This document shows, piece after piece, positions 1-64,000 of a stretch of DNA of 64,000 nucleotides. Source of the DNA: Sphaerolaimus hirsutus. Lineage: Eukaryota; Nematoda; Chromadorea; Monhysterida; Sphaerolaimidae. The stretch is taken from the NCBI GenBank assembly GCA_964036195.1, contig OZ038457.1:4498635-4562634 (forward strand), written 5' to 3'. The notes beneath the pieces were generated by a model. It ran no database searches, was not told the origin of the DNA, and was given only the letters and a program-made list of their open reading frames with translations. A program made the position numbers and the translations under genes. The first letter of the stretch is position 1. Every line of letters starts with the position of its first letter.

Positions 1-8
1 ATAGGTAG

Positions 9-191
9 GCCACACGCGTACTAGTTGACGGCCGAAATTTCGGCAACTGATAAATCAGCTTTGCCTTTGATAGCATTTTATTTTACTGCAAAAAAGGTCC
101 GTTAACTGCTGTTGACGGAAATCAAAAATGATCCCATTCAAATGTGTTCGCCACACATAAATAAATTTCCGAAATTTCGGCCGTAAACTAG
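9..191. repeat. Small foldback, CTAGTT(G/T)AC family
   Basis: The 8-bp string ataggtag occurs at 1-8 and again at 192-199, so the intervening 183 bp look like an insertion with an 8-bp target duplication. Both ends carry CTAGTTGACGG or CTAGTTTACGG followed by the palindrome CCGAAATTTCGG in inverted orientation. It belongs with the CACACTAGT group seen at 6303, 10999, 18749 and 57494. Confidence 0.6.
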
Positions 192-199
192 ATAGGTAG

Positions 200-2340
200 T
201 GTGTAAAGCAGAGCTATTTACATCGAATAAAAAAACACCTTTTGCAGATAAATTGCAATAAATCGTCTTATCAGAAAAAAGTGTCGTCCCAATTAAATTT
301 CGCCCCTGGATTGCGTGCGAGGCATTCACGCGACGATACAATCTATATCCTAAGAAATATGATCCGGCCGACTAAAGCAAACATGTAAAAACACGGCCAT
401 AGCTCACAGATATGGGTATAGTGAACGGACGGGAATCTATACAATAAATGCTACCGTATTTTGATGAATAAGATTACATGAAAAAAATTTCTACACAATT
501 CACCCAAAGTGGAAGCAATGTGATCTGATGAGACATTTTTTCATGTCTGTTCGTTTATTCAGATGGGATATGGTAGATTTCATTCTAAGGTATACCGTCA
601 GTAGAATAGACTATACATCTTATCATCGTTCGGACGCATAGAACTTTGCTTATGGTTTAGACGCAGCCACTCGGTTTAATTTGATCCATACAGTCAGTTA
701 ATAAAAACGATGGAAATAAAATTGGAAAAATACAAGGATGTTGTTTTGAATTTAGAGATTTTATCGATTTTGGGTTTCACTTCACAGTTGCTGATTGTTC
801 TTTAAGGTAATGATTCGGTTATTCAAATGAAAAAATAACCACACAAAAAAAAAAAAAAATTAAGAATGAATATTTGCGCTGCCTCACTTTCGAATTTTTG
901 CCTGAATAATGGTCAAAAATTGAAAAATTCAACCAACAACCAAAAATTAATAAATTCATAAAAGCTTTTAATCAAATTGTCTATCATTGATACACCAACA
1001 GTTGAGGTGAAATGCGCCAAGACTGTGGCGGCACCTAAATTTAGCGCCATGACCATTTCACATCACCAGTCAAACAGCACATAGCAAAGCAGCAAAGAAA
1101 ACATGCCCTAACAAAATACAAACAGGTTATCCTATTACAGCCGCTACTAGATGAACAAAACCACACTGCCGACAAAAACTTGTCGGCTATTTTCAGACCA
1201 AAAGTTCTATTTTTGGGACGTGTTTACGATTTGCTGTATCAATGCTTTACTTCAGCTCATGGAAATGGTGTACATTTTTATATGGTGGCTTTCATTCCAA
1301 CTATTGCTGTGTAGTCTTACAACGCTTACAACGATGGAAAATATTTTTGAAGTTAATTTAAAAAAATTTTATGTAATAATTTTAAAATGATATTTGGTGG
1401 TCGAATTTCCGATATTTCTTTATTTAAAGAAAATGTGGTTTCCAAATATATTTTAAATAGAAATATATGAGTACTGTAATTTAATACTACAATGTTGTGG
1501 AAATGGATAAATTTTGCACATAAATCAGATCAGGTCAACTTAATTCATATCTTCAAGACGGTAAACAATAAATCCCACATAAATCCCATATGTTTACCTA
1601 AACGGTAAACAATAAATGTTCTTCAAAATAAACATGTGATGATGTGCAGTGTTCCTTCCCCCTTCTTCCCTGACAAAAATTCTTTTTTTTCACATATGAA
1701 TTTTTGAATTCTTCACTTTTCATTTAAAAATCACCTGTAATTTGGAGTTTATAAAACTGTACTGAGAAATACTCATGGGTAAAATACTAAAAACTGTACA
1801 AGTACCCATCTGTATGCTTTCATCATTACTGGGTATTTCTAAGTATTTCAGAAATTTCAAGGCATGAACACAAAAGCACAAAATTTACCATAATGCCTGC
1901 ATCCATACATGTGTATCTTCACATGTAGTTTTTTAGAATGCGCAAATAAAAACATGTAAAGAAGTACTTCCTTTAAAAAAAAATCATGCATCGTTGCAGT
2001 TTACCGGCATCATTTCAAAACAAACTTTTTGGTTGAATTTTTTAAGTTCTGCACAATTTCATACTTGCAAACACTCGCTTGCAAGTACCAAAAAATTACT
2101 TGATTTTACACTTAGATGACAAAGGTACCAATAAAAGTATGCGATTTCACACTCTCATGTAAAGTAAAAAGTATTTTACACTGTTTTACACAAGTACCGG
2201 GTAGAAAAAGTATTTTATCAGATATTTTATGAGCAGGGGTAAAATTCTAACAAGTATTTACCCGTACGCGTACTTTTGAAAAAGTTCGGTACTTATAACA
2301 CCTCTGATGTAATTCAGCAGATGTAAAAAAAACTTTAAAA
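200..2340. other. AT-rich non-coding stretch
   Basis: I see no exon with supportable splice sites and no long reading frame here. From about 2040 to 2306 the sequence repeats the word AAGTATTTTAC and ends in CACCTCTG, like the right end of a CAGAGGTG-type hAT element. I could not find the matching left end or a target duplication. Confidence 0.5.
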
Positions 2341-2368
2341 AATAAAATATTTTTCCATCATCGGCAGC

Positions 2369-2970
2369 TTGTTGGCATGTGGCGGGCGCACGCGCGGCGG
2401 CCTGGTGCGTGCAACCGGCCGTGGAAAGTTCAATTTCTCGCCCGTTGCACTTTCGGCCGCTGGAATTGGTATGCGCCCGCCCATTCAGCCAGACCAGGCG
2501 GCATGCCAATTTTCAGTTGACGTTTGGGAAGCGGTCAACTTAAATGCCAGGCTTGTACGCGGTTTACCTAGGTCACACCGACGGCTTAGTTACTGTCTAC
2601 AGTCGACAAAACGTTCAAACACCGTTCATTTCCGTCAACTAAAAACACGTTCCAAGCCCGTTTTTCAGTTGACCGCCGCCCGACCGTCAACTCAACAAAC
2701 AGTCAGCTCAGCGGCCGGGTGCCGCCCAGCGGGCACAGATAGATGAATGGAACCTGGAAGCGGGGCGGCGGCACGCGCGCGGGCAATCATTCCAGGGGCG
2801 GCGCGGCGGGGGAGGGGAAAGTTCCGCCCAGTTGACGTGACGTCGCGGCGGCAGCCGCCCCAGTTGGGAGGGCGGCGGCGAGTTGGAAGTCTCGCGGCAG
2901 CGTGATGTAATCAAAGCGCCGTTCGGATAGGGAATGGGTGCTATTGGCGGCCCGGGGTGAAACATGTAAC
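2369..2970. other. CpG-rich block with repeated GTCAAC
   Basis: This block is strongly GC- and CpG-rich compared with its neighbours. The word GTCAACT and its complement AGTTGAC recur many times between 2513 and 2880. Overlapping frames are open on both strands only because stop codons are rare in such sequence, so I do not call a protein. It could be a promoter-associated CpG block or a GC-rich word-repeat element; nothing in the sequence decides. Confidence 0.4.
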
Positions 2971-2996
2971 ACATAAACACATGCGCTGCGGTTCTA

Positions 2997-3560
2997 CAGG
3001 GTGCGGCAATTTAGACGGACCCCATAAAGTTTTGAATAACTTGTCACTGGGTAGTCGGATTAACGTCAAATTTTAGGTCAACATTAACAACTAAATAGGA
3101 AAGGAGCCCTGAAAATATGGCTGCGATAGCTCCACTCGTTCTCATGTTATTCATGCGAACGAGTAATTGTCACTTTTCCACCACCTTGTGATATCGTTCA
3201 AACAGGATTGACTTCTCGGGACCGGGATCGGGATCGGATTGTTTTTTTTCTGTTTTTTTTTCTTCTGATTTTCTTTTCGCAGCTGCATGCCTAAATGCGT
3301 GCACGCCCGCCACCAATTCGCTATGCTCATAAGGAAATCGGCGGGTGCTTGTGTAATTGGTCGTAAAGCTAGGTGGTGGAAAAGTGACGATTACACGTTT
3401 CCATTAATAATTTGAGAACGAGTGGAGCTATCGCAGCCATATTTTCAGGGCTCCTTTCCTACATAGTTGTTAATGTTGACCTAAAATTTGACCTTAATCC
3501 GACTACCCAGTGACAAGTTTTTCAAAACTCTATGGGGTCCGTCCAAATTGCCGCACCCTG
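2997..3560. mobile_element. Palindromic MITE, TA target, CAGGGTGCGG ends
   Basis: The element starts CAGGGTGCGGCAATTT and ends with its complement, and each end is bordered by TA (2995-2996 and 3561-3562). The two arms pair for over 200 bp around a centre near 3270. TA duplication and CAGGGTG ends are typical of Tc1/mariner-related non-autonomous elements. No transposase frame is present. Confidence 0.8.
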
Positions 3561-3759
3561 TATTTTGGTCTCTGGTTGGACGTGGCGGCAAATGAATGAG
3601 CTGCGCTCGGTGAATGGAGGGCGCAATGTAGAGGGCTTCTTATCACCTGGTACATGGGCTGGTTGGCCAGTTTGTTGAATGCTGCAAATTGGGATGATGG
3701 GTGATAAAATGCGCCCTTTTTGGGCGTGGTTTTAGGGGCCGTTTTATCATACTTACTTA

Positions 3760-4470
3760 CGTATACTCGGCGAACCGCAAAGTGTGTGCCCAAAATTACT
3801 TATTTCTTAGTCGATAACGCGCTAGCTCGATACTTGAAGAGCTTCATTTGATAAGTGCGTATATCCACATATCCACACATCGTTTTTCCACAATGGTAGG
3901 AGTCTGCGCAAAGTATGCTCTCGGTATACTCGATTTTGTATAGGAATGACTTCCTGCTGACTTTTCAGGACAAACCCGAGCACATGGGCACTTTTGGAAA
4001 TGATACTTTTTTTGGAGATTTGCTCTTAATTTGAAGATAAAACTGCAGTCGCAGTGGTCTGAGATGGACATAAGAACCTTCAATGTAAAAAGTCCATTTT
4101 CATGGTGGATTTGTGCATTTTTGATGTGAAAATCATGTATCAATAGATCTCAAAAACGACAAGGGTCATAACACTATTTTTTTCTAAAATGGGCAAAACT
4201 ACATGTGAATTCCACGCTTAACTCGATTTTTCTGGATATGGCACTCCTGCAATTTAATAATAATAATGGAACTCTTCACCTATGCATACACTTTCACAAA
4301 AAGAAAATATGTTTAAAAGAAAAATGGCAGATCCGAGTACAACCAACCTATTTATCGTGCTTGACTTCTTTTTGGAACAATTTCCAATGTATACTTGATG
4401 ACGTCATTATTATGGAGTGCCCCGTTCAGAAAAATGCATGGGTCAGTGTTACTTATGCCCACTGTGAGGA
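3760..4470. repeat. Degenerate ATACTCGGCG repeat
   Basis: The left part (GTATACTCGGCG followed by an ATCGCAAAGT-like stretch) matches 9779-9850. The right part (GATGACGTCA then GGAGTG and a GCATGGGTC-like end) matches 9979-10045. It appears to be an old copy of that family. The short frames inside lack any recognisable motif. Confidence 0.4.
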
Positions 4471-4552
4471 GTTATAACCTAAAACACAAATTTTAAAGGT
4501 GATCTTATTTAAATGACTTCAGTTTATTCGGGGCCATGTTTGGGTCGGAATA

Positions 4553-4853
4553 AATTCCAACGCACAACACAATTGTGTCGCGCAGTTTTTGCGCGACACA
4601 ATTTTGTCGCGCAGGTAGTGATAGGATGGCGCCGTGGCGCTCGCCATTTAAGGGCGCCAGGGTGTTGTGCCATGGCACCACTTGTGCACGACACACATTT
4701 TGTTGCGCAGTTTTTTGCGCAACAAAAGTTTGTTGTGCAGGAGACAACGCTGGTGATGGAACACCGCAATAACCTCAAATGGTGCCAGCACTGTGGTGTC
4801 ATTCCATCACTACCTGCGCGACAAACTTGTGTTGTGCGTTGGAAATTCCGGTG
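4553..4853. repeat. Chimeric foldback built of TGTCGCGCA and GGCGCC words
   Basis: The outer arms are CCAACGCACAACAC and its complement. Next inside are repeated TGTCGCGCA words on both strands, then a core with TAGTGAT and CCATCACTA ends and GGCGCC words like the element at 24195. The 8 bases flanking the core are reverse complements of each other rather than a direct duplication. The core therefore looks like part of one palindrome, not a clean insertion. Confidence 0.55.
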
Positions 4854-4984
4854 AGCCGCCATGTTTCCGTCTCACAGTAGAAATGAATGTTTCATTAATT
4901 AAGGTGAAAATGTTTTATTTGGCGCCAGTAAAAACAAAATGAATTTCCAAATTATTCGGTCCCGTGAGGATGTATAATTGAGGC

Positions 4985-5305
4985 CTCCAATTCTATAAGT
5001 CGACAAGTCCAAAATATGAAAATTTCGAGTTAGGCCCAGAAACGTCATCTGGGACTACCCCCGCACAATTTTCATAATTTTCCATAAATTTTTTGACCTC
5101 GCATGACCATTTGGCATAGTGCCAAATTTGACATTTTTGGGAAAAAATGAAAAAATTTGGGCAAGAAGTCGACCAGTCCACTTAGTTTTAGTCTAAAAGT
5201 CGACAAGTCCATCCTCCGTATCCTTTTTTGTTGGGAAAAAAGCAAGATACCTGTTATGTCCACATTGGACACTGACTTCTAAAAGTCGACAAGTCCAGAA
5301 ATTGC
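4985..5305. repeat. Fragment of GTCGACAAGTCC element
   Basis: It contains the words AAAGTCGACAAGTCCA and GACTAAAACTAAGTGG, matching the arms of the larger copies at 16532-17860 and 36163-37220. Only one end is recognisable here. Confidence 0.55.
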
Positions 5306-6302
5306 CCATAAAGCAGCCTCGGTCTCCCCAGGAACAAAAATGTTCTCGGTTTCTCAAAAAAAGAACAAAAGGGTTCGAGTCACTCCTGGCTGCTTTCAGG
5401 TCGAATAAAACACCAAGAAAATTGAACCAGACATTATTTTTTATTCCCCTAATTATACTTCTGTAAAAGTAAAAAAAAATAGCCACAAAATGGTAGGTAG
5501 TAAAAAGTTGAAAACTAAGCAACGTGAGTCGTAAACATATTTACATACCGTAATCGCGCGAACATGGACGAATTTCTTTGACAAACTCGTACCTAGTAAT
5601 TGATTAACTAATTGTTCCTAGTAAAATTCAACTGTTGTGTTACCGTATTTCCTAGATCAAAACGGCCACTTGAATTAACCCGCCTCCTTGAACTTGAAAT
5701 ACCCCCCCCCCCCCTCTTTGAAATACGCAATTGCGTAGATCACGCAAATGCATGTTGTGGAATGTAATCACATAGAAACGTAACATCTGGCACACAGTAG
5801 TAAAGCTAGACCCGGAGTAGTGTGCAACTTTACGTTTTCCGAAGGTAAATTTTTTTCCACCAAATTTTTTGCAATTTTCTTCTTTTTCCAGCAAAATTTC
5901 CACCATTTTTCCATTTCCAGCAATTTTTTGCAATTTTTTCGTTTCCATGCATATTTTGCTTTTCGTTTTCCATTTTTCCATTTCATTTCTCTGTTTTCCA
6001 GCAAGTGCAAAACATCTTTCGTTTCCGGTTTAAGGCAGTTGCAAGCAAAATTCCTGTTACCGTTTTTGGTAGAAAATTTTTTTCGACAACCTAACCCGAA
6101 CTTTGCTGCTGGGTTTGATTCATTCATTGAACACAAATGGTTTCAAATTGAACACAAATACCTAGAGTAAAAACTTTGTTCGAATTTCTTCACATCTGAG
6201 TATGTTAATGTAATGGACTGGTCATGGACTTTATTATAATCCTTGTAAAATAGTATAATAACCCCCTCTCAAATCTTGCTGGCGAAACGTTAATCTATTC
6301 GG
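5306..6302. other. Non-coding, partial TA-MITE end and GAAAAATTGC words
   Basis: A CCGTATTTCC end flanked by TA begins at 5643 and leads into a run of C at about 5700, as in the CCGTATT elements; no right end is clear. From 5820 to 6060 TTTTTCCAGCAA-like words repeat, similar in style to the other word elements but without clear ends. I see no gene. Confidence 0.4.
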
Positions 6303-6481
6303 TGTTATAGTTGACACATGTGTGTCAACTGATCTGTGTCAACTGAAATTTCAGCTTCACTTGTCCTAGAGCGATCTTCCAATGTGCATGCGGCAATGTT
6401 GAAGAATAAATAAATACATATTACGGCGAGTCCATTGGAAGATGGCTGTGCGACACGTGAAGCCGAAATCTGAGTTGACAC

Positions 6482-7831
6482 CAGAGTTGCGAAAGCGTAT
6501 TTACGCTTACCCGAAATACCCGGGTAAATGGGTATTTATACTTACGCTTACGCTTACGCTTTCATAAAATACCCGTACGCTTTATTGCGCTTTCCCGGCC
6601 GAATTACCCGGGTACTAAAAGCGTAAAAAAGCTGTTTACACAGTACGGTTTTACGCGTTTGAAAAAGTACCAAAAATACTGCGTACCAAAAAAAGTGACT
6701 GCGTGTGTGCAATAATGCACTGGAAAAAGCGGAAATGCCTCTGCCTTAGTGAACCTTGCCTGAGGCAATGACTAAGTGTTTCTGCCGATGAATCGCCAAT
6801 GAATTGAATGAATCTGAGGGCAGACAACCAAACAGAGTTGCAAAAACGTATTTACGTTTACCCGTAATACCCGGTTATTTGGGTATTTATACTTACGTTT
6901 ACGTTTACGTTTTCATAAAATACCGTTACGTTTTGTTACGTTTTCCTGACCTAAATACCCGGGTACCAGAGAAAACGTAAAAAAACGTTGTGAGACGCAA
7001 AAATTTTCGGCAAAATGCAACTTCTGCCATAAATTTCCGACAACTTAATGTCCGATTAAAAATTTTCCGCACACTTTTCCTCCACAGAAGCCGTTTTTTC
7101 AAAATAGGTATATTCAATATTCAAATTATTCTATGGTTCGACCCCACCTGCAGTGCTAATGTATGTATTACTTCCCAAACACGAATTGTGCCAAATGCGT
7201 TAAAAAAGTCAGCGGATGCTGTTATTTTGTGGCTTTTGTGGATTAATTTTGTGCTATTTGAAAATCAAATGTTGTAAGAACTCTATGAATTGCCATAATA
7301 TAATTTTTTTGTGACATAACACTTGGGAAATCATTGGCAGAACGTGACAAATTGTTTGAAAAACTGGCAAAAAAATAGAAGGGCAGCTTCCAAAAGACGG
7401 CATCTCCATAATAGAAAGTTGGTGACAAATAGAAGGGCACCCTTCTATTAGATGAAATACGGTAATAATGTTTTTACGTTTACGTTTTATTTAACGTTTT
7501 CCCAGGTATTTTAAAAATACCTTACGTTTTAGTATTTATACTTTCATTTTGGAAAAGGTATTTACGTTTACGTTTACGTTTTCCAAAAATACCAGTATTT
7601 GACCAACTCTGCAACCAAATGGGCGTCAAAAAAAATTAGCTGGGAGCTTGATTTTGTAAGAATCCTCTGAACAAAGACTCTGTTAAAAAAAATGTACGCT
7701 TACACTTTTTTTACGCTTTCCCAGGTATTTTAAAAATACCTTACGCTTTGAGTATCCATACTCAAAATTTGGAAAGTGTATTTACGCTTACGCTTACGCT
7801 TTCCAAAAATACCGGTATTTTAACAACTCTG
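6482..7831. mobile_element. hAT-type MITE, CAGAGTTG ends, word CTTACG
   Basis: The ends are CAGAGTTG and CAACTCTG, flanked by the exact 8-mer gttgacac (6474-6481 and 7832-7839). The terminal 350 bp and 210 bp repeat CTTACG/CGTAAG, as in ACGCTTACGCTTACGC. The ends fit the YARNG pattern of hAT transposons. A sister element with a different word is inserted at 6833-7611. No transposase is encoded. Confidence 0.85.
6833..7611. mobile_element. hAT-type MITE, CAGAGTTG ends, word TTTACG
   Basis: It is nested inside 6482-7831, with the exact 8-bp duplication caaccaaa at 6825-6832 and 7612-7619. The framework matches the host element closely (GTATTT, TACCCG, GGGTATTTATAC in the same order), but the repeated word is TTTACG throughout instead of CTTACG. 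A decayed CCGTTCTATT/AATACGGTA end lies inside near 7370-7462. Confidence 0.87.
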
Positions 7832-7888
7832 GTTGACACAGACCAGTCGACGCACATGTGTCAACTAGTGTATGGGGCGCCTATTCGG

Positions 7889-8245
7889 AGAAATACCGTA
7901 GGCACTTTTTGCTTCCAAATCCTTTATGGGTGTGGCGGAATCGAATAAAGAAAAATTTTACAAAAATAATTGCAACCACATGGACATAAATTGAATACCT
8001 AAATACTATAGTGCAGTAGAATGGTTGAAGATACATGGAGTAAACTTGAATATTTGCGAAATGTGGCACAACATTGCAGGGTGAATTTTATCAATGTGAG
8101 CTAAGTGTCAAATGTCACCTATAGTATATGGTGCAGCGAAAAAGCCATAAATACATAGAACAAGCCATAAATTTTGGTAGGTGAAAACACAAAGAAAAGT
8201 TTCCACAAAAGCTTTATTATTTACTTATGTAATTACCTAGCTATG
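7889..8245. other. Short non-coding spacer
   Basis: Nothing beyond AT-rich sequence is visible between the 7880 element boundary and the TA-flanked element at 8248. Confidence 0.5.
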
Positions 8246-8247
8246 TA

Positions 8248-8762
8248 CCGTATTTCCTCGAAATACCCCCCCCCCCCTCGAAAAACCCCACCTCAAAATA
8301 CCCCCCCTCAAAATGGACACTATGAACTTATAAACCCCCCCCTCGAAATACCCCCCCCCTCGAAATACCCCCCCCCTCAAAATGGACACTATAAACTTAT
8401 AAACCCCCCCTCGAAATACCCCCCCCCCCCAATTTAGTGTATAGAGAACGTAAATGACAAAGGCTGCGGTTTGTCATCCCGGCAATGCAGAACACACGTT
8501 AAAAACGATGACTCTGTTATGTGAGAACAGTGTTTGTACATCTACACACTTATAAATGTCTTTAGAGTCTTATAAATGGCGATTTTTGTTGCATTTTTCG
8601 ACGTCTGCGTACGTTTCAGACGGCATTTTAGTACTGGGATTTCAAAAAATTTCTGGCGAAATAATAACCCCCCCCCTCGAAATACCCCCCCTCGTTTAAC
8701 CCCCCCTCAAACTTCTCACTCTGAAAAAATAAACCACCCGGGGGTATTTCGAGGAAATACGG
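8248..8762. mobile_element. TA-flanked MITE with C-runs, CCGTATTTCC ends
   Basis: It begins CCGTATTTCCTCGAAATA and ends TATTTCGAGGAAATACGG, with TA on both sides (8246-8247 and 8763-8764). Next to each end are repeated blocks of CCCCC(C)TCGAAATA. This is the cleanest full copy of a family found at least ten times in the window. TA duplication suggests the Tc1/mariner superfamily. It carries no transposase. Confidence 0.85.
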
Positions 8763-8764
8763 TA

Positions 8765-9092
8765 TGTAGGTAATTCGGCACATTGAATAAATAAAAACAT
8801 TTAGGTATATGTAAGAAATTTATACAGGTATCCTAAAAAAATAAAAAATAAAAAACTTATGGAAGTGCACTGCTTCATCAATCATGATTAAACCTGTTTG
8901 ATCTTCAATAATACCATAGGTAATCTTCACTCGAAATAAATACCTCGCATAAGGGACAGTGCCAGGGCACCGGCGAAAAATGACAAGTCAGGTAAAAGTT
9001 GTCAGATGTCATATTTCTCGTCTTGTCGTCGTAGTTGATTGAACTTAGCGAGTTTTGAGGGGGTGGGTGAGGCGTGTGTATGTGTATCGCTC
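8765..9092. other. Non-coding spacer
   Basis: AT-rich sequence without an exon or repeat end that I can support. Confidence 0.45.
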
Positions 9093-9343
9093 GTATACTC
9101 GGCGTACATGATACTCTGCCCTCGCACTGATTTATGTCTCGTGTTGGAAGCGTGCCAATGGTATTCAAATCATTCGATTTACGTAAAAAGATGGAAAAAT
9201 TCATCGATGTGAATATATTAATGAACAACATTATAACAACAATCAATTTTGTCATTTTTTTCCGAAACTCGCACGCGTTAACCATCATTGGCAGACTTCC
9301 AGCGGGAACCACGCGTGCAAGGTGTTAAGTAACCGGAGTATAC
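9093..9343. repeat. Palindromic MITE, GTATACTC ends (copy 1)
   Basis: The arms read GTATACTCGGCG...GATACTCTGCCCTCG at the left and ACGCGTGCAAGG...GGAGTATAC at the right, and the middle pairs around CATTGG/CCAATG. Related copies lie at 11791, 28893 and 52142. Confidence 0.7.
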
Positions 9344-9778
9344 CTATATTCTATGTATTTTATTTAGTACATCTTTTTATCAAATTCGATGAAAATGGTC
9401 CACTTTCATTCATAGACACGTTTTTTACGATGTTTCTGCTCAACATCACATGGAGCGACAGCCCCGGCATCATAGTCTAGAGCAATGGTTTTACGAGAGT
9501 TTTATATTTTGTTATGATGATGTCTTTCGAATTTATCAGCTATTTATAATCCCCTCGCTTTTACACTATATGGAGTGGACGCATGTTGCACGTTGGCGGT
9601 GTGCCAACAATCAGAAATGCACGTGCTCGTGCATCGTGCATGTTCTTAATTAAAAATTGTCGTTGTTAGAAGATTCTACATTCATGTTTGAACAGCAATG
9701 AATGTCATGATTCAACGTTACACAGCGTTGCACGCTGCTAACAAAAGGTATATATCTATAACATAGTGCATTTTATGT
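9344..9778. other. Non-coding spacer
   Basis: No recognisable exon. The short word GCACGTGCTCGTGCATCGTGCATG near 9620 (seen here as repeats of CGTGCA) is the only patterned sequence. Confidence 0.4.
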
Positions 9779-10482
9779 TATACTCGGCGGATCGCAAAGT
9801 ATGCGCCCAAAATGATTTATGTCTTGGTTGATAATGCGCGAGCAGGATACTTATGTATTCACATTCCCCAAAAAAAAAATATTTCAAAAAGAAAAGGCGG
9901 AGTCATGTACAAACAAGTGTCGAATGTTGTTTTCCTCAAATGTTTTTCCTTTTTTGCTGGAACAATTTTCATTTTTTAACGATGACGTCACGATGGAGTG
10001 TTTCCTTCAGAAAATTGCATAGCGTGCGGTCCGTCGAGTATACTAGAGTTTACAAATACCAAAAACAAATACCCTTACAAATATTCATCCGTTATTAACC
10101 GAAATTTCGAAAAATTGAATTTGAAATTGAATCTTTTTCGAGCGCATTTGAGTTATCAGAAGGAGATAAAAATCACTCATACCGGTAAATACAAATGCGT
10201 TCAAAACTGATCTCCTTAAAATATGAGTTTTTGAAATTGTTTTGAAAATTCAATAGACCAGTTCAAACGGAAGAAAATTTTCTACAGTATTTAGGGTTGG
10301 CCCCAGCCTTCAAATCTTCATACACTTAGCGGAGTTATTTATCATTACGGATTAACGGATTTGGCACTGTGTGGATACAGACTTTATCTCTGACAATGCT
10401 GGCATTTTAAGTGGTTTACTCTGCGGACCACACGCTATGCATTTTTTTCAAAGAAACACCCTAGCATGACGTCATCGTTAAC
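9779..10482. repeat. ATACTCGGCGGATCGC repeat with inverted inner arms
   Basis: It starts TATACTCGGCGGATCGC. The block CGATGACGTCACGATGGA...GCATAGCGTGCGGTCC at 9979-10035 recurs inverted at about 10424-10482. A related right end occurs near 18125-18200. No coding content is convincing. Confidence 0.5.
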
Positions 10483-10998
10483 AAATTTTAAATGTTCAAA
10501 AAAACAAAAACGCGAATTTTCTTTGTGCAGGACTGCGACTGTGACTTTTTGTAATATCTTTGATCTAGATCAGTGCACGATGTTTCTAAAAGGTTATACA
10601 GTGTGATTAAAGTCAAAGCTGAAAATGTATGAAAATTGGGAAATATTGAATGGCGGTTCTGTACGGTAAATATATCACATACATCGTTTATTCACATTTG
10701 AAGATGTAAAAATGGGATATATGATACACAATTGTAAAACAATATAGGTACCTAGGTATTCAAAATAAATACATACTAAAACACCTAAATATTCAACTTA
10801 AAGGTATTTAGGGAAACATCCACTTTTTGAGGACAGTGCCCAAAACAAAGAGGATTTTTAAATAAGACTATTGTCTTTCGTACAAAAAGCTCCCGGGGAA
10901 CCGAAGCACCCACATGCTTCCAACCGGACAATTTAAGCGGCCAGTAACTGCACTTAGTGATGGAATGGCACCACGTTTCTGGACAGCGCCATAGGGCC
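10483..10998. other. Non-coding spacer
   Basis: The frame on the minus strand from 11015 to 10785 lacks motifs and has no splice context. I do not call a gene. Confidence 0.45.
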
Positions 10999-11790
10999 CA
11001 CACACTAGTTGACAAATTCGTGTCAACTGAATGTCAACTAAATTTTGGTTGAGTAAATTATATACTTCAACTTGTTATAGAGCATACCTAGTTTAATTGT
11101 AGATGGTGACACTTAATTTTCAGTGTTTGTGTTAAGTGTGATACTCAAAAATTGTGTTAAACTCGGCAGACATGAAACGAATCAGCTTTCCTTCTTTTAT
11201 GTACGAGTAAGATATGTCTCAAATTCGAATTTGAACGGACGGATTCCGTTTGATTCAGAGTTTATTTAAACCGATTGAACTTTTAAATGTGAAAAATAAA
11301 TGGATAAAGCACGGATATAAAAATACACAGTCGGAAAGCTAGATATCGCGCTCAAACAGTGCTAAAGAATTCCTCAAAAAAACGAATGTGATAGATATCC
11401 GGTATGTTAACTTGGCACGCGTCGGGTAACGTATTTTACGAATGAGGTAAAAAACGCAGGATTTACGCTTGCGTTACTCATTACGTCTGTGGAATCCAAT
11501 TATGCGACTGGAAATGATCGCAAATGTGTTAACTATTGTACTTGTGATCATTTCCGATCGATTTATTGCATTCCGCAGCGATAATCAGTGATGCGAACAT
11601 GAAACCTGCGTTTTTCGCTCTCATTTGTCTGAAACGCAGAGCGACTTGGACGTGGGCCAAATTCACATGTGACCCTATCGTTGATTTATACCGCACTCGT
11701 ACAAAAATTCCTTAGACCATTGACTTCTATAATGTCCGCCGAGTTTATTTAGTTGACATTCAGTTGACACCAATTTTGATGTCAACAAGT
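10999..11790. repeat. CACACTAGTTGAC element
   Basis: The left end is CACACTAGTTGACAAATT with further GTCAACT words. The right end repeats AGTTGACATTCAGTTGACAC and finishes in GTCAACAAGTGT. It is the same family as the elements at 6303 and 18966. The right boundary coincides with the start of the palindrome at 11791. Confidence 0.6.
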
Positions 11791-12028
11791 GTATACTCCG
11801 GTTACTTTACACCTTGCACGCGTGGTTTTCGCTGGAAGTGCGCCAATGATGGTTAACGCGTGCGAGTTTCATAAAAAGATGAAAAAATGATTGTTGTTAT
11901 ACTGTTATTTATTAATATATTCACATCGATGAATTTTTTTCATCTTTTTACGGAAATCGCATGATTTGATAATCATTGGCACGCTTCCAACACGAGACAT
12001 AAATCAGTGCGAGGGCAGAGTATCAAGT
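11791..12028. repeat. Palindromic MITE, GTATACTC ends (copy 2)
   Basis: It is an inverted copy of 9093-9343: GTATACTCCGGTTACTTTACA at the left and GAGGGCAGAGTATCA at the right, with the same internal CCAATGATG/CATTGGCACG arms. Confidence 0.7.
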
Positions 12029-12059
12029 CCGTTACGTACTCCCATATAGGTACACATTG

Positions 12060-12480
12060 GCGCTTCACGCTCTCCTTTCGAATGGCGTTCCCATGGCGCC
12101 GCCCTCATCAGCGCCATTTCTCTGGCGCTGCTCCACTACTACACGCACGGGAAAGGTGGCAGCGCGGCGCGGGGCAGCAAGCATGCAAATAAATACGCGC
12201 CAGCCAGCTAGCGAGGGCCCGTGTAACAGCGGCAGCAGTGGGACTGCGGCTGCCGCGCAAGTAACACGGCTGCGGCGCGCCCTCGGGCAGCCGCAGCCAC
12301 CGGCCATCGCCCTGCGCCGATCGATTTGAAGCGCGCCGCCGCGCCGCCGCGCCGCCGTGCACATGCAATGGGCCGCGCGGCGCGCATTAGCTGGTGATAC
12401 AAACACGGCCGCGCGCCGCCGCCCGCCGCCCGATCGGCAGTGATACGGCCGCAGTGGTGGGAATTGGGGGGTTCATAGCG
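12060..12480. other. CpG-rich block
   Basis: About 420 bp of very GC- and CpG-rich sequence, including runs of GCCGCGCCGCC at 12330-12360. Frames are open on both strands, as expected from base composition, and none contains a recognisable domain. The word element at 12482 was inserted immediately to its right. It could be a CpG-island promoter or an unrecognised first exon. Confidence 0.4.
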
Positions 12481-12481
12481 G

Positions 12482-13450
12482 CAACGATGGGTAAGTTCTC
12501 CAAAAAAAAACACTTTCTGTGTTTTGAGTTTTTCAAAAATGAATACCTGTGTTTTGAGTTTTTTTCTCGAAAAAAACTTGAGTAACTCTGTTTTTATTTC
12601 TGTGTTTTTTTTGTAAAAACTCGATTTTTTGAGTTTTTTTCTAAAAAACTCGAGTTTTTTCCAAAAAATCGAGTTTCCCCCCCAAAAATTTCGATTTACA
12701 GCATTTCGATCTGAAAACAGTGGTTTTCTTATAAAATATTGGTTTTACACATGTTTTAACCCCACATAACATCTGTGTATTCATTCAAGTGTCAAAAAGT
12801 CCATAAAAATGTCCACAATGACGTAACCAAAACAGGTTATAAATGCATACAAACAGGATATATTTGAAATAAACATGTAGATAGCTACACAACCTAGTAC
12901 AGTCTATGTGTAGCTGCGATGCAAATTATCAGTAATAAATACATCATGGATACATTGGATACATGATGTACATCATCCCGGAGGGGGCTATTTTGAGGGG
13001 GACTTATTATTTCACCAGTCCATTTTGAGGGAAGTTAATTCAAGGGGGTTAATTCGAGGTAATAATGTATACTTAAATGTCGAAACTTAAATGTCGAAAC
13101 TTAAATTGTCAAATCCACCATGAGATGTGCATGCCATCTTGAATTTTTTATTTGTACCATTATAAAATATGAATACATACTGTACATATTTACACACTAT
13201 ACATGCTTATCTTATCTTGTTTAGTATAACTGAATTAATGTGCATTCAACCGCTTCACTGAAAAAAAACACAAAAACTCAGAAAAACTTTTCTGTGTTTC
13301 CGTGTTTCTGTGTTTCTGTGTTCTCCAAAAAACAACTCATTTGAGTTTTGAGTTTTTCAAAATTTATGAGTTTCCGTGTTTCTGTGTAAAACAAAAACAC
13401 AGAAACTCAATGAGTTTCTGTGTTCAATTTCTGTGTTTTTTCCATCGTTG
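12482..13450. mobile_element. hAT-type MITE, CAACGATGG ends, word TGTGTTTTTGAG
   Basis: The ends CAACGATGG and CCATCGTTG are flanked by the exact 8-mer catagcgg (12474-12481 and 13451-13458). Both sub-terminal regions repeat TCTGTGTTTTTGAGTTTTT-like words on one strand or the other. A decayed right half of a CCGTATT element lies at about 12885-13060. Confidence 0.85.
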
Positions 13451-13458
13451 CATAGCGG

Positions 13459-14143
13459 TTTGATTTGGGTGACTTTTTGAAGGTATGTTTTTGGGGAAAT
13501 TGACTTTTTATCCACTTTTTTTGTGAAAATACTGAAGGAAGTAAGAGAATTTATGATTTCGGGTATTTGTACTCTATTAGCTTGAAGATCAATACCGAAT
13601 TTGTTCTTATAGAATCTAATCAATAGCGTTCTATTTTTTCGTCAACTTTTTTTGCCTGCCGTTCTATTGGAGGTGCCGTTCTTTTGGAAGCTGCGGTTTT
13701 AGATTTTCACCTAGGTATCTTTATTGCACATTTTTCATTTGAACACTTGTTCAAACACAATTTTCATTTGTATTTTAAATGAAACACAAGCAACATTTTA
13801 ATATCAGATCATCAATTCAAATTAGGTAAACCAAATGTAAAACAACCCTGGATTAATGACCTAATAATAATATAGTTCAGCACAAGAAAAAAATAAAAAA
13901 AATTTTCAAAAAAAAAATCCAATTTAATATGTCCATCGCCGTCACTAACGACGGCTAGATAGCGGAACTGCGCGCAGCTGGCGTCAAAAGATCCTCGGGG
14001 CAGGTATGTATTCACGGGTCATTTTAATGAGATAGTCGGTTGTAAAATAAATGACTTTCGGCTGTGACGTGAGCGCAGACGTCTGATGTCTCGACGGACA
14101 TAACTAAATATTTATGAGTCTATGCGATGCTAATATGCAGGTA
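13459..14143. other. Non-coding, with CCGTTCTATTGGAGG fragment
   Basis: A fragment of the CCGTTCTATT family (see 35613) occupies about 13628-13705. The rest is AT-rich without visible genes. Confidence 0.5.
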
Positions 14144-14251
14144 CCGTATTTCTCCGTATTGCATTATACGGATCATAAACTGTAGTTTTTTGGCGATTAC
14201 ATTCTCTTCAGTCATTTCGGGTGGGGATATTTCGAGGGTGGGGGTATTATT

Positions 14252-14821
14252 GGCTATTTACACAGGTCCCGGCCGGGGACCGGGACCCGGCAAAACATAA
14301 TTTTTTTCAAAAATGAATAATTGGCGTGTATGGGTTGTTTGCATGTTAATTAGGTGAATTATCACCAAATTAGCATGCACAAAATTTTTGCGAGATGGTG
14401 ACATGCGCTGATGCAAATTTTTTTTGCGGGGGTGTATAGTTTTTTTTGATTTGTCTCAAATGTGGCATGTGTGTACTCCTTCGTTTACTGAGTACACATG
14501 CCAAATTTCAGCTCAGCACCGTTAACGTTTATCATTTTATTCACACTTCCAATTTTTTTTTGATCACTGTATTTTTGTATTNNNNNNNNNNNNNNNNNNN
14601 NNNNNNNNNNNNNNNNNNNNNNNNNNNNNNNNNNNNNNNNNNNNNNNNNNNNNNNNNNNNNNNNNNNNNNNNNNNNNNNNNNNNNNNNNNNNNNNNNNNN
14701 NNNNNNNNNNNNNNNNNNNNNNNNNNNNNNNNNNNNNNNNNNNNNNNNNNNNNNNNNNNNNNNNNNNNNNNNNNNNNNNNNGCCGGGTCCCGGTCCCTGG
14801 CCGGGACCTGTGTAAATAGCC
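14252..14821. mobile_element. MULE-like palindrome, 9-bp duplication, GGGACC words
   Basis: The ends GGCTATTTACACAGG and CCTGTGTAAATAGCC are flanked by the exact 9-mer ggtattatt (14243-14251 and 14822-14830). Next to the ends lies CCGGCCGGGGACCGGGAC on both strands. A 9-bp duplication with long inverted ends fits Mutator-like elements, but no transposase is present to confirm it. The centre is lost in a 200-N gap. Confidence 0.75.
14582..14781. other. Assembly gap (200 N)
   Basis: Exactly 200 N replace the centre of the palindrome 14252-14821. The frames drawn across it are artefacts. Confidence 0.98.
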
Positions 14822-14881
14822 GGTATTATTTCATAAGCTCGCTCAGACATGGGGGGGGGGGGTTCTCGTGGAAATACGGTA

Positions 14882-15274
14882 TACAAAAATAACTGGGTTA
14901 TTTCCAAAATTTTGTTCTAATTTTTATCTTATTTTTTTGTGTAAAGGTCTTGCAAGTTGCAACTCAATATATGTGGCCTAAATATGAACAGCTTGATTCA
15001 CCATGCAAGAGCTTCTGACTGGGGGCAATTTATCAGCTGATAAAAATGTGTTTATTCTAAAGGTATATTTTTATTATAAGTCAAGTGACAGGTAAACTTA
15101 TAAATAGATCAGTCATAGCATACAGCACAACACCTTTCAAAATGACCACTATGAACTTATAGACCTGTCTTGAAATACCCCCCCCCCAATTGAGTGTAAA
15201 CGGAACGTTCATGACAAAATGTTATCCAGGCAACACAGAACACGCGTTAAAACAATGACTGTGTCATGTAAAGC
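14882..15274. other. Decayed interior of a CCGTATT element
   Basis: The stretch 15140-15270 (ACTATGAACTTATA, C-run, AACACGCGTTAAAAC) matches the interior of the element at 8248. No gene is visible. Confidence 0.5.
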
Positions 15275-15695
15275 CGGAATTACAGCTCAGCGGCATTTGA
15301 CGTGAAATGATGACGTCGTAAAATTGATTACATCAAAATAGGTACAGCGATAACATAGGTAAAGCGTGGAAATTTCAGGATTTGATAGTTGTAGTAATTG
15401 TGTGTAATGTCCTAAAAATTTTAAGAAAATAAGTATTTTTTAATAAGTTATTAATTTTACGTCAAAATTTTCACATTCTACGTCAACATTTCACGTCAAA
15501 CATTTTACGTCACCAAAAAATTTTGACGTTAAATAAATAACTACTTAAATAATGATTTTTTGATAAAATTTTTTTGGGACATTACTAGAACTATCTAATT
15601 CTGAAATTTCAATGCTGTACCTTTGTCTATTTTGATGTAATCAATTTTACGACGTCATCATTTCACGTCAAATGCCGCTGAGGTGTAATTCCGGC
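15275..15695. repeat. Palindrome, GCCGGAATTACA ends, TTTTACGTCA words
   Basis: The arms AGCCGGAATTACAGCTCAG and CTGAGGTGTAATTCCGGCT are inverted copies, and pairing continues through GCATTTGACGTGAAATGATG into the centre near 15500. The words TTTACGTCA and TTCACGTCA recur. The element at 38781-39270 shares the same GATTACAGCTC end and TTGATTACAT.AAA.T arm sequence. Confidence 0.75.
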
Positions 15696-15815
15696 TCTAG
15701 AACAGGGTTTATACCATCTACATAAGTCTATATGGTAGTTATTGCTGCATTTTCCTACGTCTGCGTACGTTACACACTTTAAATTAGTAAAATACTGCGA
15801 GTTCAAGAAATTCAC

Positions 15816-15892
15816 TACCTGGCCGGGAATCGAACCCGAGCCGAGACCTTAACTGCACGTGTGAATGCTCTTACCGACTGAGCTACCAAATG
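15816..15892 (-). tRNA. tRNA-like sequence, probably SINE head or pseudogene
   Basis: On the minus strand the A box TAGCTCAGTCGG and B box GGTTCGATTCC are perfect matches to the Pol III consensus. The D stem (GCTC/GAGC) and T stem (TCGGG/CCCGG, one wobble) form. The seven-base acceptor arms 15886-15892 and 15816-15822 pair at six positions. The anticodon arm has a mismatch, lacks U33, and the stretch to the T stem is about four bases too long. A functional tRNA is therefore unlikely. It sits inside the decayed CCGTATT element ending at 16100. Confidence 0.5.
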
Positions 15893-16070
15893 CGACACTT
15901 TGGACTGGCAATGTAGAGGCTAACGTATCACCGCGGCACTGCTTTAACTATACCCCCACCCGAAATGAGTGTAAAGATATGAATGTAACTGCTAAAGACT
16001 GCAGTTTGTGATCTGTGTAATGCAAAGCACACGTTAAAAACTATGGCTGAGTTTGCAAACTGAAAAAATA

Positions 16071-16100
16071 ACCCCCTGGGGGTATTTCGAGGAAATACGG
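16071..16100. repeat. Right end of a CCGTATT TA-MITE
   Basis: The sequence CCCTGGGGGTATTTCGAGG followed by AAATACGG and TA is the right terminus of the family. Its left part is the matching decayed sequence from about 15140, now interrupted by the palindrome at 15275 and the tRNA-like sequence. Confidence 0.65.
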
Positions 16101-16531
16101 TATGTCATTAACCATCTATCGTTCACAGTTATATCATTTTGAAGGCGTGTCTAAAGACATCATCTAAGGCTGCGTCACAAGGGCTCTGATTGATATGACT
16201 GATGATTAATTTGATTGACATTTTTTATTCGATTTCAGGCAGCTGCTGCCAGTCACGTGCGAATAAGGTGATTACTAATAAATATTAACGTTTTGTTATT
16301 TAACGAATTAATCTGATTTAATGAATTTAATTGTCACTTGAAATTTTTAGACATTTTTGATTCGATTTCAGGTACCTTCTTAATGCATGCCAATCAACGT
16401 TATAATAATAATAATTTATTTGATATGATTTTATGAATTATTTTGATCATGTCTATGACACTAACATAGGTAGTTGTTAAAATATATTTAGGTACATTCA
16501 CTAGAAAGATACATATACTCAAGTACTTAGT
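16101..16531. other. Non-coding AT-rich spacer
   Basis: Nothing is supportable apart from two similar GACATTTTTTATTCGATTTCAGG-type stretches (16220 and 16350), which suggest a small local duplication. Confidence 0.4.
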
Positions 16532-17860
16532 AATTCTAAAAGTCGACAAGTCCATAAAATGTGATTTTGAGTAAATCGCATTTTAAGTTTCAAACCCAAT
16601 TCCAGGCCCGTGGTGCGTGTCCAATTTGGCTCTCTCATGCTTTCCATTAAGTTCCATATGTTGACAATAAAGTGTCAAATTTTCAGCCCCTAATCTCAAC
16701 GTATATGTGAAAAATGGGGTGTCCATAAAATTCCATTCGGTCAGAGCAAAACTGTTTTTGGGAGGGAAATGGATTTGTCGCTAGGGTTCAAACGATATGA
16801 CTTTTCGATATCGATGTTCGATATTCGATATTGAAAAATGGTCGATATTCGATATTCGATATTTTGATATTTTCGATATTCGATATTGCGATATGCTTTT
16901 GGTATAGCAAGGCATATTTCAAGTGGCATATTGTATTTTCATGTGGTTGCACACATGTTTAATCATCTCTCCACTGAAATTTGAATGGTGCAAGTGATTT
17001 TAACAAGCTTACATCACTCAATGGTAGAAAATAGAAGAAAAACATGATGAATCAAAGTGTATCAGACAAATAACAATTGGTAGATATTACAGTTCATCCT
17101 AACCTAATTGCTTAAGGGCATGTTGCAAAAAAAGTATATCAGCGTTTTCTGGCTTCAAATTTAGCACTCCAACAACAATGACATTATAAATACTGTACTT
17201 TTACTCATCAAACACAATACTATAAGCACATCAGATCAACCATAAACATCTCCAAATGAAAATGAAAAGTAAATTTGGGGACACAATACAGGTTCGATAT
17301 ATCGAAAAAATGGTCGATATTCAATATCGATATTCGATATTTTTTCAAAATTTTCGATATCGATATTCGATATTCGATATTTTTTCAAAATTTTCGATAT
17401 CGATATTCGATATTCGATATTAAAAAATGGTCGATATCCGATATTCGATATTCGATACGATACATCGTTTGAACCCTACTTGTCGCCTTCTTGCAGGCAA
17501 GAACATTTTTGTTCCCACCCGCGTTGCGCCTCCCTTATGGGAAATTTATGTACTTGTCGGCTTTTAGAAATCGGTGCCCATAGTGGACTTATCACATTTC
17601 TTGCGTTTTTTTCACATAAAAAAGGATGCGCAGGATGGACTTGTCGACTTTTAGCCCAAAACTAAGTGGAGTTGTCGACTTCTTGCCCAAATTTTTTGCA
17701 TTTTTCCCCAAAAATGTCAAATTTGGCACTATGCCATATGGGCATGTGAGGTCAAAAAATTTATGGAAAATGATGAAAAATGTGCGGAAGTAGCCCCAGA
17801 TGACGTTTCCGGGCCTAACTCGAAATTTTCATATTTTGGACTTGTCGACTTTTAGAATTG
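16532..17860. mobile_element. GTCGACAAGTCC foldback, host of CGATAT element
   Basis: The left end AATTCTAAAAGTCGACAAG and right end CTTGTCGACTTTTAGAATT are inverted copies. Other words (TTTTAGCCCAAAACTAAG, GACTTCTTGCCCA) also recur at 4985 and 36163. The element at 16782-17478 is inserted in it. Confidence 0.7.
16782..17478. mobile_element. hAT-type MITE, TAGGGTTCAAACG ends, word CGATATT
   Basis: The ends TAGGGTTCAAACGAT and ATCGTTTGAACCCTA are flanked by 8-mers tttgtcgc and cttgtcgc, a near-perfect duplication. About 100-150 bp at each end repeat TCGATATTCGATATC on both strands; the middle is ordinary AT-rich sequence. Fragments of the same word element lie at 21873-21935 and 26835-26965. 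Confidence 0.83.
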
Positions 17861-18748
17861 GACGCCTCAAATATATTTAGGTACCTTTTGCAAATGTTGC
17901 GCAAATTTAAATTTCGAAATTTTTACAACGTGAACAGTCCCAACTATTCTGCACGGTAGTGTATTATTATGAAGAAAAATAAAGTTTTTATTCAGATGAA
18001 ATATGGTAGACTTAAATATTATTTGGCAGTCAGTTGACTATACCTGACATTCTATTCAAAAATATGTTTTGTGGCAAAATTTTTTTTCTTTGGAAAAATT
18101 CTAATTTTATTAATAAGACTTCTCGATGGAGTGTTAGTTGTAGTATTTGATTATCAAATACTACATTGTGCACTGCAGAACATGCGGTCCGCTAAGTATA
18201 TTTACATTTTGTTAACCAACAGAAATACGCAGTATGAAATCTCTGACCACTTCCACTAAATGAATATTTAAAGTAATGATCGACTAGTCTAGAAAGAAAA
18301 ATTCGTTTTAAGCTACAAGGTGACAAAATTGAGGGATAATAACTGGGCGGGCCACCACAGAAGCATCTCTACTCAAATACGGCACTGCGCATACTCACCG
18401 TGTAAATCAATTTATAGTTAAATTTTTTCACCGTATTTACAAACCCTCATAACTCCATCGGTCGGTATTTTTTGGTCAGACTTTTAACTGTGTTTCAATT
18501 CAAGCGAGTTTGTTATTATACCAGAGAAAACGGAGGACTGAAATTTATGTTTCCAAATTGTCCTGAATTTCCGTGATAAAAATTTTCATTTTTTTTAAAA
18601 CCAGTTCCCACACTTAATTTTGCATATGCAAAATCGATTTACGCTGCGAGAAATGCGCAGGGTCGTAGCAATGTCGAGTAGGATGCACCCGAAGGAAAGT
18701 CACACGCAGCCGGGCGATTCATCTGAAAGCGGTGTGTTCACTGGCCCG
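17861..18748. other. Non-coding stretch
   Basis: It contains a fragment of the 9779 family near 18125-18200 (GATGGAGTGTTAG...ATGCGGTCCGC), with a short perfect hairpin around TAGTATTTGATTATCAAATACTA. I see no gene. Confidence 0.45.
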
Positions 18749-18957
18749 ACACACTAGTTTACTAACAGTAAACTAAGAATCTGGTAAACTAAGTTTTCAG
18801 ATTCTGAGTGAATCTGAGTTTACCGGAATATGTTATTTATGATCTCCGTCAACTGTAGTTGACGAACAGCTCATTCCGGTAAACTCAGATGCGCTCAGAA
18901 GCTGACAAATGAGTTTACCAAGTTCTTAGTTTACCGTTAGTAAACTAGTGTGTGCAG
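18749..18957. repeat. Palindrome, ACACACTAG ends, word GTAAACT
   Basis: It opens ACACACTAGTTTACTAAC and closes GTTAGTAAACTAGTGTGT, and the words GTAAACT/AGTTTAC recur inside on both strands. The centre is CTCCGTCAACTGTAGTTGACG. A sister copy is at 36595-36785. Confidence 0.75.
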
Positions 18958-18965
18958 CGACATTA

Positions 18966-19775
18966 GCCCAACACACTAATTGACAACGACACCGAATGTG
19001 AACTGGTTTCGATCCCAATTCAAAGCTAACTGACGATACGAAGTATTTACGACGTTAAGTGCAAAAGTGTTGAATCATGAAGCTGTAGTGTTGAAAGATA
19101 TTGCAACATGTGCTATTTCGAAGCCGGCATTAAGTGTAAATGTGTATACAATGTTACTCGTCAGTAGGGTGTCAACAAAAATTTTTTGGCGGAAAACGGA
19201 AACGGAAACGGAAAAATTTTTGCACATGCCGGAAAACGGAAACGGAACCGAAAAAAAATTTGCACTTGCCGGAAAACGGAAAACGGAAAAATGGAAGGCC
19301 GGAAAACGGAAACGGAAATGGAAAAATTTACTGAAATTATGCCGGAAACAGGAAAAATTTGCTGAAATTTTGCCGGAAACAGGAAAAAATTTGCAGAAAT
19401 TTATCCTGAATTAAAAAAATTTGCAGAAATCTCACTAGAAATAAAAAAAATTCACGTCATTGAGAACCTGCATGCATTTTTACCAGTTTGGCTGAAACAG
19501 AAAACAGAAAATTGAGCTGGAAAGTGGAAAAAAGTTGGAAAAACAGACAATTGAACCGGAAAACGGAAAAAGGCGGAAAAACTGAAAAAATTTGCCGGAA
19601 AACGGAAAATGAGCCGGAAAAACGGAAACGGAAACGGAAAAAAAATTTAGCAGCCGGAAAACGGAAACGGAAACGGAAAAAAATTTGCCTGCGGAAAGCG
19701 GAAACGGAAAACGGAAAACGGAAAGTTGACACCCTACTCGTCAGCCATTTTTGGCAACGCCAGCTCGTCAACTAG
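18966..19775. mobile_element. ACACTA-TTGAC element hosting a GGAAACGG element
   Basis: The left end is ACACACTAATTGACAACG and the right end CGTCAACTAGTGTGT. The hAT-type element at 19165-19736 is inserted inside. Confidence 0.6.
19165..19736. mobile_element. hAT-type MITE, TAGGGTGTCAAC ends, word GGAAACGG
   Basis: The ends TAGGGTGTCAAC and GTTGACACCCTA are flanked by the exact 8-mer ctcgtcag (19157-19164 and 19737-19744). Nearly the whole interior is GCCGGAAAACGGAAACGGAA-type repeats, in the same orientation across the element. That is unusual here, because most other word elements have the word in both orientations. A close copy lies at 30053-30626. Confidence 0.9.
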
Positions 19776-19958
19776 TGTGTCAGGAGCAGGACCATTGTTA
19801 CGATGCAACCCGACTTGGGCGTGGTCATGTCGCCCGCCCGGTACCGTACATAAACACCTTCCCGATCAAGTCCGGCCCCCAATTTTTGATTTTTCTTCTG
19901 ACATCCTATCTTCAGTTCTAGTGCGCGCCGGAAGCTGAAACGTGGGGGAGATATGGGC

Positions 19959-20803
19959 CAGAGTTGTGCAAATACTGGTATTTTTGGAAAACGTAAACGT
20001 AAACGTAAATACCTTTTCCAAATCAAAAGTATAAATACTAAAACGTAAGGTATTTTAAAAATACCAAGGAATACGTAAAAAAAAACGTAAACGTAAAAAT
20101 ACTTGTGCTTTGGAAAATACCATTATTTTCACCTTTAGTGTGGCAAAATTCAACTATACGCTGGTGATTCTGGGGGAGTCCCAGACCCTGTAAAATGTTT
20201 TGTAAAATGCCAAATGGCATGCAAAGTGTCTAAAGTCATGCAAAATGCCCTGGAAGGTGGCAAATCTTTGCCATTTTGCTGGCCATTTTCCATGACTTTT
20301 GACACTTTGCATGACGTTTGACATTTTACAGGGCTTTTTACATGTTCTGGGAGTGGCACCAGAGTTTGCACTCGCCCTGCCAGTTTCAAAACATTTTAAA
20401 AATGTTACTCACAGTTGTTGCAAGTGGCGTCGTCGGTATTCATCAAAAAAAATTTATAGACGCAAGGCTCCACAAACAAACAAAAAGGTTTCTGTGTTCA
20501 GCGTTTGAACACATTTATGAATATGTACCCAGTATTCCATATGTAAGTGCAAGCGTGCAGTCATGTTACGTTTTTGCGATAACATAAGAATATTGTTGGC
20601 TGCAGGTGGTGCGGCCCATTTGAATATGTGCACGTGTGAACGATTTCAAGTTTTTTTACGTTTTCCCAAGTACCCGGGTATTTTGGTCAGGAAAACGTAA
20701 CAAAACGTAATGGTATTTTTGAAAACCGTAAACGTAAACGTAAGTATAAATACCCGAATAACCGGGTATTTCGGGTAAACGTAAATACGTTTTTCCAACT
20801 CTG
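19959..20803. mobile_element. hAT-type MITE, CAGAGTTG ends, word AAACGT
   Basis: The exact 8-bp duplication is atatgggc (19951-19958 and 20804-20811). Words CGTAAACGTAAACG fill the ends. It carries a CTGTAAAATG foldback (20161-20362) at the same internal position as its relatives at 29040 and 30963, so that cargo was acquired before these copies spread. Confidence 0.9.
20161..20362. repeat. CTGTAAAATG foldback (introner-like family) inside hAT MITE
   Basis: It begins CTGGTGATTCTGGGGGAGTC, then CCAGACCCTGTAAAATG, and ends ATTTTACAGGGC...CTGGGAGTGGCACCAG. The interior repeats GTCAAATGGCATG/CATGACTTTTGACA words on both strands. The same family forms intron 1 of the secreted-protein gene at 28030-28263. 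Confidence 0.75.
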
Positions 20804-21826
20804 ATATGGGCGCAACCCTCCTCTACTTCGCATGAATTTGGGGGGTCGCGGCGACCCCTTACAGGGTGGGTCGCCCTAAGTGCTAAAATATTGATTGGCT
20901 TTTTTGGTGTCCCACACAGGTCCGGCCCCCACTGAATTCTGAGCTGTGGGAGGGGTATAAATCTAAAATTTTGGGGATGTGTTATCAAAACCCCTCCCCT
21001 ACTATACACTATTCAAAAATGCCAGATTATTGTGAAAAATTTTGTAAAATTTCACTTATTCTCTAAAAAAGCACCACCCCAAATCAATGGATGACAAAAA
21101 AATTCAAGTTTTGGAACTTTTTTGTTTTACACTTGAAGAGCTGGTTTAGGATACTTTAAAGGGAAGTGTTTGATGTTTAAAGTTATGTAAACAACCATAC
21201 CTCTAAAATGCCTGCATTGCAAAATTTACTTGGGGGGAATTTCAAAGTGTGAATTTTGTAAATTTTTGTTCCTGCAATGATGTCATAAAATTCCCCCCAA
21301 GTAAATTTTACAATGCAGGCATTTTAGAGGTATGGTTGTTTACATAACTTTAAACATCAAACCCTTCCCTTTAAAGTATTCTAAACCAGCTCTTCAAGTG
21401 TATAAGAAAAAAGTTCGAAAACGTGAATTTTTTTGTCATCCATTTATTGGGGGGTGGTGTTTTTTAGAGAATAAGTGGAATTTTAAGAAATTTTTCACAA
21501 TAATCTGACATTTTTGAATAGTGTTTAGTAGGGGAGGGGTGTTGGTAACACATCCCCAATTTTTTAGATTTATACCCCTCCCACAGCTCAGAAATCAGTG
21601 GGGGCCGGACCTGTGTGGGACACCAAAAAAGCCAATAAAAATTTTGGTACTTAGGGCGACCCATCCTGTAAGGGGTCGCCGCGACCCCCCAATTCATGCG
21701 AAGTAGAGGGGGGTTGCGCCCATATCACCCCCACGTTTCAGCTTCCGGCGCGCCCTAGAACTGAAGATAGGATGTCACAAGTGAAATCAAAAATGGGGGG
21801 CCGGACTTGATCGGGAAGGTGTTTAT

Positions 21827-22877
21827 CTGTCCCAAACACTGTCATTTATTTGTGTGCACGCTGCATGCAACTGACGACGATATTAAATTTTTTCGATATC
21901 GATATTTCAAAACTGCTCGATATCCGATATCAAGGGGTATAGGACCATCAAATGGGGGACAATGCGGATACGACAAAAACTTTCCCGACAGACCAATATT
22001 TAAGAAAAACCTTTGAAAAACTTTTTGGGAAAAAAGGCACCAGGCACCTTACCTTCCTTCGTGACCGTGAGACTATGACGCACACAGAGATTTGTTTATA
22101 AATGATGCGGATATACGGTTAAATTATATACAATGTGGGACGATTAAGCTGGTAATTCCCAAACGACTTAATTCATCGAATTAATAGTGTGCGAAGCATA
22201 CGCTCCCTAGAGTATGCCATATCATTTAGATTAAGATTGATAAGCATAAATACCGTATTTCCTCGAAATACACCCCCCTCCCTTGAATACCCCTAGGCGT
22301 TTTCGAGCTAAGGAAAAATAAACAACCCCCTCGAACCCCCGTGTTGAATGACGTACATCACCTATACAATGCACATGATGTTTTTATTGGGGCCAAATCT
22401 CGTACAAGTGAAGAGACAATAGCTACTCCCCGTTTCACGTCACTGAACATCTCATCCCCCCCCCCCCCCCCACAGTGACGGGCAAAGTAAAGAGAAAGAA
22501 CAAAATGCATGACAATGACGTAATTCACTTGGTGGCGAAAGAGTCCACAGTGTCTGCGAGAAGAGCTTTGAATGCGGTTGGTTGTCAGGAATCCCAGCGG
22601 CAGTCCCGAGCTCTGTAAAGTGTCAAGTCAAGTGTCAAATGTCATGTAGTGTCATTCGAAACGGAAAATAAAAATTTTTGTTACTACATTTGCATGACAA
22701 TTGGCACTTTACTCTACATTTGACATGACAATTGACATGTTGCATTTTACATGACATTTGACCGTTTAGTTTACACTTCAGGGCTTGGGACTGCCACCTG
22801 GTGCTTGGGGCGCTTGGTGTCAAGTCAATTCATGTCGCCGTCATACACGTTTTTATTGATTTGGGTGGCATCAACTA
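21827..22877. other. Non-coding, CGATAT and CCGTATT fragments
   Basis: A CGATAT word fragment lies at 21873-21935. A CCGTATTTCCTCG end flanked by TA starts at about 22253 without a clear partner. A CTGTAAAGTG foldback is at 22599-22800. No exon is supportable. Confidence 0.5.
22599..22800. repeat. CTGTAAAGTG foldback
   Basis: The ends GGCAGTCCCGAGCTCTGTAA and TTCAGGGCTTGGGACTGCC are inverted copies, and GTCAAATGTCATG words recur between them. The sequence on its right (CACCAG then GTGGCAGTCCC on the minus strand) would also offer a splice donor, but I could not find coding sequence around it. Confidence 0.65.
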
Positions 22878-23357
22878 CCGTATTCCTCGAAATACCCCCA
22901 GGGGGTTTATTTTTTCAGAGTGAAATTTTTGAGGGGATGTTAAACGAGGGGGGGTATTTCGAGGGGGGGGTTATTATTTCGCCAGAAATTTTTTGAAAAC
23001 CCAGTACTAAATTGTCGTCTGAAACGTACGCAGACGTCGAAAAATGCAACAAAAATCCGCCATTAATAAGACTCCAAAGACTTGTATAAGTGTGTAGACG
23101 TATAAACACTTCTCAGATGACAAAGTCATCGTTTTTAACAGAGTTGTTAAAAGGTACGTACGTTTACTCGAAAAATACGCGTACGCGCGTACGCGGTAAA
23201 TACGTTTACATATACTTTTTAAAAAAATACCGTACGCGCTCGTACGCGTACATTTTCAAAGCATACGCGTACATAAAATGTATTTCAGAAAATTCAATGT
23301 GGGGGATATTTATAAAGTGACTACAGTGCTATGTATTTACAGACGTGGTTCCGTTGA

Positions 23358-23366
23358 ATATAAAAG
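23358..23366 (+). promoter_or_regulatory. Candidate TATA box of the cargo ORF
   Basis: ATATAAAAG lies 51 bp before the end of the leader of the 23417 ORF, a normal distance for a TATA box and a short 5' leader. It is a motif match only. Confidence 0.35.
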
Positions 23367-23416
23367 ATACGCGGGGGTAGCGCGCTTTAAAAATAAAAAA
23401 ACGCAACCAAATCGAA

Positions 23417-23623
23417 ATGGCTGCGGAGACAATCGAAGTGGAAACGAGTCGCGAGAGCGACGATGGAATGGATGATTCATCCGGTACCGCTGAAATCCCA
23501 GCTGGGGATGAACTGGGCTGGATGAAGCTGGGCACTGGTTTGTGTTGGAAAAAGTTGCACCTCGCTCCCGAAACATTAGAGAAGGAGCTTTTCATTCGCT
23601 TCAATTATAAGAAGTGTTTCTAG
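23417..23623 (+). CDS. Small ORF carried inside a hAT-type MITE, 68 aa, unknown
   Basis: I do not recognise this protein. It starts at ATG in a good context (ATCGAAATGG) and ends at TAG 23621. A TATA-like box lies 50-60 bp upstream and a polyadenylation signal AATAAA at 23694, about 70 bp after the stop. The N-terminal half is acidic (ETIEVETSRESDDGMDDSS). The C-terminal half has aromatic and basic residues (GWMKLGTGLCWKKLHL) and ends in NYKKCF. The GC content (about half) is higher than that of the surrounding element. The likely explanations are a captured host gene fragment or the first exon of one. Without relatives I cannot show that it is translated. Confidence 0.4.
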   Translation: MAAETIEVETSRESDDGMDDSSGTAEIPAGDELGWMKLGTGLCWKKLHLAPETLEKELFIRFNYKKCF

Positions 23624-23693
23624 TGATTTACCAGATTTGGATGAGTTAGGTTTTATTTTTGTTGCCGCTATTCTTGCTATTTTTATCTCCTAC

Positions 23694-23699
23694 AATAAA
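23694..23699 (+). terminator. Candidate polyadenylation signal
   Basis: AATAAA about 70 bp after the stop of the 23417 ORF. Such hexamers are frequent in AT-rich DNA, so only the position supports it. Confidence 0.3.
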
Positions 23700-24194
23700 G
23701 AGACCCTGAAAACTATGTTTTCTATCATTTTCTTAAACAAAAACATATGTTGTGCATGAAAAAGTGCCCACTTTACACCCACTTGAAATAATATTGACGC
23801 CTCACGAAAGGTGTAGCGTCAGGAATGACGAAAAGTGGTCGTTTCTACACTCGCAATAAAAGTACCCAAATTTACGCGTACGTACGAGTAAAAAAAAAGT
23901 ATTTTACGTTTTTGATACTTTGTGGTGAGTAAAAAAAATACTTACGTTTACATATACTTTTGAAAAAAGTTCAGTAATTCTAACAACTCTGGTTTTTAAC
24001 GTGTGTTCTTCATTGCCCGGATGACAAACCGCAGCCTTTCTCATTTACGTTCTCTATACACTAAATTTGGGGGGGGGGAATTTGGAGGGGGGTATTTCGA
24101 GGGGGGGGGGGGTAATTTGAGGGGGGTATTTCGGGGGGGGGGGGGTATTTCGAGGGACGTTTCGAGGAAATACGGTAGTTTCAATTGTCAATAG

Positions 24195-25125
24195 TAGTGA
24201 TGGAAAAGCGCCATGGCGCTGGCGCCTGGCGCTAGCGCCAAAGCAAAAAGCGTCATGGCGCTTTTGGCGCTTGGCGCTAAAACGCTCTTGCGCCTTTGGC
24301 GCTTGCCGCCGGATCTCAGAAAGCGCCATGGCGCTTTTGGCGCTTGGCGCCATTTTCTGGTGGCGCTATTGGCGCCTGGCGCCGGCATTATTAATGGCGC
24401 GAAAAAATCGCCAACTTTGATTATAAAAATTGCTATGATACTGTGAAATTGAAACTCCAGTTGATCAACTTTGAGGGCAACTGAATAAATTTTGATTGAT
24501 GTAAGGGTGTTGTAAGAGGTGATTTATTATTTTACAATTTTACATTTATAAAAGATTGATTAATATTAGGAGACAACTTTATTTGCATCGAATTCAATCA
24601 AAGGTGTAAAATGGTGCTTTTTTCAAAGGTCCTCATATTTGTTTAAATACCTTAGTTCTCACAAAAATGTGCTGGTATTGTATCCACCTTTATTCATTTT
24701 AAGCCTCAACTGATAAACATTGATGATTAAGACACAAAGAGATTATTGATTTCAAGAAAATTGATTTTTTCTAATCACTGAATCCCCTTCCAGAATTTCC
24801 CTTCCCCCTTACATGATTGATTGAACTTTTACGGCCAAAGTTAAATAGACTACATCGACATCAGCAGTACGTCACAGTTATGTATTCATAACTCTAAAAA
24901 CGAATTTAAGAAAAATTTTTTGGCGCTGGCGCTATTGGCGCTTGGCGCCATTACCCTATGGCGCCATTGGCGCTTGGCGCTGAGGTCCAGAAAAGCGCCA
25001 TGGCGCTTTTGGCGCTTGGCGCTATTTTGCTCTGGCGCCATTGGCGCTTGGCGCTGAAAGTAGGAAAAGCGCCATGGCGCTTTTGGCGCTTGGCGCTAAA
25101 CGCCTGGCGCTTTTTTCCATCACTA
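24195..25125. mobile_element. hAT-type MITE, TAGTGATGGAA ends, word GGCGC(T/C)
   Basis: The ends TAGTGATGGAAAAGCGCC and TTTTTTCCATCACTA are flanked by the exact 8-mer gtcaatag (24187-24194 and 25126-25133). About 200 bp at each end are tandem words of the type TTGGCGCTTGGCGC on both strands. The middle 450 bp are plain AT-rich sequence. A relative is at 34403. Confidence 0.92.
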
Positions 25126-25164
25126 GTCAATAGAACTTATATTTCAAGTAAAAAAGCTGATTGA

Positions 25165-25257
25165 AATTCATCTTTTCACTGGTCCCTTGACACTTTTCAT
25201 GACATTTTTCATCACTCAAATATGACACTTCGCATGACATTTTATTGCATGTCAAAT
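25165..25257. repeat. Left part of a GTCAAATG foldback, cut by gap
   Basis: Words TTGACACTTTTCATGACA and TGACACTTCGCATGACATTT are those of the CTGTAAAATG foldbacks. The remainder falls in the 200-N gap. Confidence 0.6.
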
Positions 25258-25457
25258 NNNNNNNNNNNNNNNNNNNNNNNNNNNNNNNNNNNNNNNNNNN
25301 NNNNNNNNNNNNNNNNNNNNNNNNNNNNNNNNNNNNNNNNNNNNNNNNNNNNNNNNNNNNNNNNNNNNNNNNNNNNNNNNNNNNNNNNNNNNNNNNNNNN
25401 NNNNNNNNNNNNNNNNNNNNNNNNNNNNNNNNNNNNNNNNNNNNNNNNNNNNNNNNN
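25258..25457. other. Assembly gap (200 N)
   Basis: Exactly 200 N, directly next to inverted-repeat sequence. Confidence 0.98.
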
Positions 25458-25969
25458 TAAACACCTATTTAAATGCTTTGAACATTCTCACCATCCATTT
25501 TTCATTTATTTTTGTGTTTTGGCACACTCCCAGCATAATTTCTACGGCTCCGCACCTGTACGCACAAACGCCCCGCGCGCACAAACGCCTGGCACGCACA
25601 AAATGAAAGTCCGGTACGCACAAACGCCCGGTATGCACAAAACTGTAGCTGTGTGCGTGCCGCACTGTGCGTGCCAGTCGTTTGTGCACGCCGGTCATAT
25701 GTGCATATATGTCATATCATTGTTTTAAATGAGACTCACAACAATCAAAATGAGAGAATGAAATAAAAACATTACAAATCAAATTATATCAGTTAAAAAT
25801 ATGAACTGTATTTAAGTGTCTGCTGAATAATTTTCCAACTAAGGGTAGCCGGCTTATATTTTTGAAAGGTTGTCATTAATAATAAAAACAGCCGAAAAAT
25901 TTTAGCCATGCTGCCATGCAAAGGTTTGATGAAATTGCTTCCTCATGCTGCAGTTTGCTGTGTTAGTAG
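25458..25969. repeat. GTGCGTACCGGGCGTTTGTG words and spacer
   Basis: From 25553 to 25700 the words GTACGCACAAACGCCCGG and GTGCGTGCC...GTTTGTGC repeat on both strands; a second block is at 26960-27085. The left flank 25458-25540 matches the interior of the CCGTTCTATT element (35820-35910). The rest to 25969 is AT-rich with no gene. Confidence 0.55.
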
Positions 25970-26632
25970 TAGGGTTGGAAAAAAAACGTTTTTTTTTAAC
26001 TCGATGTTTTTTTTAAAAAAAAACGTTTTTTTTAAAAGCTCCCAGATATGACCTAGTGTCAACATATATAGGTATATCAGACACTGGCAATACTCTGTGA
26101 TGTTAAATATGACCATATAATGGCTGTGGAGCCATGGGATAGCATTATAAGTGGTGATTTGTGTCAAAAATATCCATTTTTCGTCGACATATTGTTTGTA
26201 TATCGCCTTATAGTCGAATGTTCGAGACTTCAGGTAAAGTTTGGCACGAAATGGTGATCAAACAAGGTTATAAAAGGAGGTTGTTACTTTGGGAGTGAAG
26301 TTACACACTGTGGAGGTACATGGAAGCACATTACCTCAATATTATATATTACAGCAACATATGTCGGCTTATTCACCCATGGTAGCACATAGAAATGGAT
26401 GTTTTGATACTAAAAATGCAACAAAACCAATGAAAACAACCACCAATGTCAATTTGTGTGTGAAATTGCGCGCTTGCGTGCAAAAATTTTGCAAAATACC
26501 CAGTGCTTAGTACTAAAAATTTCGGCCGATGTTTTTTTTAAAAAAAAAACATTTCGGACGTCATGTTTTTTATATAAAAAAAAACGTTAAAAAAAAAAAA
26601 AAACGTTTAAAAAAAAACATCGGCCAACCCTG
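25970..26632. mobile_element. hAT-type MITE, YAGGGTTGG ends, word AAAAAACGTTTTTT
   Basis: The ends TAGGGTTGG and CCAACCCTG are flanked by the exact 8-mer gttagtag (25962-25969 and 26633-26640). Sub-terminal sequence is runs of A and T around ACGT. The frame at 26289-26510 has no recognisable motif. Confidence 0.88.
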
Positions 26633-26834
26633 GTTAGTAGCCTACATTTTGTTAGGATGTGTATACATTACCAGTGAAATGATATCCTACTTTTGATAGC
26701 TCAATGTGAAAATGGTATGGTATTTATATGATATATTACTTTGTGCATTCAAAAGCATACACATGTTTTGCTGCAGCGTCCAATTTTTGTTGGCTTCAGC
26801 CATTTTTGGGGGATCACAAATATGTCAAAACGAC

Positions 26835-26965
26835 TGTCAGAATATCGAAAAAATGGTCGATATTCGATATTTTTTTAAAATTTTCGATATCGATATTCGA
26901 TATGAAAAAATGGTCGATATCCGATATTCGATATTCGATACGATATTCGTCCCAACCCTACCGGT
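26835..26965. repeat. CGATAT word element fragment
   Basis: TCGATATTCGATAT words repeat up to the right end CGTCCCAACCCTA, which resembles the TAGGGTT-type end of 16782-17478. The left half is missing. Confidence 0.6.
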
Positions 26966-27361
26966 ACGCACAAATGCCCGGTATGCACAGAGCATCAGAT
27001 TTGTGCGTACCGGGCATTTGTGCATGGCGGGCTCAATTTTGTGCGTGCCGGGCGTTTGTGCGCGCCGGGCGTTTGTGCGTAGGAGGCCTGGCCATTTCTA
27101 CCTGCCGTTCTATTGGAGGCGCTGTTCAATTGGAGGCTGTCATTCTATTGTTTTCATTGCGCAAAAATGTGCCAAAACCTGCCGTTCTATTGGAGGTGCC
27201 GTTCTATTGGAGGTATGCCATTCTAATAGAATAGATACGGTATATTTTTGCGGTAATTTCCTATAATAGAGGGATTCGCTTTTGCATATTTCTTTTTGAT
27301 AAATTTTCTGAGATAATTAATATTTCCAAAAATCACTCATTTCTGGAACACTTATCACTAC
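26966..27361. repeat. GTGCGTACC and CCGTTCTATT word fragments
   Basis: The block 26966-27085 repeats GGTACGCACAAATGCCCGG and its complement. The block 27100-27240 repeats GCCGTTCTATTGGAGG and ends AATAGATACGG with TA, as in the element at 35613. Then follows AT-rich sequence. Confidence 0.55.
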
Positions 27362-27474
27362 CCAAGCCCTGTTAAGTGTCAAGTTAAGTGTCAAATGCAT
27401 TTGACTTTACACTTGACACTTCACTTTACACTTGACACTTCACTTTACACTTTACAGGGCTTGGGACTGCCCCC
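27362..27474. repeat. Foldback in intron 3 of the secreted-protein gene
   Basis: The ends CCCAAGCCCTGTTAAGTG and CAGGGCTTGGGACTGCCCC are inverted, with TTACACTTGACACTTCAC words between. On the minus strand the splice donor AAG/GTCACC lies 7 bp before the element begins. Confidence 0.75.
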
Positions 27475-27481
27475 AGGTGAC

Positions 27482-28451
27482 CTTGTCTCCTCTGGTTGCA
27501 CAGGAAGTCGTAGGTGGGCAGCGCGAGCGTGGCCCAGGGGCTGTTCTCGGCCGCCTCTGGGCACGGGTCCAGGCAGCGGCCCCCGGGCGCCATCTCCCTG
27601 CTGAAAAACCTGTAAGGGGCATCCGCTGTGCTCGACAGTTTTTCACGCGACTTATTGACGTATCCGCTAAAGTGATTATATCGTACTGAAATATCTTTGT
27701 TTTACCTGGGTCTACCTACTCCCAGAGGCTGTGAAATGTTCTGTAAGATGTCAAATGTCATGCAAGGTGTCAAAGGCCATGTGAAATGCCCTGGAAAATG
27801 CCAAATTTTATTTGGTTTATGGATGTTTGACATTTTACATTTGACTTTTCAAACTCTGCATTACATTTTACATCACATTTTACAGAGCCTGGAAGCGACA
27901 CCTTGAGTAGACTGAGATAACTGACTGGCAGGCGTCATCCACTATGCCTGGCAATGCTCTCTGCAGCTCCGTAAGGGCATCCAAATCGCTGTTGTACATA
28001 TCGTAGTATCTACTCATCTCCTCCCTCCTGGGGCAGTCCCAAACCCCGTGAAATGCCCTGCAAAATGTCAAATGTGATGCAAAATGTCTGAAGTCATGTA
28101 AAATGACATGGAAAATGTAAACTGTGATGCTAAAGTCATGTAAAATGCGCCCGAATCAGGCAAATGTACATTTGCCGTTTTCCAACGCATTTTACATGTC
28201 TTTCGACACTATACATGGTACTTGACATTTTGCAGGACATTTTACAAGGTCTGGGAGTGGCACCAGAAAGTGTTTAAACGGTTGTTCATGCAGACCATCG
28301 CGTCCTCGCACAGGCCCGGCATGCGGTACATGAGCCAATTGAAGGCCGGCCTCCGCACGGCCCGCAGCATGTCGCTGTATGGATCGGCGCTTGCCATTGT
28401 AGCCAGCGCCATGACAATGGCACACGAAATGGTGTGACTAGGTGCCATCAT
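27482..28451 (-). CDS. Secreted protein of unknown family, 3 exons, 3' end not found
   Basis: Exon 1 is 28451-28264, exon 2 28027-27902 and exon 3 27597-27482. Splice donors are CTG/GTGCC, AAG/GTGTC and AAG/GTCAC; acceptors are CCCCAG/G and CAGCAG/G. Both joins are phase 2 and keep the frame. Two tandem ATGs start the protein. The first 21 residues (MMAPSHTISCAIVMALATMASA) form a hydrophobic segment ending ASA, a typical signal peptide. The mature part has cysteines spaced as in a disulfide-bonded domain (GLCEDAMVC, DDACQS, GRCLDPCPEA, YDFLCNQRR). I do not recognise the family. Exon 3 ends in phase 1, so at least one more exon follows that I could not locate. All three introns contain the same foldback family. 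A hAT-type element sits in the 5' leader. Confidence 0.75.
27714..27902. repeat. Foldback in intron 2 of the secreted-protein gene
   Basis: The ends CCCAGAGGCTGTGAAATG and TTTTACAGAGCCTGGAAGCG are inverted, with CAAATGTCATGCAAGGTG words between. On the minus strand the intron donor GTGTCG is the first sequence of the element. The element covers about two thirds of this 304-nt intron. Confidence 0.78.
28030..28263. repeat. Foldback that constitutes intron 1 of the secreted-protein gene
   Basis: The ends GGGGCAGTCCCAAACC and GGTCTGGGAGTGGCACC are inverted, with GTAAAATGCC/CATTTTACATG words between. The intron is 28263-28028 (236 nt). Its GT belongs to the GGTGCC end of the element, and its AG is the first two bases beyond the other end (CCCC/AG). 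Apart from those two bases, the intron is the element. Confidence 0.8.
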
Positions 28452-28459
28452 GCTGCGTG

Positions 28460-28721
28460 TAGTGATGTAAAGGCACCGGGGCACCGGTGCCCCGGTGCTG
28501 GGCACCGAAGGGCACCAGCACCGGTGCTGGTGCGGTGCCATTGCAATCTTCAGGGGTGCCATGCCGGTACCGGTGCCATTTTTACCAAAAGGCACCGGTG
28601 CCGGTGCGGTGCGGTGCCATTTTCTGGCCGGTGCCCCGGGGTGCCAGGTGCCCTTTTCATGCGTTGGCAAAGGTGCTGGTGCGGTGCGGTGCCATTTTTC
28701 CCGGTGCCTTTAACATCACTA
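28460..28721. mobile_element. hAT-type MITE, TAGTGATGTAA ends, word GGCACCGGTGCC
   Basis: The ends TAGTGATGTAAAGGC and GCCTTTAACATCACTA are flanked by the exact 8-mer gctgcgtg (28452-28459 and 28722-28729). The interior is almost entirely GGCACCGGTGCC-type words. It lies just 8 bp upstream of the ATG of the secreted-protein gene, so it is within the 5' leader if the start is right. A longer copy is at 56061. Confidence 0.92.
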
Positions 28722-28765
28722 GCTGCGTGTGCTGTTGGAATAGTTGCGCCCGCGCTCCTGCTTCT

Positions 28766-28780
28766 TAAATCTGAAAATCC
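28766..28780 (-). promoter_or_regulatory. Candidate acceptor in the 5' leader
   Basis: On the minus strand TTTTTTTGGATTTTCAG precedes ATTTAAGAAG. It looks like a 3' splice site for a 5'-UTR intron or for spliced-leader addition. The sequence alone cannot separate these. Confidence 0.35.
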
Positions 28781-29295
28781 AAAAAAACGACAACAATAAC
28801 GAATTGTTTAACATGGATAGACTGGTGTTTTTATGAAGTGATTATTTATTATTTTGCTCACGTCGACAGACTTTCAGATATAGATTTCTTAGTATACTCA
28901 GCGGACATGATACTCTGCCCTCGCACTCATTTATGTCTCACGTTGGAAGCGTGCCAATGATGACAAAGCGTGCGATTTTTGTATAAAAGATGAAAAACTC
29001 ATTGTTGTGAAAAAATTAACATATAGCGTTATAACAGAGCAGAGTTGTGCAAATACTGGTATTTTTGGAAAACGTAAACGTAAACGTAAATACCTTTTCC
29101 AAATCAAAAGTATAAATACTAAAATGTAACGTATTTTTAAAATACCAAGGAATACGTAAAAAAACGTAAATGTAAAATTTTTACACATAGTATTTGCCAT
29201 TGTGCTTTGGAAAATACCGTTATTTTCACCTTTAGATGGGTAAATCGCCCCATCTGCACGACTTTCTGTTTTAAGTGTGGCGAAATCCAACTATG

Positions 29296-29499
29296 CTGGT
29301 GATTCTGGGTGAGTCCCAGCCAGACCCTGTAAAATGCCTTATAAAATGTCAAATGGCATGCAAAGTGTCTAAAGTCATGCAAACTGCCCTGGAAGGTGGC
29401 AAATCTTTGCAATTTTGCTGGGCATTTTACATAAGTTTTGTCATTTGCATGAAACTTTACATTTTACAGGGCATCCTACAGAGTCTGGGATTGGCACCA
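29296..29499. repeat. CTGTAAAATG foldback inside hAT MITE
   Basis: It is the same cargo as at 20161-20362: CTGGTGATTCTGGG, CAGACCCTGTAAAATG, then ATTTTACAGGGC and GTCTGGGATTGGCACC. Confidence 0.72.
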
Positions 29500-30052
29500 T
29501 AGCTTGCACGCCCTGCTAGTTTCAAAACGTGTGCTACTCACAGTTGTTGCAATTGGCGGCGTCGGAATTCATCACAAAAAAAAATTATAAACACAAGGCT
29601 TCACAAACAAACAAAAAGTGTTCAGCATTTGAACACATTTATGAATATGTACCCAGTATTCCATGTGTAAGTGCAAGCGTGCAGTCACTTTTTTGTATGC
29701 ATACAGATTAAGTTTATGCAAAAACATAAGAATATTGTTGGCTGCAGGTGGTGCGGCCCATTTGAACATGTGCACGTGTGAACGATCACGTTTTTTTTAC
29801 GTTTTCCCCAGTACCCGGGTATTTTGGTCAGGAAAACGTAACAAAACGTAATGGTATTTTTGGAAAACGTAAACATAAACGTAAGTATAAATACCCGAAT
29901 AACTGGGTATTTCGGGTAAACGTAAATACCGTATTACCACGAAATACCCCCATGGGGGTTTATTATTTTGCCAGCAAAATTTGAGGGGGGGTTAATTCGA
30001 GGGGGGGTTTATTATTTCGTCAGTAATTTTCGTAAGGATCGTAGTAAATAGT

Positions 30053-30626
30053 TAGGGTGTCAACAAAAACTTTTTGGCGGAAAACGGAAACGGAAACGGA
30101 AAAAAATTTACACTTGCCGGAAAACGGAAACGGAAACGGAAAAAAATTTGCACCTGCCGGAAAACGGAAAACAGAAAAATGAAAGGCCGGAAAACAGAAA
30201 CGGAAACGGAAAAATTTGCTGAAATTATGCCGGAAACGGAAAAAATTTGCTGAAATTTTGCCGGAAACGGAAAAAAAATTCCAGAGATTTATCCAGAAAT
30301 CAAAAAATTTGCAGAAATCTTGCTAGAAATAGAAACAATTCACATAATTAAGTACCTGCATGCATGTTTACCAGTTTGGCTGAAACAGAAAACAGAGATT
30401 GAGTCAGAAAATGGAGAAAAAAAGTTGGAAAAACAGACAATTGAGCCGGAAAAAGGAAAAAAGGCGGAAAAACTGAAATTTTAGCCGGAAAAAGGAAAAT
30501 GAGCCGGAAAAACGGAAACGGAAACGGAAAAAAAATTTAGCAGCCGGAAAACGGAAACGGAAACGGAAAAAAATTTGCCTGCAGAAAGCGGAAACGGAAA
30601 ACGGAAAACGGAAAGTTGACACCCTA
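30053..30626. mobile_element. hAT-type MITE, TAGGGTGTCAAC ends, word GGAAACGG (copy 2)
   Basis: The exact 8-bp duplication is taaatagt (30045-30052 and 30627-30634). It is collinear with 19165-19736 over its full length with scattered substitutions. Confidence 0.92.
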
Positions 30627-30962
30627 TAAATAGTAGGCATTTGCGTACCCAAAATAGGTAATAAATGTGTCCAAACAGGATATATTTGGACATAAAAACG
30701 TAGATAACTACACAAACTACCGTATTACCTCGAATTATCCCCCCCCCTTGAATTAACCCCCCCCCCCTCGAATTAACCCCCCCTCAAAATGGGCTGGGGA
30801 AATAATGAACCCCCCCTCGAAATACCCCCCCTCCTGAATGATGAATATCATGTATGCAATGTACATGATGTATTTATTATTACTAATTTGCATCGCAGGT
30901 ACACTTATACGCTCATTTGTGTACAGATGTACACCTATAGCCCAGATATATGACCTATTTTC

Positions 30963-31739
30963 CAGAGTTGTGCAAATACTGGTATTTTTGGAAAACGTAA
31001 ACGTAAACGTAAATACCTTTTCCAAATCAAAAGTATAAATACTAAAACGTAAGGTATTTTTAAAATACCAAGGAATACGTAAAAAAAACGTAAACGTAAA
31101 TTTTGTTACACACAGTATTTGCCGATGGAAAATACCATTATATTCACCTTTAGATGGGTCAATCGCTCCATCTGCACCACTTTCTGATGTAAGTGTGGCC
31201 AAATCCAACTACGCTGGTGATTCTGGGGGATCCCAGACCCTGTAAAATGCCTTGTAAAATGTCAAATGGCATGCACAGTGTCTAAAGTCATGCAAAATGC
31301 CCTGGAAGGTGGCAAATCTTTGCCATTTTGCTGGGCATTTTACATGAGTTTTGACATTTGCATGAAATTTTACATTTTACAGGGTGTCCTACAGAGTCTG
31401 GGATTGGCACCAGAGCTTGCACTCGACCTACCAGTTTCAAAACGTGTACTACTCACAGTTGTTGCACGTGCGTCATCCGAACTCATCACAAAAAAATTTA
31501 AAAACGCAATTTATTTTTATACATGTTACTTTTATGCAAAAACATGAGAATATTGTTGGCTGCAGGTGGTGCGCGTGTGAACGATCACAAGTTTTTTTTA
31601 CGTTTTCCCTAGTACCCGGGTATTTTGGTCAGGAAAACGTAACAAAACGTAATGGTATTTTTGGAAAACGTAAACGTAAGTATAAATACCCAAATAACCG
31701 GGTATTTCGGGTAAAAGTAAATACGTTTTTCCAACTCTG
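30963..31739. mobile_element. hAT-type MITE, CAGAGTTG ends, word AAACGT (innermost)
   Basis: The exact 8-bp duplication is ctattttc (30955-30962 and 31740-31747). It is a slightly shorter relative of 19959-20803 with the same CTGTAAAATG foldback cargo at 31214-31413. Confidence 0.9.
31214..31413. repeat. CTGTAAAATG foldback, innermost level
   Basis: It has CTGGTGATTCTGGGGGATCC and CTGGGATTGGCACCAG ends and GTCAAATGGCATG words, as at 20161 and 29296. Confidence 0.72.
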
Positions 31740-32810
31740 CTATTTTCTCACGTTTTTACCCATTTTTGTGTATGAAAAAGCGTATTCTTTACTATGAATT
31801 TCACGAAAATTTCTGACGAAATAATAACCCCCCCCCCCTCGAATAACCCCCCCCCCCTCGAATTAACCCCCCCTCAAATTTTGCTGGTGAAATAATAAAC
31901 CCCCATGGGGGTATTTCGAGGTAATACGGTACTCTATGTGTAGCTGCAACTTGTGTATGCAATGCAAATTAACAGTAATATACATCATGTACATTACGTA
32001 CATGACGTATTTATTATGTACATGACGTACATCATTCCGAAGGGGGTATTTCGAGGGGGGTTTATTTTTTCCCCAGCCCATTTTGAGGGGGGGTTAATTC
32101 GAGGGGGGGGGGTTAATTCAAAGGGGGGATAATTCGAGGTAATACGGTACGTTTTTCCAACTCTGTAACAGAGATGACTGTCAACTTTTTATGAAGATCG
32201 CATGCGTAAAAAAAATCGTTGGCACGCTTCCAGCGGAAACCACGCGTGCAGGGTGTAAAGTGACTTGGGTATAATGAGACAGTCCTTTTATGCTGCCAGA
32301 TTTACCCTAGGTAATTCTAAACTTTTAAACTTAATGTAATGTGATGCGAGTGGCCTTTGCGTAGTTTTTAGCTGGTATTTAGTTTACACAGTTCTAATAA
32401 ACGTAAACTAGTGAGACCTGGGGCCAGATATTATTCTCCCTACAGATTTGTAGGGTAGGGCGTACGCCCGATAGATTTTTTAAGTTCAGCCGCATCGACG
32501 CACATGCACTGAGAGCAAGGCGCTTTGTAAAATACACGAAAATATCCTTTAAGGTCACCGATATTGCAATATGACGTATATCACTTCGATTTTGGCCCGG
32601 AAATCACGATTTCGTCATTTCTTGGCCGTGCGCCAATTCGTTCTTTTTCGATTTTGTCGGGCGCATTACTCGCATAAGTCGCGCTTTTGTATAGTCACGT
32701 GGTCACTTTTTTAGTGTTCACTGCCTTCAACTGAAACCATGACGGCAGCGACAAGAAAGAAATGCCTGCATGAGCATACAAAAGCGCGAACTTATGCGAG
32801 TAATGCGCCC

Positions 32811-33849
32811 CATAGGCGGCATAAGTGCTTGCGCGCTTTTAGCGGGATTTTTGGTGTCACAAGCAGAAATTTCACTGCCACATTGTGACATTCACAAGCG
32901 CATATTGTACAAACAATAGTAAAAGCTCAAAATTAGCTCAAGATCGCTAAAATTTGCTCCATTTTGCCAATTTTCTCCTTTATAATCACTATGTTTATCT
33001 ATATACATGGTTATATGTTTATTTTAGTTATATTTATAGCGATTTCGAAATTTTTGGCTGGCTGCCAACTTCACATAAGGGCTCCAAAAAAAGGTGTCAC
33101 AAGGTGAAAATTTGGATAATGTGAATGTCACAAGCGCAAATTGGCAGAGTTGCGAAAGTGTATTTACACTCACCCGAAATACCCGGATAAATGGGTATTT
33201 ATATTTACACTTACACTTTTATAAAATACCCTTACACTTTTTTTACACTTTCCAAGCCAAATTACTAGGGTAATAAAAGTGTAGAAAGAATTTCACATGG
33301 GCCAGTTCTACACCTTGAAAAAGTGTAAAACTACAAAAGAAATTGAATGAGAACTGGTGTCAAAAAAACCCTGCACATGTGCAATAGCTCACCGAAAAAA
33401 GAGATCAGGATTTCGGCACACACCAACAACGGCCAGAAATGACACCAGAAATGGCCGCTAATAGTTGGAGATGGAAATATCCTGCACACTAGTTGACACA
33501 TGTGTGTCAACTGGTCTGTGTCAACTAAGATTTCGGCTTTCGTGTTGCAGAGCGATCTCCAAATGCACTCCAAATGCGCCTGTTTGTCATCGTTGGCGAC
33601 AGTGTATTTCTATTCATTTCAATTAATTTCAGGTGTATCCAAATCTGTTGGTGTCTTGCCAAGTCCTCATATGGCATGAAATTTTTACACTGACAGTTTT
33701 TTTTACACTTTCCTAGGTATTTTAAAAATACCTTACACTCACAGTATCCATGCACAAAATTTTGTAAGTGTATTTACACCTACATTTACACTTTCTAAAA
33801 ATACCAGTATTTTAACAACTCTGCAAATTGGGACCTTGCGCCGCCTATG
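32811..33849. mobile_element. CATAGGCGGC element with 8-bp duplication
   Basis: The ends CATAGGCGGCATAAGTGC and CTTGCGCCGCCTATG are flanked by the exact 8-mer atgcgccc (32803-32810 and 33850-33857). The words GTCACAAG and GTGACATTCACAAGCGC repeat. The clean copy at 48502-48890 is about 390 bp; here the excess is the element at 33145-33823. The ends do not fit YARNG, so its superfamily is open. Confidence 0.83.
33145..33823. mobile_element. hAT-type MITE, CAGAGTTG ends, word CTTACA
   Basis: The exact 8-bp duplication is caaattgg (33137-33144 and 33824-33831). The framework equals 6482-7831, but each CTTACG word reads CTTACA or TTTACA (GTGTAAATGTAAG on the other strand). It contains a GTTGACAC word fragment at 33486-33545. 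Confidence 0.87.
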
Positions 33850-34093
33850 ATGCGCCCGACAAAATCGAAAAAAGAACGAGTTGGCCGATGGCCAAGAAAC
33901 GACGAAATCGTGATTTCCGTGCCAAAATCGAAGTGATATACGTCATATTGCAATATCGGCGACCTTAAAGGATATTTTCGTGTATTTTACAAAGCGCCTT
34001 GCCTTCAGTGCATGTGCGTCGATGCGGCTGAACTTAAATAATCTATCGGGCGTACGCCCTACCCAAATCTGTAGGGAGAATTAAATCTGGCCC

Positions 34094-34394
34094 TGTGTTA
34101 GTTATGTTTTGTTATAGCGCTTTAACGCTTTTCACACTTGATGTTTAAATTTCTGTCTAAGAAAACACAATGGCGCTTTTGGTGCTGGCGCCATCTTACA
34201 GCTGGCGCTATGTAGCATAAAAATTATCACCGAAAAAGCATCATAGGTGGTCATGAGAAAAAGTAAAAAAATTACTTTACGTTTTCTGTACTCAGGGGAC
34301 GAGTATAAAGAATGCTTTACGTTTACGTACACTTCCAATTTTTTTCGACATTTAACATCTCCGGTTTACTCGTTACTTTACCCTATTCGTTAAT
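34094..34394. other. Non-coding spacer
   Basis: A few GGCGC-like and TTTACG words occur near 34170-34330, but no element boundaries or gene can be supported. Confidence 0.4.
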
Positions 34395-34402
34395 GCTGCG
34401 AT

Positions 34403-35344
34403 TAGTGATGGAATGGCGCCATGGCGCTGGCGCCATTTGAGGGCGCCAAAGGGCGCCGCGCCATGGCGCCATTGGCGCTTGGCGCCCTTTTTCTGTGGCG
34501 CCCTTGGCGCCTGGCGCCCACATTCTGAAAGGCGCCATGGCGCCCTTGGCGCTTGGCGCCCTTTTTCCGTGGCGCCCTTGGCGCCTGGCGCCCTGCTTTA
34601 AAAAGGCGCCAAAAAGGCGCCAGCAGGGTTTCAAGGTGAGCGTTGTATAAATGAAAAAAATGAACAACTCATCCGTGGATGATCTAAATTCGCCAGAAAA
34701 ATGGACAAAGTGGTTTGAGTGGGTGGGAATCTTTCGTCAAATGGTTCATAAGATGTGCCTGAGCGATCAGAAGACAAGGATGATGGACCATCGAACTTGC
34801 AAAATCATAAATCAATCGATTCAAATCGTTGCAATTCCGTTTTTGTCCATTTCAAGGGAACATTGATTGAAAAAGTCTAGGTATTTGAAGTGAATGGATT
34901 GTTGTCTAATGACAATTTCCATTGTGTTTGAATTTGTCATGTGGGTTTTTTATAAAAATATTCTGTTGCTAGTCTTGTTTTTGTTAATTAAATCCTGGAG
35001 AACGTGAATTAAGACGTAAATGCATGTAAACAAGTGCTGTATAATCATTTTTAGCACACACAGGGTGTTGACCGCACCTATTTATACTGGCGCCCTTGGC
35101 GCCTGGCGCCCTATTTTTCAAATGGCGCCATGGCGCCCTTGGCGCTTGGCGCCCTTGGCGCTTGGCGCCCTCTTTCCGTGGCGCCCCTGGCGCCTGGCGC
35201 CCACTTTCCAATTAGCGCCATGGCGCCCTTGGCGCCTGGCGCCCTTTTTCGGTGGCGCCCTTGGCGCTTGGCGCCCATTTTCCGAATGGCGCCATGGCGC
35301 CCTTGGCGCCTGGCGCCCTTTTTTCTGGCGCTTTTCCATCACTA
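34403..35344. mobile_element. hAT-type MITE, TAGTGATGGAA ends, word GGCGCC(C/T)TTGGCGC, with small ORF
   Basis: The exact 8-bp duplication is gctgcgat (34395-34402 and 35345-35352). About 220 bp at the left and 250 bp at the right are GGCGCC words on both strands. The unrepeated middle 34630-35080 holds the 34651 ORF. It was inserted within a GATTACAGCTC sequence of the 15275/38781 type. Confidence 0.92.
34651..34866 (+). CDS. Small ORF in the middle of a GGCGCC MITE, 71 aa, unknown
   Basis: I do not recognise it. It starts at ATG after GTTGTATAA and ends TGA 34864. It is basic and tryptophan-rich near the start (EKWTKWFEWVGIFRQMVHKM) and lacks low-complexity sequence, unlike the frames created by the GGCGCC words. 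It is one of two MITEs here with such a central ORF (the other is 23417). It could be captured host sequence, a remnant of a transposase, or chance. Codon usage is too short to judge. Confidence 0.3.
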   Translation: MKKMNNSSVDDLNSPEKWTKWFEWVGIFRQMVHKMCLSDQKTRMMDHRTCKIINQSIQIVAIPFLSISREH

Positions 35345-35612
35345 GCTGCGATTACAGCTCAAAAATTCTGGCGTAAAATAGACATATTTAGGTATGTTAA
35401 ATTGCAGGAGAATGCATACAGCTGTGTCGTTTCGCTCAAAGAGACGCTTATAGCGTAAACATTTCGTTAATTTATTTCTATCGATTAAGCAGTTATTTAT
35501 TTTACCACAAATCTTTTTTTTAATTTACGCTCGAATTATGCGCTCGAATTTCGCTCACGCATAATTCGAGCGCAAATTCAAAAAAGATTGTGCGAAAATC
35601 AATAACTGCTTA
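35345..35612. other. Spacer with GCTCGAATT hairpin
   Basis: It starts in GATTACAGCTC sequence, and around 35530-35575 has GCGCTCGAATTTCGCTCACG with inverted ATTATGCG/CGCATAATTCGAGCG arms. No gene is visible. Confidence 0.4.
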
Positions 35613-36030
35613 CCGTATTTCTTCTAAAAGAAGAGCGCCGTTCTATTTTTTCGTCAACTTTTTTTACCTGCCGTTCTATTAGAGGTGCCGTTCTATTGGA
35701 GGCTGCCGTTCTATTTTTTCCATCATTTTTTCAGAGATTTCTCATTTCAACATAGGTAGGTAGCTTTATTTCTCAATGAACCTTCAGCAATATTTTCATA
35801 TCAGAGCATCAATTTGAGATTTAACACTTATTTGATTGCTTTGAATGTTCCCATCATCCGTTTTTGTTTCATTTTTGTGTTTTGGCACACTCCCAACATA
35901 ATTGAATATGCCGTTCTATTGGAGGTGCCGTTCCATTGGAGGCTGCCGTTCTATTTATTTCGTGAATGCAAAAACGTGCCAAAACCTGCCGTTCTATTGG
36001 AGGTATGCCGTTCTATTAGAAGAAATACGG
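35613..36030. mobile_element. TA-flanked MITE, CCGTATTTCTTC ends, word CCGTTCTATT
   Basis: The ends CCGTATTTCTTCTAAAAG and CTATTAGAAGAAATACGG are flanked by TA (35611-35612 and 36031-36032). GCCGTTCTATTGGAGG words are repeated next to both ends in the same orientation. The first seven terminal bases equal those of the C-run family at 8248, so the two are related by their ends but not by their filling. Confidence 0.83.
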
Positions 36031-36275
36031 TAATCAATATAAATATAAATTAATAACTTGTAACACAATAATAAGCGTCTCGATGTCGATATGCGCTTTC
36101 TTTGAGTGAAACGACACAGCTGTATCGTTTTTCATTCTCCCATTCCCATAAAAAGGCTGCGGAAGGTGGACTTGTCGACTTTTAGCAGAAAACTAAGTGG
36201 ATTTGTTGACTTCTTGCCCAATTTTTTTGCATTTTTCCCAAAAACGTCAAATCTAGTGACTTTTAGAATTGGAAC

Positions 36276-37200
36276 TAGGGCTCGAACTCGACTCGTGACT
36301 CGAGGGTAAAACAGGGTACCGACTCGACTCGTCTGACTCGACCGGAAAAATATGGCCCCAACTCGAGACTCGAGGTTTTTGCCTGACTCGACTCGAAATT
36401 TTGGCAAGTTTCGAATCAGGGTTACCCTTGAATAATGTCCTAAAATATCAATTTTGATATGAAATTTTAAACATATTTTTCAAAAATTTTGCGCGTGAGT
36501 GTGATATATTGTGGATTGGCGTGGCATATGTATTGAATGGTGTTTGAACTCAAGATTCTTATTACCATACAATTCTACATAATGTGCGTGCGCATGCTAG
36601 TTTAGCACCAGATTTTGGTAAACTCATAAATCGGCTTTGATAAAGCACATTTGAGTTTACTGAAATGAGTTATTCTTAATCCCCATCAACTGCAGTTGAC
36701 AGATATGACATTCTGGTAAACTCAAATGCGTTCAAAGCTGATTCACGAGTTTACCAAAATCTGGCAGTAAACTAGCGTGTGCAGCGCCACATGCGACACA
36801 CACACACACAACCTGAAATGCATTGCACAATGTTACCACTGATCCAAAAAAAATGTTGTAAAAGATGTTGATTTCCCATCCCTAGACCAATTTTATTTTT
36901 GCAACTTGATTTGTAGCAACATGAGTGATAAAAATTTCTATTTTTGCTATATCTTGATATTTAAATGAACTGTTGGCGTTTAGACTTCATTAAGTGTGTG
37001 TGAAAACATTGGTAGAGAAACCAGTGTCAAAAATTACTGCAAGGGTCATACCAAAAAGTAACGCATCCGACTCGACTCAAGACTCGAGATTTTTGCCCGA
37101 CTCGACTCGACTTTTCACTGGCTCACCCGACTCGACTCGCCGACTCGACCGGAGTTGCGACTTGAACTCAAGTTTGAAAAAAATCCAGTTTCGAGCCCTA
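36276..37200. mobile_element. hAT-type MITE, TAGGGCTCGAA ends, word GACTCGACTCG
   Basis: The ends TAGGGCTCGAACTCG and TTTCGAGCCCTA are flanked by the exact 8-mer attggaac (36268-36275 and 37201-37208). About 130 bp at each end repeat GACTCGACTCG(A) on both strands. A palindrome of another family (36595-36785) is inserted in its middle. Confidence 0.9.
36595..36785. repeat. Palindrome, CTAGTTTA ends, word GTAAACTC (copy 2)
   Basis: It is a sister of 18749-18957: CTAGTTTAGCACCAGATTTT and CTGGCAGTAAACTAG ends, GAGTTTAC words, centre CATCAACTGCAGTTGACAG. A short (CA)n tract follows at 36789. Confidence 0.7.
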
Positions 37201-37522
37201 ATTGGAACCCTCAAATGCAATACTAGTAAGGGATGGCAGCTGTCTGTGTATCCAATCGATCCCACAGAGAAAACTATTGAATCAAAGTTAAGAAGACCCT
37301 GCAATGCAACCTAATAATGTTTTGGGCATTGAAGAACCCTCAAATTGTCAATGGCCTAAAATACTGAATGGAACCACCATTGCTATTACATCTAACGACA
37401 ATAACAATAACAATAACTATAGATATTCATCCAGTCCAGGCACACTAATATAGCAGTGCATAGCATAGCATATTGGAGCTACTTGTCTGTTAAATCAACT
37501 TATTCTTGATCAACGTGTTCAC

Positions 37523-40500
37523 TCATTCAATTGGAATCACAGCCCTATACAATTGGGGCTTAATCATGGATGTATTCAAAAGTTCCCACTGAACTTGTTT
37601 TTGTGAATTCTCATTCAAAACTTGGACATTAAGCCCTTCTTTGCTGGATCCATCACTATGAATGTACCTTCCATCAAACCAATACAGAGTGTTGTTCAAT
37701 GTGACCATACTCCCTGATCTACCAGGCCTCACCAAGGAGTAAGTCACAGTATCCCATGCATTGGATGTAGAATTGAATCTGCAAGCAAGCAGCCTCAATT
37801 AGTGGCTGTCATTCATGGATTCTTTTAAAATAAGCAAAAGATCCAACAATGTTTGTTTTTGGAATGGGGTATAATTTAAAAAAATAGTCTGAATATGTGT
37901 GCAATGAAAAACCACATACAGATATGCCAGAATCGCATATTTCCAAATCATTTGTCATCATTTTTTTTGTGGTTTGGTACTGTCAAAGTCATGTGCTGGC
38001 GGACTATTTGATAATATATCCTAGGTATATGAACTTTACGTCACCTATTTTGCACAATTTTGCTGTCACTTCAGTCATGTAAATGAAAATGTAGTGAAAC
38101 ATCCTCACATGTCATTAACGATGGCAAACCCCCGAGAAAACAGTATTTAAATTTTTAAGTGTTTTTTCTAAAATTAATTTTCAAATTTTCAAATTTTCCC
38201 CAAATTAATTTTCGAATTTAATTTTTGAATTTTCGAATTTTCAAATCTTTTTTAGCAATTTTCGAATTTTTTTGGCCAGTTTTCGAATTTTTTCAAATAA
38301 TTTTAGAATTTTTTTGGAAAAATATTGAATCTGAAGCTTTAAACACATTATTTGGACTGTTTTCATATTCTCCCCTGTTTTTATAACCTAATTTTTACCA
38401 TAATTTAGCATTAAAAATGGTGGAAGAAGTTATACGGACCAGTGTCCTGCTTCTTCATTTAATTCACACATTGACACATTAAATTCACCAACGCAGCAAA
38501 GGCAATAAAAACAACAATCTAACAATCAGTGTCAAATAAAATGTTGGCATCAAATAGAATATTGGCATCAAAAAAAAATATTGGCATCAAGTACCGTATT
38601 TCTGTGAATTAACCCCCCCCCCCCCTGGGGGTCTATTACTTTGCCAGAGATTTTTCAAAATCCCAGTGCTAAAATGTTTTTTTTTGTAAGTGACACAGAT
38701 GTAAAAAATGCAACAAAACCGCCATTTATAAGACTCTATAGACTTATTTAAGTACATAGACGGTACAAACACTGTTCTAATGCTACGATTACAGCTCGGG
38801 CGTAAAATTCCAGCGTAAAATTCCATCGCAAAATTGATTACATAAAAGTGGATGATGATACAGGTCTGCAATTTTTCATGGAGAATATGTTTTTCAATAC
38901 CTTCATTGTGTCCGAGAGTCATCATGCACAGTCACTGCAATTTGATTGTGGAAATTCAAAAATTTATATTTTACGCTGGAATTTTATGCCAGCTGAAGAA
39001 AAGTCAATTCTACGCCAGGTGATTGCATGCAATGACATAGCGTAGAATTGATTTTTCTCCAGCTGGTGTAAAATTCCAGCGTAAAATAGAAATTTTTGAA
39101 TTTCCACAATCAAATTGCAGTGACTGTGGATGATGACTCTCGGATACAATGAAGGTATTGATAAACATATTCTCCATGAAAAATTGCAGACCTGTATCAT
39201 CATCCACTTTTATGTAATCAATTTTGCAATGGAATTTTACGCTGGAATTTTACGCCCGAGCTGTAATCGCTCCATAACGCAACACAGTCATTGTTTTTAA
39301 CGTGTTTCCCAGATAACAAACCGCACAAACGTCCTCTATACACCAAATTTGGGGGCGGTATTTTGAGGGGGGTTAAAAATTCATAAGGCAAATATTGAGG
39401 GGGGTATGTTGAGGGGGGAAGATATTTCAAGGAAATACGGTATAAAAACGGATGTGTTGAAGTCCGCCTCTTCCGCCGCGGATGACATTTCAATGTTTTT
39501 TTTGTTACGTTTCGCTTTTTCATACGCGCCGCATATCAATTGTCGCTTTATTTGGTACGTTGAACTTAAGAATGCGTTTTGTTGTCTTGAATTGCCTGAA
39601 AAATTCGAAAACTATTTTCGAATTTTTGAATTTTCAAATTTTCGAATTTTTTGAAAAATAAATCGATTTTTAAGTGTTTTTTCTAGGGGTGAAATAAAAT
39701 TCCGAAAAAATTCAAAAATTCGAAAATGTTTTCGAATTTTCAAATCTTTTTTGGCCATCGTTACATGTCATGCAACAGGTCATAAGTAGTTGCAAAATGT
39801 CGGTGGTGGTATTTAAACTGACTTTACACAGCTGCTGTACATCTCTCCACTGAACATTTCTCCACCGCAGAGTATCAGCTGACCCCTGTGCACAGCACAT
39901 TTTGCCTGTGTCCTGTCTTCTGGCAGAGATGTTTCAGTTTGCCAGGTCCATTCTGTGCCCATTGACTCAACAGCTGCAATGTTAGTTCAGTAAATTTTCA
40001 ACTGGATACTAAACAGCAGACACGCCAGGTCCGGCACCTAATTTCTGAGTCAGTGCCGGACGCCATATCTTCAGCTGTAGTGGGGGGATTTATATGAAAT
40101 TTTGAGATTATATACTCGACATCCCCCTACTAATTTTTAGGGGCTGGGGAAGGTCGGCGACCCACCTGAGTGTGGACCGCAGTAAGATCCCGTGATTTGC
40201 ACAGATTCCGTGATGCAAGCTTCTGAGGCTTATCCTCCTTTGATTCAATATATTGCCCGCTTGGGGCACGTTAAACCACCTTCTACTTCACCGCCGCACC
40301 GAATAAAATCCTTCACCGAAAAGCGTTCAACTTTTTCATGGTGGACGACCTGGGGACTGCTCGACTTTCAACGTCAAAGGCGCCCAGGCTGTGAAGGTAA
40401 CGGTTAGCAAGGACTGAGGTAAAGTGTGAGTGTGTTGTGTGATGTCTGAAAACGGTTCAACCTCCGGTCGGCAACGACCACATACCCGTGGCCATCCGAA

Positions 40501-43500
40501 TCACGGTGTGCCACAGTTTGCACCCCATACCGCTGCGTTGCGGTTTGTCGAAAATTTGCAGTTGCAAATGGCGTGGCGCCATCAGGCGCCACCTTCGGAA
40601 AACGGTCGGTCCGTGCACACCACGGTTTTGGCCAGTTCTGGGTTGGATCGTTATGTGTTGCGGTCGGTGTCAACCGCAGCGCCGGTACCGGTATTGGTGG
40701 CAGCTGTAAACCCGCCCCATTTGCGCGGTTGGCATAGTGGGGGTATCGGTGAAGTACCGATGGTGCAAAGTTCACCATCAACTCGCTATATGTTAGCGTC
40801 TAATTATTCTCCGGTTTCTTGTGCCGACAGAGACGCTCAAGCGCATGACGCTTGGGGCCGCAATGTTCGGTCGGTTGGGCACAGTCTGCCACGCGTGCAT
40901 GCGAATTCTCAAGTGCGTGACACTTTTGGATGTGACGTGCAGTTGCATGACGCGTGGGGCCGCGACGTTTTGCGTGACACATCGCGCGTTTTGACGCGCG
41001 AGCGCGTGCCTGAGGGCAACGTGCGTCATCATTCTCAGATTTATCACGATTCTCAATTTCCAAATGCAATGCAGCATAGAAATGGCAGGCGTCATTCGCC
41101 GCGCGTAGAACTGGCACGTGGCACCGAACCAGAACGTTTTGGTGCAGCCCGGCACCGCAGCACCAGGTTTGAGACATGCAAACCCGCCATGGTCATGGTG
41201 GGTGAAGGTACTGAAGCCGATGGGCATGGGGCCCAGCGGTCGGTGAATATTTTTGACCGGTTGACACGGTACGCGAATTCCGCACAACCATACAATCGCG
41301 AATTTTCACGGAGTGTTGATTTGGCTGTATTTGCACCGCCGATTCAACCCTGTTGTTTTGTGAACACTGAAAATTATTTTCGCCAAGTCGGCATGTTGGA
41401 ACCGGTGCGAGAGTTCACCGCACCAAAAACGCCACCGGAAAACACGGTTTTGACAGATGTGCGCGCGTGCCTTTTGTCTTTAAATTCCAAATTTGACAAT
41501 TTGCTACCAAAAATTGGTGGGGGAGAAAAATCTATGGAAAAATCTGTGGAAACAGCTGAAATGCCGATTGAGGGACCCCCTGACAAAACTGGTAAAAATG
41601 ACTCAAAACCATGGCACGCCCGCACATTTGCCACGTTGCCCGGTGCATTCGCATCTCAAACTTTGTCAGAGTTTCTGCAATATTGGTTACTGTTAAAACC
41701 CCATATTCTTGACAAAATTTCTGTTTTTAGGGGTAAAAATGACTCTATATCTTTTGCGGAGTGGCGCCGTTCCTTGAAAACGGCAGTATTGTCAGTACCA
41801 AGTGCAGATCTGGTGCCACAATTTTGGCAAGAGGTATTTTCCACAAAAATTGGGGGGGACACATTTAAAACAATGGTGGCACTTTTCCAGCCACAACAAC
41901 TGTTGGATCATGAAAAGGTTTTAACATCTCTAGGCGAAATTTTCAAAGATATTTCAAAACAGTACACATATGTAGAGTGGGAAAATGCCGCAATGGCGAG
42001 AGATGAAACATTTGTCGCATTTTATTTACGGTTGCTTTCCAAAATGCCATCGGTTCTGAAATCATGTGTCAATTACGATCGCACTCTCATTTATAATGTT
42101 GTGGGCATAAAGGTGTGGTCAAGGTTTGACGATTCACGTTTTGATAGGTTTGTGGTGGCTAATTTTCAAGAAAAATACCATTCCACCGAGCACTCAATGA
42201 CTGAAATAGTCCAAAAATTAGATGAATTTTTTCGAAATGTCAAAAAACCAAACATGGCCACCAAACCTAATCCGGTGACACCTAAAGTAACAAACATGGG
42301 CGGTGCACGCCCACCATTTTGAAATACCATGCGCGCAATGTTTCGTGACTCAGTTAACGACCTTTGGTGCCCACGGTTGGGGCATACTGGGCATCGCACG
42401 AGCCAGTGCAGGCTAACATTACGTGAAAATGCACCCAATAATACTTCCACTGCACGTTGAATTCCGGGGGTGTCTGACAAGTCTGATGGGTTTGGACAGG
42501 TCCGTAAATTTGGACCAGCCACCACACACGATTCCTCGTTGGGCAAAAAAGTTTTTGCAAAGGTGGGTGTAGATCACGAATGTAGCCTTGACACTGACGA
42601 GGTCGAAGAGGTGCCTGAATGCGAGAACGTCTTTGAGGCAGTCGAACCAGAAACGGGGAACGAGGGCATGGACGATAAATACAACACCTACTGCACAGAA
42701 TTGTAGCACAGGCTGGCGAGAATGTTTGAGGAAAGTCCTGGTCAGTTTACCGCGGAGGAAAAATCTACAAATGTCAGAAAACATCACTCTAATGTGCAGA
42801 ATCGGTTGACTACCGCGTTGGAAGCTTTTTCAGCGAAGCATTTGAACACCAGAGTGATGCAGAGTGAAATTGATTTAGACGCCGCAGCACAGTGTTCTGG
42901 AAATACTGATACCACTGATGTAAATGTCATGTTTTCTGATGTGTCTGATTCATCCTTATGCGCTTGTTCTGTTGTTGGTAAAGACCAGAGATTATGTATA
43001 AAAGTTGCACCGGCGAATGGTCCACAAATTCATGCCACAGTAAAAATCGAGCAAATTCCATGCAGAGCCCTCTTGGACTCTGGATGTACACGTTCATTGA
43101 TACCACTCAAATTCCTTAAAGAGCTGTCACAGCAGTTGGGATGTGATTTAACACAACAATTAGAACCATCTAATGTAACGCTCCACATGGTGAGTGGAGA
43201 AACAAAAACTGGTGCTTTGAAGACGATACAATTGCATGTAGAGCATACTTTGCCAATAGATTTTGTGTTGAGGAAAGTTTTGGTCACTTTTTTGGTCAAT
43301 ACTGTTGAGGGAGCGCTAGATGAAATTTTATTGGGTACTGACGTGATGTCATTTTTGAAGTTATCATGGCTTATACCACTCTCACTTGAAAAAAACACTC
43401 AAGCGGCTCTACCCTTGAATATTGAACACGCAAAAAGCATTTTACAGAATGAAAATGCTTTTCAGCTTTTAATTTCCAACAAATTGAAAACAGTGAAACC

Positions 43501-46500
43501 AATATTCATACCGCCAAAGTCTATGTATGCCTTACATGTTAGTTTACCATCGATGCCACCTGATTTGACAGAAATTCAATGGAAAAATTCTTTTGTTGTG
43601 TATTCAAACACAGATATAGATACTGATTTTGAAATGTACAACACTGCCATATCAATTTTAGAGAAAAAGAAAGCATATTTGTGCTTGTTCAACCCTGCCA
43701 ATTCTCCTTTGCGAATTTCAACTGGACAAATTATTGCACATTACGATGTGTACCCAAACTCGTCGCTGTTTAAGGCGAGAAAATGTTTTAACAAATTATT
43801 TTCAGAAGATTCAGCAATGTCATTGTTTGGCATAATACCAGAAAATGGTGACAAGAACGCAGTGGCTGCAAAAGCGATAGTTTTGCCAACACCACCCGCA
43901 TCAATTCATGACAAAAAGCTAGAAAATGAAGATTCTGTTCCAGCCACGCAAGAACAACGTTTTCAATACATTCTGGAGAAATTAGCGGATAAAAATCGCA
44001 TCACTCTTTCTCCAAAAGTACAAAAACAGTTTGAAAAGTTATTGTTTGATTTTCATGATGTATTTGCATGTCATGAATATGATGTTGGTAAAACAAGCTT
44101 GGTAGTTCACAAAATCATGACAGATCCCAACCACCCTCCGATAAAACAATCGGTGAGGTATGAACCTATGCGTAAGCGGGACTACATAAATAAATATGTG
44201 GCGGCTATGCTCAAGGAAGGCATAATCGAACCGTCAGACGGACCGTGGGCTAGCCCAATAACTATTGCGCCGAAAGGGACGGATAATTTTAGATTTTGTG
44301 TCGATTTTAAGTTGGTAAATTTAGTTAGGAAGATAGATTCGTACCCTCTACCTCGTATTGGAGAGCTCCTGGCGGAGCTATCGGGAAACACAATTTTTTC
44401 GGCAATTGATGACATGGGTATTATAATGTGGCGTTGGCGGACGAGGAATCGCGCGAACGCACTTCTTTTGTTTGTAGTTTGGGTCAATTCCGTTATACGC
44501 GAATGCCGTTCGGTACTTGCAACGCTGGCGCTACTTTCCAGCGTCTCATGACCATAATGACGCATGGATTAAATGACAATCCGTCGCGCCCATGGTGTAA
44601 AACGTATATTGACGATATTTTGTGTTGCAGTAAAACTATTCCAGAACATTTGATACATTTAACTAGGTTGTTTGAACGTTTACGTTGGGCTAATTTAAAA
44701 ATGCAACCAGCAAAATGCAACTTGTTCACCTCCAAGCTGAAATATTTAGGTCACCAAATTTCTGCTACAGGCATCTCACCTACTCCCTCACGAGTAGCAG
44801 CGATGACTGATCAACCTAAGGTACACACCAAACAGGACTTACGTCGCTTTTTGGGTAAATGTGTATATTATAGTCACTTTATTCCAAATTTCAGCACAGT
44901 AGCAGCGCTGCTATATTCCGCGTTAGCCGGTTTGTTTCCCAAACATGGAAACACACCTTTTGAGTGGACTGACTCGATGCTCACCGCATGGGATTTGTTG
45001 AAACATTTCATTTCAAACCCACCAGTATTGAGACACCCCACTTATGATGATGGCCGCGGTTTCATTTTGGAATGTGATGCTAGCTCGGTTGGATTGGGAG
45101 CTGTACTATCACAATTAGGTGACGATGACAAAATCCACCCAGTTTCTTTCATTTCCAAACGTCTATCACACCCGCATACAAAATTCTCAGCGGCTGAGCT
45201 AGAAGCTTTGTGCATATGTTGGGCAATCCGACGTTTAGCCGATTATATTGAGGGACAAAAATTGACTGTGTATACCGACAATTCAGGTATACAACAGGTG
45301 TTAAAATCATCCATGCACAGTAAATTAGAACGCTGGGCAATCTATATTCAAGGGAAGGTAACCAACTTTGTTCACAAGCCAGGCGCCATGAACAGAGTAG
45401 CTGACGCACTTTCTCGTAACCCCATTGACGAGCCAATTTTTGGGGCTGAGTTGGTTACGCCAACTGACATAGTTAAGGGTATGGCAGGACTGCCTGCCAC
45501 ACAGGTGGAGAGTGATGAATTTTCAGCAAATTGGCAAGAAATTCAGCGTGGAGACGCTGAATTATCTTATATTATTCAATCTTTGGAAAATGGTTCCTTA
45601 CAGTTAACGGATGCACTCCTAATTGAAGGGGTACTATATTTCAAAGCACCTATATCAACATCACATTTTGCAATTTGGCCACCGAAATCGTGGCAATATG
45701 CATGCCTGAATCAGGCACATATGGGCGTTTACGCTAGCCACGGTGGTCAAGAGAGAACTCTCCATCTTCTCTGTGAATATTTTGCCTGGCCCAACATGAA
45801 AAATGATATTTTGGAGTTTTGCCAACAGTGTTCACACTGTATTTCAAGTAAACCGCATAGATTGCATCCTGCGCCCTTGGGGTTTGTCCCAACCCCTTCT
45901 CAGCCATTTGAGGTATTGCATGTTGACACTTTACAGGTTAACACTGCAGACAAAAAATCAAAAATTTTAGTTGTGGTTGACGCCCTAACTCGTTATACTG
46001 TGTCCGTTCCATTAACTTCATTACATGCTACAGTCATTTCAAAGGCGTTATTTAAAAGTGTATTTTTGGTTTATGGAGCACCACGTGTTTTAATTTCAGA
46101 TAGGGGGACTGAATTTTGCAATTCAGAAGTCCGAGCATTGTGCGAAAATTTTGGAGTTCGGCACAAACCTATTTTACCACAAAATCCACAGGCTAACGGG
46201 CTTGTGGAGAGAACTTATTGCCAAATTCGTGCGATGATTGTAGCATGTAAATCGGATTATCCGAAATTCCATTGGAAGATTTGCTTCCAATGGCAGTACT
46301 TAAACACAATATGGCCATGAACAAAACGACGAGTTGTTGTCCATTTTTCTTAGTTTTTGGCCATTTGCCACATTGGAATTTATTTCATGCAGCGGCGAAA
46401 ACTCTGAATCCTCAGTTTGCTCGCATCGCAGCTCAAAATCGCAGTGATGTTAACAGATTGAAGTATAAACGCTATTTTGATGAACATCATGCTGTCCTTA

Positions 46501-49500
46501 TACATGAGGGCGATTCGGTAATGTTGAGAAATAACACTTATGATAAGATGGCGCTGCGATTTTCTGGTCCCTATGTTGTTCAGGAAGTGAACGCCCCTAA
46601 CTTACTTCTGAAAAGTAGTTTGGATGACACACTAATTTCGGTTCCGCAAAGACACACTTGGAAACTTGCAAAATTTCCTACATCCTAGTAAATCTTTTAA
46701 ATAAAATCAACATACTAGTTAGACAGCACTGCTGCAAAAACTTTCTTCAAACAAAAAACTTCCTGGAGATGTCGCGACTCAACCTGAGTGGACCGTATCG
46801 GCAGGGGCAGAAAATGCCGCGTTTGAGCACGCCGAACACGGTTCACTATTTTTGGTTATTTTAGCAGTGAGAGGCGCGCGATAGTTGATAAATTTTTACA
46901 GTTACCGCTCGGTTTGCGTACGGGCGTACGTGATTATCCGCCACCGCCTCCAGTGCACGCTCTGCCTGCACACCCGCCTGTCGGTATTGGGCGGGAACCT
47001 AATTTGACACTATATTTTACAGTTTTTACAATTTTCGAATTTCAAAATTTATAGATTTTCTTGATAAAAAGTTTTCAAGCTAAAAATTGCTAAAAATCAG
47101 ATTCGTTTGAATCTTAATTAAACTAAATCAAAGTTTCAAATATTTTCGATATTGTAGGTACTAAATCAAATATTTTAGATATTTTTGTTAAAATATTTTC
47201 TGAATTTTGAAGGTCCGCACCGCCGCCGTGGTGTTGACTGACGCAGTGGGCGGACATTCGGAACGCTGTGTAGACCCGAAACGCTTGCGGGTCACTGTCG
47301 GGCAGCGTTTCCCGGTTCCGCCTCCACAGTCGGAAAAGCCGACACCGGTTCAGCAACGGGTTGAATCAGTCCCTGACAATAGGGTTTGTCTTCAGCCGGG
47401 AGAAATTGTCGTCAAAAAGGCGGAGTGGGATGAGAAAATTGAGGTGTTATTTGTTGTTATCAAATTTTTACCATTTTACCAATTTTTTGAATTTATTGGT
47501 TTACCAATTTTTCCCAAACATTTTGTTAATTTTTGAAGCTAAAAATTTACTGTTTGATTAATTTTCGAAATTATAGAGTTAACGAATTTTCATAAATTTC
47601 CAAAATGATTAATTCATCAGTTGTTCTGCTTTTTGCAGCAAATTGGCACTTTGTCTGCCCGAGTGGAGACACTCACTCGCCACATCAAGTGGACTCATTC
47701 TTTCCAAGTTGAGACGAAGGCTGCCGCTTTGGCCGCGAAAGGCAAAACAACTGTGGTTTCAAAATTGCAGTCGGACATGGAGAATGTCCTCAAAAAACAG
47801 GCTGAGTTTGAGAACTCTGTTGCGAGTCTCGAAAAGGGACAATTGAGTGCTGGTAGACAGCTGGGCGTGGTGGTTGACCACGTGTCCAGCATCCTGGACG
47901 ATGTTGACGCTTTGACGGCTAGAGTGGCGACTCTGGAGGACGAGTCGGATTCCGAGGGGGATTCCGACTCGGAAATTGATCCCACCCCAGCCGATCAAAG
48001 TGGTCCGGCAGAGGCTCCCATCGCGGAGATGGAGTGTGATTTAGATCCAGAGGGTTTTCTTGATAATGAGTGAAAAGTAAAAAGGTCTTTGCAGGGGGAA
48101 TGTGTAAGATCCCGTGATTTGCACAGATTCCGTGATGCAAGCTTCTGAGGCTTATCCTCCTTTGATTCAATATATTGCCCGCTTGGGGCACGTTAAACCA
48201 CCTTCTACTTCACCGCCGCACCGAATAAAATCCTTCACCGAAAAGCGTTCAACTTTTTCACCACCGTATACATGAATATTATTTTTTGAAAAAATCGGCG
48301 TCCACGCGAGGTCCGGCACCCCGTGTTTTTACAGTATAACGCGCTGCCAATCTAAAACTGTTGGGGGGAATTGATCGAAATTTTGAGGGGGTGTACACGA
48401 CACCCCCCACTACTTTTCACGGAAGGTTGAGCCCCCTGGCGACCCCCCTGAGAGTGGACCGCCAGAAAATAAACTGATATTTTTGAGAATTCACTGTCCA
48501 GCATAGGCGACGTAAGTGCTTGTATGCTTGTGGATGTCACAAGCGGAATTTTTGGTGTCACAAGTGGAAATTTCACTGTCACATTGTGAAATTCACAAGT
48601 GTGTATTGCATAAATGAGTATTGTATATGTAAATTGTATTATCTCAAAATGAGCTCAAAATCACTAAGATTTGCTCCATTTTGCCAATTTTCGCCAATAA
48701 AATCACTATTTTCATCTATTTACTTGGTTATATACATATTTGTAGCCCATTTTTATTATATTTATAGCGATTTCTAAATTTTTGGCTGGCTGCCAACGTC
48801 ACATAGGGCTCTGATAAAAAGTTGTCACAAGGGAAAAGTTTGGCTAATGTGAATGTCACAAGCGTAAATTGGGACCTTGCGCCGCCTATGCTGTCCAGGT
48901 TTGGCACTGGACAGCAAAAAAAAATTTACATTATAATGTCCCTTAGAGGACTATGTATACCACTGTAAAAAGTGTGTATTAAAAAAGCAAATTTTCAAAT
49001 GAAAATTTGAACTGGTATGCAAGTGTATTTGACACCCATACACAAGTTCCAGATTAAATTTTGATATAAGTCAAATCTTTAATACACACTTTTAAAGCTG
49101 GTTTACGATGTCCTCTAGGAGATGATTAAAGATAAAAATTCGCGTAAACAACATTGCCCCAAAAATAAACCATTGAGGACATTTGATGGGGGTCAACACA
49201 AAAGCTGTCCCACAAGGCGAATTTTGTTCCTGGAATGACATCATCGATGAAATCATTACAGTGACCCCCATTGAAACTCCACTATGGTTGATTTTTGGGG
49301 CAAAGTTGTTTACGCAAATTTTTACCTTTGATCATCTCATAGAGGACATCGTAAACCAAAAGTGTAGAGTGTGTATTTGATATGATTTGACTAAAATCGA
49401 AATTTAATCTGGAACTTGTGTATGGGTGATGAATACACTTTCGTACCAGATAAAATTTTTGTGTTAAAATTTGCTTTTTAATACACACTTTGTACAGTGG

Positions 49501-52036
49501 TATACATTGTCCTCTAATGAACATTCTAATGTAATTTTTGTTTTTGCTGTCCAGTGCCAAATCTGGACAGTGAATTCTCAAAAATATCAGTTTATTTTCC
49601 AGCGGTCTACTCTCGTCGCCAAAGGGCTCGACCTTCTGTGAAAAGTATTGGAGGGTGTTGTGTACACCACCTCAAAATTTCTGTCAATTCATCCCAACAG
49701 TTTGAGATTGGCAGCCCGTTATACTGTAAAAACATGGGGTGCTGGATCTCTTGTGGACACCTGTTTTTTCAAAAAAAATTCACATATACGGCGGCCACAC
49801 TCAGGTGAGTCGCCGGGGCCCCCCCTGCAGTGTATAGTCAAAGGGGTATATTCCGAAGGGGTATTTAGAGTACATTCCCCCAAAATTTCTAATTTTCAAC
49901 CCCCCCTAGAACCGGAGTTACAGGCTCCGTAACCGACTCAACTTTTGGTTGCCGGACCTGGCGTGTCCCCTGTTTACAATGTTCCTGGTAGTCATATCCT
50001 GTGCTTAGACTACAATCAACATGATGATGATGCTCAATATATATTGACTAGCGGGATTCTCTCCAACCTTCAGTCAGTATTCGCAGTATTCTACACTTCT
50101 TGAAAATAATAGTTTGTAGAGTTCAAATATTCTTAGCCAGTTTGCAACGCACAGCACAAACTCATTGTCGCTATTGTTGCGGATATCGTATTGCGTGGCA
50201 AACAAAATTTTGGATGAAATGTTAACAACACACAATTTTTTGTTGATAAAATGTTGCTTTTACAAAAACGTTTTTTGCAGATGGTTTGTTTGACCATTTG
50301 TTTACTAAAAATGGCCAATCTGTCCCCTTGAATATTCATTCCCGCACATTGGCCATTTGCCATTTAGATGTAGCAAAGACTAAATGGCAGATGGCCAATG
50401 TGCAGGAATGAATATTCACGGGACAAATTGGCCATTTTTAGTAAACAAATGGACAAACAAACAGCTATTTACACAGGTCCCGGCCGGGGACCGGGACCCG
50501 GCAAAAATTTTTTTTTTTAAGTGAATAATTGGCGTGTATGGGTTGTTTGCATGTTGATTAGGTGAATTATCACCAAATTAGCATGCACAAAATTTTTGCA
50601 AGACGGTTACACACGCCGATGCATATTTTTTGGGTGGGTGTGTAAAATTATTCTGATTCATCTCAAATTTGGCATGCGTGTACTCCTTCGTTTAGTGAGT
50701 ACGCATGCCAAACTTTAGCTCCGGGCGGTTACCGGTTTTTATTTTATTTATACTTTAATTTTTTGATCACTGTATTTTTGTATAGTGATCGAAATCCTGC
50801 CGGGGACCAGTCGCCGGCAATGTGGAAATGGCCCCGACCGGGGTCAAACGTCCCTGGTAAGAAAATTTTTTTTTCAGTAAACAAAGAATTTTGGTCCCCG
50901 ACCAGGGACGTTCGTCCCCGGCAGGGGACAAATTTTTGGTCCCCTGCCGGGGACAAACGTCCCCGGTCGGGGACAAAAATTCTTTGTTTACTGAAAAAAA
51001 ATCTTCTCGCCGGGGACATTTGACCCCGGTCGGGGCCATTTCGACATTGCCGGGGACTGGGCCCCGGCAGGATTTTGATCACTATATACCAAAATACAGT
51101 GAAAAAAAAAAATTGAAGTATAAATAAAGTGACAACCGGTAACCACGCTGAGCTGAAATTTGGCATGTGTACTCACTAAACAAAGGAGTACTCACATGCC
51201 AAAATTCAGACAAATCCAAAAAAAATTTATACACTCCCCCAAAGAAAAAGCGTCAGCGCGTGTAACTGTCGCAAAACAATTTTGTGCATGCTAATTTGGT
51301 GATAATTCACCTTACTAACATGCAAACAACCCATACACGCCAATTATTCATTTTTGAAAAAAAAATATTTTTTGCCGGGTCCCGGTCCCCGGCCGGGACC
51401 TGTGTAAATAGCCCAAACAAACCATTTTCATCCACGAGTTATAGCAGACAAAGGAAACAATGAATCCTAATTATGATTAGGTACTTTCTGAAACTATTCC
51501 AAAAATGAAATGCTGGAAAATATACACAGCAATCATCAGCAAAGCAAAACATTGTAATTTTTCACGTTAGAGATGTACATAGGTTTCAAGTTTATGTCTG
51601 AAAGTAAACACACACAACGCAATTGCACCTGCATCGAATGCATGTGGGTGAAATTGCGTGTCAATTGCTGATACTACAAACCCTACCACACTACAAACTA
51701 TTATTGTTACTGATAATGAAGATGGTGATTACTTTTGCGATCTCTAGCATGATTGTCCCGTCCACCGATCACCCACAATCTGCCATTGTATGTGCAAGCT
51801 GCATGACCAGAGCGTGCCACGTTCATAGAACTCACTGCTGATGGCCCATTTTGACCATCATATCTGCCAGTTGAAGGCATTTGTGGTGCTCCTCAGCCAA
51901 AAACATACAAAATAAAGAAACAGATTGTATTTACTTGTAACATGTATCTGTTATAACACCGGTTGATTTTGATCGCCCACCACACACAACAATGCTACCA
52001 TTGGTTGCAATTGAACTTAATCTTCCCAATAAAATG
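37523..52036 (-). CDS. Kelch-repeat protein, 4 exons seen, 5' part missing
   Basis: Exons on the minus strand: about 52036-51942, about 51888-51733, 39973-39823 and 37778-37523 (stop TGA). Each gives a Kelch blade: ATNGSIVVCGGRSKS, ARSGHAACTYNGRLWVIGG, KCAVHRGQLILCGGE and SGSMVTLNNTLYWFDG. The phase 1 join (51733 to 39973) and phase 2 join (39823 to 37778) keep the frame. The first small intron (about 53 nt) is less certain, because its donor is weak and one of two possible acceptors would create a stop codon. Kelch blades form a beta-propeller used for protein binding, often as the substrate arm of BTB-Kelch-Cul3 ubiquitin ligases. No BTB or BACK domain is in view, so this role is inference. 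The introns contain a word element (38116-39763) and the Gypsy element. The upstream exons were not found. Confidence 0.8.
38594..39440. mobile_element. TA-flanked CCGTATT MITE inside the TTCGAATTTT element
   Basis: It starts CCGTATTTCTGTGAATTAA plus a C-run and ends TTTCAAGGAAATACGG, bordered by TA. It contains the palindrome 38781-39270. Confidence 0.78.
38781..39270. repeat. Palindrome, GATTACAGCTC ends, word TTTTACGCTGGAA
   Basis: The arms pair from GATTACAGCTCGGGCGTAAA through GATGATGATACAGGTCTGCA and CAATTTGATTGTGGAAATTC almost perfectly around a centre near 39025. The related palindrome 15275-15695 shares the ends and the ATTGATTACAT stretch but has GACGT words instead. Confidence 0.85.
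40181..40338 (+). repeat. 5' LTR (158 bp)
   Basis: It is identical to 48103-48260 except for the first base (A here, T there). It ends CA. It contains AATAAA at 40301, suiting an R/U5 polyadenylation signal. 158 bp is short for a Gypsy LTR. Confidence 0.93.
40339..40356 (+). other. Candidate primer binding site
   Basis: TGGTGGACGACC starts directly after the LTR, the normal place for the site complementary to a tRNA 3' end (CCA). I could not assign the tRNA. Confidence 0.5.
40442..42322 (+). CDS. gag: Gag polyprotein, 626 aa
   Basis: It forms the particle core that packages the element RNA. The start is the ATG at 40442; the frame is open about 12 bp further upstream without another ATG. 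The N-terminal half is rich in His, Arg and Ser and contains two HDAWGR(N/D)V repeats. Residues of about 400-600 look like a Gag capsid region (SFAEWRRSLKTAVLSVP, ETFVAFYLRLLSKMPS, then a basic tail). The stop TGA at 42320 falls right before a zinc-knuckle segment in the same frame, so the present protein would lack its nucleocapsid part. I judge the Gag assignment from position and the capsid-like helices, not from a diagnostic motif. Confidence 0.8.
   Translation: MSENGSTSGRQRPHTRGHPNHGVPQFAPHTAALRFVENLQLQMAWRHQAPPSENGRSVHTTVLASSGLDRYVLRSVSTAAPVPVLVAAVNPPHLRGWHSGGIGEVPMVQSSPSTRYMLASNYSPVSCADRDAQAHDAWGRNVRSVGHSLPRVHANSQVRDTFGCDVQLHDAWGRDVLRDTSRVLTRERVPEGNVRHHSQIYHDSQFPNAMQHRNGRRHSPRVELARGTEPERFGAARHRSTRFETCKPAMVMVGEGTEADGHGAQRSVNIFDRLTRYANSAQPYNREFSRSVDLAVFAPPIQPCCFVNTENYFRQVGMLEPVREFTAPKTPPENTVLTDVRACLLSLNSKFDNLLPKIGGGEKSMEKSVETAEMPIEGPPDKTGKNDSKPWHARTFATLPGAFASQTLSEFLQYWLLLKPHILDKISVFRGKNDSISFAEWRRSLKTAVLSVPSADLVPQFWQEVFSTKIGGDTFKTMVALFQPQQLLDHEKVLTSLGEIFKDISKQYTYVEWENAAMARDETFVAFYLRLLSKMPSVLKSCVNYDRTLIYNVVGIKVWSRFDDSRFDRFVVANFQEKYHSTEHSMTEIVQKLDEFFRNVKKPNMATKPNPVTPKVTNMGGARPPF
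42323..42721 (+). pseudogene. Gag nucleocapsid and Gag-Pol linker, interrupted by stops
   Basis: It continues the Gag frame after the TGA at 42320. A CCHC zinc-knuckle is recognisable (WCPRLGHTGHRTSQC), with the second Cys replaced by Leu. A second TGA (42458) and a TAG (42704) follow, both in the same frame as Gag and the start of Pol. Gag and Pol therefore probably formed one continuous frame, and either the stops are mutations or some are read through. The segment between is acidic (TDEVEEVPECENVFEAVEPE). Confidence 0.7.
42722..44551 (+). pseudogene. pol: Pol part 1: aspartic protease and start of reverse transcriptase
   Basis: The retroviral-type aspartic protease active site is LLDSGCTRSLIP, with the catalytic Asp at about residue 119. 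After a poorly conserved linker, the RT begins at about residue 470 (MLKEGIIEPSDGPWASPI, FRFCVDFKLVNL, then FSAIDD carrying the first catalytic Asp of motif A). The frame is lost about 20 bp later, where a single-base deletion near 44417 shifts reading into the frame of the next segment. The last 40 or so residues (IIMWRWRTRNRAN onward) are therefore off-frame. Protease plus RT in this order is standard for Ty3/Gypsy Pol. Confidence 0.9.
44418..46320 (+). pseudogene. pol: Pol part 2: reverse transcriptase, RNase H, integrase core
   Basis: RT resumes with ADEESRERTSFVCSLGQF, FTRMPFG-like TRMPFGTCNAGATFQRLM and the catalytic YIDD box at 44605. RNase H follows: ECDASSVGLGAVLSQ (Asp at about 45076), AAELEALCICWAIRRL, YTDNSGIQQV and the FVHKPGAMNRVADALSR tail. 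Integrase has the zinc-binding HHCC part (QAHMGVYASH, CQQCSHC) and the DDE core with Asp 45925, Asp 46099 and Glu 46207, a D-x57-D-x35-E spacing. A second frameshift near 46275 (after KFHWK) ends this frame. All catalytic residues are present, so the breaks look recent. Confidence 0.93.
46272..46688 (+). pseudogene. pol: Pol part 3: integrase C-terminal region
   Basis: It continues integrase in a third frame. It shows the conserved sequence after the core (PFFLVFGHLPHWNLFH), then a basic helix (NRLKYKRYFDEHHAV) and a small barrel-like part (GDSVMLRNN, LRFSGPYVVQEVN), as in Gypsy GPY/F-type integrase ends. The GPY sequence is present (SGPYVV). It ends at TAG 46686. No chromodomain is visible. 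Confidence 0.88.
46832..47054 (+). other. Open segment before the third ORF, possible first exon
   Basis: The frame is open from 46832 to the stop at 47052. It is GC-rich with PPPPPVHALPAHPPVG at about 46935-46980, followed by AT-rich sequence up to the acceptor-like AG at 47211. It may be an upstream exon of the 47213-48073 gene, but no donor is convincing and none fits in phase with good strength. Confidence 0.3.
47213..48073 (+). CDS. Third ORF of the Gypsy element, spliced, coiled-coil protein
   Basis: Exon A 47213-47443 and exon B 47639-48073 (TGA) join in phase 0 across a 195-nt AT-rich intron with donor GAG/GTGTTA and acceptor TTCTGCTTTTTGCAG/C. Exon A encodes a Pro/Val-rich piece (RFPVPPPQSEKPTPVQQRV). 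Exon B encodes heptad-like helices (IGTLSARVETLTRHI, LQSDMENVLKKQAEFENSVA, LDDVDALTARVATLEDES) followed by a very acidic tail (DSEGDSDSEIDP). There is no signal peptide or membrane segment, so it is not an envelope protein. I do not recognise the family. Its position after integrase and before the 3' LTR, and its intact frame while gag-pol is broken, are notable. The first exon boundary is uncertain. Confidence 0.6.
48091..48102 (+). other. Polypurine tract
   Basis: GCAGGGGGAATG lies immediately before the 3' LTR, where plus-strand priming occurs in LTR elements. Confidence 0.7.
48103..48260 (+). repeat. 3' LTR (158 bp)
   Basis: It begins TG and ends CA, as retroviral-type LTRs do. It is the same as the 5' LTR except for the first base. 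Confidence 0.95.
48502..48890. mobile_element. CATAGGCG element, intact copy
   Basis: The exact 8-bp duplication is ctgtccag (48494-48501 and 48891-48898). Ends are CATAGGCGACGTAAGTGC and GCGCCGCCTATG. Words GTCACAAG and GTGTCACAAGTGG recur. It was inserted in the arm of the large palindrome 40010-49976. Confidence 0.85.
49977..50281. other. Intronic spacer of the Kelch gene
   Basis: I see no exon or element boundary in this part. Confidence 0.4.
50282..51440. repeat. Palindrome with TTTACTAAAAATGGCCAAT arms, split by a MULE-like element
   Basis: GGTTTGTTTGACCATTTG, TTTTTAGTAAACAAATGG and GGCCATTTGCCATTTAG pair around 50368. The right arm ends in CAAACAAAC, which is also the target duplication of the inserted element 50463-51413; the arm sequence resumes as ACCATTTTCATCC after it. 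Confidence 0.7.
50463..51413. mobile_element. MULE-like palindrome, 9-bp duplication, CCCCGGCCGGGG words (copy 2)
   Basis: The exact 9-mer caaacaaac is at 50454-50462 and 51414-51422. The ends are (A/G)GCTATTTACACAGG and CCTGTGTAAATAGCC. It is complete: the arms pair up to a core where GGGACGTTCGTCCCCG and GTCCCCGGTCGGGGAC words repeat (50800-51080). It is the full-length version of the gapped copy at 14252. Confidence 0.85.
51423..51732. other. Intronic spacer of the Kelch gene
   Basis: It lies directly downstream of the 51733 donor on the minus strand. There is no further exon. Confidence 0.45.
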
Positions 52037-52141
52037 CTGCTTTACATAGTAACAATGTTGATACTACAAATATATAGACAAATACTTACGTACTGATGAA
52101 GAGGTAGCGTCACTTCACATCCTAGTCATTTTACATCTTCT

Positions 52142-52388
52142 GTATACTCCAATTACTTTACACCCTGCACGCGTGGTTCCCGTTGGAAGCGTGCCATCGA
52201 TTTTTTCTGCATGTGATTTTCAGAAAAAGTTGAAAATGTCATTGCTGGTATGACGCTTATGCGTAAACTTAATCACAACAATGATTTTTTATCTTTATAC
52301 AAAAATCGCATGCTTTATCATCATTGGCATGCTTCCAACGTGATACATAAATGAGTGTGAGGGCAGAGTATCATGTTCGCCGAGTATA
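52142..52388. repeat. Palindromic MITE, GTATACTC ends (copy 4)
   Basis: GTATACTCCAATTACTTTACA at the left, GGGCAGAGTATCATG and CGCCGAGTATA at the right; internal arms as in 11791-12028. Confidence 0.7.
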
Positions 52389-52773
52389 TTGCGGCAGTTT
52401 ACATTCCACAGTAGTGTGTCTACCGCGCCAGTTTACACCCTGTAAAAAATTGTCGCATCCCACACGTTTTGTACAATTCACATTCCATTAAAAAGCGGAA
52501 CTTTAGATCCCATAAAAAAAACTCCAAATGTCAAGCAACAGAAGTCTATACTTGGCATGTGGCATAACGCAAAGGTCAATGCATATGCTAAGTGCTTGAA
52601 GTAAGTTCATGGGGCAAGCCGTTCAATTGAAGTGTTGAATTAGATGAATGAAGCATTTGAGGAGTTAAAGTTATATTTATGTACAACAATAGGTGATGCT
52701 CACGTTTGACTAACGTTTCAAATGCGGAAATGTCAATCGAATGTGAGCATAGATCTATTGTTTAACACCTGAG
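52389..52773. repeat. GAATGTAAACTG word region
   Basis: GCAGTTTACATTCCAC at 52391 and similar words up to 52490 are the inverse of GAATGTAAACTG words at 53259-53370. The two may be the ends of one element that would enclose the 52774 exon and the 53139 palindrome. I could not place its ends exactly. Confidence 0.4.
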
Positions 52774-52931
52774 CTTTGATGAGCTCAATAAAATATATCT
52801 CAAGTGTGATACAACAGATGTGATGGGGAAAATGGATTGCAGTTTGTTTCGGAACCATTGGGGTCGACTTTACTGTGTAATCATGTATGAAAATGAGGCA
52901 CCTTATGGTGCTATTCATGAGTATATCTCAG
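52774..52931 (+). CDS. Isolated exon, unknown protein
   Basis: It is open in one frame between an acceptor (TTTAACACCTGAG/C) and a good donor (CTCAG/GTTAAT). The encoded segment FDELNKIYLKCDTTDVMGKM...LFRNHWGRLYCVIMYENEAP is of normal protein composition. Entry is in phase 2 and exit in phase 1. I do not recognise the family and found no partner exon. The minus strand is also open here, so strand is a judgement from composition and splice signals. Confidence 0.35.
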
Positions 52932-53138
52932 GTTAATCAACATAAAATGGTGAAACTGTATTATATTCCAAGTTGCCAGAATCCAAACCACTACTTTAAG
53001 GTATTTTAAAGGGACAAATATTTGTGATGGTAGAGTATCATGTCCACCAACTATACATTTGTAGAATGTACAAAATCAACAATGAAATGTGGCATCTAAG
53101 ATATGGCATCTGACATGAATATGTGTAACCATACGCCA

Positions 53139-53192
53139 GGGGCCAGATTTAATACTCCCTACAAATCTGTAGGGAGTATTAAATCTGGCCCC
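53139..53192. repeat. 54-bp perfect palindrome, minimal GGGGCCAGAT element
   Basis: Two perfect 25-bp arms (GGGGCCAGATTTAATACTCC and onward) surround AATC. The sequence is that of the two ends of the 1.7-kb palindrome 32420-34093 joined, with nothing between. Confidence 0.85.
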
Positions 53193-53454
53193 AGGAGAAT
53201 GTAAACTGAAGATGCATCTGTGGAATGTAAAGTGTCGCACAGGTAGAGGGTGGCACATTTTTTACACAGAATGTAAACTGACGCATCCTAGAATGTAAAC
53301 TGTTGCATTGTTGAAGAAACATAAAACTTTTGTGCAGGAATGTAAACTGTCCAGAATGTAAAGTGGCCTGGCCTCCTGATGAATTACAATTACATTTTGT
53401 GTCAAAAAATACCTATCCTCAGATATTTTTGCTAGCCTTTGAAAGAAAATATCT

Positions 53455-53654
53455 NNNNNNNNNNNNNNNNNNNNNNNNNNNNNNNNNNNNNNNNNNNNNN
53501 NNNNNNNNNNNNNNNNNNNNNNNNNNNNNNNNNNNNNNNNNNNNNNNNNNNNNNNNNNNNNNNNNNNNNNNNNNNNNNNNNNNNNNNNNNNNNNNNNNNN
53601 NNNNNNNNNNNNNNNNNNNNNNNNNNNNNNNNNNNNNNNNNNNNNNNNNNNNNN
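53455..53654. other. Assembly gap (200 N)
   Basis: Exactly 200 N. The right flank 53655-53808 is open in two plus frames, but with no splice or motif support I do not call an exon. Confidence 0.98.
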
Positions 53655-55092
53655 TTGGCTTATTCTACGCGTGCAAACATTCAAATACTTATGGTAAAGA
53701 AATACCAGGTACAAATTGGGCTAATGGAAAAACTATTAATCTTGAGAGGCGCAAAGTCGGCAAACTCGGCCGATTTACTAATTTGCTTCAATTTGTCAGA
53801 AAACATTGACGCACATTGGAACTAATATAATAGGGTTTGGAAATTGTAAATAGTAGTGCAAATGTTCCTAATAACGTAAATACAGTGGGGTATATTTGAT
53901 ACAATAATAATAATCACTTCCTGGAAACGTATACTTCATAACAGACAAATTGGGACTTATTCGAAGTAAGTGGGTGTATAAATTGAGCAGGGTTTGTAAT
54001 ATATTTAGCTTGAGCAGGGTATTATTATAAATGTCAATGTAAATAATTAACAGTGAGCAGGGTTAATAATTATGCCTAAGCGAAGGGCTTTGTTAAACAC
54101 ATACAGTAAATGCTAGTTACACACAGGGCACTATTTCTCTATTAGGACGCTGGCCAAAGTAAATACGTAGCACATAAATATTTTACAAGATTTGACTTTC
54201 CCAAATTGCAAGTAAACCATGTAAATGTATATATAATAATGATCAGAAAATTACGGCGAGTTGAATGAGCCTAATTTCATGTTCATAAACCTAATAATAA
54301 CTTATTTGACTTTTTAACCTAAATATTCCACATAAACATATCAAATACTCATAATACACTTTCCTAATTGAGTATTCTCCATGGATAAATAATATAGTGC
54401 AGGAAATATAATTTGCGTGGTAAATTAATATAGTGCATGAAATGTAAAATAGTGCAAATAAGTAAATGAACAAATATGAGCCTAATTATCAAATCTCTGT
54501 ATTTCTTTATACATCCATTTTGCCACAGTCAGCACATTAATACAGGATGCATTTTGCATGCACACTGCTGTTGAACACAGGTAATGTGCCCACTACAGAT
54601 TAGTAATGAAACATAGTGAAATTTTAAACACATAACTCACTTACTGCGCATTTCAAAACAACATTAAAATCACTGCATTACAGCATTATCTCAGATGATC
54701 ACCAAAAACATCCATCACAGTTCCACGTTTCTTGCACATCACCCTGATCTGCATATTAATTTTACCTTAATAGCAATGATGTTGATAAAAGTGTTGAATA
54801 TTATCAGCACATTACCAACACTGGTGGCTTACACTAGCCAAAGTTTCATGATCAACACTTAAAGCAGCATTGAGCTAGAGCACCATTTGTACATCAGTAC
54901 AAAATGACCGAAATTGTAACCCCCACAGTTCCACAGTGGGTGGAGCTAGAGGGGTGAAATTTTGGGTGGTAACTCAAAACGCCTGATATATTAACGTGTT
55001 AAAATTTTATGACCGTAGCTTACCCCTAGCGCGAATGGTGAGCACTGCCCGGGGACTTTTCAGCCTGACCGTGCAATGCAATGTGCATGAAA
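53655..55092. other. AT-rich non-coding stretch
   Basis: Words GAGCAGGGTT occur three times at 53985-54065. From about 55010 the sequence is the left flank of the interrupted CCGTATT-type element (GCAATGCAATGTGCATG, compare 30855). No gene is visible. Confidence 0.45.
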
Positions 55093-56006
55093 TATTTATT
55101 ACTAAACTGGTGGACAATATAAATGGAAAATTCACAAAATAACATTTTAAAAATCACACAAGCAAGCCATCAGGCTGTCACTTAGTGTGAGGGTGCCCCA
55201 AAGTATATACTATATATAACCAAAGTGGCACCCCCTCAGGCCACCCTTGTTGCTGAAAATATTTTTTTTCCACTTTTTTTCTGGTCAATATAAATGGAAA
55301 ATCCATACAAATTTTTGTTCAGGCCGGAATTTGATTTATTTAAAAAATGTGTTTGGGATGGTTTAGGCCACTGATTTTTTGGGACATATGAGATGGTAAC
55401 TTCCTGCAACTATTCCACCCCCTCACAACCGACGCAATCCCTACACCAAAATTTTGCTGAAGATCAAACCTGAAATATTTTTTTGAACAAAACATATATT
55501 GGAACTAATGTGTCTTACACAGCCCCAGGCTTATGATACAGCACATGGTGGCCAGGACTGGCTTCCTGAGTATCATTAGGATGGATTTTTGTGAGGCAGC
55601 AGCAGTGTGGGGACAGCAACGGGTAAAAATCACCCTGCAACCTGTGTGCGGCTCTGAGCGAGCCATTAGTGATTTTTTTTCCATCAAAAAACTTCCAGCA
55701 CAAGCGTATCCAATGCTTGTGTTGGCAGCATGCCAAAAATGGCAGCGCGCTTTCCTGCAGCAATATTCTGTGTGGGATTCCAAAATTTTCCATTTATATT
55801 GGCCAGAAAAAAAAATCGGAAAAAATATATAGAAGGCTGTCACGGCTAACCAGGGGGTGCTGGTGGGTGCCATTTGGGGACAATGTAAAGAAATGTTGGC
55901 CCCACATTCACACAAAATTTTAGCTAGATTGGGCTGATCATTTGCACATGAGAATATTTCGAAAATTTATGTAGTCAATTTTCCATTTAAATTGTCCACC
56001 AGTTTA
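55093..56006. mobile_element. Foldback, TAAACTGGTGGACAAT ends
   Basis: The ends TAAACTGGTGGACAATATAA and TTGTCCACCAGTTTA are inverted, and AATGGAAAATTC recurs inside. It splits sequence that is continuous at 30850-30900, so it is an insertion; the duplication looks like TTA but is not certain. The middle 55505-55915 is open on both strands for about 100 codons (for instance AAAVWGQQRVKITLQPVCGS on plus). That could be remnant coding sequence, but I recognise nothing. Confidence 0.6.
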
Positions 56007-56060
56007 CTTATTTGCTTCGCAGCTACACTTATACGCTCATTTGTGTACAGATGTAAATAC

Positions 56061-57467
56061 TAGTGATGTAAAGGCACCGGGGCACCGGTGCCCCGGTGCT
56101 GGGCACCGAAGGGCACCAGCACCGGTGCTGGTGCGGTGCCATTGCAATCTTCAGGGGTGCCATGCCGGTGCCAGTGCCATTTTTTCAGAATAGCACCGGT
56201 GCCGGTGCGGTGCGGTGCCATTTTTTTGCCGGTGCCAAAGGTGCTAGCACCACGGCCAAACTAAAAGGCACCGGGCAAGGCACCGGCCAAGGCTTCATGT
56301 ACTGTGCAATTTTCTCCTTAGTATGTGCTTATTCATACCGTATTACCTCTAATATAAGGTATACCTTATATTGTTTTCGTCAGTTTTTTCGAGCCAAAAG
56401 TTATGCCTTATATAAGAGGGTACCTTATATTAGAGGGTACCTTCAATTATTTTCACCAGATTTTAAAGAAATTTTACCAACAGTGAACAACGATACAATT
56501 CATTTTTTTCAAATTGGAATGTACAACATATGTGGTACAGTATAACTACAAAATGGCAGAAGTCGACGAAGAGTTATCGCAGTGCTGTTCCGCACCATTT
56601 TCATCATTTTCTGCCATGTTTGGCGACCGTTTTTATGATTTTGTGTGTTTTGGCACGCAGCCAGCTGTGCCTTATATTAGAGGTATGCCTTATATTAGAG
56701 GGTACCTTATATTTATTTCGTCGCGTTCAAAATAGCCAAAAGTTATACCTTATATTAGAGGGTACCTTATATTAGAGGGATGCATTATATTGGAGGTAAT
56801 ACGGTATTTCAAAAAACAGTGATATATTTATCCAACCGTTTTTGCCTATTTTGTAAACCTCCCATCAAATAAATATACTTACTGTGAAATCCATTGTACC
56901 CGATACGTGATCTGCGATGAGCGAATCTAAAATTTTGAAGAATTTAAAATCATTTTTATATTTTATATTTATCTTACTTGTTGGTTCAAAATTTGTTGTC
57001 AGTTTATGACAGAGATGGTTCCATTCTCTGTACAGCAACGACTCCGATCAGTAGACAATAGTGGCTATGGACATTGTAGTGAATTAAATATTTTATATTT
57101 CATTTGTAATCATTGTAAATGCTTCGTAAAAGTGATTGCCACACCATTCTGATCATTTTAAGTGCTCACCCATGAAAATCGGTTGAAAATTCATGGAAAT
57201 ATTCACTTCCAAAGGTGAGACCACTGAGAAACTGCCTGATATTTACTTCAGATATTCCAGCCTGGTGCGGTGCCTTTCGGTGCTAGCACCGGCAACCCGC
57301 CGGTGTCCTTCGGTGCCGGTGCCATTTTTTCCAAAAGGCACCGGTGCCGGTGCGGTGCGGTGCCATTTTCTGGCCAGTGCCCCAGGGTGCCAGGTGCCCT
57401 TTTCATGCGTTGGCAAAGGTGCCGGTGCGGTGCGGTGCCATTTTTCCCGGTGCCTTTAACATCACTA
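56061..57467. mobile_element. hAT-type MITE, TAGTGATGTAA ends, word GGCACCGGTGCC (copy 2)
   Basis: The exact 8-bp duplication is gtaaatac (56053-56060 and 57468-57475). GGCACCGGTGCC words fill 56075-56290 and 57262-57455. The middle holds the TA element 56338-56804 and plain sequence. The outer 190 bp match 28460-28721 almost base for base, so the short copy looks like an internal deletion. Confidence 0.92.
56338..56804. mobile_element. TA-flanked MITE, CCGTATTACC ends, word CCTTATATTAGAGGG
   Basis: The ends CCGTATTACCTCTAATATAA and TTATATTGGAGGTAATACGG are flanked by TA. CCTTATATTAGAGGG words repeat next to both ends. It is a third variant that keeps CCGTATT ends but exchanges the filling word. 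Confidence 0.82.
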
Positions 57468-57493
57468 GTAAATACATCTATAGCCCCAATGTG

Positions 57494-57735
57494 CCTACAC
57501 ACACTAGTCTTCACCGGGACTTCGTGTGAAAACTGAAATTTTTTCAAATGCAAATTAACGAACATGGTTGAATGATTTAATTAAATTTAAATTAGAATTC
57601 AAATAAATGAAAGTTAAGCTTTGAAAATTTGAAAAGTAAAACACCTATAACACACAATAAGAGTAGGCAGGATGTCGCCATGTGGCCATTTCAGTTTTCA
57701 CATCAGTCACGGTGAAAACTAGTGTGTATAGGGCC
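57494..57735. repeat. Palindrome, ACACTAGT ends, word TTTTCAC
   Basis: ACACACTAGTCTTCACCGG at the left and CGGTGAAAACTAGTGTGT at the right, with GTGAAAACTGAAA and CAGTTTTCAC words inside. It is a third word variant of the CACACTAGT group (others use TTGAC and GTTTAC). Confidence 0.72.
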
Positions 57736-58153
57736 AATATAACCTATTTTCTCACATTTATTACCATTTTTCTGTAAGAAAATGTGTATTCTTTACTATG
57801 AATTTCACAAAAATTTCTGGCGAAATAATAAAAAAAAACCTCGAATAAACCATCCCACCCTCGAATTAACCCCCCCCCCCCTCGAATTAACCCCCCCCCC
57901 TCAAATTTTGCTGGCGAAATAATAAACCCCCATGGGGGTATTTCAAGGTAATACGGTAATTATTTTAATTGCTTCATAAAGTGACCGCCACACCATTTTG
58001 ATCATTTTGAATGCTCAAACATCAAAAATCGATAGAGAATTCATGGAAAAATGCACTTCTGAAGGTGCGGCCTCGAGGAAAATACCCGATAAATTATTCG
58101 GTGCGGTGCCGGTGCTATTTTTCCATTTTTCAGCTGTTGCCTTTTCCATCAAT
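57736..58153. repeat. Right end of CCGTATT element and half of a GGCACC element
   Basis: 57790-57955 is the right part of a C-run CCGTATT element ending GTAATACGG with TA. 57970-58153 matches the right half of 56061-57467 (CGCCACACCATTTTGATCATT, TTCATGGAAA, GGTGCGGTGCCGG) and ends TTTCCATCAATA. Confidence 0.6.
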
Positions 58154-58154
58154 A

Positions 58155-58268
58155 GTAAACGCTGCTTTAGGAGATGGCATGAGGTACATGTTAAATAGTA
58201 ATGAGCTGGCTGCTGGGCAACCGAATGATCTGGCACAAATAGAAATGTCCAGTTCAATTTTGAATTAA
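58155..58268 (+). CDS. Possible C-terminal exon, unknown
   Basis: The frame VNAALGDGMRYMLNSNELAAG...EMSSSILN to a TAA at 58266 is of ordinary protein composition and begins directly after the half element. It may be the end of a host exon interrupted by that insertion. No splice partner was found. Confidence 0.25.
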   Translation, partial: VNAALGDGMRYMLNSNELAAGQPNDLAQIEMSSSILN

Positions 58269-58537
58269 CAATTGATAGTTTGTTAAAAGAGGAATTATAA
58301 ATTGAAAGACAAACTGGTGAAATGTATACAAATGCATCATTGAATGTGACTTGAATTGAAGTCACAATATACTACAATTGCATTTTTGTTCTTCTGCTCA
58401 TAAAATGCTAAAAATGCATGTGACATTGTGGGAATTTATTGTACTCCTGTATGGATTGATAGTTTGGACCACTTTTGCAGCATATGGTTTGCAACATAAG
58501 CCCATAAGCTATGATTGTTAGTAATTTCTATTGAATA

Positions 58538-58637
58538 CCGTATTTCCTCAAAATACCCTCCGGGGGGTGATTGTTTTATAGTGGTCCCGAGAGGGGGGGG
58601 TCAAACGAGGGGGGGGGGGTATTTCGAGGAAATACGG
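58538..58637. mobile_element. 100-bp CCGTATT TA-MITE, minimal copy
   Basis: CCGTATTTCCTCAAAATACC to GTATTTCGAGGAAATACGG, flanked by TA. It consists only of the two ends and G-runs. Confidence 0.8.
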
Positions 58638-59048
58638 TAGATGCCTTAGATTTTTTATTTTTTATTTTTAACACACATACCGCGGCTGGCTCTACAAGTC
58701 ATTGGTACAACAAAAAACAAACAGAATAAAATGACTGTGTAACACGTGTGATGTAAATACGCTAATCAATACAAGATTGTGTCACATATCAAACATTTAC
58801 TGCATACAAAAAGAAAAGATACAATTGAATAGTAGTGTTTAAAAAGAGTGTACTCACTACATTTGGCTAGGTGATACTTAAAATTTGTCAATGGACTTGG
58901 AAAGTTCTGACAAATTTACTCCTGTTTCATGATGTTAAGCAAAATATCCATACGAGATACAAAAATATAAAGTTGTATTAACGTATACCTAGATACAACC
59001 AGGGCCCTGGAATAAATAAAGAGAAAAGAGAATTGATACTCTTTTTAC
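58638..59048. other. Non-coding, possible last exon of the 59049 gene
   Basis: On the minus strand HHETGVNLSELSKSIDKF and a TAA (about 58930-58877) follow an acceptor-like ATGAAACAG. The splice phase does not fit the 59049 donor, so this is only a candidate. Confidence 0.3.
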
Positions 59049-59474
59049 TCCAATTAGGTATATCGAAGAAGAGCATTTTATTGGCTCCATGTGACCATGG
59101 AAGTATATATCCCATGCTGTGTCTGATTCACATATTATCTCTGCCCAATCTATGACATTTTCAAAATTACACAGAAAAATACAGTTAATGAAGTTGATTG
59201 CAATAGTGAATTAAACATATGCATGTTATCTTAGTTTTTATTAAGGTAGACTGAGTGATGGTCCTATAAGATATTAAAGACCAGCAATATAACCATCCAA
59301 TGCCTGAATGAGGGTGGATATTAGTCTTCTGGACTTAGAGCAGCTCATTTGTGAGATCTGCAAAAGCCTCATGATGGGATCCACTTCACAAACCAAATGA
59401 CAACATTTTTCATCACAGCAATTGACTTGCAATGCTTTGAGGAATTTGTCACGCCAATAGTTTAGCATGATATC
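59049..59474 (-). CDS. Two exons of an unidentified protein
   Basis: Exon 1 59474-59282 (acceptor GTGTCAG/G, donor GCTG/GTCTTT) and exon 2 59149-59049 (acceptor TGTCATAG/A, donor GGA/GTAAAA) join in phase 1 over a 132-nt intron. The segment reads DIMLNYWRDKFLKALQVNCC, CHLVCEVDPIMRLLQISQ, SRRLISTLIQALDGYIA and, after the join, DWAEIICESDTAWDIYFHGH. The composition is that of a helical cytoplasmic protein. I do not recognise it. It lies downstream of the LINE and of the NADAR gene on the same strand and could be part of the same gene, with the LINE in an intron; phases allow this only with another exon between. Confidence 0.5.
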
Positions 59475-59837
59475 CTGACACCCATAGATATAATGTCACA
59501 GGGTTGGTCAAAAGTTATTGGCATACTTTTCACACATTTTACAGGTACTCCAGTTTTTTGCCCCTTTCTACCTAACCTAAACTGAACAGCAGTTTGAAAT
59601 AGACCATGTCAGGTAAAAACCCATGCTAATTCACTGGTCAGTATTTCATAGGTTTTCAAAGGTTATTCAAAGGAATGGTATCTTGATACGGGACAGTTGT
59701 ACTGGGCCCAGGGATTTGTCACCCCATGCAAATTGTTTCGCCATAACCTTAATGCTGTTTAAGCTTAGCGTTGGGTCAATATTTGCATCACTAAGGGCAG
59801 CAGTTGCCCGCCCCTTCGGTCTTTGACGTCTAAGCGA
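59475..59837. other. Probable 3' untranslated part of the LINE and intron sequence
   Basis: No gene is visible between the LINE stop at 59838 and the acceptor at 59475. Confidence 0.4.
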
Positions 59838-62002
59838 TTATGACATACTTTTCCCCCATAGCCCAAATGCCAATTTTGTGGTGGAACTAACTTTATCACT
59901 TTCTAAATAGCGACAGTGACCAACAATAATTTGTGTGTACCATGCTTTCAGTGTGGTCACATTGCCATCTATGGCAAGACACCTATTTGACAAATGAGTA
60001 GGTGCTTGACAAACTTTTCTGTACACAGACATTTGTATGCTTACCAGTTTCATTAGGGTTTGCTTTGATAAATCAAAGATTTCTACACCATAAAGAACCT
60101 TTGTCATTGCATATAACGTCCATAGTCTATTTACAGCCCAGAATGGACATATAGACAGTTTTCCCAATTCTCCAACCATTATTGCGGCTGTTTGCGCACA
60201 TTGGAGCAATTGCTGGTGTTGTTTGCAAATTATATCATTATCAGAAGTTAGAGTAATGCCGAGATATTTAATCTCATCAACTTCTGATATGTATTGCAGT
60301 TCGCCACATTTATCCTTACCCAGCGCCCATAAACATTGAGTATCGGACTTTTTATGAAAGTGTAAAACCTTACTTTTATTGGGGTGAATAGCAACCCCCC
60401 ATCTCCATGACCAGTCCATAAATTTACACATAATGGTTTGGAGGCAGAGGCAGTATTAGCCAGGAGAACAATGTCATCTACAAAGAAGACTGCGGGAACT
60501 TTTTTAGTACCCAGCAATGCTGCTATGTTCAAACTCTCTAGATCTGTATGCAGATCTGCAAGATACAGAACATATAAACTGGGGGATAAACAACACCCCT
60601 GCCGTACTTAAACGGAATGTAACGTAGAACCGTATTGTACCACACATCGGAGGTCGTCATATGTGCTTGAGACCAAGTTTCAAATTTTGAGGGATACCCA
60701 TAGTCATGTAATTTTGACCAGAGCTTATCTCTATGAACCCTATCAAAGGCTTTAACCGCATCAACAAAACACGCAGAAACATGTTTCTTAGCACTTATAC
60801 AACCCTGCATAATAACATGATTGTCTGTTGTACAGCATTTTTTCCTGAAGCCACCCTGCATGCTACCAAAACTGTCAATGGATTCAAAGGTGGATAGCAG
60901 CCTATTGTTTAAGACAGAACAGTATAACTTCAAGATGTTACACTGCAGGCCTAAAGACCTATAGTTGTCTATGCACAACTTTGAGCCCTTCTTATGTAGG
61001 AGCAATAGCTTACATGTTTTAGCTGTGCTTGGAATAGGGGTTCCATTGAACCAGTGTTTATACAATATTGCAAGCACTTGTAAAGGTTGGCTGCCGCTAC
61101 CTCGTAGCATCTTGTGGACGACACCTGTAGTCCCCGGAGATTTACCTAGTTTTAATCTCTTTATTGCTTGTCTTATTTCGAAGGGACTGATACCTCATAC
61201 CCTCTTTAAGACTGTTTTTGAGATTACTAAAGATAATACCAGATACAAAGTTTTGCAATCATCTGATTCTGTTGTCATCAGATTTGCCATTTGAACCTTT
61301 TCCCAGAATCCTTGCAAAGTATCTGGTAATCCTGCTGATGATTTTAGCATAAGATGCAGTACACCAGCTTCTCTATACCTTTGAGCGAGAGTATAGAGAT
61401 CTGTTTTTCTGCTACTGGACTTGAGTTCCATGTCGCTTGAGATCTTGTTCATAGTCATATTTGCAGGATCGGATTTGATCCCTTAACTGGGAGACTCAAA
61501 CTTTGTTTTCTGAGTATACAATGATTCCTAAGTGCAAATGACGACGTAGTTTTTGTATCGCTGCCTTCAACCAACGTATGCGCAAAGACACACATGTCAG
61601 AGAAGGTTTATTCACTTTTATTGGGTAGCGACTGGAAGCTACATATTGGAGGTGATGGAGGATAGATTCATAGTTACACTCTGAATCTCTTAAAGTCGCA
61701 AGAGAGGATTCCAACCAGTTTGAAAATGGTTCAATTACCTCTCCCCCCTTCACTACCCATTTATGTGCATATTTGTTATCATCCAGCAATATTAAAGGGG
61801 TCCGATGTACAACAAATTTGAGGTGCAACGAACAGTGATCGGAAGTGATAGAATTATCACTTGTTGGGCTATAGTGAGAAAGTCCATTTACCCAGTCCAT
61901 GTAATTGTCAAACAGTGTGAGGTCAAGAAGTAATTGTGATCTTCCTGCCTCATAGGTCCACCATATGTCAGTAACAGACACCCTGATTTGTAAGTTATTC
62001 AA
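59838..62002 (-). pseudogene. 5'-truncated, frameshifted LINE (APE endonuclease and reverse transcriptase)
   Basis: It is read from 62002 down to 59838 in at least three frames. The end of an APE-type endonuclease is at 62002-61496, with the SDH motif (ITSDHCSLHLKF). The reverse transcriptase follows: NYRSLGLQCNILKLYCSVLN, motif A CFVDAVKAFDRVHRDKLW, a decayed motif B region, motif C FFVDDIVLLAN at about 60470, and the thumb signatures IHPNKSKVLHF and IKYLGITLT. The N-terminal endonuclease half and any ORF1 are missing. Non-LTR elements copy their RNA at the target site by this protein. I cannot fix the clade from the sequence alone. FVDD in place of the common YADD or FADD is a small peculiarity. 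Confidence 0.88.
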
Positions 62003-62093
62003 CTCAATGAAAGAGTTTACCAGACATCCTCACAGGGAAAAGTACCTTGCTGACAACTTGCTGCCCGCTTGCTTGCCAAGCAGCGAAAATCAG

Positions 62094-62640
62094 ACCTAGC
62101 TCACTGCTCACCTAGCTCATTTAAAATTGTAAATTTTACTTATTTTTGTTTCTGCAATGATGTCATTTTTTTCAATTTGAAATTCACCCCAAGCAAATTT
62201 TCTTATGAAGGCATTTTGGAGGTAAGGTTTTTTACACAACTTGAAACCTTGAACTCTCCCCTAAGAATTATTGTAAACCAGCAGTTCAAGTGTCTAATAA
62301 GAAAGTTGTAAAAAGTGATTTTTCGTCAGCCACTGGAGGGATGGGTTCATGTGGTAGACAGTATTTGGTGGGATACAATATTTATAGAGGATATTTAATG
62401 CTTATTTGGCATTATCAATCACTTTAGTGTTGAAACAACACAAAAGTGCTTATTTTTAAAAATTCAATTGGGTGCTGGACCTGTGTGGGACAGTAATGTT
62501 TTGATAAATTTTGAATGCTGCACCCCACACTGTGGTTAGTTGCCAAAAACTGCCTTGCCTGCGTAAAGTAGGGGAGGGGTGTTGGCGACACATCCCCAAA
62601 ATTTTAGATTTATATCCCTCCCACAGCTGGAGGTACAGCA
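62094..62640. repeat. Half copy of the 19850 palindrome
   Basis: TTTTGTTTCTGCAATGATGTCAT, GGCATTTTGGAGGTA, AACCAGCAGTTCAAGTGT and TAGGGGAGGGGTGTTGG run in the same order as the right arm 21270-21600. Only one arm is present, so it cannot fold as a long hairpin. Confidence 0.65.
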
Positions 62641-62641
62641 C

Positions 62642-63115
62642 CTGCAGTGCAAGAAAACAGTGGCGGCACGTCCAACTTTGGGCCCACGGTCCACATGTTG
62701 TCCGCTACATAGGCCACAAACTTGGCGGCATAGGCTTGCTCCTCCACCGACGTGAATGTCAGTGAGGTGAACTCAGGCAATGCGCGGACCTCTTTGAGAG
62801 CCAGGCCGTACATATTTATGTTTTTGCCGTCGCTCGGTCTTGTCACGCCGTCAAAGTTCATTTTGTTGTAGCCCATGCCGAGATACCAATGCACGTGTGC
62901 AGCATTAACGATCTGCCGCGACCCGGTCTGTTTCAAATACATGGCGAAACCTTTGTTTCCTTTCACGCACATGTGCAAAACTGCAACCAGGGAGCGGTAG
63001 GCCGGTGTTCCACGCATGTTGTTTTATCATACCATGTGACACCTTGATTGTCATCGGTATCCTCATAGTACAATTTCCACAGCTCGTTGTGCCACTTGGC
63101 CCAGCACTTGGCCAT
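62642..63115 (-). CDS. NADAR (YbiA-like) domain protein, 2 exons seen
   Basis: Exon 1 63115-63043 and exon 2 62980-62642 join in phase 1 across a 62-nt intron (CAAG/GTGTCA, GGTTGCAG/TT). The donor at 62641 (TGCAG/GTGCTG) shows that the protein continues. The segment has VKGNKGFAMYLKQTGSRQIV, AHVHWYLGMGYN and SDGKNINMYGLALKEVR. This resembles the end of NADAR domains: L..TG...LVE, then W-G-x-G and PG-x-N-x-LG-x-x-LMEVR. NADAR proteins of the YbiA type cleave N-glycosidic bonds in riboflavin intermediates or ADP-ribose derivatives. The domain call is from these motifs only, and the substrate is not deducible. Exon 1 may start at the ATG or be preceded by another exon (an AG lies just before it). 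Confidence 0.6.
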
Positions 63116-63394
63116 AACACTGGGTGCCTACGTTTTGTATTCCATGAATGAAATATTCAACCGTATGGCTTCTTCTTTATGGACCGGCAGCCCCATTTTC
63201 AGTTTCACCTTTCACACATATGCACTTTCAGCAAATTGCAAAAGCCAGGAAGTCATTCCAATAAAAAAAGGAAATTGGATCTTGCGGTTCCGTGCTACAG
63301 ATGATTTTCTGCTGTATTTGAAAAATATATTTGTTGCATAAGCCTTTTTAGTATGAAAGTACAGAAAATAAATTATGAAATCCATGATTTGCAG
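63116..63394. other. Intergenic or first exon of the lectin gene
   Basis: On the plus strand NCKSQEVIPIKKGNWILRF (about 63233-63295) follows an acceptor-like CACTTTCAG. It could be an upstream exon of the lectin gene with phase 1 exit, but the donor (TTCC/GTGCTA) is weak. Confidence 0.3.
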
Positions 63395-64000
63395 CCATGC
63401 TCACTACACTAGAATCTGAATGCAATTCCACGGGAGGTATGCATGTTTTCATCAAAAACAAATGTTTATATAGAAGTGTCAATCAATTAACAATCAATGA
63501 CGCACTGGCATTTTGTGGCACAATGGGTGAGAAGCATTTTGTCATGCATGGATTTTGTGACCCATAAAAGTGAATTTGTCTAAAACTCTTGCAAATACAA
63601 AAAAAATTTATCCATTGAAACTTTTTAGTCTCAATTTTGCTGGTGTCACCATCCATCATGACAACCTTCTATACTGTGAACAAATATTGAATTTTTCATT
63701 TCTTGACTGCAACATGAGCAATACAGGGGGACATTTGGCACACTTGCATGATCTCAACACACTGGTTGATTTAGTAAAGGCCAATATGATTGAACAGGTA
63801 AATATTCTGATTATTGAAGCTACCTACCCAAAATCTGTACTGATCAATAGACAACTGCCACCTTTGAAATCCCATGTTTTATCTTTTAGGCTGCAGAAGT
63901 GTGGGTCGGAGCAAAAATAATTGATGGGACAATGGTTGTTCAATGGGTGCAGAGCCTTACAGATGATGTTTGTTGAAATAATGCTTTTGTGTAGCTGTGC
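63395..64000 (+). CDS. C-type lectin domain protein, 3 exons seen, runs off the window
   Basis: Exons are 63395-63526, 63727-63797 and 63890 onward. Joins are in phase 1 (ATGG/GTGAG, ATACAG/G) and phase 0 (CAG/GTAAAT, TTTTAG/G), with introns of 200 and 92 nt. The joined reading shows the first half of a C-type lectin fold: FIKNKCLYRSVNQLTINDAL with AFCGTMGGHLA (the usual C-x-x-MGGHLA), then LVDLVKANMIEQ and AAEVWVGAKIIDGTMVVQW (the WIG-like strand). The Ca-binding EPN/QPD-WND region and the last cysteines lie beyond the window. Such domains usually act outside the cell, binding sugars or other ligands. The first exon seen starts in phase 1, so the signal peptide would be in an earlier exon not identified. 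Confidence 0.82.

Follow-up and report, generated by a model that had tools for sequence, protein, structure and literature searches.

The 64-kb window (the whole stretch of DNA that was analysed) contains a set of elements with short repeated words near their ends, in which tips, target duplications, words and a concerted in-place change of the words in the CAGAGTTG family were observed directly. It is likely that these are hAT MITEs whose words are predicted sites of a transposase BED finger, and that the preference of this finger shifts and matching copies move.

Eighteen elements with named tips and 8-bp target site duplications (TSDs) were identified in the window, 17 with exact duplications and one (16782–17478) with one mismatch, and two more were recovered by a tip-blind scan, in agreement with the preliminary description of at least sixteen elements with exact or near-exact duplications. 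That description placed them at 6482..35344, where elements do occur, but their true extent is wider: 48502–48890 and 56061–57467 also belong.

6482–7831, plus strand: CAGAGTTG hAT element; TSD GTTGACAC, exact; AAGCGTA 13 times, AAGTGTA twice; hosts nested 6833–7611
6833–7611, plus strand: CAGAGTTG hAT element nested in 6482–7831; TSD CAACCAAA, exact; AAACGTA 14 times, AAGCGTA 0 times
12482–13450, unstranded: YAACGATGG element; TSD CATAGCGG, exact; TGTGTTT/GAGTTT; A/T-rich, failed the held-out test
16782–17478, unstranded: YAGGGTT element; TSD with one mismatch; word CGATAT; held-out P 0.001
19165–19736, plus strand: TAGGGTGTC element; TSD CTCGTCAG, exact; word GGAAACGG; passed the held-out test
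19959–20803, minus strand: CAGAGTTG element, inverted relative to 6482; TSD ATATGGGC, exact; AAACGTA 14 times
23139–23991, plus strand: CAGAGTTG element; TSD GTTTTTAA, exact; word CGCGTA; internal-deletion derivative of L039:244-6249
24195–25125, unstranded: TAGTGATG element; TSD GTCAATAG, exact; word GGCGCT/AGCGCC
25970–26632, unstranded: YAGGGTT element; TSD GTTAGTAG, exact; A/T-rich AAACGTTT-type words; failed the held-out test
28460–28721, unstranded: TAGTGATG element; TSD GCTGCGTG, exact; GGTGCC/GGCACC, GGCGCC 0 times
29040–32165, minus strand: CAGAGTTG element split by nested insertions; TSD TAACAGAG, exact; AAACGTA partly changed to AAATGTA and AAACATA (counts from the left part; outside the held-out test)
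30053–30626, plus strand: TAGGGTGTC element nested in 29040–32165; TSD TAAATAGT, exact; word GGAAACGG
30963–31739, minus strand: CAGAGTTG element nested in 29040–32165; TSD CTATTTTC, exact; AAACGTA 12 times
32811–33849, unstranded: CATAGGCG element; TSD ATGCGCCC, exact; hosts nested 33145–33823; failed the held-out test
33145–33823, plus strand: CAGAGTTG element nested in 32811–33849; TSD CAAATTGG, exact; AAGTGTA 10 times
34403–35344, unstranded: TAGTGATG element; TSD GCTGCGAT, exact; GGCGCC 36 times, 74-bp tandem units
36276–37200, plus strand: TAGGGCTCG element; TSD ATTGGAAC, exact; word GACTCGA; passed the held-out test
38116–39763, unstranded: YAACGATGG element; TSD CATGTCAT, exact; word TTCGAA(TTTT); held-out P 0.105
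48502–48890, unstranded: CATAGGCG element; TSD CTGTCCAG, exact; word TGTCACAAG; held-out P 0.004
56061–57467, unstranded: TAGTGATG element; TSD GTAAATAC, exact; GGTGCC/GGCACC, GGCGCC 0 times

Window tips were paired when their duplications had no more than two mismatches. All seven left and all seven right CAGAGTTG tips paired, giving seven elements; the other named tips gave four elements from five left and seven right tips (TAGTGATG), two from three left and two right (YAACGATGG), two from 12 left and 10 right (YAGGGTT), two from two left and two right (TAGGGTGTC), and one from one left and one right (TAGGGCTCG). The tip-blind scan, which required an exact 8-bp duplication and pairing of no fewer than 8 of the 10 tip letters, returned 69 pairs versus 1–7 in ten Markov shuffles and revealed the further CATAGGCG family with two elements (32811–33849 and 48502–48890). 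Many of the surplus pairs are word-against-word or inverted-repeat matches. Across the window and the genome loci, 47 of the 50 duplication pairs kept at one mismatch or fewer are exact. The CAGAG, TAGTG, YAACG, YAGGG and TAGGG tips fit the YARNG start of terminal inverted repeats; the CATAGG tip of the CATAGGCG scan result does not.

The window elements most likely belong to several lineages of non-autonomous hAT transposons, and transposase genes or their remnants were found directly within same-tip, same-word elements of four families. Seventeen of the 28 matches to the hAT dimerisation domain (PF05699) in the 348-Mb genome fall within elements that have these tips and words, which bears out the earlier hAT-type MITE reading. 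Sixteen of the 28 lie in elements that are delimited by TSDs (15 exact, one with a mismatch), carry the same words and represent four tip families, namely TAGGGTGTC, CAGAGTTG, YAACGATGG and YAGGGTT, the last with a single match whose duplication is the mismatched one; the seventeenth is in the 6-kb element L039. Relatives encoding the domain include L011, L012, L016, L030–L032, L035 and L038 for TAGGGTGTC, and L023, L024, L028, L034 and L036, which also carry TTCGAA words, for YAACGATGG. No TAGTGATG, TAGGGCTCG or CATAGGCG element could be credited with any of the 28 matches, the L032 match inside a TAGTGATG element actually lying within a nested TAGGGTGTC element, and no CATAGGCG elements were seen in the genome loci examined. 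Pfam identified no hAT domain in the 18 open frames of the window that were scanned (185 frames of at least 70 aa outside retroelements were listed).

The L039 element (244-6249) has CAGAGTTG tips and encodes hAT transposase pieces, with a candidate BED-type finger and a C terminus resembling that of Hermes, the C-terminal domain matching Hermes chains at E 8e-13. Its CGCGTA words number nine in the first 200 bp, two in the last 200 bp and one in the 5,606 bp between. The ends of L039 are 98.4% (375 bp) and 95.6% (472 bp) identical to 23139–23991, which by comparison with L039 has kept parts of the transposase's first and last exons and is thus a MITE in the sense of a short copy of an autonomous element formed by internal loss. 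The proposed search for autonomous hATs with the same ends and word thus yielded, for one tip family, this 6-kb element with transposase pieces; what was seen of the other tip families was limited to short copies containing remnants of a transposase. The finger was read from a Cx2C...Hx4H pattern across an intron, with W..F, Cx2C and Hx4H spread over two exons; Pfam gave 0 families for each N-terminal exon, and the first BED exon had two matches among solved structures (E 1.7 and 2.2). A pattern search of a viral collection gave two matches, and when the L039 C-terminal piece was searched against proteins, 867 candidates were scored, none at E 0.001.

The preliminary description held that each element is filled with one word tied to its ends. 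In a cross-validated test, in which the word was picked at the 5′ end and counted in the held-out 3′ end, the word was found again in 15 of the 19 elements tested (P ≤ 0.015), and 793 bp of flank contained 0 copies for 12 of the 15 passing elements (one for 30963, two for 48502 and four for 34403), so that this claim is upheld. The test was not passed by YAGGGTT_25970, which has A/T-rich words, by CATAGGCG_32811 or by either of the two YAACGATGG elements. The words were also said to lie usually on both strands, which applies to the TGTGTTT and GGTGC words, whose orientation is mixed, but not to GGAAACGG, GACTCGA and TGTCACAAG, which run in a single direction along the element, nor to most CAGAGTTG words, among which the first is the exception to one direction; these orientations refer to the ends scored.

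Ten homologous words of the CAGAGTTG family change together in place among AAGCGTA, AAACGTA and AAGTGTA, while the other columns differ by 14–21%. Sites were taken where AARYGTA fits in at least three of five elements, leaving two diagnostic letters free and the other five fixed. Between 6833 and 33145, 19 of 20 diagnostic letters differ versus 56 of 265 other letters (10 homologous sites, P 2e-11), and between 6482 and 6833 the values are 10 of 20 versus 38 of 271 (P 3e-4). Word purity averages 0.93 in 28 elements, compared with 0.70 under the null and a maximum of 0.78 in 5,000 draws; these are 28 of the 32 elements with at least six words, L033, L039 and the window elements 23139 and 29040 being dropped (two of the four are of the CGCGTA type), and the count was made outside L007 and six of 20 genome places with no right end bearing a matching duplication. 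Because the pattern from which the 20 places were drawn requires ARCG in word one and ACG in word two, that sample could contain no AAGTGTA copies. With both word slots open, 4,251 genome copies match the CAGAGTTG tip under a pattern blind to the CA form AAGCATA, and among the first 100 of them listed, sites 1 and 2 hold the same one of the three words in 88, whereas AAGTGTA at site 1 is combined with AAGCGTA at site 2 in five. AAATGTA was considered as a fourth word and rejected, as the L104 copies belong to another nested repeat and L101 resembles a decayed AAACGTA element.

In view of these observations, a chance location of microsatellites or low-complexity arrays inside MITEs is an extremely improbable origin for the word blocks. 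The A/T-rich words among the four held-out failures and the 74-bp tandem units that contain the TAGTGATG words would agree with such an origin, but in 15 of 19 elements the word chosen at one end is found again at the opposite end, with few copies in the flanks, CAGAGTTG words occupy homologous places in a unique frame, and tip-adjacent slots share a word in 88 of the first 100 copies. Independent microsatellites are thereby contradicted for most families, the four held-out failures excepted. Together with single-copy words, they had been named at the outset as what would count against the element-bound reading, and on checking neither explanation held.

Mutational decay by CpG deamination, converting AAGCGTA to AAGTGTA and GGCGCC to GGTGCC/GGCACC, appears very improbable as the source of the words. 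Replacing AAGCGTA by AAGTGTA, or GGCGCC by GGTGCC, does turn a CpG into a TpG, and 29040 has both AAATGTA (three) and AAACATA (two), as decay would give. The GGCGCC, GGTGCC and GGCACC words of TAGTGATG are likewise compatible with decay, since GGCGCC is a palindrome and decay on either strand gives the GGTGCC/GGCACC pair. Nevertheless, 33145 reads TG in word sense at 11 of 11 scorable word CpGs of 6482 and CA at 0 (the twelfth is a gap), while of ten frame CpGs three are kept in 33145, three are CA, 0 are TG and four are other; AAACGTA, moreover, differs at a non-CpG letter and keeps the CpG in 12 of 12. On the evidence of the TG-only word CpGs, symmetric CpG decay was rejected for the CAGAGTTG words, but not for the change from GGCGCC to GGTGCC.

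About equally improbable is a satellite-like homogenisation of the words by gene conversion, template switching or motif copying that involves no binding protein. The 74-bp tandem units supply part of the word number in TAGTGATG elements, indicating that local duplication occurs there. However, the CAGAGTTG words are 7 bp long and lie in both orientations at both ends, the neighbouring letters of sister elements do not differ alike, and conversion tracts that short would be unexpected. The earlier proposal that motifs are copied outward from the ends is not supported as a general rule, given the letter-for-letter replacement at homologous sites in a conserved frame in CAGAGTTG; local tandem duplication is seen in the TAGTGATG arrays.

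Binding by the transposase itself offers the most likely role for the words. The BED domain of Hermes (Musca domestica) binds sub-terminal repeats with the site 5′-AAG(T/C); at the left end a sense repeat comes first and an antisense one second, and the right-end repeats are sense (excerpted text of PMC10368747). In the CAGAGTTG family, the first word lies at position 12 from the left tip in five of five elements scored; the left end has a sense word followed by an antisense one, and most words at the right end are sense. AAGCGTA and AAGTGTA contain AAG(T/C); AAACGTA and CGCGTA do not. Because the CAGAGTTG words match the Hermes BED-finger sites in position and orientation, and two of the four also do so in their letters, the words are most likely transposase binding sites, as predicted from sequence comparison, and the sub-terminal transposase sites cited earlier as the nearest known parallel fit in position and orientation.

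Word class is linked to BED-exon class. BED-A goes with AAGCGTA in 24 of 24 scorable cases (four unscorable), and the ten BED-B rows are few and mixed, with three AAACGTA, three AAATGTA (in one of which, L104, the words belong to another repeat), one AAGCGTA and three unscorable; since exon and words lie on one element, the association also follows from descent. L066 and L096, which duplicate the places of L064 and L069, are absent from this table, as are the cuts L013 and L060–L063 (overlapping L039, L064 and L065); L087, an AAGCGTA row elsewhere, was removed by the length filter, and L080, unscorable here, has five AAACGTA over a wider stretch. The Hermes base-contacting residues are situated just before the zinc-binding His (PMC10368747, excerpted text). 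The second exon, the region of Hermes-type base contacts, was recovered for the L039, L064 and L065 copies only, and not for the AAGCGTA, AAACGTA and AAGTGTA types. The transposases of L013/L039 (CGCGTA) and of L014 (AAACGTA), whose tips agree and whose words differ, share 54% identity over the C-terminal alignment. It is very improbable that the words instead bind a host repressor or carrier, families differing through an arms race, because the words are placed and oriented like known transposase BED sites, two of them also agreeing in their letters, and because word class follows the BED exon that the element itself carries; the BED finger of the transposase is the simpler partner.

Under the preferred BED-finger reading, the tip (CAGAGTTG and others) would be the place where the transposase cuts, and the word would be the sub-terminal site of its N-terminal BED zinc finger, present about 10–40 times per element so that a multi-subunit transposase might load cooperatively. 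Within one tip family, the preference of the finger would shift between sister transposases, and only copies whose words fit the current finger would keep moving, with selection through binding as the presumed driver. The words of a lineage would hence end up changed together, with frame and tip still recognisable.

We propose more tentatively, leaning slightly against it at present, that the word is an exchangeable address: finger and word would switch jointly, the tip and the catalytic part remaining as they are, one tip family would split into isolated sub-families in one genome, each MITE lineage would pass through mixed-word stages, and the same exchange might hold in a second, non-hAT group (TACCGTATT ends, TA duplication). 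Such stages may be represented by the five of the first 100 copies that combine AAGTGTA at the first site with AAGCGTA at the second. Neither the joint change of a transposase with its many sites nor the separation of young families from their predecessors within a cell is easily seen by comparing ends across species. In this genome, one tip family is present in three word states that share a conserved frame, some near a BED exon, which makes co-evolution of a finger with a multi-site target directly testable, and matched finger/word pairs could act as orthogonal transposon ends. No description of in-place word switching between sister families was found in the literature searched. A paper search for TACCGTATTT returned papers unrelated by title.

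Among known systems, maize Ac has the tip TAGGG, like the TAGGGTGTC family, and Herves of Anopheles has the tip TAGAGTTG. The AAACGG hexamer of maize Ac/Ds also lies inside the GGAAACGG word of the TAGGGTGTC family, and 438 of 486 Ds-l4 elements retain at least three hexamers and, apart from the tip, hardly any other part of Ac (PMC3260210, in excerpt); the organism group differs from that of the TAGGGTGTC host. In Herves, a single short motif, CG/AATTCAT, is repeated at both ends and bound by the transposase in gel shifts, which resembles our elements although the word is different; according to the abstract of the source, the regions bound are not the same in different hATs and secure specificity (PMC3143072). 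Similarly, hAT-derived BED domains have varied DNA preferences, as CGGBP and hAT-19 BED proteins prefer widely different 8-mers (CGG, GCGC, AT-rich) and the motifs of four hAT-encoded BED proteins match sub-terminal regions of their own models; in the excerpts of that study, however, proteins are compared across species and concerted word change within one MITE family is not treated (PMC8097297).

Hermes resembles the present elements in the repeat orientation of CAGAGTTG and in the match of the L039 C terminus to its chains, but it has one site type per element in the excerpted text, whereas here same-tip sisters have different words, two of them without AAG(T/C) (PMC10368747). Tol2/Tgf2 of fish has many repeats per end (17 and 18); excerpts of the source give its tip as CAGAGGTG and its repeat as a shorter AAGT type, and report no swapped words between sisters (PMC4890040). 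It is nonetheless similar in its CAGAG-TG tip and in the first AAGT, at position 12 of the printed Tgf2 L50 left end (PMC4890040). Taking a first site at position 12 and Hermes-like orientation as our own definition of a Tol2/Hermes-like subgroup, the CAGAGTTG family, to which the comparison was confined, falls within it (PMC4890040, PMC10368747, both in excerpt).

Eighteen elements bearing the six tips (terminal sequences) listed in the preliminary description were identified in the window, and its claim of hAT-type tips with 8-bp target duplications (TSDs) was borne out: pairing with a tolerance of at most two mismatches in the 8-bp duplication gave 17 exact TSDs and one with a single mismatch. 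All CAGAGTTG tips in the window were paired (7/7 left and 7/7 right), and part of the TAGTGATG, YAACGATGG and YAGGGTT tips there lacked a partner. A scan without tip information yielded two further elements, both CATAGGCG. The twenty elements and their inserts form sixteen intervals covering 16,618 of 64,000 bases, including 14,822 of the 33,327 bases within 6474–39800. Several are nested (elements are named by start position): 6833 lies inside 6482, 33145 inside 32811, and both 30053 and 30963 inside 29040.

Repeated words, short motifs near the element ends, also fill plant hAT MITEs. In a held-out test on 19 elements of the window, the top over-represented 6-mer of the 5′ end was tallied in the withheld 3′ end; 15 of the 19 passed (P ≤0.015), and 12482, 38116, 25970 and 32811 failed. 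Element 29040 was omitted because insertions split it. Each CAGAGTTG element carries a near-exclusive word.

Counts of AAGCGTA, AAACGTA and AAGTGTA in CAGAGTTG elements
6482: AAGCGTA 13, AAGTGTA 2, AAACGTA 0
6833: AAACGTA 14, AAGCGTA 0, AAGTGTA 0
19959: AAACGTA 14
30963: AAACGTA 12
33145: AAGTGTA 10, AAGCGTA 0, AAACGTA 0

In the 348-Mb assembly, where the window occupies 4498635–4562634 of contig C13, searching for the tip with word slots 1 and 2 left open gave 4,251 matches, and the reversed control gave none. Among the first 100 matches listed of these 4,251 (all on one contig, C1), both slots hold the same word in 88 (AAACGTA 35, AAGTGTA 27, AAGCGTA 26), compared with a mean of 32 and a maximum of 49 when the slots of these 100 are shuffled (10,000 shuffles); the remaining 12 are mixed, five of them with AAGTGTA in slot 1 and AAGCGTA in slot 2. 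Across 28 CAGAGTTG elements that are bounded by TSDs and carry six or more words (from 32, four dropped), the commonest word had a mean share of 0.93 (lowest 0.67), against an expected 0.70 and a maximum of 0.78 in 5,000 draws, under a null that takes copies as unrelated and with fetched copies that had been selected on their first word.

Alignment of five CAGAGTTG elements, all oriented alike, revealed ten common word sites, defined by a fit to AARYGTA in at least three of the five. The diagnostic letters are GC at 10/10 sites in 6482 and AC at 10/10, 10/10 and 9/10 sites in 6833, 19959 and 30963, respectively; in 33145 the second letter is T at 10/10 and the first G at 9/10. Divergence in non-diagnostic columns is 14.0% between 6482 and 6833, 17.5% between 6482 and 33145, and 21.1% between 6833 and 33145, the last pair being unlike at 19/20 diagnostic columns (P 2e-11). 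Between 6482 and 6833, one letter is changed alike at ten sites and the other at none, a pattern with a probability of ~2e-12 or less under independent site change at such rates, a value obtained by formula for sites picked post hoc. Plain CpG decay as the source of the CAGAGTTG word pattern is contradicted by the word CpGs when set against those of the frame, the element sequence around the words: all 11 scorable word CpGs of 6482 are TG, in word sense, in 33145, whereas ten frame CpGs gave 3 kept, 3 CA, 0 TG and 4 other. This letter-by-letter demonstration of a concerted in-place switch is confined to the CAGAGTTG family; in the TAGTGATG family, palindrome CpG decay and duplication of 74-bp tandem units could both contribute to the word states.

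Word states in the TAGTGATG family
24195: GGCGCT 23, GGCGCC 7
34403: GGCGCC 36, GGCGCT 7
28460 and 56061: GGTGCC/GGCACC, GGCGCC 0

The hAT dimerisation family PF05699 has at least 28 matches in the genome; of these, 16 fall within elements that have TSDs and share the tips and words seen in the window.

PF05699 matches in TSD-bounded elements, by tip and word
TAGGGTGTC, GGAAACGG: 8 (locus L016 with GGAAAACGG only)
CAGAGTTG, AAACGTA: 2
YAACGATGG, TTCGAA: 5
YAGGGTT, CGATAT: 1 (duplication with one mismatch)

A seventeenth match, L013, is located in L039 (L-numbers denote loci cut from the rest of the assembly). Eleven of the at least 28 matches had no placement inside a tip/word element, and none was assignable to TAGTGATG, TAGGGCTCG or CATAGGCG elements. 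L039 is a 6,006-bp CAGAGTTG element with an exact duplication, CCTTGGCG; it contains nine copies of CGCGTA in the first 200 bp, two in the last 200 bp and one in the intervening 5,606 bp. The short CAGAGTTG element at 23139–23991 of the window matches the two ends of L039 at 98.4% (375 bp) and 95.6% (472 bp) identity and retains parts of the first and the last exon of L039. The C-terminal piece of L039 matches the solved Hermes transposase (E 8e-13), and its N-terminal exons show W..F, Cx2C and, beyond an intron, Hx4H, the BED finger pattern; Pfam called no family on these exons, each searched singly. L013 (CGCGTA) and L014 (AAACGTA) have their tip in common, and their C-terminal pieces are 54% identical.

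The first BED exon of L064, which adjoins an AAGCGTA end, gave 87 matches, from which 32 loci (31 distinct) were inspected, 12 cut by search and 20 hand-picked with a bias to low identity. The table also takes in seven of the 72 places matched by the AAACGTA-linked exon of L080, and the exons of L039, L064 and L065.

BED exon classes and words scored 120–440 bp upstream of the exon (42 rows)
BED-A (28): AAGCGTA 24, unscorable 4
BED-B (10): AAACGTA 3, AAATGTA 3, AAGCGTA 1 (L079, weakly classed), unscorable 3
E (2): CGCGTA 1, unscorable 1
F (2): unscorable 2

Restricted to classes A and B and to AAGCGTA and AAACGTA, the counts are 24, 0, 1 and 3 (P 0.001). This shows different fingers in sister lineages with different words and does not imply that one caused the other; common ancestry would by itself also yield the association, because each exon is carried on the element that holds the word. 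Second BED exons of the AAGCGTA, AAACGTA and AAGTGTA classes were not recovered among the fetched loci. On the minus strand of L065, two successive BED exon pairs occupy 5813–8934, with a CAGAGTTG right end downstream of them at 828; no left end was found for this element, which is perhaps a two-finger transposase or two broken copies.

Other repeats and neighbours were also observed.

29927–32149: second, non-hAT group with TACCGTATT ends (24 such ends in the window)
20170–20355, 22590–22815, 27365–27480, 27720–27900, 28030–28265, 29310–29495, 31225–31415, and L104 (minus): further word-filled repeat, about seven copies by eye, ends near CAGTCCCAAGCCCTGTAAAGTGTC, words such as TGTCAAATG
L065 9901–9450 (minus) and L014 2797 (minus): YAGGGTT ends with other words, GATCCCG (TAGGGTTCAAACGGGATCCCG) and GACCCG (TAGGGTTGGGAACCCGACCCG)
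4541–4860: nested inverted-repeat element, words like TTGTCGCGCA, surrounding a small TAGTGATAGG element (by eye)
2080–2300: fragment with the Tgf2 tip CAGAGGTG and CAAGTA-like words (by eye); other end not found
44413–46320 and 60538–61194: Ty3/gypsy-like reverse transcriptase, RNase H and integrase domains; second reverse transcriptase, LINE-type by look

The TACCGTATT-ended copy in 29040 has a TA duplication when compared with 19959 and 30963, in which the site is unoccupied (one case), and words are unlike between TACCGTATT-ended copies (CTCGAAATACCCCC, CTCGAATTAACCCCC, CTAATATAAGG, CTAATAGAACGGCA). Given the extra words at its ends, the YAGGGTT tip may have four words.

Binding of sub-terminal repeats by hAT transposases is established for Ac (PMC3260210), Tgf2 (PMC4890040), Herves (PMC3143072) and Hermes (PMC10368747), and hAT-derived BED domains differ widely in preference (PMC8097297). 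Our literature search, with most subscription papers and Repbase reports outside its scope, found no account of concerted word exchange within one tip family, a silence that is weak evidence of absence. The BED finger of Hermes recognises 5′-AAG(T/C) repeats (PMC10368747). The word is most likely the site of the BED finger here, and the transposase of each lineage would favour its own word; copies with mismatched words would cease moving, so that the word of a living lineage would stay uniform. Of the four CAGAGTTG words, AAGCGTA and AAGTGTA contain the Hermes AAG(T/C) site, and AAACGTA and CGCGTA lack it. At the left end of Hermes, repeat 1 is sense and the one after it antisense; those at the right end are sense (PMC10368747). 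In CAGAGTTG elements, left-end words after the first are antisense, save one at 133–141 (and 177 in 33145), and right-end words are sense with three exceptions, two of them in 6482 and the third in 33145. Word 1 starts at position 12 in all five scored CAGAGTTG elements, the position at which the printed Tgf2 left end has its first AAGT.
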